A DNA stretch of 64,000 bases, from positions 83,503 to 147,502 of the forward strand of contig VXIS01000087.1 of the NCBI GenBank assembly GCA_008704415.1, written 5' to 3'. Below, one piece after another: positions 1 to 64,000 of this stretch. Position 1 is the stretch's first letter. Every line of letters begins with the position of its first letter. Both the position numbers and the translations under genes were made by a program. Under the pieces are notes generated by a model. It was not told the origin of the DNA. It did no database searches and saw only the letters and a program-made list of their open reading frames with translations. The stretch is from Sphaerosporella brunnea (lineage: Eukaryota; Ascomycota; Pezizomycetes; Pezizales; Pyronemataceae).

Positions 1-470
1 TGTGTGATTTGTAAACCTTTGGGGGTGCTTGTGTGTGTGATTTTTGGAAATGCAGAAATATCCTCTCCTCCGTCGATTGACCGCTTGTGATGGAGATTGA
101 TTGCGTATATGCGTGTGTGTGAAAGAGTTCAGTATCAAGGGCGGTTCCAGAATATTTAATCTCTCGAACCCGACTGCATAACTAGAGCGATCAAGCGTGC
201 TGTCTCCAAAGCTGTTGCGGGACCGGTCCGAGCGGCGGGCTCCTAGAGTAAGACTGCTTCCTGGCCATGCTTTGTGCAACCGCCATGAACCTTCCAGACC
301 ACCACGAGAGCCGAGAGCGTTTGCAGCACCGACGACAACCATTCGGCAGGGATCCACAGTTCGCGCAATCGCCTACTCTTTGCGGCCCCAAATCCGACGC
401 CCACGGGTCTGCTCTACACTCCGCCGCATGTAACGCGCCCCGCCACCAGCGCAACTCGGGATGGGAAAGC
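1..470. other. Upstream non-coding region of the UvsD-like gene
   Basis: Short GT-rich tracts lie near 30-40 and 113-121. No convincing coding sequence is seen. An ATG at 267 is in frame with the downstream gene. The frame from it to 471 is open, but its translation is arginine- and histidine-rich and unlike the acidic N-terminus expected for the family. It is treated as leader or promoter. Confidence 0.5.
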
Positions 471-3157
471 ATGAACGACGACTCCGAAGACTTCTTTTCC
501 GATGATGCCACTTTCGACGCTCTTGCCGAGGACGAGCTGCGCGCGATCGAGGAGGAGGCTGTTAAGAGCACGCAGCAGTTCCACCAACTCCCCCAGTATG
601 CACTCAGTCACTCCGTCTCTGCTATGACACCATTTAAACCCCCGCGACCTATGCCGGCGCCACGCATAAACGCCTATCGACCAGGATTTGTGTCGTATAC
701 GCAGCAGAGACAACAGCAACAGGCACTCGGCAAGATGGTGCTTGCGCGGGGAAACGGCCAGCAACAGCAGCTGCGGTCTGAGTATAACGAAGAGGAGCCG
801 ACGCTGCCGTCGGGAGCCCCGACTACGAACCTTTCCCAGCAACTTACTCCGCAGCCTGCTGCGGAGCCCTCGTCGGATTATGGCGACATTGATGGTCTTG
901 AGGATGGCGTTGAGCTGTGGGAGGCGACGCAGGCTGCGCAGGCTGCGCAGGCTCAGGCACAGAACTATTCAGTTGTTAGTGGCGCGACGGATGTGTATCG
1001 CCAAGCTGCTGTTGCGCAGGAGTGGAACGAACAACAGGCAGAGCTCGGACAAATCGCGGAAGACGTGGTGATGGCCAACAGCTTCGAGGCTGCCCTACAA
1101 AATGATCAGGAGGCGGGTGTCGACGGTCACAGGCTGCAAGCGGAGGCGTTCAAGGCTCAAGTAGCGCTGGTAGATTTCCCAAGCATCGTGGAGTCTGTGT
1201 CTGATGCTGACTGCAGATGGTGTAGCTTGAACAGCAGCTGGAACAAGCGAGACAGCAAATGCAAGCCAAAGCTGGCGAGGTCGCCATAGTGCGAAACAAA
1301 CTTGACCAAGTCGGCCGCAAGCATGAGCGTGATCTTGCATCTGTTACCACAGCCCATGCAGAAGAAGAGCAGAAGCGAATCGCCGAACTTGAGGCCGTGA
1401 AGGCAGATCGGGACCGGCTTTTGACTGAAAAGGCATTCCAACAAAGGGAGATGGATGAGCTGGTAAGAAAAGAAAGAGCGAATCGCCGACTGCAGGCTCC
1501 TAAAACTCAAGATGCTGTCATGAGTGGATCCGTGGAGGTCGATGTATCCAAGAGCCGTACGCTCACACCAAAAAAGAAAAGCAAAGCTTACATGCACCGA
1601 GATGGTTTCGACGACGACGACGATGTTGCCATGTCTGTTCACAGCCCACCGAGACTACCATCCAGATCCAGAACTCCCACAAACAAAGGGCTGAAACGGA
1701 AACGTTCTGTCAATAGCAGCCCGTTGCTTCAATTGCCTCTTAGCCACCCACGGACTTCATCCATTGAGAGATTTCCAGTCATTGATGACAAAGTGTTGGA
1801 GAAACTCTTTGCTCAGGATGACCGATTTGAGGTACAATCTCCTGAACTGATTATCTAAACCAATCTGACAGTCTCTAGTTTTTCGAAGCCATCATGTTGC
1901 ATAAATACCCACCCACGCAGCAACGTATCCTTGATGCATTGACGAAACATTCCTTTTCGTCGCCTCCTGGGATGACGCTTTCTTCCTATTTTCTTCATAA
2001 ACTTACCGCATTGCAATCTTCGGCAGAGAACAAGGCGTTTTCGGTTGGAGTTTCCAAAATTATTCTGGGCATTTGGTCACAGTGTTTGGCCGAGAAAAAT
2101 GTGAGTTCCTAATTACAGCTCTATATTGCATATCGGGGGACTGATGAGCGCAGCATGACGCATTGTCATTGGTAGTGGAGCTTTTTCGGTTTGCGATTCT
2201 TTGGACACAAGGAAGCCATTGCTTCGAGGTGATGGACAAGGCATTGCTCGTAATCCAAGAGACCGTGGACATTAATGCTGTTCCACTGGCAACGAAACGG
2301 GATTGCGTGCTCAAAGAAGGTATACCAACACTGGCTTGTTTACAAATCCTCGAGGAACTTGCGCTGGGGTGTATGAGAGAAGCGGTCTGGACCAAACGGT
2401 ATTTGCCAACCTCCGTCTTGTGGACTACTTGTCATCTGACGAATGGAAGATTTTGGAAGCAGATCAGGGTTGACTTTCCGATAATGTGTCTCCATATCGC
2501 ACAGCCTCTTCAAGTAATGCAACGCATGGCGAGCATCTTGTGCGCCTCCGTCCTCCCGGACTCCTTTGGCCCAATCACGTCCATTAATCAGCGAGCAAAC
2601 GAGGGCTTCCTACTTGAAGCGGCTACAAAGCCACTCGAGTTGGCACCTCGACAGTATGGCAACGAATCAAAATATTCTGCGACCCAAATACTGGAGCTAC
2701 GACAGGAACTACTGGCGTTTTTAGGGTGCGTTTGCAGTACTGAGATCGGTATGCTTGCTTTGGCAAAACATGATCGTGGAGTATTACGGATCGCCCTGAG
2801 GATTACGGAGGAATTGGATGTATGTTATGATTGGCGGCCCGGAGAGAGAATACGGTCAGTCACTCCTCCCTTCCGCCACAGCTCTCCCATCTTCTAACTC
2901 TTTCCCACAGCACCGAATTCATCAGCTTCGCCGTAAAGCTCCTTTACGGAGTTATCACAACTCATCCAGAGGACGCGAACGCAAAACTGGCAACAAACCA
3001 TAAACACCTTGTGGCAATGGTCAGAGTCGCTTTCAGTGAAGGCATCGCCCAGGAAGCTGGCATAGACCAAGAAGCTATAGAGGATGCATTTGAGTTGCTC
3101 GAGAACATGGTTACGCCAAATGAGGCGGCCGTGTTGGATGAAATGTTTACGCAGTAA
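471..3157 (+). CDS. uvsD: ATRIP/Rad26/UvsD-like DNA-damage checkpoint protein, five exons
   Basis: Predicted partner of the ATR/Mec1-class kinase, recruiting it to RPA-coated single-stranded DNA in the nucleus. Proposed exons are 471..1160 (or 1169), 1226..1831, 1879..2100, 2154..2854 and 2911..3157, giving about 821-824 residues. All junctions keep frame, and three introns show CTGAC or CTGAT branch sites. The N-terminus is strongly acidic (MNDDSEDFFSDDATFDALAE), as in the RPA-binding end of ATRIP/Rad26. It is followed by a Pro/Gln-rich segment. A long coiled coil starts at exon 2 (LEQQLEQARQQMQAKAGEVA), the typical Rad26/UvsD arrangement, and a basic Ser/Pro stretch (KKKSK, KRKRS) and a helical C-terminal region follow. 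Start 471 was chosen because the acidic motif begins there. The first 5' splice site is ambiguous (1161 or 1170). Family assignment is by recognition of layout and motifs, not by a search. Confidence 0.75.
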
Positions 3158-4337
3158 ATACTTTGTTATTGTAGATGTCTGAGGGTTTTTTTTTCCTTTG
3201 TGTAGAATATTTTTTCTTTCTTTCTGTTAACAATTTGGCGTTGGGGGTTCCTGGCTTTTTTTTTTGTTTTCCCAGCTTGTTATGCTACATACATGTAGGG
3301 TTTCGGATCGCGATATCGCAGGGACTATGTAAATGTTTTTCCTTTCCAAACCGGAGATCTGGCCACGATCAGGATGGGTGGAGCTCTTGTTTTTCTAACT
3401 TAGGTGAGGCGGCTTTGGGGGATTCCAAACAAACGCTAGATAAGATAGAAGTTGCATTGGAAAGGTGAATTACCCGGATTTGTTGAAGTGGCAGAACGTA
3501 ACGTCATTGCAGCTGACTTTCCTGTGGAGGGGAATGCAACCTGTTGACAGTTTTTTTTTTTTTTTTTACAGATCAACGCTATCTACGTTACGATGCGATG
3601 ATCTAAATATTCGAAGGGTCGTTATTTAGATACCGGATCTATCTACTCTACAATTCCACGTGGTCCTTCTCACGAGCTGGGCTGAGCCGGTGCTGCAGGA
3701 ACGATGGGCGGCGGAGGATGATGAAGATGATGATGATGCCACGTACAATACAGTACCCTGAGCACGGCATGCAGCCTTGAGGTCGGGCGGGGGCCGGAAT
3801 TTTGCCAGATTTTAGAGTCGTGGCCGAGCGCAAAATGTGGCTTATGTAGCTTGTGTAGGCCGGGCTGAACTCGCAACAGATTGCAGTTCGTGGGGTTGAT
3901 TGTTCAAATTTCCGAACCACCGCTGTACATGTCGCCGGCATCCGGCGGGCGGCTGAGGCCGACTTATATATAATCACGGAAGCTGACCTCCACTTTATGT
4001 ACTCTAGTACATACCACCCACCCCTTGGCGCCCGTGCATTCTGAATGCTGCAGTTGCAGATCAGAGGTCAGCTACGATTCGCAGGCAGCTGAAGAGGGGG
4101 CTGCTTGCGCACTTCGTGTTGTCTGCTGCTAGCTGCTGCTGATACGTTAACCGCTGTGTGCATTGTGGGCAAGTGTTTGAGCGGTAGTATCACGATCCGT
4201 GTATGTACGCGAGATGAGATTGCAATTGCTTGGGTTCCCCCTGTGGGGTTGTGATTGGCGGCCTCTAAGGGGGATTTAACGGCCTTGTTGCTGTTGTTGT
4301 GATCTGGGTTTCTTTGTGAGTTGGTTTCTTTTCTTTC

Positions 4338-4340
<3 letters not shown>

Positions 4341-4368
<28 letters not shown>

Positions 4369-4370
4369 AG
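4341..4370 (+). repeat. CTG trinucleotide microsatellite
   Basis: Nine CTG units followed by CAG, in non-coding sequence upstream of the FHA gene. In one frame it would encode poly-alanine, but no gene structure supports translation. Confidence 0.9.
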
Positions 4371-5443
4371 ATACTATACGCGGTGTTCATGTGTCCTGTG
4401 GATGGGCGAGCTTGAAAGAAAACAGGGCCGGCAGTGGTGAGCACGACGGTGCGGTGGGCTCTCCTGCATTAGCAGACGCTGTTTCTGCTAGGGGAGATGG
4501 GGGGCGTCAGAGAGAGAAAGGGGAGGAGGCAACGAAGTGAGTGAGAGAGTGAGTGAGTGATCAGACAACACAATTGCGGGGAGTGCCATCTATCCATCTC
4601 GCACGAGTGCTCTGCTCTGACGGAGTATGTCGCAATCACACAGAACTTCCTCAAGCCGTGGGTGCGCATCGCGAATCACGAAGAGACACCCCTGTCAGCG
4701 GTCACGTGCACGCGTTCGCGTTCGACATCCCTACACGCGTCACTTTTTTTTTTTTTATTTTTTTAGTAAAAGTGAACTTTTGCGGACGAGATGCAGCCCG
4801 CCGTTTTCCTTCCTGCTTTCCTTCCTTCCTTGTGATTTTGTGCGCTTCCGATCTCCCGTCGTGTGCAAAGCGAAATGTTGTAGACTCTGAAAGCGCCCTG
4901 TTTTTATCGCGTCGCTGGCTCTTTTCGAGGAATCATACTCTGCGCCTTATGGTACCTTCTTCTCCTCTTGGTAGACAGTCCTCGGATTTGCCGTGCAGAG
5001 CTCCCAAGTTCGCCTGCTCGACACAGATCAGGCCCCGCCGGGAGTATCATCCTTCACCGACGCACTCGACTTGCAGAGAGAACAGGCATCGCTCTACTCT
5101 GGTTAGCCGTTTGCTCTGCCGGCCCCCTCCCCCCCCCCCCCCCCAAATAACACCTCAAATAACACACCCAGATCCACACCCTCCCAACCTCCCCTCTTCT
5201 GTGCTCGCCATTCTCGGCCCTCTCGCCTGCGTTGTTGACGTTGTTGTTGTTGCCCCCTCACCCTCGTGCGGCAGTTAGCGGTGTTTCTGTGCTTCTTTCT
5301 TTCTTTGTGTCGCCGCCGCCTTTTCGTGTTTAGCATTCCGCATATTGTCAGGGCAAGGCGCTGTTGTGCGTCGTCAAGGTGTCCGCTTTCTATCCTCGGA
5401 CATTCCTGACTTGGAGATCCTGCTCTGCTCCCTCCATCCACCT

Positions 5444-5465
5444 CGAACGAACGAACGAACGAACG
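5444..5465 (+). repeat. GAAC tetranucleotide microsatellite
   Basis: About five tandem CGAA/GAAC units in the C/T-rich leader region before the FHA gene. Confidence 0.85.
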
Positions 5466-5839
5466 CACTCACTCACTCTCTCACTCTCTCCACGCAACGC
5501 AACCCACTAACTCCCCTTTCTCTCCTCGCATTGCCATTGTCCCCCTCACCCCGCTGGCCCTTCTGCTTTACGCGTGCGTGTGTGTGTGTGGGAAGCCGAA
5601 CTACTTTACACGACGCACATCCTATCGCTCCCGTGCCATCCCCACTACACTGCTCTCAGCCCGAGGGAACAACATCCACTTTATCCGACTCCCAACAACC
5701 ACAACCACACACACAACCCACCCCACAATCCCTTCTTCATCCACTACCCACTCACCCACCCCCCCCCGTCCGTGTTCGTCCTCGCCACAACACGTCGACA
5801 AAAATATTTTCGATATTCAATTAATCGAATATCGGTTTT

Positions 5840-7458
5840 ATGAGAGATAATTCTCCCAACATGTTGGAGTCTTCTTCTCCAAACATTCACCATGTCGCTG
5901 GTATAAAACGATTACTACCGGCTTTTGAACCTAATTCCTCGCCTCCGCCTCGCTTCAAGCGTCAAAAGTCCCGCTCGAATATTACTGCTGAAGACGAGAA
6001 CCTTTACCCGACGCCTATACCGTCGTCCTCGATCGGAATTCTACCATCATCTCCACCGAATATTTCACATCCGGCGCCGAGGAGACCGTTACTGAGACGA
6101 ACACAGTCGACTGTTTCGGAACGAGCACCATTGTCCGCTGTCCCCTCAATTGTGCTTCCCGAAAGTGGTGAAGAGATATCACTCGGCCGATCGAGCAATT
6201 CCTCGCATTACAGGCTTTCGGCTAATAGATTGATCTCTCGTGTGCATATCAAGGCTGCTTACCACGCAGCCACCGAAACCGAAAAGGCCAATGTTCAACT
6301 TAAGTGTGTGGGGTGGAATGGAGTCAAGGTTCACTGCCAGGGACGAGCATGGGATCTCCAAAAGGACGATATCTTCATGTCGGAAACGGAAGGTGCGGAA
6401 ATTATGCTGGATGTCCACGATTCTCGTGTTGTGCTTGAATGGCCTCCTCGGAGAGCATGCCGTTCATCCAGCAACCTTAGTGGCTCGCCCATTACCGGAC
6501 CGCCGTCTTCGGGCAGAGTCCATAGGAGTCCTTCTGCTGACTGGGAAGCTCCCAATGATGAGAACGTCGATCCCTGGGAGCATACTCGCCGTATCAGTAG
6601 CCGGGCCAAGTTGACGCCTGTATCTCCTACCCCAAGACGCAATATCCATGGTTCCATGAACTCTATGAACTCGATGATCCAACCACACACGGCTCAGTCC
6701 ATGTCAATGGCCGAAACCTTCGTGGACATCTACGAGGACGAACCTGTTTCCGACGACGTGGGAGATGAAACCCAGCTTGAGCTTCCTGCTCCGATCGCTG
6801 AGACTGCTACCAAGTTTTCACGCACTTCCACCAGGGACGTTGCTGAGGCTTTTTCCGAGATAGTTCCCCAGGACGAAATTGCTCACAGCTTCCTCGGCTC
6901 TGAGCCTGTGTTGCCTCCCATGACCCTGTTTTCTACTGCGGAACCACTCAAGACCCCTCCGGCCGCATTCCGTCGTCATCGGAGTTCTTCTGCCTCCTCC
7001 CCTCTCTCGTTGCCCAGCAGCGAGCGTCATCGGAGCGCGTCTATCTCTCCAGGCAAGTACTTGACCCTGCAGAACCACCTCACCAACCAACTTGCATTTT
7101 CCCGCGTCAACACCATGCCGCTCTCGGAACTGTTCGACAACCTGCCGACTGCCCTCGCTACCACGGCGACCATGGACCGAGTGAAGGAGATTCTTATTGA
7201 AACGGCCTGCATTGGAGAGATCAAGAGGGTTGGAAAAGATGCCGCCGGAAAGCCACTGGAGAACCAGTACTACTACATTATGGAGGAGGACCGGGACGAG
7301 GGACGCAAGGCTGCCGTTGGTGGACGGGCTGGGATGCGGAGCTGCAGAAAATCCCACAAGGTTCGTTTATGGCGGGGCTGTTGGTCGATTGAGGGCGTTG
7401 GCTGATAATATTCCCGCAGCAATACTACTGGAAGAAACCCAAAAAGATCTCGAATTAG
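5840..7458 (+). CDS. FHA-domain protein, Tos4/Plm2-like, two exons
   Basis: A likely phosphothreonine-reading nuclear protein. In yeasts, Tos4 and Plm2 are G1/S-regulated chromatin-associated FHA proteins. Exons 5840..7360 and 7420..7458 encode 519 residues. The intron is in phase 0, and exon 2 adds a short tail beginning QYYWKKP that reads straight on from SHK. A central FHA domain spans roughly residues 108-203, with the conserved GR at 116-117, SRVH at 133-136 and NG at 160-161. The N-terminus is Ser/Pro-rich with a basic RFKRQK patch. A C-terminal helical region (about 395-465) is followed by NQYYYIMEED and then an Arg/Lys-rich end, a layout I associate with fungal Tos4-like proteins. ATG 5840 is the first in frame; ATG 5861 is an alternative. 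The FHA call is secure; orthology to Tos4 or Plm2 is inferred. Confidence 0.75.
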
Positions 7459-9400
7459 GTATACCCGATCTTTCATGGTTCTTTCAACCCCCCGACTGCG
7501 GCGACGGTGATTGCGTGCTGAGCTCAACATTGGATGATGGTTTCCACGGAAAAACGACGAAGGGATTGGATGGGTGATTGGTGTTGATTGATTTTTCGGG
7601 AGTTTGCCCTCAGCGTGTTTTTGCTTTGTTATTTACTACCACTGCGGTTCAGGTTTCTGTTGACTTCTGCATTTTTGCACTTCATCCCTCCATTCTCCAG
7701 CTGTGTTGTGTCTTACCCTTGCCCTTGCCCTTACCCTTACCCCGTTCCCAGCTTCCTCTTCGTTACGTTGATAAGGATGGCCTTTTCTCTTGTGGAGAGT
7801 TTAACGATTGCTTATGCTTTTAGTTCGTGGGATGGTCTTGTCTGCTGTTTGAGTTTTCGGATTTGGCTTTCGGCTTTTTGGCCCAGTGGTTTGGTTTGGG
7901 GATGGGGTGGACTGCGGGGATTAGAGTGCGTTGGTTTTTGGTTCAGTCAAGAGGCTTCTTGGAGGACAGGACCGGGTGCGATTTGGCGGACAAAGGAGGG
8001 CTCTTTGCCCGGGACTGGAAGGGGGGTTGGGATGAGCATCATGCTCACCGCTGGACCAGCGTCCGGCGGTTGGGAGCAATGTGTGGAATAGGATGAACGA
8101 ACGGCATGCTCGCCAGAATAAACATCTGGCTTGAAGCATTGTTTATAGCCAAGATCAAGCAGAAAACAACGGAGATCAATTGGAGGTATTGCAATAATGC
8201 AGGAGGTAGGCTATAACCGGTTGGTTTCCTTTACTGCCATGTTTCTGCCATTTTTGTTTTCGGGTTTTTGACGTTTGACGACGAAGTTCTTTTTGTGGAA
8301 AGGAAATAGGAGGGGCTGTGTGTGTAGATTTGGGAAACTGGATATAGGTAAAAAGGAAATGAAACATCAAGAAATCAATTGGAGGAGAGATTATGTTCTC
8401 CCCCGCTCCTCGGTTTTTTTTTTTTCAGCTGAAGTTGAGTCGTGTGAGCGTGGTGGGGTAACGCGACGTTTACGCGGCTGAGCTTACCGCTTACGGAAGG
8501 TGGATAGACGCGCGACGCGACTTCTTTGCACCCTGCTTTACGCGCCGCGCCGCGCGCCGGCGCGTGGGGTGGGTTGGTTGCCGGGGGGGGAGGGGTAGCG
8601 TGTTTCTTTGCTTTTGTGCGGCAACGCGGGGGTGAAACGTCAAGTTTTTTTTCCTTACGATCAACTCGAGTTTTTTTTCCCGCCCGCCAGCAGACATCCG
8701 GTGTGTCGCCGTCGCTATCGGAGGCGTCCTTCATAACACAAAAGCTAGAGGTATGGGCATGGCGGGATGATGATGATGATGATGCACAGAATGCACACAT
8801 AGGTTTATTCCTAACACAACCGAAACTTGTGTTTTTTTTTTTTTGTTTTGTGCGTGCGTCGTCGAGGCCGGGTTGCCATCCATCCATCCATCCATCCATC
8901 CATCCGTCCGTCCATCGTTGCGTGCAACCAGCTGATCCCGATGAGGAGATTGCAAGTACTGTGGTTGGGGGGAAGGGGGGGGGGAACACGTAGCTATCAC
9001 GAAGTCGTCGTCTTTTACCATTTTTTTTTTTGGGGGGGGGAGGGGGGAGCAGGGTGCTAGATGCTTTGTGTGTCGTGTTGATGCGGGATGGAGATGGTGG
9101 GTATCATGTCGGGGATTCGTGATGGTTGTTGATAATGTGCCCGCTGCATCGCCGCCCACTGTCACTGTGGCTGAGCATTGAACGGAATACCTGTAGCAAT
9201 GCCGTATTCAAATCGTGCTGCTATCCAGTAAACTGTGGGCATTGAAAAAAAAAAGCGATGTGCATGGTTTTTTGGTGGAAGTTTCTCATTTGTGCCGCCT
9301 TAAATCAGCACTCCTGTCGATGCTGCAATCCCAAAACTATGTGTAAGCAGTGCATATGCAGTACCGCCACTGATTTACGGGGGGAACTTTGCTATAGTAT
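7459..9400. other. Intergenic region between the FHA gene and Sgd1
   Basis: No gene is supported. It holds the 3' UTRs of the convergent FHA (+) and Sgd1 (-) genes, a degenerate CCCTTG/CCCTTA stretch near 7711-7742, a GC-rich low-complexity block at 8540-8600, a GAT run near 8767-8782 and a CATC repeat at 8877-8912. Homopolymer T and G runs cluster at 8820-9050. The palindrome's left arm begins, as far as this window shows, at 9594, inside the Sgd1 gene. Confidence 0.55.
8877..8912 (+). repeat. CATC tetranucleotide microsatellite
   Basis: Seven CATC units, then two CGTC variants and a final CATC, in non-coding single-copy sequence. Confidence 0.9.
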
Positions 9401-12261
9401 CTACAGCTCGCCCACGGTTGCAGTCCTCAAGATTTCCTGTAGGGTATCAACAGCCGCGGCAGCCGCACGCTTGACCAACTTGCGCTCGTCCGCACTAGCC
9501 GCAACGCCGCCGGTTTTGACGACGCGTTTCTTGACGAAGTAGAGCAGGCCTCTGACCAAGTCCGTGTTCTCGGCCACCTTGCCGAACAGCGCCGAGACCT
9601 CCCACTCGTCGCCTTTTACGTCTGTGAACAGCGTGGTGAAGAAGACCTCGAGAAAGTTCTTGGTGGCGGGCTGGAGGTAGGTGAAATTCAACGTTTTGAA
9701 GATGCCGAGCTGGAGGTTGTTGCCCGCGACGAGGGAGGCGTAGAGTTTTGCGAGGTTGACGATTTTGCGGAGGCCTGATGGCTTTTTCCATGCGGCTGTG
9801 GAGCCGAGACCTTCCTCGTCGTTGTCCGAGTCGGATGCGTCGGCGTCTTTGGAAGAAGAGCCCGAGCCGTCGTCTTCGCCGAAGCGTCGGAAGTAGTCCC
9901 ACAGTGTGAATGTAAATGTCATGCGCAAAGCGTGGCTGCTGCTGCAGAGCTTTTTGGCGATGAGCGTGTAGTAGGGGTTGTAGATACCCTCTGCGGCTGC
10001 GCAGTGCAGGAGCACGCGCGGGATTTCGCGTTCTTGGGAGCGTTTTAGCCGGAGTTTTAGAAGCTTGGTGTGGGCGTCCGAGAAGTCGGTAGAGGAGAGG
10101 AGAGTGATGAAGATAGCGCGGCGGATGTCGGTGTTCATTCGGTGTTGTCGGGCAAGAACTTGTAGATCTGGCATGCCGGCATCGCCTTCGTCTTCGGAAA
10201 CATAGGCCGGGGCAACGGTTTCAGGCTCCTGTGGTGCCACGGCGGGCTTGGAGTCGGAGGCAGAGGTGCCGGCCCATGATGCTCCCACGAGCCACCACTT
10301 TCCTTTTGTCTCGACGTTTTGGATGTCGTCGAGGGCGGCACGCAGTGGCTCGGTGGCGCGGAGGTTGCGGGTGTTAAGAGAGCCGAGAAGCTTCTTCATC
10401 CGCACTGTATGCTCGGTCGTTACGACCGAGGCCGCAGTGGAGGACTTCAACCGGTTGTTTTTGAGGTTGGTTAAAGTTTCGATCATGAATTTTGTGCGAA
10501 CGCTGAGCTTTTCTAAGCCACCGACTTTGGCGATCGCGGGCTGGAGGAGGAGGACGAGGGACTTCAAGGCGGTTGGGTCATCGCTGCGGAGTTGGGGGCC
10601 GCAATCTAGAAAATATTAGCTATAGAGATTCATAGACTGGGGAACACGGGCGCTCACTTCGAACGATCTTGAGGAGAAGCTCCGTGTGCAGCTCTGTCAA
10701 CTCCGAGAGAAACATCCGGATGAAGTCGAAGATGAGGACGCAGCCCACCACTTGGAAGTTGTACAGCTCTGAGAGGAAACTCATCAGGTTGGTGCACTCC
10801 TTTCCAGCCGTAGCTGGGTCTGCGATTCCGTTCGCCTTTGTGTGTTGGCTGAGAAATTCTTCGACGATCCTCTGGACCACCGTTGCACCGACATCCGTAC
10901 CCATAATCTTGTACAATCCCGCGAGGAATCCACTGTGGAGAATGTGGTAGGTATCATTGAGCGTTGATGAATCGCACAGCGTAGCGATGAGAATTTCAGT
11001 TATTATGTTGGTAACATCAGCCCGAGGATTCGTTCGATATACTTCTTCAAAGTCATTCAACATGGCCATCAGTTTGGCCTCCGACAGCCTATTGATGAGA
11101 CCTTGAAGCTGCCGTCGCAGGCGGAGAAGGCGTTCCGAGTCGGCCATAGGAGCTTTCCGGAGCGAGGGGGGTATGTATTTGCTGGCAGGCTTCTCCTCTG
11201 ATGTCGTCGCCGTTATGCCGGGCCTGTAGGGATTTTCTCGTACACGGGGTGCTTCTTTGGTTTCCGAATCCTCTTCCGAACCCTCATCGTCATTACTCCC
11301 CTCTTTGTCCTCCTCATCCTCTTCATCCTCGTCGCTGCCATCAACACCCTCATCACCCATCTCCGAGTCCTCCTCCAAATCTCCCAGCAATTCCTCCATC
11401 ATGTCATCATCATCCTCATCGCCTTCCTCATCATCACTTTCCTCCTCACTCTCCTCCATGAGCTTCTCCATTTTCCGCTCCCTCTCATTAATCCTTTTCG
11501 CCTTCTCCTTCCGATCATCCAAATAATTGTCCTTCAACCCCTCCAACAAAAAGTCAAGCCCATCATCTTCAAACGACTTCGGCACCTTCTTGCCCTTGAT
11601 CTTGAGCTTCCTTTCTAGGTACTCAATTTCCGCATCATCCTGCGCCAGCCGGTCCTGCACAGCTTTGCTAAGCTTCTTCTTGGGCGGCTCTTCCTCTTCC
11701 TCGATGGGTTCTTCGGTGGCTTTACGCTTCTTGAGGATCGATTTCGGCTTCTCCGGCGCTGCTTCTTTCGTCTTTTTCGTCTTAGATTTCGGTTCGGGCG
11801 CAGACTCTTCTTTCTTCTTCGACTTTGACTCCTTGTCCTCTCCCTTATCGTCCGGTGGCCAAGCGGTTACCACAAGACCCTCGTCGTCGGAAACATCGAA
11901 CGGATCCACCTCGTCATCCTCCTCGCCATCACTCTCCCCACCATCCTCCTGCCTCGCGCCACGCCCGCGATGTCTCGCAACCTTCTTTTCCTGTCTCTGC
12001 TGCTTCCTTAACGTCTTCCGATCCGATTGTGGCCCTCCTCTCTTCCCTCCTCTACCCCTTGCGCCTCCTCGACCTCGACCATTTGGAGCTCCGCGATCAC
12101 CTATTGCTAGTCAGCCGAGCGCACCGGATCGCAGGGGGTGGGGAGGATGGGCACAAACCGAGATTCAGCTCCTCAAGAAGCGCTTTGGGAAGGCGAATGC
12201 CGGTTTGGCGCTGGTTTTGGTTTCGTGGCGCGGGCATGTCGTGGTCGTGGTTGCCACTCAT
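9401..12261 (-). CDS. sgd1: Sgd1/NOM1-type nucleolar MIF4G-MA3 protein, three exons
   Basis: Predicted nucleolar factor for 40S ribosome biogenesis. Exons in transcript order are 12261..12159, 12100..10658 and 10605..9401, giving 916 residues (the yeast protein is about 900). Exon 1 carries LPKALLEELNL and joins in phase 1 to an Arg/Gly-rich tract. Next come basic and very acidic low-complexity blocks (runs of E and D, residues about 115-310) and a KYIPPSLRK motif near residue 340. A MIF4G domain of helical repeats crosses intron 2, and an MA3 domain lies near residues 680-800 (RRAIFITLLSSTDF). Both introns have normal GT-AG ends, and the second joins KIVR to NCGPQLR. Nearly all of this gene lies inside the palindrome; its last 193 bp fall outside what the right arm shows. 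The left copy is the complete one. Confidence 0.85.
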
Positions 12262-14076
12262 AAGTGCTGAGGCTTAAAGGTTTTTTTATGTGCACGGGAC
12301 TACTCTAGCGTGCGCAGATGTGGTCCTGCGCACGATGTTTTTCATAATGGATCACTCGGGTAGTCTGTACGAGTCACAATGTGTTTTTAAGGTCACAGTA
12401 TAGAGACTCCCAAAAGGTTGAACCTTGCTACCATAGGTGAATTTTTTTGTTATGGCCAATCTTGAGTGTTTGCTTGGGCTGAAAATCTTGAGTCGATATC
12501 GCGGCGAATGCATATGATAGCATTGAGAAATTCTTCTGAGTTGCGGATTGCAACTAGACACCCAATCAGTGGCATTGCGAACTGCCGATGGAGGTTCTGC
12601 TCTGCCAGTCGGCTCAAATCGCTACCAGCAAAGCACTCTATGCAAAGGCATACAATACCGGGTACGAACTGCGCATCCTCCTGAGATCAAGAGTTTGCAA
12701 AGCCCTATTATTCCAGGCTCTTACATGCCATAGAGCGAGCCCACGAGTACACAGGCCGGGTAGTGTAACTGGGGGTTTTATACAACGCAGTGTGATGTGC
12801 TTTGGAATTGAAAAGGCAGAAGCTTCGAAGGCAGGTCTTTTTCATCGTCACTTAAAGAAAGAACCGATGGCCTTCGCCTTCATGGGACTCGAGAATTTAT
12901 CCTCGCCGCCACAATCGTGAAGCAATCCGTGCTTCACGATGTAGCACTCGCTTCATTTGGTAGCGCTTTGCTCGGAAATACCATGTTCCTTGGCTTGTCA
13001 GTGGCGGCTACTTTTTTAGCCACAGATGTTACCTTAGAGATTCGGTACTAAAGCAATGTGGAAAAGTGACTGCGCTCTGTGGATAAGTCACTCAGCCTCA
13101 TGGCAAAGTCACTTAGCCACATTGCCTTAGTACCGAATCTCTACGGTACACTGCTTCATACATGGTTGTCGAAGCGCATGTTTCCTTAGGTGATAATCCA
13201 TGAACGTTCGCCTGTTGGCAAACCCAGCGGCATCATATCCAACCGCCGGGCAGCGGCGATCATACATATCCTACGCGACAAAAATAACGCTTCAAAAAGA
13301 AACATCGCCCACCATCCCGAAGAAGTAAAGACCCAGCATTTCTCCGGCGGAATTAAAGTAAGCGAGCGGCCTGCACTGCCGAAACGCTCCCAAGTAAACA
13401 TCGTGAAACGAAACTGCCGTCCGTCTGGGTTCCCCGTTCCAAGTCACTCACCACGCAAATAGGGCACGCGGCTACAACAACACAGCCTCCAGCTTCAAAG
13501 GCTGCAGAAACTCCACTCCGCCCAGCGCATCGGAAAAACTTCACGTCGGAGATGGGTGTATTTTTATCTGGTTCATCTTCGTGCAAATGAGATTCACGCG
13601 CCAGCGCCAAGCTCCACAAAGCTGAGACGCCAAAGGGAACCAGGAATTGGTGTATCATATGCTGTCCTTCCCCAGAGCCATCTCCTATCTATCTCGAATA
13701 GATCGCGGGAAGAGAGGCGACCCGGTGATTTTCGTCGCCTGCCGTTTCAGCAGTTTCTGGGATGGTAAGCCAGGCAAGGTGATGAGAGGCCGGGAACTTG
13801 ATCGACGCTGTGAAGAGTCGTCATATTTGTATCCTCCGTTTCCCCCATCCGGACTTGCAACCTTTCATTTTCACCACCTCGCCACCTCCATCCATCTCGA
13901 CAGATAAACGATCCTCGACGGACTTTTTTTTCTTCTTCCTTTTTGTTTCTTCACTTCTTCTTGCGGACTCTGCAAGCCGGACGGTCGTTTCTTGACGAAC
14001 ACCAATTTTTTTCTCGACCTTTGTTTTTACGAAGAACGAAAACCGCATCGACTGCATCAAAAAAAAAAAAAAAAAA
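12262..14076. other. Intergenic region with one MITE
   Basis: No gene is supported between the Sgd1 start and the small membrane-protein gene. It contains the 109 bp TIR element at 13035-13143. Hydrophobic open stretches on the minus strand near 13190-13660 have no start-to-stop gene model I can defend. The last 200 bp become C/T-rich and end in a 19-A run at 14059-14077, immediately before the next ATG. Confidence 0.5.
13035..13143. mobile_element. 109 bp TA-flanked MITE-like foldback element
   Basis: Both ends carry the same inverted sequence: TAGAGATTCGGTACTAA on the left, its complement on the right. Similarity extends inward for about 40 bp each side (AAGCAATGTGG against AGGCAATGTGG), leaving a short loop. 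The outermost TA on each side fits a TA target duplication, as in Tc1/mariner-derived MITEs. It has no coding capacity. Confidence 0.7.
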
Positions 14077-14655
14077 ATGCAAAACAAAATGTACACGCTG
14101 ATCCTTCCCTCCAAAAACACTCCGCTCCACACGCCAGACACGGCCTCAACAGATCTCGACACGCCTTCACTAAACCTCCTTTCTCTTTCACACCAATTCA
14201 TCTCCACCACCCCGACCCCACTAAAAACGCATTTCTTCCGGATGCCTGCGCCACTGCCATCACCAGGTCTCACTCCGCCTCCCTACGAACCCGCAAACCC
14301 TTACCGCGACCTCACCCTGCAGGACGTCCCATTGACCCCCGCCCCCGTTCGCATTGGCCGCTTCGCCCCACCACGTTTCTCTTCCCGTCTGCGCAGCCTT
14401 GTTCAGCAGCGTCCGCGGGGGCCACTCCGCGTATACCTCGTTCCCCCCACGGTGAATGAGAAGCAGCAGTTGCGACGGCATGCGTGGGGGATTCCGACGG
14501 TGTTGACGGCTGGGTCAGCGGCGTGGGTGGAGACGGCGGGGATTGAGAGAAGCACTGCGGAGCAACGGGCTAGGATGTTGTTTGCGGCGATTACCATTGC
14601 GGTGGTGTTTCTGGTGGGCCTTGGTTGGGGATTGGGCCAGGTGTGGGGTTTGTAA
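14077..14655 (+). CDS. Hypothetical tail-anchored protein with a PPPY motif
   Basis: A single-exon frame of 192 residues, not recognised as a named family. The N-terminal half is Thr/Pro-rich and contains TPPPYEPANPYRDL near residues 65-80; PPxY motifs bind WW domains, for example of Rsp5/Nedd4 ubiquitin ligases. A more conserved-looking middle (RIGRFAPPRFSSRLRSLVQQ, then PLRVYLVPPTVNEKQQLRRH) precedes one hydrophobic segment at the extreme C-terminus (MLFAAITIAVVFLVGLGWGL). This suggests a tail-anchored membrane protein facing the cytosol. ATG 14077 follows directly after a 19-A run; ATG 14089 is an alternative start. The mirror copy has 18 A but the same coding sequence. A role as a ubiquitin-ligase adaptor is inference only. 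Confidence 0.5.
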   Translation: MQNKMYTLILPSKNTPLHTPDTASTDLDTPSLNLLSLSHQFISTTPTPLKTHFFRMPAPLPSPGLTPPPYEPANPYRDLTLQDVPLTPAPVRIGRFAPPRFSSRLRSLVQQRPRGPLRVYLVPPTVNEKQQLRRHAWGIPTVLTAGSAAWVETAGIERSTAEQRARMLFAAITIAVVFLVGLGWGLGQVWGL

Positions 14656-15636
14656 AATGCCGGTGTGCGGTTGCGGCGGAGATACGGGAAGGATTGTACA
14701 TTCAGGATTTCCTTTTTTCCCCCTTTGTTTTGTGGTTTTGCATATGCGCGGCGTTTTGCTCTCTTTTCTTGCATGCCTAATGGCTGAACGGATGAATGGA
14801 TTGATACACGGCGGGACCTCTTACGACGGATGGGATATATACAAGGGGAGAAGGAAAAGGGTGGGCTTCATGTATATTTTTGAGGCGGCTTTCATGATGG
14901 CGAAGCTAAGGAGGTGAGGACCAAAGATCTTTGTCGAATAAATTGATCCTATTGCTCCTTTACATCTAGAGATTTACAGCTCCTACCGTATCGTCTGTGT
15001 CTTGAGCAACGCGGGTGGGAGTGTTGCCAATCAAAAAGTTAATTTCTAAAGACTCGCGCGCGGGCGATGCTGTATCTAATTTTATTTATAGCAGCAGAAC
15101 CATTACAGTGCCGGCGTTGTCGGTCGTCCATCGCCCATAGTAAACTCCCTCGGAGTATCCTAATAGCTCAGGATCTCGATCTTCATTCTATTGGTAGGCC
15201 GGCACCGGGTGCTTTTCACAGGGGCATCGCGCCGTATCTTCCGGTGTTTGTCCGCTACCGGCACCATTTTTGGACCGTACCGGGACGGGGAGATGCCGGA
15301 GTTGCCATTGCGCATGCCGCTCCCCGCCTTTTGATCATCATTAAAGTTGCGTACAAACCCAAATTGCGACCTCGACGTCCGATCCCACCAATAGAAAACC
15401 CTCGACACCCGCAACCTTACCACCCCACCCCTCCGGCCCGCGTTGCTTAAGACTCAGACGATACGGTATGTGATATCCACCTACATGAATGTCCGAGACT
15501 TGTCATGGCTGCAAAGTGCAAACAGTGAACAGCGCCAAAAGCAATCTGGCCAGGTGTTACAGCGCTTTTGGCGTCTACGGCAGACGGCAGAATTAGGTAT
15601 TCATCATTCCTACATACATCAAAGACTCTCCACTTC
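14656..15636. other. Intergenic region largely filled by a TIR element
   Basis: It holds the 3' flank of the tail-anchored protein gene, then the 485 bp TIR element (14984-15468), then the 3' flank of the minus-strand secreted-protein gene. No other gene is supported. Confidence 0.55.
14984..15468. mobile_element. 485 bp TA-flanked TIR element, non-autonomous
   Basis: The left end TACCGTATCGTCTG and the right end (complement TACCGTATCGTCTG) form imperfect terminal inverted repeats of about 32 bp that continue to GCAACGCGGG with two mismatches. TA at both outer edges fits a TA target site, as in Tc1/mariner/pogo relatives. The interior has an open frame of about 127 codons that resembles no transposase. 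The mirror copy at 58136-58619 is one base shorter. Confidence 0.7.
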
Positions 15637-16334
15637 CTATACCACCTCATTAACCACGGCCGTGATCGCTACGCAGTCTGGGGCTACACCCAAACAGTCA
15701 GCAAACCTCTCCTCGTTCGATGGCCATAGGAACCAAACTCACAGCTATCGTCCGCAGCCTTAACCCACAAACCATACTGTCCGCCTTTGTTCGAATCGGG
15801 GTAAACACAGAACGCTATCACCTCGAAGTCAGTCCTGGATTACTTTTTTTTCCCTTCGCCTCGGAACTCACTAAGTCCTTGGTCACTTTCGGCTGGGACA
15901 AGAACTACATGTGCACCCGGCTTTCCGTTGATACAAGCGTAGCGCGCGTTGTAGGTGGCCGGAGTTTTCGGATTCTCCTTGAAGGCAACTTCTCGGAAGC
16001 GGGCCCTGTCTTTTGGCTCGACGATGAAGGCCTTGCTGCCGCTCCCGCCAAGCACCAGACTTCCGCTGGCAAGCGTGGTGTTTAGCTGCTTCCCGTACGA
16101 AAACAGGCGACGTCGAAGCTGCCCTTGCCCGTGCGCGGCAGGAACGTGAACGTCTGGCCGTCGATCTTGGGATTCCCCGAGTTCGCCGCATACAGCGTGA
16201 ACGGATTCGTGATGCTGGTGAAGATTACCATCGGCACTATGCACTCCTGCGGAGTCGTGGTCGCCGGCGTCGGGGGCCGCGAGGGAAGAGATGCTCAGCG
16301 AGAGGAGAGTGAGGAGCGTGGTGGCCGCCTTCAT
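15637..16334 (-). pseudogene. Secreted cysteine protein gene, left copy with two frameshifts
   Basis: Mirror of the intact gene at 57268-57964; see that entry for the protein. Start codon 16334, stop 15637-15639. Relative to the right copy there is one extra C in a C run just after the signal peptide (about 16275) and one missing G near 16108. Together these put about 56 codons in the wrong frame and then restore it. The out-of-frame segment loses the first cysteine and the FTLYAANSG region. Because the two shifts compensate and sit in short homopolymers, I read them as consensus errors in this arm, not as a real pseudogene. Confidence 0.6.
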
Positions 16335-16406
16335 GATTGCTGCTGCTGCTGGTGGTTTGAGCTCGCGGTTGGGTTGGCGCTGGGGGATGGAGGCCGGCGG
16401 GTGCGT

Positions 16407-16416
16407 TATATATATA
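16407..16416 (-). promoter_or_regulatory. TATA box of the secreted-protein gene (left copy)
   Basis: A perfect TATATATATA run 73 bp upstream of the start codon at 16334, a normal spacing for a fungal TATA plus short leader. The identical run lies at 57186-57195 in the right arm. Confidence 0.5.
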
Positions 16417-17288
16417 CCATTTGCGCTTTGAGGCCGAGCTGGCTGTGTCTCGGAGGAGAGGTCAGATATAGACACTGTAGGCGTGTGCAGATGTTTGGCA
16501 TAAACTAATACAGGCAGTTGGGGTGACACAAGCCTGCCGGCCCACGTCGTTGCTGCATGATTACTCTTGGTACTGCTGTCGATCCGGGGCCGCAGACCGA
16601 CGCTTCTACATACTATGATTAGCGAGCCAACGGCCTGGGGAATACGAAGCAGGTCTCTGAAGTGGAAAGTTGGGAAAGGACGGAACCCACGATCGTCCTC
16701 GGCTCGTATGTAAAAAAAAAAAAAAACTAAACAACAAAGCATGAAAAGCCAAGAAGGGCTGGGAAGATACACGTCTTCTCGATTGCTATTGGGTCAGCCT
16801 TTAAGCGAAATCCGACGAATTATCGAGGGAGAACAATTAGCTGCAATATAAACCGACCTATCATCTGTCGATATCGCCTGCAAAGTATATTATTGGCGTA
16901 CGTATCGCAGCCCAGTAAAATTAGTAAGTACTTAGGAAGAGCCACCCGCTGTCAGTACTGCAGGGTGTGACATGTAATACCAGTTCCTGCATGCAGATAC
17001 GATGGCGAGCGTGATATGCTGTGAGCTGGTGATTAATATTGCAGCTATTCCGGGCCAATGGCATGATTGCTATGGTCCAGCAGCTGAAGATACATGGTAT
17101 AAAAAGCACGTCGCACGGGACACTCCTCGCAACAATTCGCGCAATATTGAGACGCGTATTTACTCTACGTACTCTTCGTCTGACCGACAGCATCTGGGAC
17201 TCCGGCCCGTGGAACCCGAGCCTGGTATGCGGGTGTCAACCCTCCACTGGGCCGCAGCCAGTCTGTAGGCATACCTCGACATTGTGCT

Positions 17289-17823
17289 AGGGCTTCCAGT
17301 AGCCCACCCCGAAAACTCCAGGCCGTTGGGGTGGCTTATAGCCTTCAGGCTTCCAGGTTGGCGGGCTGGGCTGGTCAAACGCGTCCCAAGCACGCCCGGC
17401 GGAGCCAGGAGCAAAACACATCCGAACCTTAACCCGATGGAGAGAGGGCCAGTCTAGAGAGGTATATGTAACCCATGGCGCCATTCAAGTCACTTGCGAA
17501 GCCTTGAATGGGAAGCATAAGGACTGCCCATGGCATGGGCCACCAGGCTCCCCATTAACGAACGGCGGCGCAATGCGAAGGATAGTTGTCTTTGAAGCCG
17601 CTAACGGCGGGAGACATTGACAGAACGGAGGTCGCGTCAACTGGAAATTTACTGGGCTCGGTGATGCAAGGTGGATGGCATGCGAGGGTAAAGGTGAACA
17701 GTGGCCACAAAAATTTGCCTCGCCAGCCCTTGGAAGGCGGCGCCCACCGGCCTGTCTGACTTTCTCAATCGCCGGTCGCTGCGGTAGCCCGCTCCGGCGT
17801 TTTGTAGGGCTACTGGAAGCCCT
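17289..17823. mobile_element. 535 bp element with perfect 17 bp terminal inverted repeats
   Basis: AGGGCTTCCAGTAGCCC at 17289-17305 is matched exactly in inverted orientation at 17807-17823. The interior has no credible open frame and no clear target duplication, so it is probably a non-autonomous DNA element. Both copies in the palindrome keep both ends. Confidence 0.5.
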
Positions 17824-19407
17824 GGTTGGGGCTGTAGCTATGTGTTGTTTTTTCCAGCCAGCAAATGTCTTGACTCTTGATGAAGTCGATGTCTAATAGC
17901 ATTACCGTCCACACATCGTACTTGTTTTTAACACTACAGCTAGTTACTCAACCCGCTAACGTGGGAGGATTGCCGATTACTCAGCGATGGGTGCGCGGGA
18001 GCTATGGCAGCACATCTGGCAGTGGTCTCTTGACGGATGTAGCCGAGGTGGGCTTCGGACTCGAGCTTGGTTCCTTCATTAGGTAGCACTCGTATTCCAT
18101 TCCACCACAATCTACTGGACACAGCGGTTTTCTATAGTACAAGGATCAGGTAAACTCCGCGAAACCGCGATCTCGTGCAATTTTGCGGTGGTATGTAGTT
18201 TCGCGCAGCGAATTGGGATGACAGGAAAAGAAAAGCTATCTACAGGGAGGGTATCTTCGAACTTCGCCCTGCTACAAATGGCGGTGAGATATTTGCTGCA
18301 TGCGCCGGAGATAGCAAACAGGTGAGAAAAGCACCACTGCCACCACAACCAACGGTGGGAAGCGCCTTTCTGTCACCTGGCCGACCTCCACTGCCGTCGC
18401 CGTAATTTGGAGTCGGATGGATACCGTGTGATGTGATAAAAAGTTTTTGGTGGTCACCTAGCTGTTGTCTATACCACGCCGTGGCATCGTGCAGAGATTG
18501 GAACCATAGATCTGGGTAGAAAATGCGTAGGTATATAATGATCATGACATATCACTCACCCACGAAATATACCGAAAATTCTATCCTGGCGACCGCCAGG
18601 GCCGAGCAGACGACGCATCAAATACGCAAAAAAAAAAACACACAACACAACCACTTACGAATAGACTCAGAGTTGGGCATCATCTCCGATGTGTTCCCGG
18701 GATTGGAGGACATCGATATCGCAAACGACCCACTCCACCAGCTATGCAAGGGACCACACCTCGAAGCTGTGGACATCGTAGCCCCAAATCCCCAGAGTAT
18801 TCGCCCATCTTTTCACACGACTCTCCGTTACTTGAATTTGGGGTTGTTGATGAAAACCCCTCTAGACACCTCACCCGACGGTGAGGCGGTGACTCACACA
18901 CGAGTGAGAAAGCATGAACTGCACTAACCCTGTATTCCCGGAGCCGAGATCTCAAGATACGGCAACACCGTGAACCTTTCGAGTGCATGCGTCGGGCCGT
19001 CGACGTTCCGCAACACGTGGATAAAGCATTGGACCGGAGTGTGTATGTATATAAAGGTACCGAATTATAAACAGACAAACAAAACATCTACTCTACAGTA
19101 TCACGCGGTATGTATGATGATGCCATCGGATGATAATAAAGCCGCGGTATGTAGAAGCAGTTATCGCATCGCAATGGAAATTTATCCGGTGATATATGTA
19201 GAAATAATCCCTCATCTCATCTCATGCTCACCCTGCCTGAGCCCATCTCCACGTGCGGATTCTTGTGGCGGGTGAGGAAAGAGGAGAGTAATTCGAAGAA
19301 GCAGCGATGGGTGGTGGTTTGGGTTTTTGATCGCACGTTTCTGTGGTTTAACCCCTCTTTTGTGGCGTGCCTGACCAAAAACGTGGTAATCACCGCCATT
19401 CGCGGAG

Positions 19408-19456
19408 TGTGGTGGTGGTGGTAGTGGTGGTGGTGGTGGTGGTGGTGGTGGTGGTG
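19408..19456 (+). repeat. GGT trinucleotide microsatellite
   Basis: Near-perfect GGT/GTG run with a single TAG interruption, non-coding. Mirror copy as CCA repeat near 54147-54195. Confidence 0.85.
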
Positions 19457-20537
19457 TTACCCAACCAAACCGGCCCGACCTCCTGGTCTGCCGAAATCGG
19501 ACAAATGACGTGCACACATCTCCGGCGGGCGACCCACATTCAGCCGCGCGCTCCGGCCATCGGTCTTCGGCGTCTATCAATAGAAATAAGAAAAAAAAAT
19601 ATGTTGCATTTGGTCGCCGTACATCATCATCATCATCATCATGAAGGTTTCTCCGCCGTTCGCACTCGTGTGCGTCGTCCTCGTCGTGGTTGGTGGTGCG
19701 TGGGATTTTGGATGGTCGGCGGGCGGAAGTGGAGCAGAACCGGCCCACCACCATTGTCGTATCAGGTAGTGTGGTGAGGCGTTATCTGAGGGGGGGCTCC
19801 CCCTCATCCTACTCTATTATCAATTGGAATCAGATGTCGCCTACCTGGGCAGGGGCTGCATCGATTGAGTCTCGCCCGGCGGTACATAGCGGCGCAAAAA
19901 CAAAAATAAGCGGGATGAAATGCGGTGCAAATTTTCGGTCACCCTGGAAGCGTCGTGAAAGATTTGAGGGTGGGTAGTGGGGTGGTGGGGCGGCGGTGTG
20001 TGGCTGGATTTTTCATCATCGCGATGAGGTTTAGAGGCTTGGGATGAGGGACGCATCGGGCTTCTTATAGCCTTCTAATGCCTTCTAACCGCGATCTCGC
20101 GAATTCACGGAAGCAGTTTAAATTTGCCTCCAGTTTACCTCGGACGGAGGAACGCGCAGCGAAGCGTCTTCGTAGCGGATTATTTTCGTCGTTGCGATGC
20201 TCGGAACACACCTCGCCATGGGAGATGCAAGTTATCCGGAGTCTTTGGCGGGATCGCCGTCGCGATGACGCCGAATGACGGGGAGCACGCACACGCACAT
20301 ACGCGGTGAAGGCGATCACCAGTCAGCTCGGCAAGGGGCGGGAGAAGCTGGCATTGAGGCGCGAGAGAGTATCTTGCATCTAGGCTCAGGGAGAAGTGAG
20401 AAGTGGCTGGACGCCGCCAAGATTTGCCTGTGTTGGGATTGGGATTGGGCCTGGCGGGCGGGGTGACCTGAAACTCCACCAAGCGGGGGAGCAGCAGAAG
20501 TAGACGTCGGACCAGACTCAAAAATCAAGCTGCCTCG

Positions 20538-20544
20538 ATAAATA
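20538..20544 (+). promoter_or_regulatory. TATA-like element of the gpd gene
   Basis: ATAAATA lies 173 bp upstream of the dehydrogenase ATG. It is followed by a CAACACAACACC-rich, C/T-rich leader typical of strongly expressed fungal glycolytic genes. Mirror copy at 53059-53065. Confidence 0.45.
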
Positions 20545-20716
20545 CCCCGCTTCTGCCATCATCTGCTCAACACAACACCACCACCACACACAACTCACCC
20601 CTCAAAAACATCACAGGTTCGCGAGCCTTCAAGCCAAAAGCTTGGTACCGTTTGTTGTTTGCTGTGCGGTTGCTAACTTCTTCCCACCGGCACAGAACAC
20701 ACTACGTTCAAAAAAA

Positions 20717-22093
<1,377 letters not shown>

Positions 22094-22473
22094 ATGTGGG
22101 TTGACCGAGCGATGGGGTTGCACGCCGCAAGGATGGACGATTGAGAGGTCTTTCTTCCGGATGGCAAAAGGGAACAAAAAAACTGTGTGGAGTTCTTTTT
22201 TAGACGATATGATAAATAATACAAAGCAGTTGTTTCCCTAATCGTACATACATATGTTGCGTGACCGACTGTCTCACTGTATGTACATACCTAAGAAGTT
22301 TGCGGTAGAACAGAGTACTTCAACGGAGCCATACAGCTGGACGCTGATCGTTCATATCAGGTATGCAGGTGCTTTTTGTGAGAACATCGTGCGGGGCCGG
22401 ACGTTACCTGTGTACGTTTCCTCGTTGCGTTGAGATGAGGTGGGGATTAAGTTAGCGAGCGCGAGCGGGTCCC

Positions 22474-22791
22474 TTGCTTTTCCTTCGCGGAGATTGGCTC
22501 TTCCAGGACGGGAAAACGGAGTGCCCTGAAGTTTACTTCAGGGTATTAGTGCAAATACGAAATGTATGGCAACGAGTGAGAAAGGATGAGGAGTGGGTTA
22601 GGGGTTTTCTACTGGCAATGCAACGAGGGATGTACCAGCTCCAGCCAATATTTCGTAGGTAGAAGGAGAAGGCCACCCCACATATCCTGCGGTTTCTGCG
22701 AGATGCTAAGGTTGGACAGTCCGTGGTGGAGGGGGATGAGTTCATCATCATCGTTCCGGATATGGTGAAGGGTCAGATGGGGGGAAGGTGA
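22474..22791 (+). pseudogene. Unrecognised coding-like frame interrupted by one TAG
   Basis: One reading frame runs through about 105 codons with gene-like composition (WLFQDGKTECPEVYFRVL, RKDEEWVRGFLLAMQRGMYQ). It meets TAG at 22660 and continues in the same frame with KEKATPHILRFLRDAKVGQ and VVEGDEFIIIVPDMVKG to TGA at 22789. No ATG opens the frame; it is open only from about 22456. It could be 3' exons of an undetected gene, with the TAG lying in or at the end of an intron, or a decayed gene. Both arms carry the same TAG, so it is not an obvious sequencing slip. Function unknown. Confidence 0.3.
22524..22543. repeat. Perfect 20 bp short palindrome
   Basis: CCCTGAAGT and its complement ACTTCAGGG are separated by TT. 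It lies inside the amber-interrupted frame downstream of gpd. It could be a hairpin or a dimeric binding site, or chance. Mirror copy at 51060-51079. Confidence 0.6.
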
Positions 22792-23525
22792 CCTGGCCCC
22801 AGTGGCCATGGCTTTTGTTTCTGCTGTTTACGGACCCGTTTAAATTTTTCCTCCTGGTAGTTGGGTGGCCGCAGTTGACCCATGAGGTTGTATCAATAAG
22901 GCGGCGGCGGGGACGGGTAGGGGGGTCGCGGTCGCATACGCACAATAAACTTTGGTTACAAACTTTCACACGAGTCCTTTTGGATAAAAGTGGAGAAACA
23001 TACCGTAGCATGCTCGAGGTATCTATCGTGACTATTTGTGTTCTTACTATAACTGCTGGTAGTAGTGAGTAAGTTGTGAGTTTTTTGCATTGCCATACAG
23101 CTATGATGATTCCTTCCAAATACATTGCATGTACATGCGCCCCACCAACTACAGCTTCAGCTGCAGCGATAGAACTCTTTGAATACCTCGCCGTCGTGGG
23201 CGCTATATTCCACTCGGCCTGAGGCTGGTCTCGTGTGATCAAGTTCCTGGAGTTCAAGTTGAGCATTTCTCCTCCGCTCGCTCCGTCACGCCTCCGTGGG
23301 TTAAACGTCATTCTCTGGTGACCCTTTTGGCGCCTGCAGGCTACCCACTGGCGGGTTTATGCGCCGGTATCAGACGTCCATTGGTCATCAATGAGCAGAA
23401 TCAATGCAGCATTGGCTCGGATGGAGCCTGGTTACGATGCTGCAAGCTGCCGGACAGCGTGAGGAGGTACCGTAACAACTTCCGGGTCGTGTGATCTATC
23501 GCCCTTGCCGTAAGTAGTCTACACT

Positions 23526-23540
23526 GCAAAAAAACAAAAA
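23526..23540 (-). terminator. RNA polymerase III terminator of the 5S gene
   Basis: The transcribed strand reads TTTTTGTTTTTTT immediately after the 5S 3' end. Confidence 0.75.
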
Positions 23541-23657
23541 CTACAATACGAGGGATTCCCATGTGGTCACCCACCATAGTACTAACCTCGCGATACACTG
23601 CTTAACTAGAGCTGAGCGGACGGGAAGCCGTGGTTTCAGTGTTCTATGACCGTAGCT
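23541..23657 (-). rRNA. 5S ribosomal RNA gene
   Basis: The minus strand matches the ascomycete 5S consensus along its length: the conserved GGCTTCCCGTCCGCTCAGC block, the internal control region, GAGGTTAGTACT, and GGGTGACCACATGGGAATCC. The length is about 117 nt. A T-rich terminator (TTTTTGTTTTTTT on the transcribed strand) follows directly. A lone 5S gene away from the rDNA array is the dispersed arrangement known in Neurospora, Aspergillus and relatives. The exact ends are estimated by alignment to the remembered consensus. Confidence 0.9.
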
Positions 23658-24603
23658 GATTGTTTTCCTCTTACCGCAAATTTCATAATACCATTTTATG
23701 AGTGAACACACGAGATCATTCGCGGAACGGTAAGCTGCCACGTAACCTTTCTTCTTGCGCCACATGTACTGTATGCTTCAGGGCCGTACTGAGCCATTGC
23801 GAGTTTTTCCGGAGTGACAACAAAGGGGGCGAGTGCTAGATTGTGATTTAGTGTTGAGGGCGCTTTTATGCCCCGTAAATTTTGTGAAATTTGCAGGGTA
23901 CCCCGCGAAAAATAATTCATCTACAATACCCCCCGTCGTAGGCCACCGCAGTCGGCACATCGCCTAGCCTGTTGCGTCTCATCACTACCAGATCACCAAC
24001 CGTCCCCTCTACCACCGCCGTCACATCACCACCCGTCGTTGCACCACCCGCAACACAATCCATGGAGGGCGCTCAGGATGCTACTGCGCCCAGCATGGCA
24101 GCCGGCCCGAACGGACTGGTTGTTTGCAGCATACTCCGAATTTAAAGCCGCGGTGCGTCGCTGGTCAGTGTCTGCATATTTTGAGACTCACTACGAGAAA
24201 ATCAGAAAAGACTGTAAACGTTGTTCCTTTCGTGTGCGTGCTACGCTCGGGCCAGAGCTGAGGGTGCGTATACAGCCTGTGTGGGGGCGGCGAAGTGAAG
24301 CAATGCCAGCAAGTTCGAGTCCCTAAAGCAAGCTTCCCCGACTATTGCAGCGGTGGATAGGGAGACAACACCCAAAGGTATTGTCAAGGCAGTACCGCAC
24401 AAGCGCCAACACAAGATTTCATACCAGGCTGCACATAAAGTCTTACGTTCTTCGCAAGGGACGGACATTGGAGCAGAGCAAGAGCAGTTTCAACATGGGA
24501 GGTCTTGAGTTTCGACCCTGTCACCTTTCGTTTCCGCAGTTTTTTTGCCCCTCAGTATGCACAGACTCGGGGTGGAGAGAGTGGGAAATTATTTGGCTTT
24601 GTA

Positions 24604-24985
24604 CTAGTATGTTGCACGATAAAATACGGGGTATCGTAGAAAGTATTTTTTATAATCCATCACTCGCACTGCCGGATAAAATAGTAGATATAATGGACAC
24701 CGGCTGTGCGCTTTAACCCAACAGTTCCGAGATGATAGCCGCCTCCTATCTAGTAGGACTTTACCTGGGGCAGCGTCCGGTATGTCAGATCGGTGTTTGG
24801 GGTTCCGGGCCCGCCAGACTACCGCGCATGTCATTTGGCCATCCGTCAGACGGGAGCCGTCTGTCCAGCCAGTGTTGAGGTCGTTGGTCCACGTCGGAGT
24901 CAACAGGGCAACGCTCTCCTTGGTCAGGACAACCAGGCCGCGGAGTCATCCGGTTCAAGCTGGGCAGCCTGCCTGAGGCATTCGG
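24604..24985 (-). mobile_element. Degraded non-LTR retrotransposon (LINE) fragment, RNase H region
   Basis: The minus strand encodes a stretch reading WTDGSRLTDGQMTCAVVWR, which resembles the first strand and first catalytic Asp of the RNase H domain in fungal Tad/LINE elements. It is preceded by TKESVALLTPTW and followed by unrelated-looking sequence. No reverse transcriptase or complete RNase H is present and the arms differ by small indels, so this is a relic at most. The call rests on one motif. Confidence 0.4.
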
Positions 24986-26100
24986 CCAAGCTTGGTTGAG
25001 CTTAAACGCCAGTGCGGTTCAGAATTTGGAATCTACTGCCACTGTCGGATGTGTCATCTACTCCTGCACTGAGATCCATCTTTTGGGAGTCTGGCGTCCA
25101 CTGGACCTAATCCAGAGACCCAGAGCTAGGTGATACCTTGTGAAGTTTTTCATGCTCCAAGGGGTTGAGAGTCGCTGAGTGATAAACCGTGTCTTAACAA
25201 CAGTCGCCGCAATCGTCACAAGAAAAAACAATTGCCACTTATACACGTCACAGCACATCCCAATTGTGACTAGCAACGGACTTTGTGGAAAACCGCACTG
25301 TTGGCAACCACGACCTTTTTCATGTGCACACATGAAGAATTTGCCAATCCCCACCAATAGCTAAGTTGCGTCATATATACCATACATTTTCGAGATTCAA
25401 CTTCTTCCGGGATGGTGAGACAAACTAGTGTTGGCAGTATGGAAAATACCGGCAGAAATGTATTGGGTTCTGGACTAGATAATGGGCGCCTTTCGCACTG
25501 CCACTTCTAACGAGCAGACAGCCGCGCGGAAGCTAGCTGGCGCAAGGAAGGCCAACGCCTGGCTTCTATAGCTAAAGAGTATTGGGACATCCGGCTCGAC
25601 AAAAACCACCAAGGGGTTCCTTTTTTCTACCGCTGTCCATCGATCGAGCCGCGGACAGCTTACTCTGTGCGCTAATAGCATGCTTATAGAGTGCGTATAG
25701 CAAGAAAGCGCCAGAAGCACAGCCAGCAGTGGAGCCTTTCTTGTATGAAGGGAATCTCAAATGTGGGGGTGTTTGAAATCCGGAGCCGTTCCGATGTGTT
25801 CCATTGAGGATATGGCAACTGAGGCCAGTCCCCTTACGTGGTCAACTAATCGTTACCAGCACTTAGGACCAGGGCGTATTCGTTTCTGATGTCTAAACTG
25901 CTCGGGGGTATAAAAGTTCCAATCGGAAATGGATCTGGGACGAAAAATAACCGCAGCGGAACAGCGCTATCGACCTATAATGCAGATGTGCAGACAACCC
26001 AACTTCACGAGATAGTGCGCTTAGGTCGCAGGGCTCAGGTATCAGCCCTATCAACCCTTCCTCGCATGTAAATAGACACCCCGCTGTGAACCACAATAGA

Positions 26101-26230
26101 CCCACACCTCTTCATACCTCTTCATACCTGTTCATACCTCTTCAAACCTCTTCAAACCTCTTCATACCTCTTCATATCTCTTCATATCTCTTCACACCTC
26201 TTCACACCTCTTCATACCTCTTCCTACTTC
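26101..26230 (+). repeat. Ten-base minisatellite upstream of the terpene synthase
   Basis: About twelve tandem units of TTCATACCTC with variants (TTCAAACCTC, TTCATATCTC, TTCACACCTC), in exact 10 bp register. It ends 113 bp before the start codon at 26344, so it lies in the promoter or 5' UTR. The mirror copy at about 47373-47503 has one extra base in one unit. Confidence 0.95.
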
Positions 26231-26343
26231 GTACTATTAATGTACTAACAATACACTCACACCTCGCCATCTTACCTACACCAGCTGCAGTTCATTAATT
26301 CACATCACACCTATTCATAAGCTGCATTTCATATATTCACAAG

Positions 26344-27823
26344 ATGGCTGTCGGTACTCCGCAACAGAAGGCTCTTTCATTAATTAAAGGTCAAAAGCTC
26401 CTCCTCCCAAATCTTTATGATGCTCTGCCTGGCTGGGATGGTTTCCAGGGAGGAGATTGCAGCAAAAGAGTCAACAACGCCGTTGAATCCTGGACGCAGA
26501 GGTTAGTTTACATCGATATCAGACAAATGGAGGCGCAAGACTAATTCTATGTTGTTTACAGCTGGACGAACTGCGCTTCAATCCTCAAAACAGCCCGGGC
26601 TGGCAGATTTGGTCTCCTTGCAAGGTGCTTCTATCCCGATGCCGAGGAAGAGGCGGTTTTCGACATGGCTTGCTATCTTGTCTGGGTAATAACCCACCAC
26701 GCGATCCCTTCCAGAATTTTCCGGATTACCGATTCTAATAGTTGTGAGTTTAGATTTTCGTATGGGACGACAAATTCGATAAAAGTGTGACATCCATCGA
26801 GTTCGGAGCGGCGAAACAACTCCAAGATGAGACATTGCGTCTTCTGAATCATCTTTTCAACGATGCACCTTGGCAAGATCCGAAGACACTGGATGCTGTC
26901 AATCGTGGCTTCTTTCCCATATGTGCTAAAATCGCCGCGAGAAGTGCATCAGGTATGTTTTGCTTCCGTGGTGCAAGATTGGAGTGTTGCTTACGGGGGT
27001 TTTTTTCTGGCAGAGGCACGCAAACGCATTTTGCATGATCTCGAAGCGTTTGTCGACAGCGTCACTGACTGGTTTCGTCGCGACGACGGTAGCATGCCGA
27101 CCGTGGCGGAACACTACGCTAACCGTGACCTGAATGCTGGCGTTAGACCTACAATTGCACTGATCGAGTAAGTGGCATAACGACATGTCATTCGGAAGCC
27201 TGGATATCTAAGAGAAAACGGTAGGTATTGCTATGGGTTGGACATTCCTTCGTCGATAATGGAGCACGAGTCCTTGCAAGAAATCAAAGAAAGGGCTACA
27301 GAGATTGTCATGATGTACGTACTTCTACCCCGGCCCATAAATTGGCAATTCTAATCATCATGCAGCGCCAATGACCTCGCTTCAATACGACCTGAGATAG
27401 TCTGTATTCCTTTCGAAATCGTTGCCACTGACTCTGGGGAGCTAACTCCAATCACTAAAAGACAGAAGGAAGGGTTGGAAACATTGTCGCTGTTCTCGCT
27501 TACAACGAAGGCATGAGTGCTCAGGAAGCAATGGACCACGCTTTTACACTGCTTCAAAAAGCACATGCCGCGTTCGAGGCTGCTGAGCGCCGCCTGCCGC
27601 TGCCATCTGGAGACGCCGCGGTCGATCAGGATGTTCGGAAGTTTGTGCTGGGTTGCAAGCATGTTTGTACTGGCAACATTCATTGGAGGTACGGAGACAC
27701 TCCTATCTTCATTTTTTTTTGTTGAGTAGATACTAATTAGTCTGCACGTGTAGTTACAATAGCTACAGATACCACGGAGAGGACCCTGTTCGCGAGAAGG
27801 GAAAGATCGTCATCCAGCTTTGA
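26344..27823 (+). CDS. Class I terpene synthase (sesquiterpene cyclase type), eight exons
   Basis: Predicted to ionise a prenyl diphosphate, probably farnesyl diphosphate, and cyclise it to a sesquiterpene; the product cannot be read from sequence. Exons: 26344..26501, 26562..26685, 26754..26952, 27014..27167, 27225..27314, 27366..27399, 27462..27688, 27754..27823, giving 351 residues. All junctions are in frame. Visible hallmarks: the aspartate-rich motif DDKFD at residues 99-103, the NSE triad NDLASIRPE at 244-252 with N244, S248 and E252, a pyrophosphate-sensor Arg at 198 exactly 46 residues upstream, and the C-terminal RY pair at 334-335. No prenyltransferase domain is fused. No P450 or other tailoring gene lies nearby, so it stands alone. 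The upstream decamer repeat may affect expression. The splice site after residue 253 (27400..27461) is the least certain. Confidence 0.9.
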
Positions 27824-30339
27824 TCATACATAATCGCACTCATGGGCTGCTTGAGATATATATAGGGTTGGGCAACGTTTTAATATAATATAATATACAT
27901 AGATTGATGATTTTATATCCGCTTTCGATCCTCGAGCTCCCGTGAAGAACGCTGGGTTGCATCACGTCCGGGCTGAGCACGATGCAAAACGAGTGATTGC
28001 TAAAGTATGTGATGGGATAAGAGATTATCTTATAGAGAGCGACTACACGAATTCGTCTCCTTCTGTTTCGCAGCATCCACGCACTTTTTGCTTCCATGGA
28101 CCCATAGGCTTCAATTTTCTTCCAAAAACAGGTACTGCTTCCCGCTGTCGCACAATACAACTGCGTTATAATCGGGGTACAAACAATGATAGGGACATTT
28201 ACTATACTTCCTCAACCTTCTGTGGCGACACGTAGCGACCATTGAATAAAATGAAAGTTGGCAGTGTCAGAATGACAGAGTGAGAGTTTTAAAAATGATT
28301 ATTATCTGGCGTTCAATTGTTTACTTCCAGCGATGATAAGGAGTGCCCTCAAGACAATTTAGCGCGAAGCAACGGGTAGTCACGTGATATGATTCGAGTG
28401 ATCGTTGGTGAGCCGAATCCACTTGCCTGGACCAATCACATCACTCTTGCATCACTCCAGAGCATCTTAGGCATCAGCGAAGAAATATGGTGTACTCCTG
28501 GTTGCTCTCCTGGCGCTTAGACCGTGTTCGATCGTACTCATTTGAAGGATGAAAACTTGATTGATCCAGAGGAGGACGACATCTGTTTGCTCGGACTCCA
28601 CTGCCAAAACCGAGTACATCCCTCACAGCCAGGAAGTTCATCCTGCTAGAGGCAGCCCTCGAATATGGTAAGCGGTGCAAAGTGAGTGGTCAGCAGCCCC
28701 AATGTTTGTCCCCAGAACCATGCGAGTGTTTTCTGGTTTGGGCGTGGAATTTGCGAATCTACTTTCCTTCGAAGATTACCGCACTTTTGGTGAAGACAAA
28801 AAGGGCGTCGTGCTTTGTTTTGTTATGGCTTAAGTATTTCAAAGACGATGAACAGTCTAGCATCGGCGGATTTCTTAAGTAGACCTATCCATTCGTTCCG
28901 AGGCGCTTGGAGGCGTAAGGCTTTCGACGGCATGATCGCTGAACACGATCGTGGCGTGGCGTTCAGGACCTAAACGCGCCGATTGAAGAACAGCAACGCT
29001 TAATTCTGGAGGGCCCGAGGCATGATGCCAGTGTTGACTGAGCGGGAGGTGTGTTTATGGAAGCCTTGTTCTAATGAGCGGAAACACGAATGGCTGTGGG
29101 GTTTTGGGAACTCACCGGATCACGCGACCCACCGCTTTATATCCCGAGATCGCGGCGCGCAACATCTGCTGGGACGAAGTCGACAGACGGCTGTGGCTGC
29201 TGGACTTGCAGGCACTCGAGCGGTGGATGTCAGGGTCAGGCACGTTCATGCGTGAGGAGTCGCTATTGTGAATATCTGGTGGGAGGAGGATATGATTCAT
29301 CTGAGGCAGCGCACCGGAATTGTGGGTTGACATAGCTAAGGTTCTTTTTTTTTTGACACTTCGCAGTCGATGTTGCGTTTGGTTATCCCCGCTGCCGTTT
29401 GTTGGTTTATTCGGGGGGATGCAATTAACTCTCCTTTCAACAGCATGCTCTCATTCATCTACATCCTTCCTAGTTGCGGAATCAATCACATACGTGCAAG
29501 CTCCCAGAAACTCCCGCGCCGCACCTTCCAGCTAACCAATCGCCAGTCCGTCCTGCGTCCATTTAGGCCGGCCATGCAGCTTCACCACTGGCTGCTACTC
29601 GGGGAGTGTCCCGACATCCTAGGTTTGGCACGCTGCTATCGTTCAACTCGAAGGAACCGTCCAAGCCCGGCATGCGGGCGTGGTCAACCTCCATTGCCTC
29701 TCATGATTTGTCGCCACCGCTGGAGCCACGGGTTGAGAGTTGATTGATCCCGGCGCGGTATGGCATGCATGGCGCAGGGTGTTTTACTGCGCAGAACTGA
29801 CTTCGGATAACCCTAACCCTTCGTGTGCTCGCCGCTGGCAATTGCCCACAATGGCACCGACGCGGTCGAGATGCGGTTGACGACGTACAGCGTGTTACGC
29901 TCCACGACCGAACGAGAAGAGATTCCAATTTCATTGATCATTTAACAGTGATGATGCATCCATTTATTTGCATACAGTGCATGCATGGCGCTCATTGGCC
30001 GCTCGGCACATTCCGTCGGAGAGAGCTAAACCCCGCATCTGCGGCACCTCAATCGACAACTGCAGCACTCTCACCAACCACCGTCTTGTGCTCTTTGTCC
30101 CTTTACTTCGCTGCTGCTGCAATTCCCCCCGCTTCAAGCCCTTCCCCCCACCCACCCCCACATCATTGGCTGCCCTGGCGAAACCCTTCTTCACCCTCCT
30201 TTCTTATATCTCCTTCCTCGTCCTCTTGCTTTCTATCGTCTTCACCCTGGCGCCTGTTGCACGCCTCTTTTTCGGACGACTCACACCAGTAAGTGCTAGA
30301 AACGCTTTCTACCGGTCACGACTGTTGTCCACCACCGCT
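27824..30339. other. 2.5 kb region between terpene synthase and oligopeptidase
   Basis: No gene is supported. Two coding-like scraps occur on the + strand: near 28700-28880, and at 29074-29271 (LYPEIAARNICWDEVDRRLW, then LERWMSGSGTFM). They lie in different frames, with stops between. A telomere-like double CCCTAACCC at 29812-29820 is too short to be a telomere. The last 300 bp are C/T-rich leader of the oligopeptidase gene and contain a GTAAGT near 30291 that could start a 5' UTR intron. Confidence 0.45.
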
Positions 30340-32722
30340 ATGACATACCCGACACCCCCGCCCGCTCCGCAGTTCACGCACACTCCGGAGTCTGTCCTGT
30401 CTACCACCCATCGCCTCATCGGTGCTTCGCGTGCCGTCCAGGACAAAATCGCCAAAGATGTTACTCCCGAGGCAGCTACCTACGGCAATGTCGTAGAGCT
30501 CCTTGCTCGCGATGAGAACGTGATGGGCCTCGAGTCTTCAATCATCGGCTTCTACCAATACGTCAGCACCGAGAAAGAGCTCCGGGATGCTAGCAGCGAA
30601 GCTGAAAAGCTCCTTGATGTACGTCGTCCAGCTACCCGGGAATGAACAGGGCTGATGCGCGCACTCCAGGAATTCGGCATTGAATCGTCTATGCGTGAGG
30701 ACATCTTCAAGCTCGTCTCAGCCGTCTACAAGTCCAACGAGAAGAAGCCCATCGACAAAAGCCCCGAAGCCATCCGGGTGCTCGAAAAGATGAACGAAGA
30801 ATATGAGCGCAATGGATTGGGGCTCAACGAGAAGGACCGCGCTAGATTCAAGGATATCAAGAAGGAATTGTCGACGCTAGGCATTGAATTCTCGAAGCGG
30901 CTAAACGAGGAGAACGGCGGTATCTGGTTTACGCCTGAGGAGCTCAAGGGTGTCCCAGAGGATGTGCTCGAAGGACTGAAGAAGGGAGAGGGCGAGAACG
31001 AAGGAAAGCTGTTCTTGACCTTCAAGTACACCGATCTCTTCCCCACTATGAAGTACGCGGTCAACCCGGAGACTCGCAAGAAGGTGCGATATCTTGATTC
31101 TGGTGGTTTCTGCTTAAGGCTAACTCTCAGCAGGTATTTTTGGGCAATGAAAACAAGTGCAATGAGAACGTAGAGCTCTTCCGCAAAGCGATGAAGCTCA
31201 GAGACGAGAAGGCTCGCCTGCTAGGCTTCAAGTCCCACGCCCAGTTCCAACTAGCTACCAAGATGGCCAAGTCTCCTCAAAAGGTGCTGGGGTTTTTGAC
31301 CGATCTACGTGCGAGACTTACCCCAGGAGGAAAGGAGGAAATTCATGGCCTGAGGGCCCTGAAGAAGCAGGACCTCAAGGAGATCGGCTTGCAGGACGAC
31401 GGAAAGTACTATCTGTGGGACCACAGGTGTGTTTTTCTTCAATGCCACTCTATGCTCTCTGTAACTGACAGTCGCAGGTACTATGACCGTCTTCTCCTGG
31501 AGAAGAAGTACCAGCTTGACTCCCAGAAGATCGCTGAATATTTCCCCTTGAAGCACACGGTCGATGGAATGCTCAAGATATTCGAGTCCCTGTTCGGTCT
31601 TGAATTCGTTGAGGTTACCGACGAGAGCAAGAACGTGTGGCACCCGGACACGAAGCAGTACCGTGTTTACAACGAAAAGCCCGCGGATGGCAGTGAGCAA
31701 ACCTTCGTCGGTTGGCTCTACTTGGATCTGCACCCCAGGGAAGGAAAGTACGGTCACGCCGCCAACTTCAACCTCCAACCTGGTTTCACGGACGAGACCG
31801 GCAAACGCCACTACCCCGCCACCGCCCTGGTGTGCAATTTCTCTAAGCCCACGCCCACCAAGCCCTCTCTGCTAAAGCATGATGAAGTGGTCACCCTATT
31901 CCACGAATTGGGTCACGGTATTCACGATCTTGTCGCTATTACCAACTACTCCAGGTTCCACGGCACAAATGTTGTTAGGGACTTCGTTGAGGCCCCATCT
32001 CAGATGCTAGAGGTACGTTTAGAGCCTCCAATTCATGTCTGGTTAGATGTTGACGCATTGAGCAGAACTGGTGCTGGACGGTGTCAGAGCTGACGTCGCT
32101 CTCGAGTCACTATGAGACTGGAGAGAAGATCCCAGAAGACATGGTTAAGAACATCATCAGAACCAAGAACGTTAACGCGGCTCTTTTCAACCTCCGTCAG
32201 CTGTGCGTTTAACTACATATACCCTTCCTTCCACGTTTGCTTACTCATGTCCCCTTTTGCAGCCACTTCGCCTTCTATGACATGAAGGTGCACAACCTCG
32301 AACAGCCTGAGGACGCCGAGACGATTGACCCTACCGTTGAGTACAACAAGCTCAGAACTGAGATCACCATGCTCGACCCGCCAGAGGGATCGGGCGACGA
32401 TTTCGGTCATGGAGAGGCCACTTTTGGACACCTTATGGGTGGTTATGATGCTGGTATGTTCAGTATGTTCTTCGATGGAGGTTGAAACTAACAGGTGAAA
32501 GGATACTACGGATATCTTTGGTCCCAGGTTTTCAGCACCGACATGTTCTACACTGCGTTCAAGAAGTCTCCAATGGATGGATTGATCGGAAGGAGATACA
32601 GGCACACCGTGCTCGAGAAGGGTGGAAGCAGGGATGAGATGGAGAGCCTTAAGGAGTTCCTGGGACGCGAGCCCAACAGTGATGCGTTCTTTGAGGACTT
32701 GGGATTGGGAAAGAAGGAGTAG
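30340..32722 (+). CDS. M3-family zinc oligopeptidase (saccharolysin/thimet type), seven exons
   Basis: Predicted cytosolic (possibly partly mitochondrial) zinc peptidase that degrades short peptides released by the proteasome and other proteases; relative of yeast Prd1. Exons: 30340..30618, 30670..31083, 31134..31426, 31478..32012, 32066..32202, 32263..32453, 32502..32722, giving 689 residues (yeast Prd1 is about 712). The zinc motif HELGH is at 471-475, with the third ligand Glu at 500 in DFVEAPSQ. The conserved GGYDAGYYGYLWSQVF is formed by the last splice junction, which fixes the 3' site after GTGAAAG. The N-terminal part is the helical lid typical of M3 peptidases. The first ATG with this N-terminus is 30340; an upstream in-frame hydrophobic stretch could only be used if no leader intron exists. 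Confidence 0.92.
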
Positions 32723-32830
32723 GGGGGCTTCTATTCATCTTCATTGCTGTTCGTGTTACCGCCGCGAGATTCGTTAAGTGAATTGCGTTGCGGAGTTGGT
32801 TATACATACTTAAGCTTTCAACATGAATAT

Positions 32831-32911
32831 GACAATCTGTCCGAGTGGTTAAGGAGTCAGACTCGAAATCTGATGGGTTCGCCCGCACAGGTTCGAATCC
32901 TGTGGTTGTCG
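32831..32911 (+). tRNA. tRNA-Ser(CGA)
   Basis: An 81 nt cloverleaf without intron. The acceptor stem GACAATC pairs with GGTTGTC (one G-U), with discriminator G. The anticodon loop sequence ACTCGAAATC gives anticodon CGA, and there is a long serine-type variable arm. The T arm reads ACAGGTTCGAATCCTGT. An ATCTTTTTTTTT terminator follows. It lies 108 bp downstream of the oligopeptidase stop. The long variable arm plus CGA make the serine call firm. Confidence 0.95.
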
Positions 32912-35900
32912 TTATCTTTTTTTTTCCCTTGCTTCTGCTTCACGTGTCTCCTCCACTCACATCGGTTGCTTTCACCCAAAAGTTCCTCTTTTAGCCTTCT
33001 GACCTCAATTTTTGGCTGGTTGGTCCGAGTGACGGCATATGAATGAATAGTGATGTCCGCAGTGTTGAAAGTGCCGGATACAGCTAAATGACACGGGTGA
33101 TGGCCCAATGGACCCTTCATTACGTAAGACTTTACCGTGTTGTAGCTCACTTTCACTGTAGGGGATAGCAATAAATTTAAACAGCCACCTGTACGCATAT
33201 CCAATGGACAGAACAGAGGATGGTGACCCTATATATTCGATAGCAACGGTCTAGTTGGCAACGATCGAAGGCCAAGATTGATGTCGAGGCTGGGGAGTTC
33301 GGCGGGGAGAAGGCTGTCACTTATATAATGTCTAATTAAGGTAATTTTTATGTACCTGCGGTTTTACTTCCCCACTGAGGTTCGCTTATTACCACTCATA
33401 ATCGTTGTGTTTACTTATTGCCTCACACATCCAACAGTCACAGAATATCACTCGCTGACACTGCACTTTGCCAATGCTGGCCAGGAGGCGGAGAAGCTTT
33501 GGGAAGCGCTGAGCTTGGTAACCTGTGTGCGGCGCTAAGTAGGACTGGGACTGAAACTGCAGATACATACACTGAGGATGTACAGGGGGAGATGATGATG
33601 CTTCATGCGGCTCGGGTGCAGGCGGGGAATGAGCGCCATCAGCAGGTGCTGGCGAAGAGCGCTGAGTTGGTTGGAAAGAAGAGGCTGTTGTTGGATACTC
33701 CTTGTAGGTGGCCTAACTTTGGGTATATTCTCGAGGACGACGCCCATGCCGGTCAAGCTCGACGTTCGAGACTAGGAGAAACTGAGATACGAGGTCGAGG
33801 ACTCACTTGGACATTTCCGGGAGCCAGGTTGCATCCCGCCCAGCGCTGCAGCGTGGTTTCGTACTTTTGCCGTGGCCGATCCGCGGACACTTGGCCGCAG
33901 AGCAAAACTGGTCACTCCCCATAGAGTCCGTCCAGCCTTCCGTCAGCGCGCGGGCACGAATGATTGCGACAAAAGGCGGCGATATGTACGTCGTCATCTG
34001 GCAGTCGCTATGTTACGACGTAGTTTTTTTTCCCCCACAGCTTTTTGTCCGAGCAGACCCCCAGGCTATCGAGGCTTAATATATTCGAAAAAAAAAACAA
34101 AAAAAAAAAAAAAAAAAAAACGCCAAGTTTAAGACTTCAGACGAAACATTTATCACCAAGGCCTAGAGGGGTTGTCGAAATTACCGCAAAGCTGGTCCGT
34201 TTGCGCTGCAACGTCTGAAAAGAAGCGTTATTTTCATATCGAACTAGTCCATGTGTCACTCTGTCGAGTGATATTAGATATATGAGCTATCCTACATTAA
34301 CCTTCGCTGCTGACTACACAGTGTGTATCGTATTATTTCATTCAAAACGTGGGCCAAAAATGAGCTTTTGGCACCCGAGGGTGAGAGTTTGAGCGACACA
34401 CGGTGACTTGAAGGACTCGGGGTACCGAATGATCTCCAGGAAATTACGGCATGTACTGGGAGACGAGTCGGTTGCGCGCTGCCGAAAAGCCAGCCTTTTC
34501 ACATGAAATAACAAGTCAACAACCAGCAAAGTTCCAGTGTTGCGGTCCCAACAACGCGATCGCTCTCAGACCCGTTCTTACGATTACGGCTCTCTTGCAG
34601 GCGCCAGACCCTCCCTCCGGTCGTGGCGTGCTGCTTCTCGTGGTTCATAATGCGTCACTCGGGGTGGGTCTATGGCGCGAAACGGCCGTTTCAACAACAT
34701 TTGAGGTCAAATACCAAGCCCTGTTTGGTTGATTCCAATATTATGCTACTCAGCCCACCTCTCGCCTTTTTCCACTGTGACCGAAGAGACATCTGAGGCT
34801 GGGATAGAGGATGCAATTTTTTTTGACTTGGCTGCTGCTATCACCCATATTGCTTGTTACTGCCAGTGGCATCGAAGCTACATAGGCACGAGCATAGTTA
34901 TACCGATATCGGTACTGAGGGAAATCAAAACTCGCCCAAGTAGTAGTAGATATGGTATTGCTCCTTCAGCTGACAACTGCAACGGAAATTTAAAACCCCA
35001 TATACCGCCGAAGGCCTAGAAGACCGTTGCCCAACCAGACCCGTCGGTAGAGAAGCCTAAAGTCATTGATTCTACTAGTTTGCCGGTAAGCAAAGTCGGC
35101 GAAAGCTGATCGGGGGCCTATGCTGACACGCCGAAGGCTCGGTACCTAACGGCAGGAGCTCTGGCCTCTCAACGTTTCCGAAAGAGAAATTGGCTTCAGC
35201 TTATGTAATAATGACGGATGGGGGCCCAAAAAAAAAAACTCAGCTCCCACGGAATGATGCTCCATAGTGCTTACTGCCATAAAAACTTCAGGGAGGATAG
35301 TACGGGGTGCAAAATTGAGCATTGGAGCGATTGCGATTGTTTCCATGATATGTATGGCTGCGGCGGAGAGACCTTCTCCGGCGGGGCAGCGTGGCAATGC
35401 TGCTATGAAGGACCCCATCATCAACTCTGACGATGGCCTTAACAATGGCATGATCCAGACTGAAAAAGGAAATGCAACGCGAAATGTCTGTGAGGAAGAT
35501 AAAGAGGCTAGTGAGAGTAGAGTTGTTTCAGATGGGATCGATGAGATGAGGAAAGCGATGACTACTATTTACTGGTACAACGGCGGTGGGTTCTCGGGGT
35601 GTTTTCGGGTTCACCATGTAATTACATCGATTTACCACGCGTGCGTTACTTTTGTTTGTTTCGAGCACGGATTGTTTTAATATCGGATCCGCGGACTTTG
35701 TTTCTGCGCAACGACCGCCCTTTACTTTTTCGAGTTTGCCTTCCTCCAGCTAGCCCCTGCCCGCCAGTCGCGACGTCGAACCCTTGGACCCTGGATGAAG
35801 CACAGACCCTTAAGGGCATCAACGCCCGATTACTTTGGCCCGGCAATTGCGTTCTGTCAAGCAGCACCACATGGGGAACTGGAAAGCAAGCTCCAACCAA

Positions 35901-36814
35901 CATTCCCCATCCAGGCCAGCAGCGCTCCGGCCCCAACAACAAGCAAGCCCGGCCTAATATCCAAAAGCGAGGAAGACAGCCTATCTAATGAGCGCAAAGC
36001 ATCGGGCCAAGCCCCCCCCCGCGCGAGGCACGCGCTCTGGCGCGCGCGCCCCCCCGACCGGATTTGCGAGATCGCCCGGCCGGGTCCAAAACTCACGCAT
36101 CGTTGGTAACGCAGCTTAACTTTCAAGAATTAAGGCAACCGTACCGCGGAACCGCCCCCTCCCCCTTGCGAGCGAGAGACCCTCCCTCACCTTGCCACCG
36201 ACCCTTATCCCCGCCCGCCCGCCGCCTCCAGCGGTTAATCCGACGAACGGGCCTGACGGGCGTGCGTGACCTGCCAAACGAGATCTAGCCTCCGAATCCC
36301 CCTCAGCCGCACGTCATGTCGGGATTGATGCATACATTTCCCCTTTGTCATTCTTTTCCTTGCTCACGCACAGCACAGCACGATCACGGGATTTCCCGCC
36401 GTATTTCTCATATGTATGTATGACTCCTACATACACCATGCACAAAAAAAAAAAGAAAAAAAAAAGAAAAAAAAAAAGAAACGTAACAATGTCAGGTGAA
36501 CGAAGCGAGCGGCTCGACCACCACTCTGCAGGTACACACACACAGAGAAGTGTGTGTGTGTTGCGAACGGGCCGCTGCATACTTACACTGCTTTTCTCCC
36601 CAGCTTATCTGGAGGGATGAAGGCTTGATGCACCCTGCCGCTTCCGGATGTTCATGTCGGCTGGCTGGCTGGGGTTAGGGGCCGATCGCCTCAACTGTGT
36701 GTGGCGTGAAAGAAATTTTTGCAGACCTTTGTTGGCTGTTGGGATAAGGGGATTAGCAAAGGCTGAAATGACGATCTAACTGTGACTGTACCGTTTGTGC
36801 TCCTTTTTCTGCTC
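32912..36814. other. 3.9 kb inner part of the left arm with no recognised gene
   Basis: Coding-like fragments occur but none gives a defensible gene. At 33418-33924 a + frame contains a helical stretch (EDVQGEMMMLHAARVQAGNE). The 34729-35205 frame is listed separately. At 35267-35680 a + frame starts with a hydrophobic signal-like stretch. An A-rich run lies at 34087-34120 and another at 36443-36479. From 36000 to 36300 the sequence is very GC-rich with C and GCGC runs. No rRNA or tRNA is seen here. Confidence 0.4.
34729..35205 (+). pseudogene. Unrecognised frame with two in-frame stops
   Basis: A single + frame of about 159 codons reads FSTVTEETSEAGIEDAIFF and LAAAITHIACYCQWHRS, stops at TAG 35017, continues with KTVAQPDPSVEKPKVIDSTS to a TGA near 35108, then AYADTPKARYLTAGALA to TAA. 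The frame persists across both stops and the composition is protein-like, so it may be a decayed gene or exons separated by introns I could not place. The mirror copy (about 38466-38942, -) keeps the same arrangement. Function unknown. Confidence 0.2.
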
Positions 36815-36936
36815 CTCGAAACGAAAACTGTAGGGCGGAATACTGTGGTAGGGATCTAGAGTATACTCGTTTCATGGGCTTCCTTGCTGCGACTGACGAA
36901 GCTGAAAAGTGTATTCACCGGGAAGGGACAGTAAGA
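36815..36936. other. 122 bp unpaired spacer at the palindrome centre
   Basis: The arms stop matching at CTGCTC (36809-36814) and GAGCAG (36937-36942). The 122 bases between have no counterpart. Apart from one 7 bp complementary pair (GAAACGA at about 36817, TCGTTTC at about 36868) there is no internal symmetry. No sequencing-adapter-like sequence that I recognise is present and no open frame of note. Confidence 0.85.
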
Positions 36937-39900
36937 GAGCAGTAAAAGGAGCACAAACGGTACAGTCACAGTTAGATCGTCATTTCAGCCTTTGCTAATC
37001 CCCTTATCCAACAGCAACAAAGGTCTGCAAAAATTTCTTTCACGCCACACACAGTGAGGCGATCGGCCTAACCCAGCCAGCCAGCCGACATGACATCGGA
37101 AGCGCAGGGTGCCATCAAGCCTCATCCATACAGATAAGCTGGGGAGAAAAGCAGTGTAAGTATGCAGCGGCCCGTCGCAACACACACAACACTTCTCTGT
37201 GTGTGTGTACCTGCAGAGTGGTGCGAGCGCCTCGCTTCGTTCACCTGACATGTTACGTTTACTCTCTGTGCATGGTGTATGTAGGAGTCATACATACATA
37301 TGAGAAATAGGCGGGAATCCCGTGATCGTGCTCTGCTGTGCGTGAGCAAGGAAAAGAATGACAAAGGGGAAATGTATGCATCAATCCCGACATGACGTGC
37401 GCTGAGGGGGATCGGAGGCTAGATCTCGTTTGCAGGTCACGCACGCCCGTCAGGCCCGTCGTCGAGATTAACCGCTGGAGGCGGCGGGCGGGCGGGGATA
37501 AGGGTCGGTGGCAAGGTGTAGAGGAGGGCTCTCGCTCGCACGAGGGGGCGTCTCACCCGCCTCGACGGTTGCCTTAATTCTTGAAAGTTAAGCTGCGTTA
37601 CAACGATGCGTGAGGTTGGACCCGGCCGGGCGATCTCGCAAATCCGAGTCGAGCGCGCGCGCGCCCAGAGCGCGTGCCTCGCGCGCTTGGCCGATGCTTT
37701 GCGCTCATAGATAGGCTGTCTTCCTCGCTTTGGATATTAGCCGGCTTGCTTGTTGTTGGGCCGGAGCGCTGCTAGGCCTGGATGGGGAATGTGCGTTGGA
37801 GCTTGCTTCCAGTTCCCCATGTGGTGCTGCTGACAGAACGCAATTGCCGGGCCAAAGTAATCGGGCGTTGATGCCCTTAAGGGTCTGTGCTTCATCCAGG
37901 GTCCAAGGGTTCGACGTCGCGACGGCGGCAGGGCTAGCTGGAGGAAGGCAAACTCGAAAAGTTAAAGGGCGGTCGTTGCGCAGAACAAAGTCGCGGATCG
38001 ATATTAAAACAATCCGTGCTCGAAACAAACAAAAGTAACGCACCGCGTGGTAATCGATGTAATACATGGTGAACCGAAAACACCCGAGAAACCCACCGCC
38101 GTCTGTACCAGTAAATAGTAGTCATCGCTTCCTCATCTCATCGATCCCATCTGAAACAACTCTACTCTCACTAGCCTCCTTTATCTTCCTCACAGACATT
38201 TCGCGGTGCATTTCCTTTTTCAGTCTGGATCATGCCATGTGTTAAGGCCATCGTCAGAGTTGATGATGGGGTCTTCATAGCCAGCATTGCCACGCTGCCC
38301 CGCGGAGAAGGTCTCTCCGCGCAGCATACAATATCATGGAAACAATCGCAATCGCTCCAATGCTCAATTTTGCACCCCGTACTATCCTCCCTGAAGTTTT
38401 ATGGCAGTAAGCACTATGGAGCATCATTCCGTGGGAGCTGAGTGGGCCCCCATCCGTCATTATTACATAAGCTGAAGCCAATTTCTCTTTCGGAAACGTT
38501 GAGAGGCCAGAGCTCCTGCCGTTAGGTACCGAGCCTTCGGCGTGTCAGCATAGGCCCCCGATCAGCTTTCGCCGACTTTGCTTACCGGCAAACTAGTAGA
38601 ATCAATGACTTTAGGCTTCTCTACCGACGGGTCTGGTTGGGCAACGGTCTTCTAGGCCTTCGGCGGTATATGGGGTTTTAAATTTCCGTTGCAGTTGTCA
38701 GCTGAAGGAGCAATACCATATCTACTACTACTTGGGCGAGTTTTGATTTCCCTCAGTACCGATATCGGTATAACTATGCTCGTGCCTATGTAGCTTCGAT
38801 GCCACTGGCAGTAACAAGCAATATGGGTGATAGCAGCAGCCAAGTCAAAAAAAATTGCATCCTCTATCCCAGCCTCAGATGTCTCTTCGGTCACAGTGGA
38901 AAAGGCGAGAGGTGGGCTGAGTAGCATAATATTGGAATCAACCAAACAGGGCTTGGTATTTGACCTCAAATGTTGTTGAAACGGCCGTTTCGCGCCATAG
39001 ACCCACCCCGAGTGACGCATTATGAACCACGAGAAGCAGCACGCCACGACCGGAGGGAGGGTCTGGCGCCTGCAAGAGAGCCGTAATCGTAAGAACGGGT
39101 CTGAGAGCGATCGCGTTGTTGGGACCGCAACACTGGAACTTTGCTGGTTGTTGACTTGTTATTTCATGTGAAAAGGCTGGCTTTTCGGCAGCGCGCAACC
39201 GACTCGTCTCCAGTACATGCCGTAATTTCCTGGAGATCATTCGGTACCCCGAGTCCTTCAAGTCACCGTGTGTCGCTCAAACTCTCACCCTCGGGTGCCA
39301 AAAGCTCATTTTGGCCCACGTTTTGAATGAAATAATACGATACACACTGTGTAGTCAGCAGCGAAGGTTAATGTAGGATAGCTCATATATCTAATATCAC
39401 TCGACAGAGTGACACATGGACTAGTTCGATATGAAAATAACGCTTCTTTTCAGACGTTGCAGCGCAAACGGACCAGCTTTGCGGTAATTTCGACAACCCC
39501 TCTAGGCCTTGGTGATAAATGTTTCGTCTGAAGTCTTAAACTTGGCGTTTTGTTTTTTTTTCGAATATATTAAGCCTCGATAGCCTGGGGGTCTGCTCGG
39601 ACAAAAAGCTGTGGGGGAAAAAAAAACTACGTCGTAACATAGCGACTGCCAGATGACGACGTACATATCGCCGCCTTTTGTCGCAATCATTCGTGCCCGC
39701 GCGCTGACGGAAGGCTGGACGGACTCTATGGGGAGTGACCAGTTTTGCTCTGCGGCCAAGTGTCCGCGGATCGGCCACGGCAAAAGTACGAAACCACGCT
39801 GCAGCGCTGGGCGGGATGCAACCTGGCTCCCGGAAATGTCCAAGTGAGTCCTCGACCTCGTATCTCAGTTTCTCCTAGTCTCGAACGTCGAGCTTGACCG

Positions 39901-40732
39901 GCATGGGCGTCGTCCTCGAGAATATACCCAAAGTTAGGCCACCTACAAGGAGTATCCAACAACAGCCTCTTCTTTCCAACCAACTCAGCGCTCTTCGCCA
40001 GCACCTGCTGATGGCGCTCATTCCCGCCTGCACCCGAGCCGCATGAAGCATCATCATCTCCCCCTGTACATCCTCAGTGTATGTATCTGCAGTTTCAGTC
40101 CCAGTCCTACTTAGCGCCGCACACAGTTACCAAGCTCAGCGCTCCCAAAGCTTCTCCGCCTCCTGGCCAGCATTGGCAAAGTGCAGTGTCAGCGAGTGAT
40201 ATTCTGTGACTGTTGGATGTGTGAGGCAATAAGTAAACACAACGATTATGAGTGGTAATAAGCGAACCTCAGTGGGGAAGTAAAACCGCAGGTACATAAA
40301 AATTACCTTAATTAGACATTATATAAGTGACAGCCTTCTCCCCGCCGAACTCCCCAGCCTCGACATCAATCTTGGCCTTCGATCGTTGCCAACTAGACCG
40401 TTGCTATCGAATATATAGGTCACCATCCTCTGTTCTGTCCATTGGATATGCGTACAGGTGGCTGTTTAAATTTATTGCTATCCCCTACAGTGAAAGTGAG
40501 CTACAACACGGTAAAGTCTTACGTAATGAAGGGTCCATTGGGCCATCACCCGTGTCATTTAGCTGTATCCGGCACTTTCAACACTGCGGACATCACTATT
40601 CATTCATATGCCGTCACTCGGACCAACCAGCCAAAAATTGAGGTCAGAAGGCTAAAAGAGGAACTTTTGGGTGAAAGCAACCGATGTGAGTGGAGGGACA
40701 CGTGAAGCAGAAGCAAGGGAAAAAAAAGATAA
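36937..40732. other. Inner right arm, mirror of 32912-36814
   Basis: Same content as the left counterpart, with no recognised gene. It is the most divergent part of the palindrome. The A-rich runs of the left arm are collapsed (36443-36479 becomes a short CAGAGAG stretch; 34087-34120 becomes a short T run at 39551-39560). The GC-rich block at 37440-37700 also differs by substitutions. Confidence 0.5.
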
Positions 40733-40813
40733 CGACAACCACAGGATTCGAACCTGTGCGGGCGAAACCCATCAGATTCGAGTCTGACTCCTTAACCACT
40801 CGGACAGATTGTC
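40733..40813 (-). tRNA. tRNA-Ser(CGA), mirror copy with altered anticodon loop
   Basis: Mirror of 32831-32911. Two opposite homopolymer changes occur: the run after the anticodon is CGAAT instead of CGAAAT (one A lost from the anticodon loop), and GGGTTC becomes GGGTTTC in the variable arm. Total length stays 81. An anticodon loop shortened to six bases would not be functional, so this is more likely a consensus error than a real variant. Confidence 0.8.
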
Positions 40814-40920
40814 ATATTCATGTTGAAAGCTTAAGTATGTATAACCAACTCCGCAACGCAATTCACTTAACGAATCTCGCGGCGGTAACACGAACAGCAA
40901 TGAAGATGAATAGAAGCCCC

Positions 40921-43299
40921 CTACTCCTTCTTTCCCAATCCCAAGTCCTCAAAGAACGCATCACTGTTGGGCTCGCGTCCCAGGAACTCCTTAAGGCTCT
41001 CCATCTCATCCCTGCTTCCACCCTTCTCGAGCACGGTGTGCCTGTATCTCCTTCCGATCAATCCATCCATTGGAGACTTCTTGACGCAGTGTAGAACATG
41101 TCGGTGCTGAAAACCTGGACCAAAGATATCCGTAGTATCCTTTCACCTGTTAGTTTCAACCTCCATCGAAGAACATACTGAACATACCAGCATCATAACC
41201 ACCCATAAGGTGTCCAAAAGTGGCCTCTCCATGACCGAAATCGTCGCCCGATCCCTCTGGCGGGTCGAGCATGGTGATCTCAGTTCTGAGCTTGTTGTAC
41301 TCAACGGTAGGGTCAATCGTCTCGGCGTCCTCAGGCTGTTCGAGGTGTGCACCTTCATGTCATAGAAGGCGAAGTGGCTGCAAAAGGGGACATGAGTAAG
41401 CAAACGTGGAAGGAAGGGTATATGTAGTTAAACGCACAGCTGACGGAGGTTGAAAAGAGCCGCGTTAACGTTCTTGGTTCTGATGATGTTCTTAACCATG
41501 TCTTCTGGGATCTTCTCTCCAGTCTCATAGTGACTCGAGAGCGACGTCAGCTCTGACACCGTCCAGCACCAGTTCTGCTCAATGCGTCAACATCTAACCA
41601 GACATGAATTGGAGGCTCTAAACGTACCTCTAGCATCTGAGATGGGGCCTCAACGAAGTCCCTAACAACATTTGTGCCGTGGAACCTGGAGTAGTTGGTA
41701 ATAGCGACAAGATCGTGAATACCGTGACCCAATTCGTGGAATAGGGTGACCACTTCATCATGCTTTAGCAGAGAGGGCTTGGTGGGCGTGGGCTTAGAGA
41801 AATTGCACACCAGGGCGGTGGCGGGGTAGTGGCGTTTGCCGGTCTCGTCCGTGAAACCAGGTTGGAGGTTGAAGTTGGCGGCGTGACCGTACTTTCCTTC
41901 CCTGGGGTGCAGATCCAAGTAGAGCCAACCGACGAAGGTTTGCTCACTGCCATCCGCGGGCTTTTCGTTGTAAACACGGTACTGCTTCGTGTCCGGGTGC
42001 CACACGTTCTTGCTCTCGTCGGTAACCTCAACGAATTCAAGACCGAACAGGGACTCGAATATCTTGAGCATTCCATCGACCGTGTGCTTCAAGGGGAAAT
42101 ATTCAGCGATCTTCTGGGAGTCAAGCTGGTACTTCTTCTCCAGGAGAAGACGGTCATAGTACCTGCGACTGTCAGTTACAGAGAGCATAGAGTGGCATTG
42201 AAGAAAAACACACCTGTGGTCCCACAGATAGTACTTTCCGTCGTCCTGCAAGCCGATCTCCTTGAGGTCCTGCTTCTTCAGGGCCCTCAGGCCATGAATT
42301 TCCTCCTTTCCTCCTGGGGTAAGTCTCGCACGTAGATCGGTCAAAAACCCCAGCACCTTTTGAGGAGACTTGGCCATCTTGGTAGCTAGTTGGAACTGGG
42401 CGTGGGACTTGAAGCCTAGCAGGCGAGCCTTCTCGTCTCTGAGCTTCATCGCTTTGCGGAAGAGCTCTACGTTCTCATTGCACTTGTTTTCATTGCCCAA
42501 AAATACCTGCTGAGAGTTAGCCTTAAGCAGAAACCACCAGAATCAAGATATCGCACCTTCTTGCGAGTCTCCGGGTTGACCGCGTACTTCATAGTGGGGA
42601 AGAGATCGGTGTACTTGAAGGTCAAGAACAGCTTTCCTTCGTTCTCGCCCTCTCCCTTCTTCAGTCCTTCGAGCACATCCTCTGGGACACCCTTGAGCTC
42701 CTCAGGCGTAAACCAGATACCGCCGTTCTCCTCGTTTAGCCGCTTCGAGAATTCAATGCCTAGCGTCGACAATTCCTTCTTGATATCCTTGAATCTAGCG
42801 CGGTCCTTCTCGTTGAGCCCCAATCCATTGCGCTCATATTCTTCGTTCATCTTTTCGAGCACCCGGATGGCTTCGGGGCTTTTGTCGATGGGCTTCTTCT
42901 CGTTGGACTTGTAGACGGCTGAGACGAGCTTGAAGATGTCCTCACGCATAGACGATTCAATGCCGAATTCCTGGAGTGCGCGCATCAGCCCTGTTCATTC
43001 CCGGGTAGCTGGACGACGTACATCAAGGAGCTTTTCAGCTTCGCTGCTAGCATCCCGGAGCTCTTTCTCGGTGCTGACGTATTGGTAGAAGCCGATGATT
43101 GAAGACTCGAGGCCCATCACGTTCTCATCGCGAGCAAGGAGCTCTACGACATTGCCGTAGGTAGCTGCCTCGGGAGTAACATCTTTGGCGATTTTGTCCT
43201 GGACGGCACGCGAAGCACCGATGAGGCGATGGGTGGTAGACAGGACAGACTCCGGAGTGTGCGTGAACTGCGGAGCGGGCGGGGGTGTCGGTATGTCAT
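40921..43299 (-). pseudogene. M3 oligopeptidase, mirror copy with several frameshifts
   Basis: Mirror of 30340-32722. One C is lost at the fourth codon region after the start (43299), so exon 1 reads out of frame. In exon 6 CACAACCTC has become CACACCTC, and in exon 7 GCGTTCAAG has become GCGTCAAG. Exons 2 to 4, including HELGH, are identical to the left copy. All changes are single-base losses. The left copy should be taken as the gene. Confidence 0.85.
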
Positions 43300-45785
43300 A
43301 GCGGTGGTGGACAACAGTCGTGACCGGTAGAAAGCGTTTCTAGCACTTACTGGTGTGAGTCGTCCGAAAAAGAGGCGTGCAACAGGCGCCAGGGTGAAGA
43401 CGATAGAAAGCAAGAGGACGAGGAAGGAGATATAAGAAAGGAGGGTGAAGAAGGGTTTCGCCAGGGCAGCCAATGATGTGGGGGTGGGTGGGGGAAGGGC
43501 TTGAAGCGGGGGGAATTGCAGCAGCAGCGAAGTAAAGGGACAAAGAGCACAAGACGGTGGTTGGTGAGAGTGCTGCAGTTGTCGATTGAGGTGCCGCAGA
43601 TGCGGGGTTAGCTCTCTCCGACGGAATGTGCCGAGCGGCCAATGAGCGCCATGCATGCACTGTATGCAAATAAATGGATGCATCATCACTGTTAAATGAT
43701 CAATGAAATTGGAATCTCTTCTCGTTCGGTCGTGGAGCGTAACACGCTGTACGTCGTCAACCGCATCTCGACCGCGTCGGTGCCATTGTGGGCAATTGCC
43801 AGCGGCGAGCACACGAAGGGTTAGGGTTATCCGAAGTCAGTTCTGCGCAGTAAACCCCTGCGCCATGCATGCCATACCGCGCCGGGATCAATCACTCTCA
43901 ACCCGTGGCTCCAGCGGTGGCGACAAATCATGAGAGGCAATGGAGGTTGACCACGCCCGCATGCCGGGCTGGACGGTTCCTTCGAGTTGAACGATAGCAG
44001 CGTGCAAACCTAGGATGTCGGGACACTCCCCGAGTAGCACCAGTGGTGAAGCTGCATGGCCGGCCTAAATGGACGCAGGACGGACTGGCGATTGGTTAGC
44101 TGGAAGGTGCGGCGCGGAGTTTCTGGGAGCTTGCACGTATGTGATTGATTCCGCAACTAGGAAGGATGTAGATGAATTAGAGCATGCTGTTGAAAGGAGA
44201 GTTAATTGCATCCCCCCGAATAAACCACAAACGGCAGCGGGGATAACCAAACGCAACATCGACTGCGAATGTCAAAAAAAAGAACCTTAGCTATGTCACC
44301 CACAATTCCGGTGCGCTGCCTCAGATGAATCATATCCTCCTCCCACCAGATATTCACAATAGCGACTCCTCACGCATGAACGTGCCTGACCCCTGACATC
44401 CACCGCTCGAGTGCCTGCAAGTCCAGCAGCCACAGCCGTCTGTCGACTTCGTCCCAGCAGATGTTTGCGCGCCGCGATCTCGGGATATAAAGCGGTGGGT
44501 CGCGTGATCCGGTGAGTTCCCAAACCCCACAGCCATTCGTGTTTCCGCTCATTAGAACAGGCTTCCATAAACACACCTCCCGCTCAGTCAACACTGGCAT
44601 CATGCCTCGGGCCCTCCCAGAATTAAGCGTTGCTGTTCTTCATCGGCGCGTTTAGGTCCTGAACGCCACGCCACGTCGTGTTCAGCGATCATGCCGTCGA
44701 AAGCCTTACGCCTCCAAGCGCCTCGGAACGAATGGATAGGTCTACTTAAGAATCCGCCGATGCTAGACTGTTCATCGTCTTTGAAATACTTAAGCCATAA
44801 CAAACAAAGCACGACGCCCTTTTTGTCTTCACCAAAGTGCGGTAATCTTCGAAGGAAAGTAGATTCGCAAATTCCACGCCCAACCAGAAAACACTCGCAT
44901 GGTTCTGGGGACAAACATTGGGCTGCTGACCACTCACTTTGCACCGCTTACCATATTCGAGGGCTGCCTCTAGCAGATGAACTTCCTGGCTGTGAGGGAT
45001 GTACTCGGTTTTTGGCAGTGGAGTCCGAGCAAACAGATGTCGTCCTCCTCTGGATCAATCAAGTTTTCATCCTTCAAATGAGTACGATCGAACACGGTCT
45101 AAGCGCCAGGAGAGCAACCAGGAGTACACCATATTTCTTCGCTGATGCCTAAGATGCTCTGGAGTGATGCAAGAGTGATGTGATTGGTCCAGGCAAGTGG
45201 ATTCGGCTCACCAACGATCACTCGAATCATATCACGTGACTACCCGTTGCTTCGCGCTAATTGTCTTGAGGGCACTCCTTATCATCGCTGGAAGTAAACA
45301 ATTGAACGCCAGATAATAATCATTTTTAAACTCTCACTCTGTCATTCTGACACTGCCAACTTTCATTTTATTCAATGGTCGCTACGTGTCGCCACAGAAG
45401 TTGAGGAGTATAGTAATGTCCCTATCATTGTTTGTACCCCGATTATAACGCAGTTGTATTGTGCGACAGCGGGAAGCAGTACCTGTTTTTGGAAGAAAAT
45501 TGAAGCCTATGGTCCATGGAAGCAAAAGTGCGTGGATGCTGCGAACAGAAGGAGACGAATTCGTGTAGTCGCTCTCTATAAGATAATCTCTTATCCCATC
45601 ACATACTTTAGCAATCACTCGTTTTGCATCGTGCTCAGCCCGACGTGATGCAACCCAGCGTTCTTCACGGGAGCTCGAGGATCGAAAGCGGATATAAAAT
45701 CATCAATCTATGTATATTATATTATATTAAAACGTTGCCCAACCCTATATATATCTCAGCAGCCCATGAGTGCGATTAGGTATGA
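43300..45785. other. Mirror of 27824-30339
   Basis: No gene, as in the left arm. Many single-base losses in homopolymers relative to the left arm, for example TTTT to TTT near 44838. Confidence 0.5.
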
Positions 45786-47260
45786 TCAAAGCTGGATGAC
45801 GATCTTTCCCTTCTCGCGAACAGGGTCCTCTCCGTGTATCTGTAGCTATTGTACTACACGTGCAGACTAATTAGTATCTACTCAACAAAAAAAATGAGAT
45901 AGGAGTGTCTCCGTACCTCCAATGAATGTTGCCAGTACAAACATGCTTGCAACCCAGCACAAACTTCCGAACATCCTGATCGACCGCGGCGTCTCCAGAT
46001 GGCAGCGGCAGGCGGCGCTCAGCAGCCTCGAACGCGGCATGTGCTTTTTGAAGCAGTGTAAAGCGTGGTCCATTGCTTCCTGAGCACTCATGCCTTCGTT
46101 GTAAGCGAGAACAGCGACAATGTTTCCAACCCTTCCTTCTGTCTTTTAGTGATTGGAGTTAGCTCCCCAGAGTCAGTGGCAACGATTTCGAAAGGAATAC
46201 AGACTATCTCAGGTCGTATTGAAGCGAGGTCATTGGCGCTGCATGATGATTAGAATTGCCAATTTATGGCCGGGGTAGAAGTACGTACATCATGACAATC
46301 TCTGTAGCCCTTTCTTTGATTTCTTGCAAGGACTCGTGCTCCATTATCGACGAAGGAATGTCCAACCCATAGCAATACCTACCGTTTTCTCTTAGATATC
46401 CAGGCTTCCGAATGACATGTCGTTATGCCACTTACTCGATCAGTGCAATTGTAGGTCTAACGCCAGCATTCAGGTCACGGTTAGCGTAGTGTTCCGCCAC
46501 GGTCGGCATGCTACCGTCGTCGCGACGAAACCAGTCAGTGACGCTGTCGACAAACGCTTCGAGATCATGCAAAATGCGTTTGCGTGCCTCTGCCAGAAAA
46601 AAACCCCCGTAAGCAACACTCCAATCTTGCACCACGGAAGCAAAACATACCTGATGCACTTCTCGCGGCGATTTTAGCACATATGGGAAAGAAGCCACGA
46701 TTGACAGCATCCAGTGTCTTCGGATCTTGCCAAGGTGCATCGTTGAAAAGATGATTCAGAAGACGCAATGTCTCATCTTGGAGTTGTTTCGCCGCTCCGA
46801 ACTCGATGGATGTCACACTTTTATCGAATTTGTCGTCCCATACGAAAATCTAAACTCACAACTATTAGAATCGGTAATCCGGAAAATTCTGGAAGGGATC
46901 GCGTGGTGGGTTATTACCCAGACAAGATAGCAAGCCATGTCGAAAACCGCCTCTTCCTCGGCATCGGGATAGAAGCACCTTGCAAGGAGACCAAATCTGC
47001 CAGCCCCGGGCTGTTTTGAGGATTGAAGCGCAGTTCGTCCAGCTGTAAACAACATAGAATTAGTCTTGCGCCTCCATTTGTCTGATATCGATGTAAACTA
47101 ACCTCTGCGTCCAGGATTCAACGCGTTGTTGACTCTTTTGCTGCAATCTCCTCCCTGGAAACCATCCCAGCCAGGCAGAGCATCATAAAGATTTGGGAGG
47201 AGGAGCTTTTGACCTTTAATTAATGAAAGAGCCTTCTGTTGCGGAGTACCCGACAGCCAT
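45786..47260 (-). pseudogene. Terpene synthase, mirror copy with frameshifts
   Basis: Mirror of 26344-27823. An extra G in the fifth codon region (GTCGGGTAC against GTCGGTAC) and a lost T in exon 7 (CACGCTTTACAC against CACGCTTTTACAC) break the reading frame. The aspartate-rich and NSE exons are unchanged. The left copy keeps the full 351-residue frame and is the one to trust. Confidence 0.85.
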
Positions 47261-47372
47261 CTTGTGAATATATGAAATGCAGCTTATGAATAGGTGTGAT
47301 GTGAATTAATGAACTGCAGCTGGTGTAGGTAAGATGGCGAGGTGTGAGTGTATTGTTAGTACATTAATAGTA

Positions 47373-47503
47373 CGAAGTAGGAAGAGGTATGAAGAGGTGT
47401 TGAAGAGGTGTGAAGAGATATGAAGAGATATGAAGAGGTATGAAGAGGTTTGAAGAGGTTTGAAGAGGTATGAACAGGTATGAAGAGGTATGAAGAGGTG
47501 TGG
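47373..47503 (-). repeat. Ten-base minisatellite, mirror copy
   Basis: Complement of the TTCATACCTC array, read here as GAGGTATGAA units. One unit contains an extra base (GGTGTTGAAG), breaking the 10 bp register that is perfect in the left arm. Confidence 0.9.
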
Positions 47504-48615
47504 GTCTATTGTGGTTCACAGCGGGGTGTCTATTTACATGCGAGGAAGGGTTGATAGGGCTGATACCTGAGCCCTGCGACCTAAGCGCACTATCTCGTGA
47601 AGTTGGGTTGTCTGCACATCTGCATTATAGGTCGATAGCGCTGTTCCGCTGCGGTTATTTTTCGTCCCAGATCCATTTCCGATTGGAACTTTTATACCCC
47701 CGAGCAGTTTAGACATCAGAAACGAATACGCCCTGGTCCTAAGTGCTGGTAACGATTAGTTGACCACGTAAGGGGACTGGCCTCAGTTGCCATATCCTCA
47801 ATGGAACACATCGGAACGGCTCCGGATTTCAAACACCCCCACATTTGAGATTCCCTTCATACAAGAAAGGCTCCACTGCTGGCTGTGCTTCTGGCGCTTT
47901 CTTGCTATACGCACTCTATAAGCATGCTATTAGCGCACAGAGTAAGCTGTCCGCGGCTCGATCGATGGACAGCGGTAGAAAAAAGGAACCCCTTGGTGGT
48001 TTTTGTCGAGCCGGATGTCCCAATACTCTTTAGCTATAGAAGCCAGGCGTTGGCCTTCCTTGCGCCAGCTAGCTTCCGCGCGGCTGTCTGCTCGTTAGAA
48101 GTGGCAGTGCGAAAGGCGCCCATTATCTAGTCCAGAACCCAATACATTTCTGCCGGTATTTCCATACTGCCAACACTAGTTTGTCTCAACCATCCCGGAA
48201 GAAGTTGAATCTCGAAAATGTATGGTATATATGACGCAACTTAGCTATTGGTGGGGATTGGCAAATTCTTCATGTGTGCACATGAAAAAGGTCGTGGTTG
48301 CCAACAGTGCGGTTTTCCACAAAGTCCGTTGCTAGTCACAATTGGGATGTGCTGTGACGTGTATAAGTGGCAATTGTTTTTTCTTGTGACGATTGCGGCG
48401 ACTGTTGTTAAGACACGGTTTATCACTCAGCGACTCTCAACCCCTTGGAGCATGAAAAACTTCACAAGGTATCACCTAGCTCTGGGTCTCTGGATTAGGT
48501 CCAGTGGACGCCAGACTCCCAAAAGATGGATCTCAGTGCAGGAGTAGATGACACATCCGACAGTGGCAGTAGATTCCAAATTCTGAACCGCACTGGCGTT
48601 TAAGCTCAACCAAGC

Positions 48616-48999
48616 TTGGCCGAATGCCTCAGGCAGGCTGCCAGCTTGAACCGGATGACTCCGCGGCTGGTTGTCCTGACCAAGGAGAGCGTTGCCCTGT
48701 TGACTCCGACGTGGACCAACGACCTCAACACTGGCTGGACAGACGGCTCCCGTCTGACGGATGGCCAAATGACATGCGCGGTAGTCTGGCGGGCCCGGAA
48801 CCCCAAACACCGATCTGACATACCGGACGCTGCCCCAGGTAAAGTCCTACTAGATAGGAGGCGGCTATCATCTCGGAACTGTTGGGTTAAAGCGCACAGC
48901 CGGTGTCCATTATATCTACTATTTTATCCGGCAGTGCGAGTGATGGATTATAAAAAATACTTTCTACGATACCCCGTATTTTATCGTGCAACATACTAG
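48616..48999 (+). mobile_element. LINE RNase H relic, mirror copy
   Basis: Mirror of 24604-24985 with the same WTDGSRLTDGQ motif. Small indels upstream open a slightly longer frame here than in the left arm. Confidence 0.4.
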
Positions 49000-49945
49000 T
49001 ACAAAGCCAAATAATTTCCCACTCTCTCCACCCCGAGTCTGTGCATACTGAGGGGCAAAAAAACTGCGGAAACGAAAGGTGACAGGGTCGAAACTCAAGA
49101 CCTCCCATGTTGAAACTGCTCTTGCTCTGCTCCAATGTCCGTCCCTTGCGAAGAACGTAAGACTTTATGTGCAGCCTGGTATGAAATCTTGTGTTGGCGC
49201 TTGTGCGGTACTGCCTTGACAATACCTTTGGGTGTTGTCTCCCTATCCACCGCTGCAATAGTCGGGGAAGCTTGCTTTAGGGACTCGAACTTGCTGGCAT
49301 TGCTTCACTTCGCCGCCCCCACACAGGCTGTATACGCACCCTCAGCTCTGGCCCGAGCGTAGCACGCACACGAAAGGAACAACGTTTACAGTCTTTTCTG
49401 ATTTTCTCGTAGTGAGTCTCAAAATATGCAGACACTGACCAGCGACGCACCGCGGCTTTAAATTCGGAGTATGCTGCAAACAACCAGTCCGTTCGGGCCG
49501 GCTGCCATGCTGGGCGCAGTAGCATCCTGAGCGCCCTCCATGGATTGTGTTGCGGGTGGTGCAACGACGGGTGGTGATGTGACGGCGGTGGTAGAGGGGA
49601 CGGTTGGTGATCTGGTAGTGATGAGACGCAACAGGCTAGGCGATGTGCCGACTGCGGTGGCCTACGACGGGGGGTATTGTAGATGAATTATTTTTCGCGG
49701 GGTACCCTGCAAATTTCACAAAATTTACGGGGCATAAAAGCGCCCTCAACACTAAATCACAATCTAGCACTCGCCCCCTTTGTTGTCACTCCGGAAAAAC
49801 TCGCAATGGCTCAGTACGGCCCTGAAGCATACAGTACATGTGGCGCAAGAAGAAAGGTTACGTGGCAGCTTACCGTTCCGCGAATGATCTCGTGTGTTCA
49901 CTCATAAAATGGTATTATGAAATTTGCGGTAAGAGGAAAACAATC

Positions 49946-50062
49946 AGCTACGGTCATAGAACACTGAAACCACGGCTTCCCGTCCGCTCAGCTCTAGTTA
50001 AGCAGTGTATCGCGAGGTTAGTACTATGGTGGGTGACCACATGGGAATCCCTCGTATTGTAG
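49946..50062 (+). rRNA. 5S ribosomal RNA gene, mirror copy
   Basis: Identical in sequence to the left copy (23541-23657), including the GGCTTCCCGTCCGCTCAGC block and the downstream TTTTTGTTTTTTT terminator. Confidence 0.9.
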
Positions 50063-50811
50063 TTTTTGTTTTTTTGCAGTGTAGACTACTTACGGCAAGG
50101 GCGATAGATCACACGACCCGGAAGTTGTTACGGTACCTCCTCACGCTGTCCGGCAGCTTGCAGCATCGTAACCAGGCTCCATCCGAGCCAATGCTGCATT
50201 GATTCTGCTCATTGATGACCAATGGACGTCTGATACCGGCGCATAAACCCGCCAGTGGGTAGCCTGCAGGCGCCAAAAGGGTCACCAGAGAATGACGTTT
50301 AACCCACGGAGGCGTGACGGAGCGAGCGGAGGAGAAATGCTCAACTTGAACTCCAGGAACTTGATCACACGAGACCAGCCTCAGGCCGAGTGGAATATAG
50401 CGCCCACGACGGCGAGGTATTCAAAGAGTTCTATCGCTGCAGCTGAAGCTGTAGTTGGTGGGGCGCATGTACATGCAATGTATTTGGAAGGAATCATCAT
50501 AGCTGTATGGCAATGCAAAAAACTCACAACTTACTCACTACTACCAGCAGTTATAGTAAGAACACAAATAGTCACGATAGATACCTCGAGCATGCTACGG
50601 TATGTTTCTCCACTTTTATCCAAAAGGACTCGTGTGAAAGTTTGTAACCAAAGTTTATTGTGCGTATGCGACCGCGACCCCCCTACCCGTCCCCGCCGCC
50701 GCCTTATTGATACAACCTCATGGGTCAACTGCGGCCACCCAACTACCAGGAGGAAAAATTTAAACGGGTCCGTAAACAGCAGAAACAAAAGCCATGGCCA
50801 CTGGGGCCAGG

Positions 50812-51129
50812 TCACCTTCCCCCCATCTGACCCTTCACCATATCCGGAACGATGATGATGAACTCATCCCCCTCCACCACGGACTGTCCAACCTTAGCAT
50901 CTCGCAGAAACCGCAGGATATGTGGGGTGGCCTTCTCCTTCTACCTACGAAATATTGGCTGGAGCTGGTACATCCCTCGTTGCATTGCCAGTAGAAAACC
51001 CCTAACCCACTCCTCATCCTTTCTCACTCGTTGCCATACATTTCGTATTTGCACTAATACCCTGAAGTAAACTTCAGGGCACTCCGTTTTCCCGTCCTGG
51101 AAGAGCCAATCTCCGCGAAGGAAAAGCAA
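50812..51129 (-). pseudogene. Amber-interrupted coding-like frame, mirror copy
   Basis: Identical to 22474-22791, including the internal TAG. Because this zone is among the best matched of the palindrome, the TAG is probably real. Confidence 0.3.
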
Positions 51130-51509
51130 GGGACCCGCTCGCGCTCGCTAACTTAATCCCCACCTCATCTCAACGCAACGAGGAAACGTACACAGGTAAC
51201 GTCCGGCCCCGCACGATGTTCTCACAAAAAGCACCTGCATACCTGATATGAACGATCAGCGTCCAGCTGTATGGCTCCGTTGAAGTACTCTGTTCTACCG
51301 CAAACTTCTTAGGTATGTACATACAGTGAGACAGTCGGTCACGCAACATATGTATGTACGATTAGGGAAACAACTGCTTTGTATTATTTATCATATCGTC
51401 TAAAAAAGAACTCCACACAGTTTTTTTGTTCCCTTTTGCCATCCGGAAGAAAGACCTCTCAATCGTCCATCCTTGCGGCGTGCAACCCCATCGCTCGGTC
51501 AACCCACAT

Positions 51510-52886
<1,377 letters not shown>

Positions 52887-55800
52887 TTTTTTTGAACGTA
52901 GTGTGTTCTGTGCCGGTGGGAAGAAGTTAGCAACCGCACAGCAAACAACAAACGGTACCAAGCTTTTGGCTTGAAGGCTCGCGAACCTGTGATGTTTTTG
53001 AGGGGTGAGTTGTGTGTGGTGGTGGTGTTGTGTTGAGCAGATGATGGCAGAAGCGGGGTATTTATCGAGGCAGCTTGATTTTTGAGTCTGGTCCGACGTC
53101 TACTTCTGCTGCTCCCCCGCTTGGTGGAGTTTCAGGTCACCCCGCCCGCCAGGCCCAATCCCAATCCCAACACAGGCAAATCTTGGCGGCGTCCAGCCAC
53201 TTCTCACTTCTCCCTGAGCCTAGATGCAAGATACTCTCTCGCGCCTCAATGCCAGCTTCTCCCGCCCCTTGCCGAGCTGACTGGTGATCGCCTTCACCGC
53301 GTATGTGCGTGTGCGTGCTCCCCGTCATTCGGCGTCATCGCGACGGCGATCCCGCCAAAGACTCCGGATAACTTGCATCTCCCATGGCGAGGTGTGTTCC
53401 GAGCATCGCAACGACGAAAATAATCCGCTACGAAGACGCTTCGCTGCGCGTTCCTCCGTCCGAGGTAAACTGGAGGCAAATTTAAACTGCTTCCGTGAAT
53501 TCGCGAGATCGCGGTTAGAAGGCATTAGAAGGCTATAAGAAGCCCGATGCGTCCCTCATCCCAAGCCTCTAAACCTCATCGCGATGATGAAAAATCCAGC
53601 CACACACCGCCGCCCCACCACCCCACTACCCACCCTCAAATCTTTCACGACGCTTCCAGGGTGACCGAAAATTTGCACCGCATTTCATCCCGCTTATTTT
53701 TGTTTTTGCGCCGCTATGTACCGCCGGGCGAGACTCAATCGATGCAGCCCCTGCCCAGGTAGGCGACATCTGATTCCAATTGATAATAGAGTAGGATGAG
53801 GGGGAGCCCCCCCTCAGATAACGCCTCACCACACTACCTGATACGACAATGGTGGTGGGCCGGTTCTGCTCCACTTCCGCCCGCCGACCATCCAAAATCC
53901 CACGCACCACCAACCACGACGAGGACGACGCACACGAGTGCGAACGGCGGAGAAACCTTCATGATGATGATGATGATGATGTACGGCGACCAAATGCAAC
54001 ATATTTTTTTTTCTTATTTCTATTGATAGACGCCGAAGCCGATGGCCGGAGCGCGCGGCTGAATGTGGGTCGCCCGCCGGAGATGTGTGCACGTCATTTG
54101 TCCGATTTCGGCAGACCAGGAGGTCGGGCCGGTTTGGTTGGGTAACACCACCACCACCACCACCACCACCACCACCACTACCACCACCACCACACTCCGC
54201 GAATGGCGGTGATTACCACGTTTTTGGTCAGGCACGCCACAAAAGAGGGGTTAAACCACAGAACGTGCGATCAAAAACCCAAACCACCACCCATCGCTGC
54301 TTCTTCGAATTACTCTCCTCTTTCCTCACCCGCCACAAGAATCCGCACGTGGAGATGGGCTCAGGCAGGGTGAGCATGAGATGAGATGAGGGATTATTTC
54401 TACATATATCACCGGATAAATTTCCATTGCGATGCGATAACTGCTTCTACATACCGCGGCTTTATTATCATCCGATGGCATCATCATACATACCGCGTGA
54501 TACTGTAGAGTAGATGTTTTGTTTGTCTGTTTATAATTCGGTACCTTTATATACATACACACTCCGGTCCAATGCTTTATCCACGTGTTGCGGAACGTCG
54601 ACGGCCCGACGCATGCACTCGAAAGGTTCACGGTGTTGCCGTATCTTGAGATCTCGGCTCCGGGAATACAGGGTTAGTGCAGTTCATGCTTTCTCACTCG
54701 TGTGTGAGTCACCGCCTCACCGTCGGGTGAGGTGTCTAGAGGGGTTTTCATCAACAACCCCAAATTCAAGTAACGGAGAGTCGTGTGAAAAGATGGGCGA
54801 ATACTCTGGGGATTTGGGGCTACGATGTCCACAGCTTCGAGGTGTGGTCCCTTGCATAGCTGGTGGAGTGGGTCGTTTGCGATATCGATGTCCTCCAATC
54901 CCGGGAACACATCGGAGATGATGCCCAACTCTGAGTCTATTCGTAAGTGGTTGTGTTGTGTGTTTTTTTTTTTGCGTATTTGATGCGTCGTCTGCTCGGC
55001 CCTGGCGGTCGCCAGGATAGAATTTTCGGTATATTTCGTGGGTGAGTGATATGTCATGATCATTATATACCTACGCATTTTCTACCCAGATCTATGGTTC
55101 CAATCTCTGCACGATGCCACGGCGTGGTATAGACAACAGCTAGGTGACCACCAAAAACTTTTTATCACATCACACGGTATCCATCCGACTCCAAATTACG
55201 GCGACGGCAGTGGAGGTCGGCCAGGTGACAGAAAGGCGCTTCCCACCGTTGGTTGTGGTGGCAGTGGTGCTTTTCTCACCTGTTTGCTATCTCCGGCGCA
55301 TGCAGCAAATATCTCACCGCCATTTGTAGCAGGGCGAAGTTCGAAGATACCCTCCCTGTAGATAGCTTTTCTTTTCCTGTCATCCCAATTCGCTGCGCGA
55401 AACTACATACCACCGCAAAATTGCACGAGATCGCGGTTTCGCGGAGTTTACCTGATCCTTGTACTATAGAAAACCGCTGTGTCCAGTAGATTGTGGTGGA
55501 ATGGAATACGAGTGCTACCTAATGAAGGAACCAAGCTCGAGTCCGAAGCCCACCTCGGCTACATCCGTCAAGAGACCACTGCCAGATGTGCTGCCATAGC
55601 TCCCGCGCACCCATCGCTGAGTAATCGGCAATCCTCCCACGTTAGCGGGTTGAGTAACTAGCTGTAGTGTTAAAAACAAGTACGATGTGTGGACGGTAAT
55701 GCTATTAGACATCGACTTCATCAAGAGTCAAGACATTTGCTGGCTGGAAAAAACAACACATAGCTACAGCCCCAACCAGGGCTTCCAGTAGCCCTACAAA

Positions 55801-57267
55801 ACGCCGGAGCGGGCTACCGCAGCGACCGGCGATTGAGAAAGTCAGACAGGCCGGTGGGCGCCGCCTTCCAAGGGCTGGCGAGGCAAATTTTTGTGGCCAC
55901 TGTTCACCTTTACCCTCGCATGCCATCCACCTTGCATCACCGAGCCCAGTAAATTTCCAGTTGACGCGACCTCCGTTCTGTCAATGTCTCCCGCCGTTAG
56001 CGGCTTCAAAGACAACTATCCTTCGCATTGCGCCGCCGTTCGTTAATGGGGAGCCTGGTGGCCCATGCCATGGGCAGTCCTTATGCTTCCCATTCAAGGC
56101 TTCGCAAGTGACTTGAATGGCGCCATGGGTTACATATACCTCTCTAGACTGGCCCTCTCTCCATCGGGTTAAGGTTCGGATGTGTTTTGCTCCTGGCTCC
56201 GCCGGGCGTGCTTGGGACGCGTTTGACCAGCCCAGCCCGCCAACCTGGAAGCCTGAAGGCTATAAGCCACCCCAACGGCCTGGAGTTTTCGGGGTGGGCT
56301 ACTGGAAGCCCTAGCACAATGTCGAGGTATGCCTACAGACTGGCTGCGGCCCAGTGGAGGGTTGACACCCGCATACCAGGCTCGGGTTCCACGGGCCGGA
56401 GTCCCAGATGCTGTCGGTCAGACGAAGAGTACGTAGAGTAAATACGCGTCTCAATATTGCGCGAATTGTTGCGAGGAGTGTCCCGTGCGACGTGCTTTTT
56501 ATACCATGTATCTTCAGCTGCTGGACCATAGCAATCATGCCATTGGCCCGGAATAGCTGCAATATTAATCACCAGCTCACAGCATATCACGCTCGCCATC
56601 GTATCTGCATGCAGGAACTGGTATTACATGTCACACCCTGCAGTACTGACAGCGGGGTGGCTCTTCCTAAGTACTTACTAATTTTACTGGGCTGCGATAC
56701 GTACGCCAATAATATACTTTGCAGGCGATATCGACAGATGATAGGTCGGTTTATATTGCAGCTAATTGTTCTCCCTCGATAATTCGTCGGATTTCGCTTA
56801 AAGGCTGACCCAATAGCAATCGAGAAGACGTGTATCTTCCCAGCCCTTCTTGGCTTTTCATGCTTTGTTGTTTAGTTTTTTTTTTTTTTTACATACGAGC
56901 CGAGGACGATCGTGGGTTCCGTCCTTTCCCAACTTTCCACTTCAGAGACCTGCTTCGTATTCCCCAGGCCGTTGGCTCGCTAATCATAGTATGTAGAAGC
57001 GTCGGTCTGCGGCCCCGGATCGACAGCAGTACCAAGAGTAATCATGCAGCAACGACGTGGGCCGGCAGGCTTGTGTCACCCCAACTGCCTGTATTAGTTT
57101 ATGCCAAACATCTGCACACGCCTACAGTGTCTATATCTGACCTCTCCTCCGAGACACAGCCAGCTCGGCCTCAAAGCGCAAATGGTATATATATAACGCA
57201 CCCGCCGGCCTCCATCCCCCAGCGCCAACCCAACCGCGAGCTCAAACCACCAGCAGCAGCAGCAATC
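52887..57267. other. Mirror of 16335-20716
   Basis: Contains mirror copies of the gpd promoter (TATA-like 53059-53065), the CCA repeat near 54147-54195, the 535 bp TIR element (55778-56312) and the secreted-protein promoter with TATA run at 57186-57195. No additional gene. Confidence 0.5.
55778..56312. mobile_element. 535 bp TIR element, mirror copy
   Basis: Perfect 17 bp ends AGGGCTTCCAGTAGCCC at 55778 and its complement ending at 56312. Same length as the left copy. Confidence 0.5.
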
Positions 57268-57964
57268 ATGAAGGCGGCCACCACGCTCCTCACTCTCCTC
57301 TCGCTGAGCATCTCTTCCCTCGCGGCCCCGACGCCGGCGACCACGACTCCGCAGGAGTGCATAGTGCCGATGGTAATCTTCACCAGCATCACGAATCCGT
57401 TCACGCTGTATGCGGCGAACTCGGGGAATCCCAAGATCGACGGCCAGACGTTCACGTTCCTGCCGCGCACGGGCAAGGGCAGCTTCGACGTCGGCCTGTT
57501 TTCGTACGGGAAGCAGCTAAACACCACGCTTGCCAGCGGAAGTCTGGTGCTTGGCGGGAGCGGCAGCAAGGCCTTCATCGTCGAGCCAAAAGACAGGGCC
57601 CGCTTCCGAGAAGTTGCCTTCAAGGAGAATCCGAAAACTCCGGCCACCTACAACGCGCGCTACGCTTGTATCAACGGAAAGCCGGGTGCACATGTAGTTC
57701 TTGTCCCAGCCGAAAGTGACCAAGGACTTAGTGAGTTCCGAGGCGAAGGGAAAAAAAAGTAATCCAGGACTGACTTCGAGGTGATAGCGTTCTGTGTTTA
57801 CCCCGATTCGAACAAAGGCGGACAGTATGGTTTGTGGGTTAAGGCTGCGGACGATAGCTGTGAGTTTGGTTCCTATGGCCATCGAACGAGGAGAGGTTTG
57901 CTGACTGTTGGGTGTAGCCCCAGACTGCGTAGCGATCACGGCCGTGGTTAATGAGGTGGTATAG
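57268..57964 (+). CDS. Small secreted cysteine protein, three exons (intact copy)
   Basis: A family I do not recognise. Proposed exons 57268..57730, 57788..57859 and 57918..57964 give 193 residues. The N-terminus is a clear signal peptide (MKAATTLLTLLSLSISSLA, then APTPA), so the protein is secreted. The mature part has four cysteines (ECIVP, YACINGK, TFCVYPD, PDCVAIT), enough for two disulfides, and one NTT glycosylation sequon. Middle motifs include DGQTFTFLPRTGKGSFDVG and FSYGKQL. Without splicing the frame would end at a TAA within intron 1. The spliced version adds FCVYPDSNKGGQYGLWVKAA and closes at VVNEVV, which looks far more protein-like. A TATA run lies 73 bp upstream of the ATG. It could be a cell-wall or effector-like protein, but nothing in the sequence decides. 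Confidence 0.6.
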
Positions 57965-58947
57965 GAAGTGGAGAGTCTTTGATGTATGTAGGAATGATGA
58001 ATAACCTAATTCTGCCGTCTGCCGTAGACGCCACAAGCGCTGTAACACCTGGCCAGATTGCTTTTGGCGCTGTTCACTGTTTGCACTTTGCCAGCCATGA
58101 CAAGTCTCGGACATTCATGTAGGTGGATATCACATACCGTATCGTCTGAGTCTTAAGCAACGCGGGCCGGAGGGGTGGGGTGGTAAGGTTGCGGGTGTCG
58201 AGGGTTTTCTATTGGTGGGATCGGACGTCGAGGTCGCAATTTGGGTTTGTACGCAACTTTAATGATGATCAAAAGGCGGGGAGCGGCATGCGCAATGGCA
58301 ACTCCGGCATCTCCCCGTCCCGGTACGGTCCAAAAATGGTGCCGGTAGCGGACAAACACCGGAAGATACGGCGCGATGCCCCTGTGAAAAGCACCCGGTG
58401 CCGGCCTACCAATAGAATGAAGATCGAGATCCTGAGCTATTAGGATACTCCGAGGGAGTTTACTATGGGCGATGGACGACCGACAACGCCGGCACTGTAA
58501 TGGTTCTGCTGCTATAAATAAAATTAGATACAGCATCGCCCGCGCGCGAGTCTTTAGAAATTAACTTTTTGATTGGCAACACTCCCACCCGCGTTGCTCA
58601 AGACACAGACGATACGGTAGGAGCTGTAAATCTCTAGATGTAAAGGAGCAATAGGATCAATTTATTCGACAAAGATCTTTGGTCCTCACCTCCTTAGCTT
58701 CGCCATCATGAAAGCCGCCTCAAAAATATACATGAAGCCCACCCTTTTCCTTCTCCCCTTGTATATATCCCATCCGTCGTAAGAGGTCCCGCCGTGTATC
58801 AATCCATTCATCCGTTCAGCCATTAGGCATGCAAGAAAAGAGAGCAAAACGCCGCGCATATGCAAAACCACAAAACAAAGGGGGAAAAAAGGAAATCCTG
58901 AATGTACAATCCTTCCCGTATCTCCGCCGCAACCGCACACCGGCATT
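57965..58947. other. Mirror of 14656-15636
   Basis: Contains the mirror copy of the TA-flanked TIR element at 58136-58619 and the 3' flank of the tail-anchored protein gene. No other gene. Several single-base differences from the left arm lie at 57900-58110. Confidence 0.5.
58136..58619. mobile_element. TA-flanked TIR element, mirror copy
   Basis: Same TACCGTATCGTCTG ends as 14984-15468; 484 bp, one base shorter than the left copy. Confidence 0.65.
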
Positions 58948-59526
58948 TTACAAACCCCACACCTGGCCCAATCCCCAACCAAGGCCCACCAGAAACACCA
59001 CCGCAATGGTAATCGCCGCAAACAACATCCTAGCCCGTTGCTCCGCAGTGCTTCTCTCAATCCCCGCCGTCTCCACCCACGCCGCTGACCCAGCCGTCAA
59101 CACCGTCGGAATCCCCCACGCATGCCGTCGCAACTGCTGCTTCTCATTCACCGTGGGGGGAACGAGGTATACGCGGAGTGGCCCCCGCGGACGCTGCTGA
59201 ACAAGGCTGCGCAGACGGGAAGAGAAACGTGGTGGGGCGAAGCGGCCAATGCGAACGGGGGCGGGGGTCAATGGGACGTCCTGCAGGGTGAGGTCGCGGT
59301 AAGGGTTTGCGGGTTCGTAGGGAGGCGGAGTGAGACCTGGTGATGGCAGTGGCGCAGGCATCCGGAAGAAATGCGTTTTTAGTGGGGTCGGGGTGGTGGA
59401 GATGAATTGGTGTGAAAGAGAAAGGAGGTTTAGTGAAGGCGTGTCGAGATCTGTTGAGGCCGTGTCTGGCGTGTGGAGCGGAGTGTTTTTGGAGGGAAGG
59501 ATCAGCGTGTACATTTTGTTTTGCAT
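58948..59526 (-). CDS. Hypothetical tail-anchored PPPY protein, mirror copy
   Basis: Same 192-residue product as 14077-14655. The A/T run before the ATG is 18 instead of 19, which extends the upstream open frame here but does not alter the protein from ATG 59526. Confidence 0.5.
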   Translation of the reverse strand: MQNKMYTLILPSKNTPLHTPDTASTDLDTPSLNLLSLSHQFISTTPTPLKTHFFRMPAPLPSPGLTPPPYEPANPYRDLTLQDVPLTPAPVRIGRFAPPRFSSRLRSLVQQRPRGPLRVYLVPPTVNEKQQLRRHAWGIPTVLTAGSAAWVETAGIERSTAEQRARMLFAAITIAVVFLVGLGWGLGQVWGL

Positions 59527-61340
59527 TTTTTTTTTTTTTTTTTGATGCAGTCGATGCGGTTTTCGTTCTTCGTAAAAACAAAGGTCGAGAAAAAAATTGG
59601 TGTTCGTCAAGAAACGACCGTCCGGCTTGCAGAGTCCGCAAGAAGAAGTGAAGAAACAAAAAGGAAGAAGAAAAAAAAGTCCGTCGAGGATCGTTTATCT
59701 GTCGAGATGGATGGAGGTGGCGAGGTGGTGAAAATGAAAGGTTGCAAGTCCGGATGGGGGAAACGGAGGATACAAATATGACGACTCTTCACAGCGTCGA
59801 TCAAGTTCCCGGCCTCTCATCACCTTGCCTGGCTTACCATCCCAGAAACTGCTGAAACGGCAGGCGACGAAAATCACCGGGTCGCCTCTCTTCCCGCGAT
59901 CTATTCGAGATAGATAGGAGATGGCTCTGGGGAAGGACAGCATATGATACACCAATTCCTGGTTCCCTTTGGCGTCTCAGCTTTGTGGAGCTTGGCGCTG
60001 GCGCGTGAATCTCATTTGCACGAAGATGAACCAGATAAAAATACACCCATCTCCGACGTGAAGTTTTTCCGATGCGCTGGGCGGAGTGGAGTTTCTGCAG
60101 CCTTTGAAGCTGGAGGCTGTGTTGTTGTAGCCGCGTGCCCTATTTGCGTGGTGAGTGACTTGGAACGGGGAACCCAGACGGACGGCAGTTTCGTTTCACG
60201 ATGTTTACTTGGGAGCGTTTCGGCAGTGCAGGCCGCTCGCTTACTTTAATTCCGCCGGAGAAATGCTGGGTCTTTACTTCTTCGGGATGGTGGGCGATGT
60301 TTCTTTTTGAAGCGTTATTTTTGTCGCGTAGGATATGTATGATCGCCGCTGCCCGGCGGTTGGATATGATGCCGCTGGGTTTGCCAACAGGCGAACGTTC
60401 ATGGATTATCACCTAAGGAAACATGCGCTTCGACAACCATGTATGAAGCAGTGTACCGTAGAGATTCGGTACTAAGGCAATGTGGCTAAGTGACTTTGCC
60501 ATGAGGCTGAGTGACTTATCCACAGAGCGCAGTCACTTTTCCACATTGCTTTAGTACCGAATCTCTAAGGTAACATCTGTGGCTAAAAAAGTAGCCGCCA
60601 CTGACAAGCCAAGGAACATGGTATTTCCGAGCAAAGCGCTACCAAATGAAGCGAGTGCTACATCGTGAAGCACGGATTGCTTCACGATTGTGGCGGCGAG
60701 GATAAATTCTCGAGTCCCATGAAGGCGAAGGCCATCGGTTCTTTCTTTAAGTGACGATGAAAAAGACCTGCCTTCGAAGCTTCTGCCTTTTCAATTCCAA
60801 AGCACATCACACTGCGTTGTATAAAACCCCCAGTTACACTACCCGGCCTGTGTACTCGTGGGCTCGCTCTATGGCATGTAAGAGCCTGGAATAATAGGGC
60901 TTTGCAAACTCTTGATCTCAGGAGGATGCGCAGTTCGTACCCGGTATTGTATGCCTTTGCATAGAGTGCTTTGCTGGTAGCGATTTGAGCCGACTGGCAG
61001 AGCAGAACCTCCATCGGCAGTTCGCAATGCCACTGATTGGGTGTCTAGTTGCAATCCGCAACTCAGAAGAATTTCTCAATGCTATCATATGCATTCGCCG
61101 CGATATCGACTCAAGATTTTCAGCCCAAGCAAACACTCAAGATTGGCCATAACAAAAAAATTCACCTATGGTAGCAAGGTTCAACCTTTTGGGAGTCTCT
61201 ATACTGTGACCTTAAAAACACATTGTGACTCGTACAGACTACCCGAGTGATCCATTATGAAAAACATCGTGCGCAGGACCACATCTGCGCACGCTAGAGT
61301 AGTCCCGTGCACATAAAAAAACCTTTAAGCCTCAGCACTT
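59527..61340. other. Mirror of 12262-14076
   Basis: Contains the mirror MITE at 60459-60567 and no supported gene. Confidence 0.5.
60459..60567. mobile_element. 109 bp TA-flanked MITE, mirror copy
   Basis: Identical ends and length to 13035-13143. Confidence 0.7.
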
Positions 61341-64000
61341 ATGAGTGGCAACCACGACCACGACATGCCCGCGCCACGAAACCAAAACCAGCGCCAAACC
61401 GGCATTCGCCTTCCCAAAGCGCTTCTTGAGGAGCTGAATCTCGGTTTGTGCCCATCCTCCCCACCCCCTGCGATCCGGTGCGCTCGGCTGACTAGCAATA
61501 GGTGATCGCGGAGCTCCAAATGGTCGAGGTCGAGGAGGCGCAAGGGGTAGAGGAGGGAAGAGAGGAGGGCCACAATCGGATCGGAAGACGTTAAGGAAGC
61601 AGCAGAGACAGGAAAAGAAGGTTGCGAGACATCGCGGGCGTGGCGCGAGGCAGGAGGATGGTGGGGAGAGTGATGGCGAGGAGGATGACGAGGTGGATCC
61701 GTTCGATGTTTCCGACGACGAGGGTCTTGTGGTAACCGCTTGGCCACCGGACGATAAGGGAGAGGACAAGGAGTCAAAGTCGAAGAAGAAAGAAGAGTCT
61801 GCGCCCGAACCGAAATCTAAGACGAAAAAGACGAAAGAAGCAGCGCCGGAGAAGCCGAAATCGATCCTCAAGAAGCGTAAAGCCACCGAAGAACCCATCG
61901 AGGAAGAGGAAGAGCCGCCCAAGAAGAAGCTTAGCAAAGCTGTGCAGGACCGGCTGGCGCAGGATGATGCGGAAATTGAGTACCTAGAAAGGAAGCTCAA
62001 GATCAAGGGCAAGAAGGTGCCGAAGTCGTTTGAAGATGATGGGCTTGACTTTTTGTTGGAGGGGTTGAAGGACAATTATTTGGATGATCGGAAGGAGAAG
62101 GCGAAAAGGATTAATGAGAGGGAGCGGAAAATGGAGAAGCTCATGGAGGAGAGTGAGGAGGAAAGTGATGATGAGGAAGGCGATGAGGATGATGATGACA
62201 TGATGGAGGAATTGCTGGGAGATTTGGAGGAGGACTCGGAGATGGGTGATGAGGGTGTTGATGGCAGCGACGAGGATGAAGAGGATGAGGAGGACAAAGA
62301 GGGGAGTAATGACGATGAGGGTTCGGAAGAGGATTCGGAAACCAAAGAAGCACCCCGTGTACGAGAAAATCCCTACAGGCCCGGCATAACGGCGACGACA
62401 TCAGAGGAGAAGCCTGCCAGCAAATACATACCCCCCTCGCTCCGGAAAGCTCCTATGGCCGACTCGGAACGCCTTCTCCGCCTGCGACGGCAGCTTCAAG
62501 GTCTCATCAATAGGCTGTCGGAGGCCAAACTGATGGCCATGTTGAATGACTTTGAAGAAGTATATCGAACGAATCCTCGGGCTGATGTTACCAACATAAT
62601 AACTGAAATTCTCATCGCTACGCTGTGCGATTCATCAACGCTCAATGATACCTACCACATTCTCCACAGTGGATTCCTCGCGGGATTGTACAAGATTATG
62701 GGTACGGATGTCGGTGCAACGGTGGTCCAGAGGATCGTCGAAGAATTTCTCAGCCAACACACAAAGGCGAACGGAATCGCAGACCCAGCTACGGCTGGAA
62801 AGGAGTGCACCAACCTGATGAGTTTCCTCTCAGAGCTGTACAACTTCCAAGTGGTGGGCTGCGTCCTCATCTTCGACTTCATCCGGATGTTTCTCTCGGA
62901 GTTGACAGAGCTGCACACGGAGCTTCTCCTCAAGATCGTTCGAAGTGAGCGCCCGTGTTCCCCAGTCTATGAATCTCTATAGCTAATATTTTCTAGATTG
63001 CGGCCCCCAACTCCGCAGCGATGACCCAACCGCCTTGAAGTCCCTCGTCCTCCTCCTCCAGCCCGCGATCGCCAAAGTCGGTGGCTTAGAAAAGCTCAGC
63101 GTTCGCACAAAATTCATGATCGAAACTTTAACCAACCTCAAAAACAACCGGTTGAAGTCCTCCACTGCGGCCTCGGTCGTAACGACCGAGCATACAGTGC
63201 GGATGAAGAAGCTTCTCGGCTCTCTTAACACCCGCAACCTCCGCGCCACCGAGCCACTGCGTGCCGCCCTCGACGACATCCAAAACGTCGAGACAAAAGG
63301 AAAGTGGTGGCTCGTGGGAGCATCATGGGCCGGCACCTCTGCCTCCGACTCCAAGCCCGCCGTGGCACCACAGGAGCCTGAAACCGTTGCCCCGGCCTAT
63401 GTTTCCGAAGACGAAGGCGATGCCGGCATGCCAGATCTACAAGTTCTTGCCCGACAACACCGAATGAACACCGACATCCGCCGCGCTATCTTCATCACTC
63501 TCCTCTCCTCTACCGACTTCTCGGACGCCCACACCAAGCTTCTAAAACTCCGGCTAAAACGCTCCCAAGAACGCGAAATCCCGCGCGTGCTCCTGCACTG
63601 CGCAGCCGCAGAGGGTATCTACAACCCCTACTACACGCTCATCGCCAAAAAGCTCTGCAGCAGCAGCCACGCTTTGCGCATGACATTTACATTCACACTG
63701 TGGGACTACTTCCGACGCTTCGGCGAAGACGACGGCTCGGGCTCTTCTTCCAAAGACGCCGACGCATCCGACTCGGACAACGCGAGGAAGGTCTCGGCTC
63801 CACAGCCGCATGGAAAAGCCATCAGGCCTCCGCAAAATCGTCAACCTCGCAAAACTCTACGCTCCCTCGTCGCGGCAACAACCTCCAGCTCGGCATCTTC
63901 AAAAACGTGAATTCACCTACTCCAGCCCGCCACAAGAACTTTCTCGAGTCTTCTTCACCACGCTGTCACAGACGTAACAAGGCGACGAGTGGGAGGTCTC
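61341..64000 (+). CDS. sgd1: Sgd1/NOM1-type gene, mirror copy, 3' frameshifted and cut by the window
   Basis: Exons 61341..61443 and 61502..62944 are identical to the left copy, and exon 3 starts at 62997. The frame holds until about 63780, where AACGACGAGG has become AACGCGAGG, one base lost. From there to the window end single-base losses are frequent (for example CTGTCACAGACGTAACAAGG against CTGTTCACAGACGTAAAAGG), and the MA3-to-C-terminal part is unreadable. The stop codon lies beyond 64000. The left copy is the reference. Confidence 0.8.

Follow-up and report, generated by a model that had tools for sequence, protein, structure and literature searches.

The window analysed here, a 64,000-nucleotide stretch corresponding to positions 83503-147502 of contig C627 in an assembly of 50.57 Mb and 640 contigs, contains a giant palindrome. 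Comparison of the window with its own reverse strand by megablast revealed two inverted matches. The outer match pairs 9594-36444 with 64000-37267 over 26,883 columns at 99.26% identity (18 mismatches and 181 gap letters), and the inner match pairs 36479-36814 with 37260-36937 over 338 columns at 93.8% identity (5 mismatches and 16 gap letters). The left, interior arm (9594-36814, forward strand), which is continuous with positions 1-9593 and with 83.5 kb of further contig, is followed by a 122-bp spacer (36815-36936), the gap between the inverted matches that marks the turning point, and by the right, terminal arm (36937-64000, reverse strand), an inverted copy with homopolymer losses. An inverted match of 27 kb is far beyond chance. 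The first-pass annotation had described everything from 9594 to 36814 as recurring in mirror order to the end of the window, which is borne out by the megablast arms and by the mirrored order of the 5S rRNA and tRNA-Ser genes. C627 is 147,502 bp long and its last base is base 64000 of the window; the right arm therefore stops there because the contig itself stops, and not merely the window. Such an inverted arm, reaching the contig end with no flank beyond it, is one mark of a technical fold-back. Since nothing follows the right arm, the sole evidence for the second copy is one terminal stretch.

The genes held twice allow the two arms to be judged as copies. The 5S rRNA gene lies at 23538-23657 on the reverse strand and again at 49946-50065 on the forward strand. 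The left copy of tRNA-Ser(CGA) is intact (32830-32912, forward strand, 57.6 bits), whereas its mirror copy (40732-40814, reverse strand) is damaged, scoring 48.3 bits and lacking a valid anticodon. At the outer end of the left arm, a NOM1/Sgd1-like gene with MA3 and MIF4G domains occupies two open frames (9401-11909, reverse strand) and is open to its end, whereas its mirror copy, which lies at the end of the contig in the right arm, loses the frame near mirrored position 9800. We compared both copies with six homologs, of which three match the MIF4G part only and do so equally well in both arms. Among the MIF4G homologs found for this gene, the best identity is 65%, and the top-ranked one shows 61%. 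With the three full-length homologs, the alignment of the left copy reaches residues 745-747 of 749-751, while that of the right copy halts at residues 700-716, approximately 200-270 bases short of the contig end and close to single-base losses. Because the intact tRNA-Ser and the intact NOM1/Sgd1-like frame are both found on the left only, the left copy is taken as right and the right copy as wrong. This judgment draws on these two genes, the second at the outer end of the arm, and uses no gene near the turn. The left arm also carries an open frame of peptidase family M3 (31140-32093), and a neighboring frame at 29968-30645 has three single-base losses in its right-arm mirror. A dispersed repeat of approximately 200 bp in two parts (34671-34880) has relatives of 73-88% identity on 14 other contigs; an Rfam search with this repeat gave no match.

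The differences between the arms were counted as events in a MAFFT alignment, and the counts depend on the alignment: MAFFT gives 49 substitutions where megablast gives 23 mismatches for the same arms. By MAFFT, the arms differ by 193 events, comprising 116 losses and 28 gains in the right arm plus the 49 substitutions. Losses thus outnumber gains in the right arm by 116 to 28 (binomial p = 6e-14). Among the single-base losses, 95 of 104 fall in homopolymer runs, which hold 46% of the bases, and the loss rate per run in the right arm grows with run length, being 0.06% for single bases and 8% for five-base runs. Of the substitutions, 16 are transitions and 33 are transversions; 42 of the 49 lie within five columns of another difference. 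The events are also unevenly placed. The inner 1.2 kb, beyond left-arm position 35594, holds 82 of the 193, making 35594-38200 (right boundary approximate) the zone of peak difference around the turn, and the outermost 0.3 kb, before position 9900, holds 13. The clustering of homopolymer losses noticed in the first-pass annotation is therefore confirmed by these counts. Two A-rich runs (34088-34124 and 36444-36484), of a kind common to many contigs, are shorter in the right arm by 19 and 28 bases, respectively, some of them not A.

Overall, the right arm of C627 is a faulty copy with a sequencing-type error spectrum, and errors of this type concentrated in one arm are a further mark of a technical fold-back. 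The turn and the contig end appear to resemble raw or thinly covered consensus, and the middle appears well polished. A real and very recent inverted duplication, arising by sister-chromatid fold-back fusion in a breakage-fusion-bridge cycle or by fold-back replication, would have the chromosome continue as its own mirror. The difference-free stretches between the arms, which reach 5.4 kb, would suit such an event, but a real duplication should leave arms of equal quality that differ mostly by substitutions. Instead, 144 of the 193 events are indels, mainly losses in one arm. In its large inverted duplication and its short spacer, the C627 palindrome is similar to the fold-back inversions of breakage-fusion-bridge cycles; unlike it, a real one should show equally good arms and no recurrence at several contig ends.

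Recurrence within the same assembly, another mark of a technical fold-back, is what we found. At least five further contigs (C5, C451, C257, C96, and C125) are palindromic, with arms of approximately 2 to 16 kb, so that among the six known cases, C627 included, the shortest arms, of about 2 kb, are those of C125 and the longest, of 27 kb, those of C627. In all six, the outer arm extends precisely to an end of its contig: to base 134810 of 134810 in C5, to base 93514 of 93514 in C96, whose outermost part has 94% identity, and to base 1 in C451, C257, and C125. C5, C451, and C257 were traced from mirrored repeat pairs with identical scores in a search with the inner arm, and all three proved to be palindromes. 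Opposite-strand 5S or tRNA pairs on one contig gave two palindromes among eight candidates (C96 and C125); the other six, on C25, C32, C12, C92, C360, and C617, are not palindromes. The arms of C257 were compared in pieces (bases 1-6500, 12501-16500, and 22501-30500) and those of C96 over several short pieces. Among the 99 contigs listed, at least six are palindromic; the sample is biased, and the figure is a minimum that does not take in further pairs, such as those on C48, C52, C127, C446, C69, C225, C209, C64, C177, C82, C235, C613, and C1. Nor is the worse copy always the terminal one. Over the outer part of C257, letters are missing from the interior arm in 35 events versus 14 for the terminal arm, and in C451, with its messy centre, in 43 versus 5, although the outer 4.1 kb of C451 alone gives 0 versus 5. 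The corresponding missing-letter events in C5 are 3 in the interior arm and 7 in the terminal arm.

The arrangement of these other contigs, each cut at the contig end, argues against a real duplication. To retain that explanation, the inverted duplication, very young and 27 kb or more in length, would have to be the product of a fold-back process active at several genomic sites, the assembler would have to have broken at outer ends that reads could not cross, and uneven polishing would have to have produced the one-sided errors, a combination that we consider very improbable.

Two of the turning points carry remnants of a PacBio adapter. The centres were scored against a sequence taken to be that of the SMRTbell adapter. 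In C5, a 37-column match begins four bases past the interior arm and scores 54, against a shuffled mean of 20.9; in C451, the second half of the adapter is matched near the centre with a score of 39, against a shuffled mean of 20.2. These scores rank first and second among 887 tiles from the window and the scanned loci, the next being 34. The C451 match is weaker on its own, as it includes a GTT repeat, and its position near the centre adds weight. More than 200 T-rich, low-complexity bases lie between the adapter remnant and the terminal arm of C5 (C5:127409-127678) and are probably raw read noise. An adapter at the turn is thus seen in two of the five sister palindromes. In C257 and C125, inspection of the letters by eye shows a turn that takes 1-3 nt and falls on short self-complementary motifs, which leaves no room for an adapter. 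No adapter was found at the C96 centre, where adapter scores over 5 kb are 24 and 20. A scan of the whole assembly for the adapter core with up to three mismatches and no indels gave 0 matches, as did the control; the C5 and C451 remnants are invisible to such a scan because both carry indels. Perhaps, and this is a guess, screening had removed clean adapters before the assembly was released. Adapter remnants at the turns of two other palindromes speak against a real duplication, and together with the rule that these arms end at the contig end they make it unlikely for C627 as well.

The 122-bp spacer of C627 itself contains no recognisable adapter. Eight PacBio, ONT, and Illumina sequences were tested on both strands, with a best p of 0.06 over 16 tests, and the SMRTbell adapter reaches a best score of 16 against a shuffled mean of approximately 15. 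A partial match to the ONT bottom adapter, noticed by eye, was dropped on the basis of these tests, none of which was better than p = 0.06 over 16. The spacer matched nowhere else in the genome search and could be native loop sequence. Searches for a genomic continuation past the turn with 36600-37150 and 33500-36500, which leave 36501-36599 in neither query, matched C627 only, barring short dispersed or A-rich repeats; the lack of any contig running on beyond the turn among the matches to these queries would also be explained by a real duplication. At the other palindromes, the centres vary in length and sequence. C96 has an unpaired centre of 1.17 kb (C96:76660-77829), and genome searches with the middle 1 kb of this loop and with the C257 centre matched their own contigs only.

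These centres also bear on whether the contig ends in a covalently closed hairpin, with reads running around a hairpin telomere onto the other strand. Such a chromosome end would place a palindrome at the contig end with nothing beyond it, as is seen. However, a closed hairpin end should have a self-complementary centre with a minimal loop, and the 122-bp centre of C627 is unpaired, its self-complementarity being matched by 33% of 1000 shuffles and hence no more than chance. Moreover, the genome has TTAGGG arrays, some of them at contig starts (for instance C244 and C363), and the differing lengths and sequences of the centres likewise tell against a hairpin end. We regard a hairpin end as the least credible of the explanations, and as scarcely credible at all.

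Taken together, the evidence indicates, with a probability of roughly 0.96, that the giant palindrome is a sequencing or assembly fold-back artefact at a contig end and not a feature of the chromosome. The first-pass annotation had leaned toward a technical join because of the homopolymer losses, and that leaning is now supported by the stop at the contig end, by at least five contigs of the same kind, two of them with adapter remnants, and by the damage to the tRNA and to coding sequence in the right arm. The fold-back in C627 most likely came from a PacBio continuous-long-read library. If such continuous long reads were used, one molecule would have been read along one strand and then back along the other without being split. 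The assembler would have taken the resulting palindromic read as the final piece of C627, thereby repeating the terminal 27 kb in inverted orientation. The right arm would have been made by one or a few reads, and polishing would afterwards have rendered most of it identical to the left arm. The true genome, as far as it is assembled, would then end near 36814-36936. For C627, the route may have been a missed adapter, a hairpin-ended template without an adapter, or an amplification fold-back.

A fold-back artefact of such kind is already known. Warris et al. (2018, PMC6218980) trace palindromic reads to SMRTbell adaptors that are missed or absent, and state that such reads can affect de novo assembly. 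Missed-adapter reads resemble the present palindromes in holding an inverted second copy of their own sequence, and the adapter remnants at the C5 and C451 centres agree with this origin; the C627 palindrome differs in that its 122-bp spacer has no recognisable adapter. The same paper deals with palindromic chimeras induced by amplification, which are inverted copies without adapter. Whole-genome amplification chimeras, in place of missed adapters, would likewise be an artefact and would differ solely in the stage that gave rise to the fold-back. The adapter-free palindromes fit the kind treated there (PMC6218980): C257 and C125 turn at short inverted repeats, and C627 and C96 have longer unpaired centres. 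Unlike such chimeras, though, C5 and C451 carry adapters at their centres, which points to library preparation or read splitting and shows that at least some of the palindromes are missed adapters. Amplification appears a possible but doubtful source, and its share is counted within the probability given above. The turns of C257 and C125 fit fold-back priming, whether in vitro or in vivo, and in vivo priming would also suit a real duplication. Nanopore reads offer another parallel: Spealman et al. (2020, PMC7229812) find that base-calling accuracy falls in inverted duplicates on nanopores. The reduced accuracy is similar, whereas the adapter evidence in this assembly points to PacBio. Elsewhere, PMC6304105 describes the patching of reads to correct for missed adapters and for strand jumps by the polymerase, and PMC8495745 gives chimera rates.

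Accordingly, the right arm should be discarded before annotation and given no biological weight. As at least six contigs of the assembly carry such ends, the genes there are held twice, and duplicated genes in this genome need care. The genes of C627 that are held twice include those for 5S rRNA and tRNA-Ser, the NOM1/Sgd1-like gene, and the peptidase M3 frame, and some of the second copies resemble false pseudogenes. When public assemblies are mined for palindromes or inverted duplications, the first check should be whether an arm stops at a contig end.
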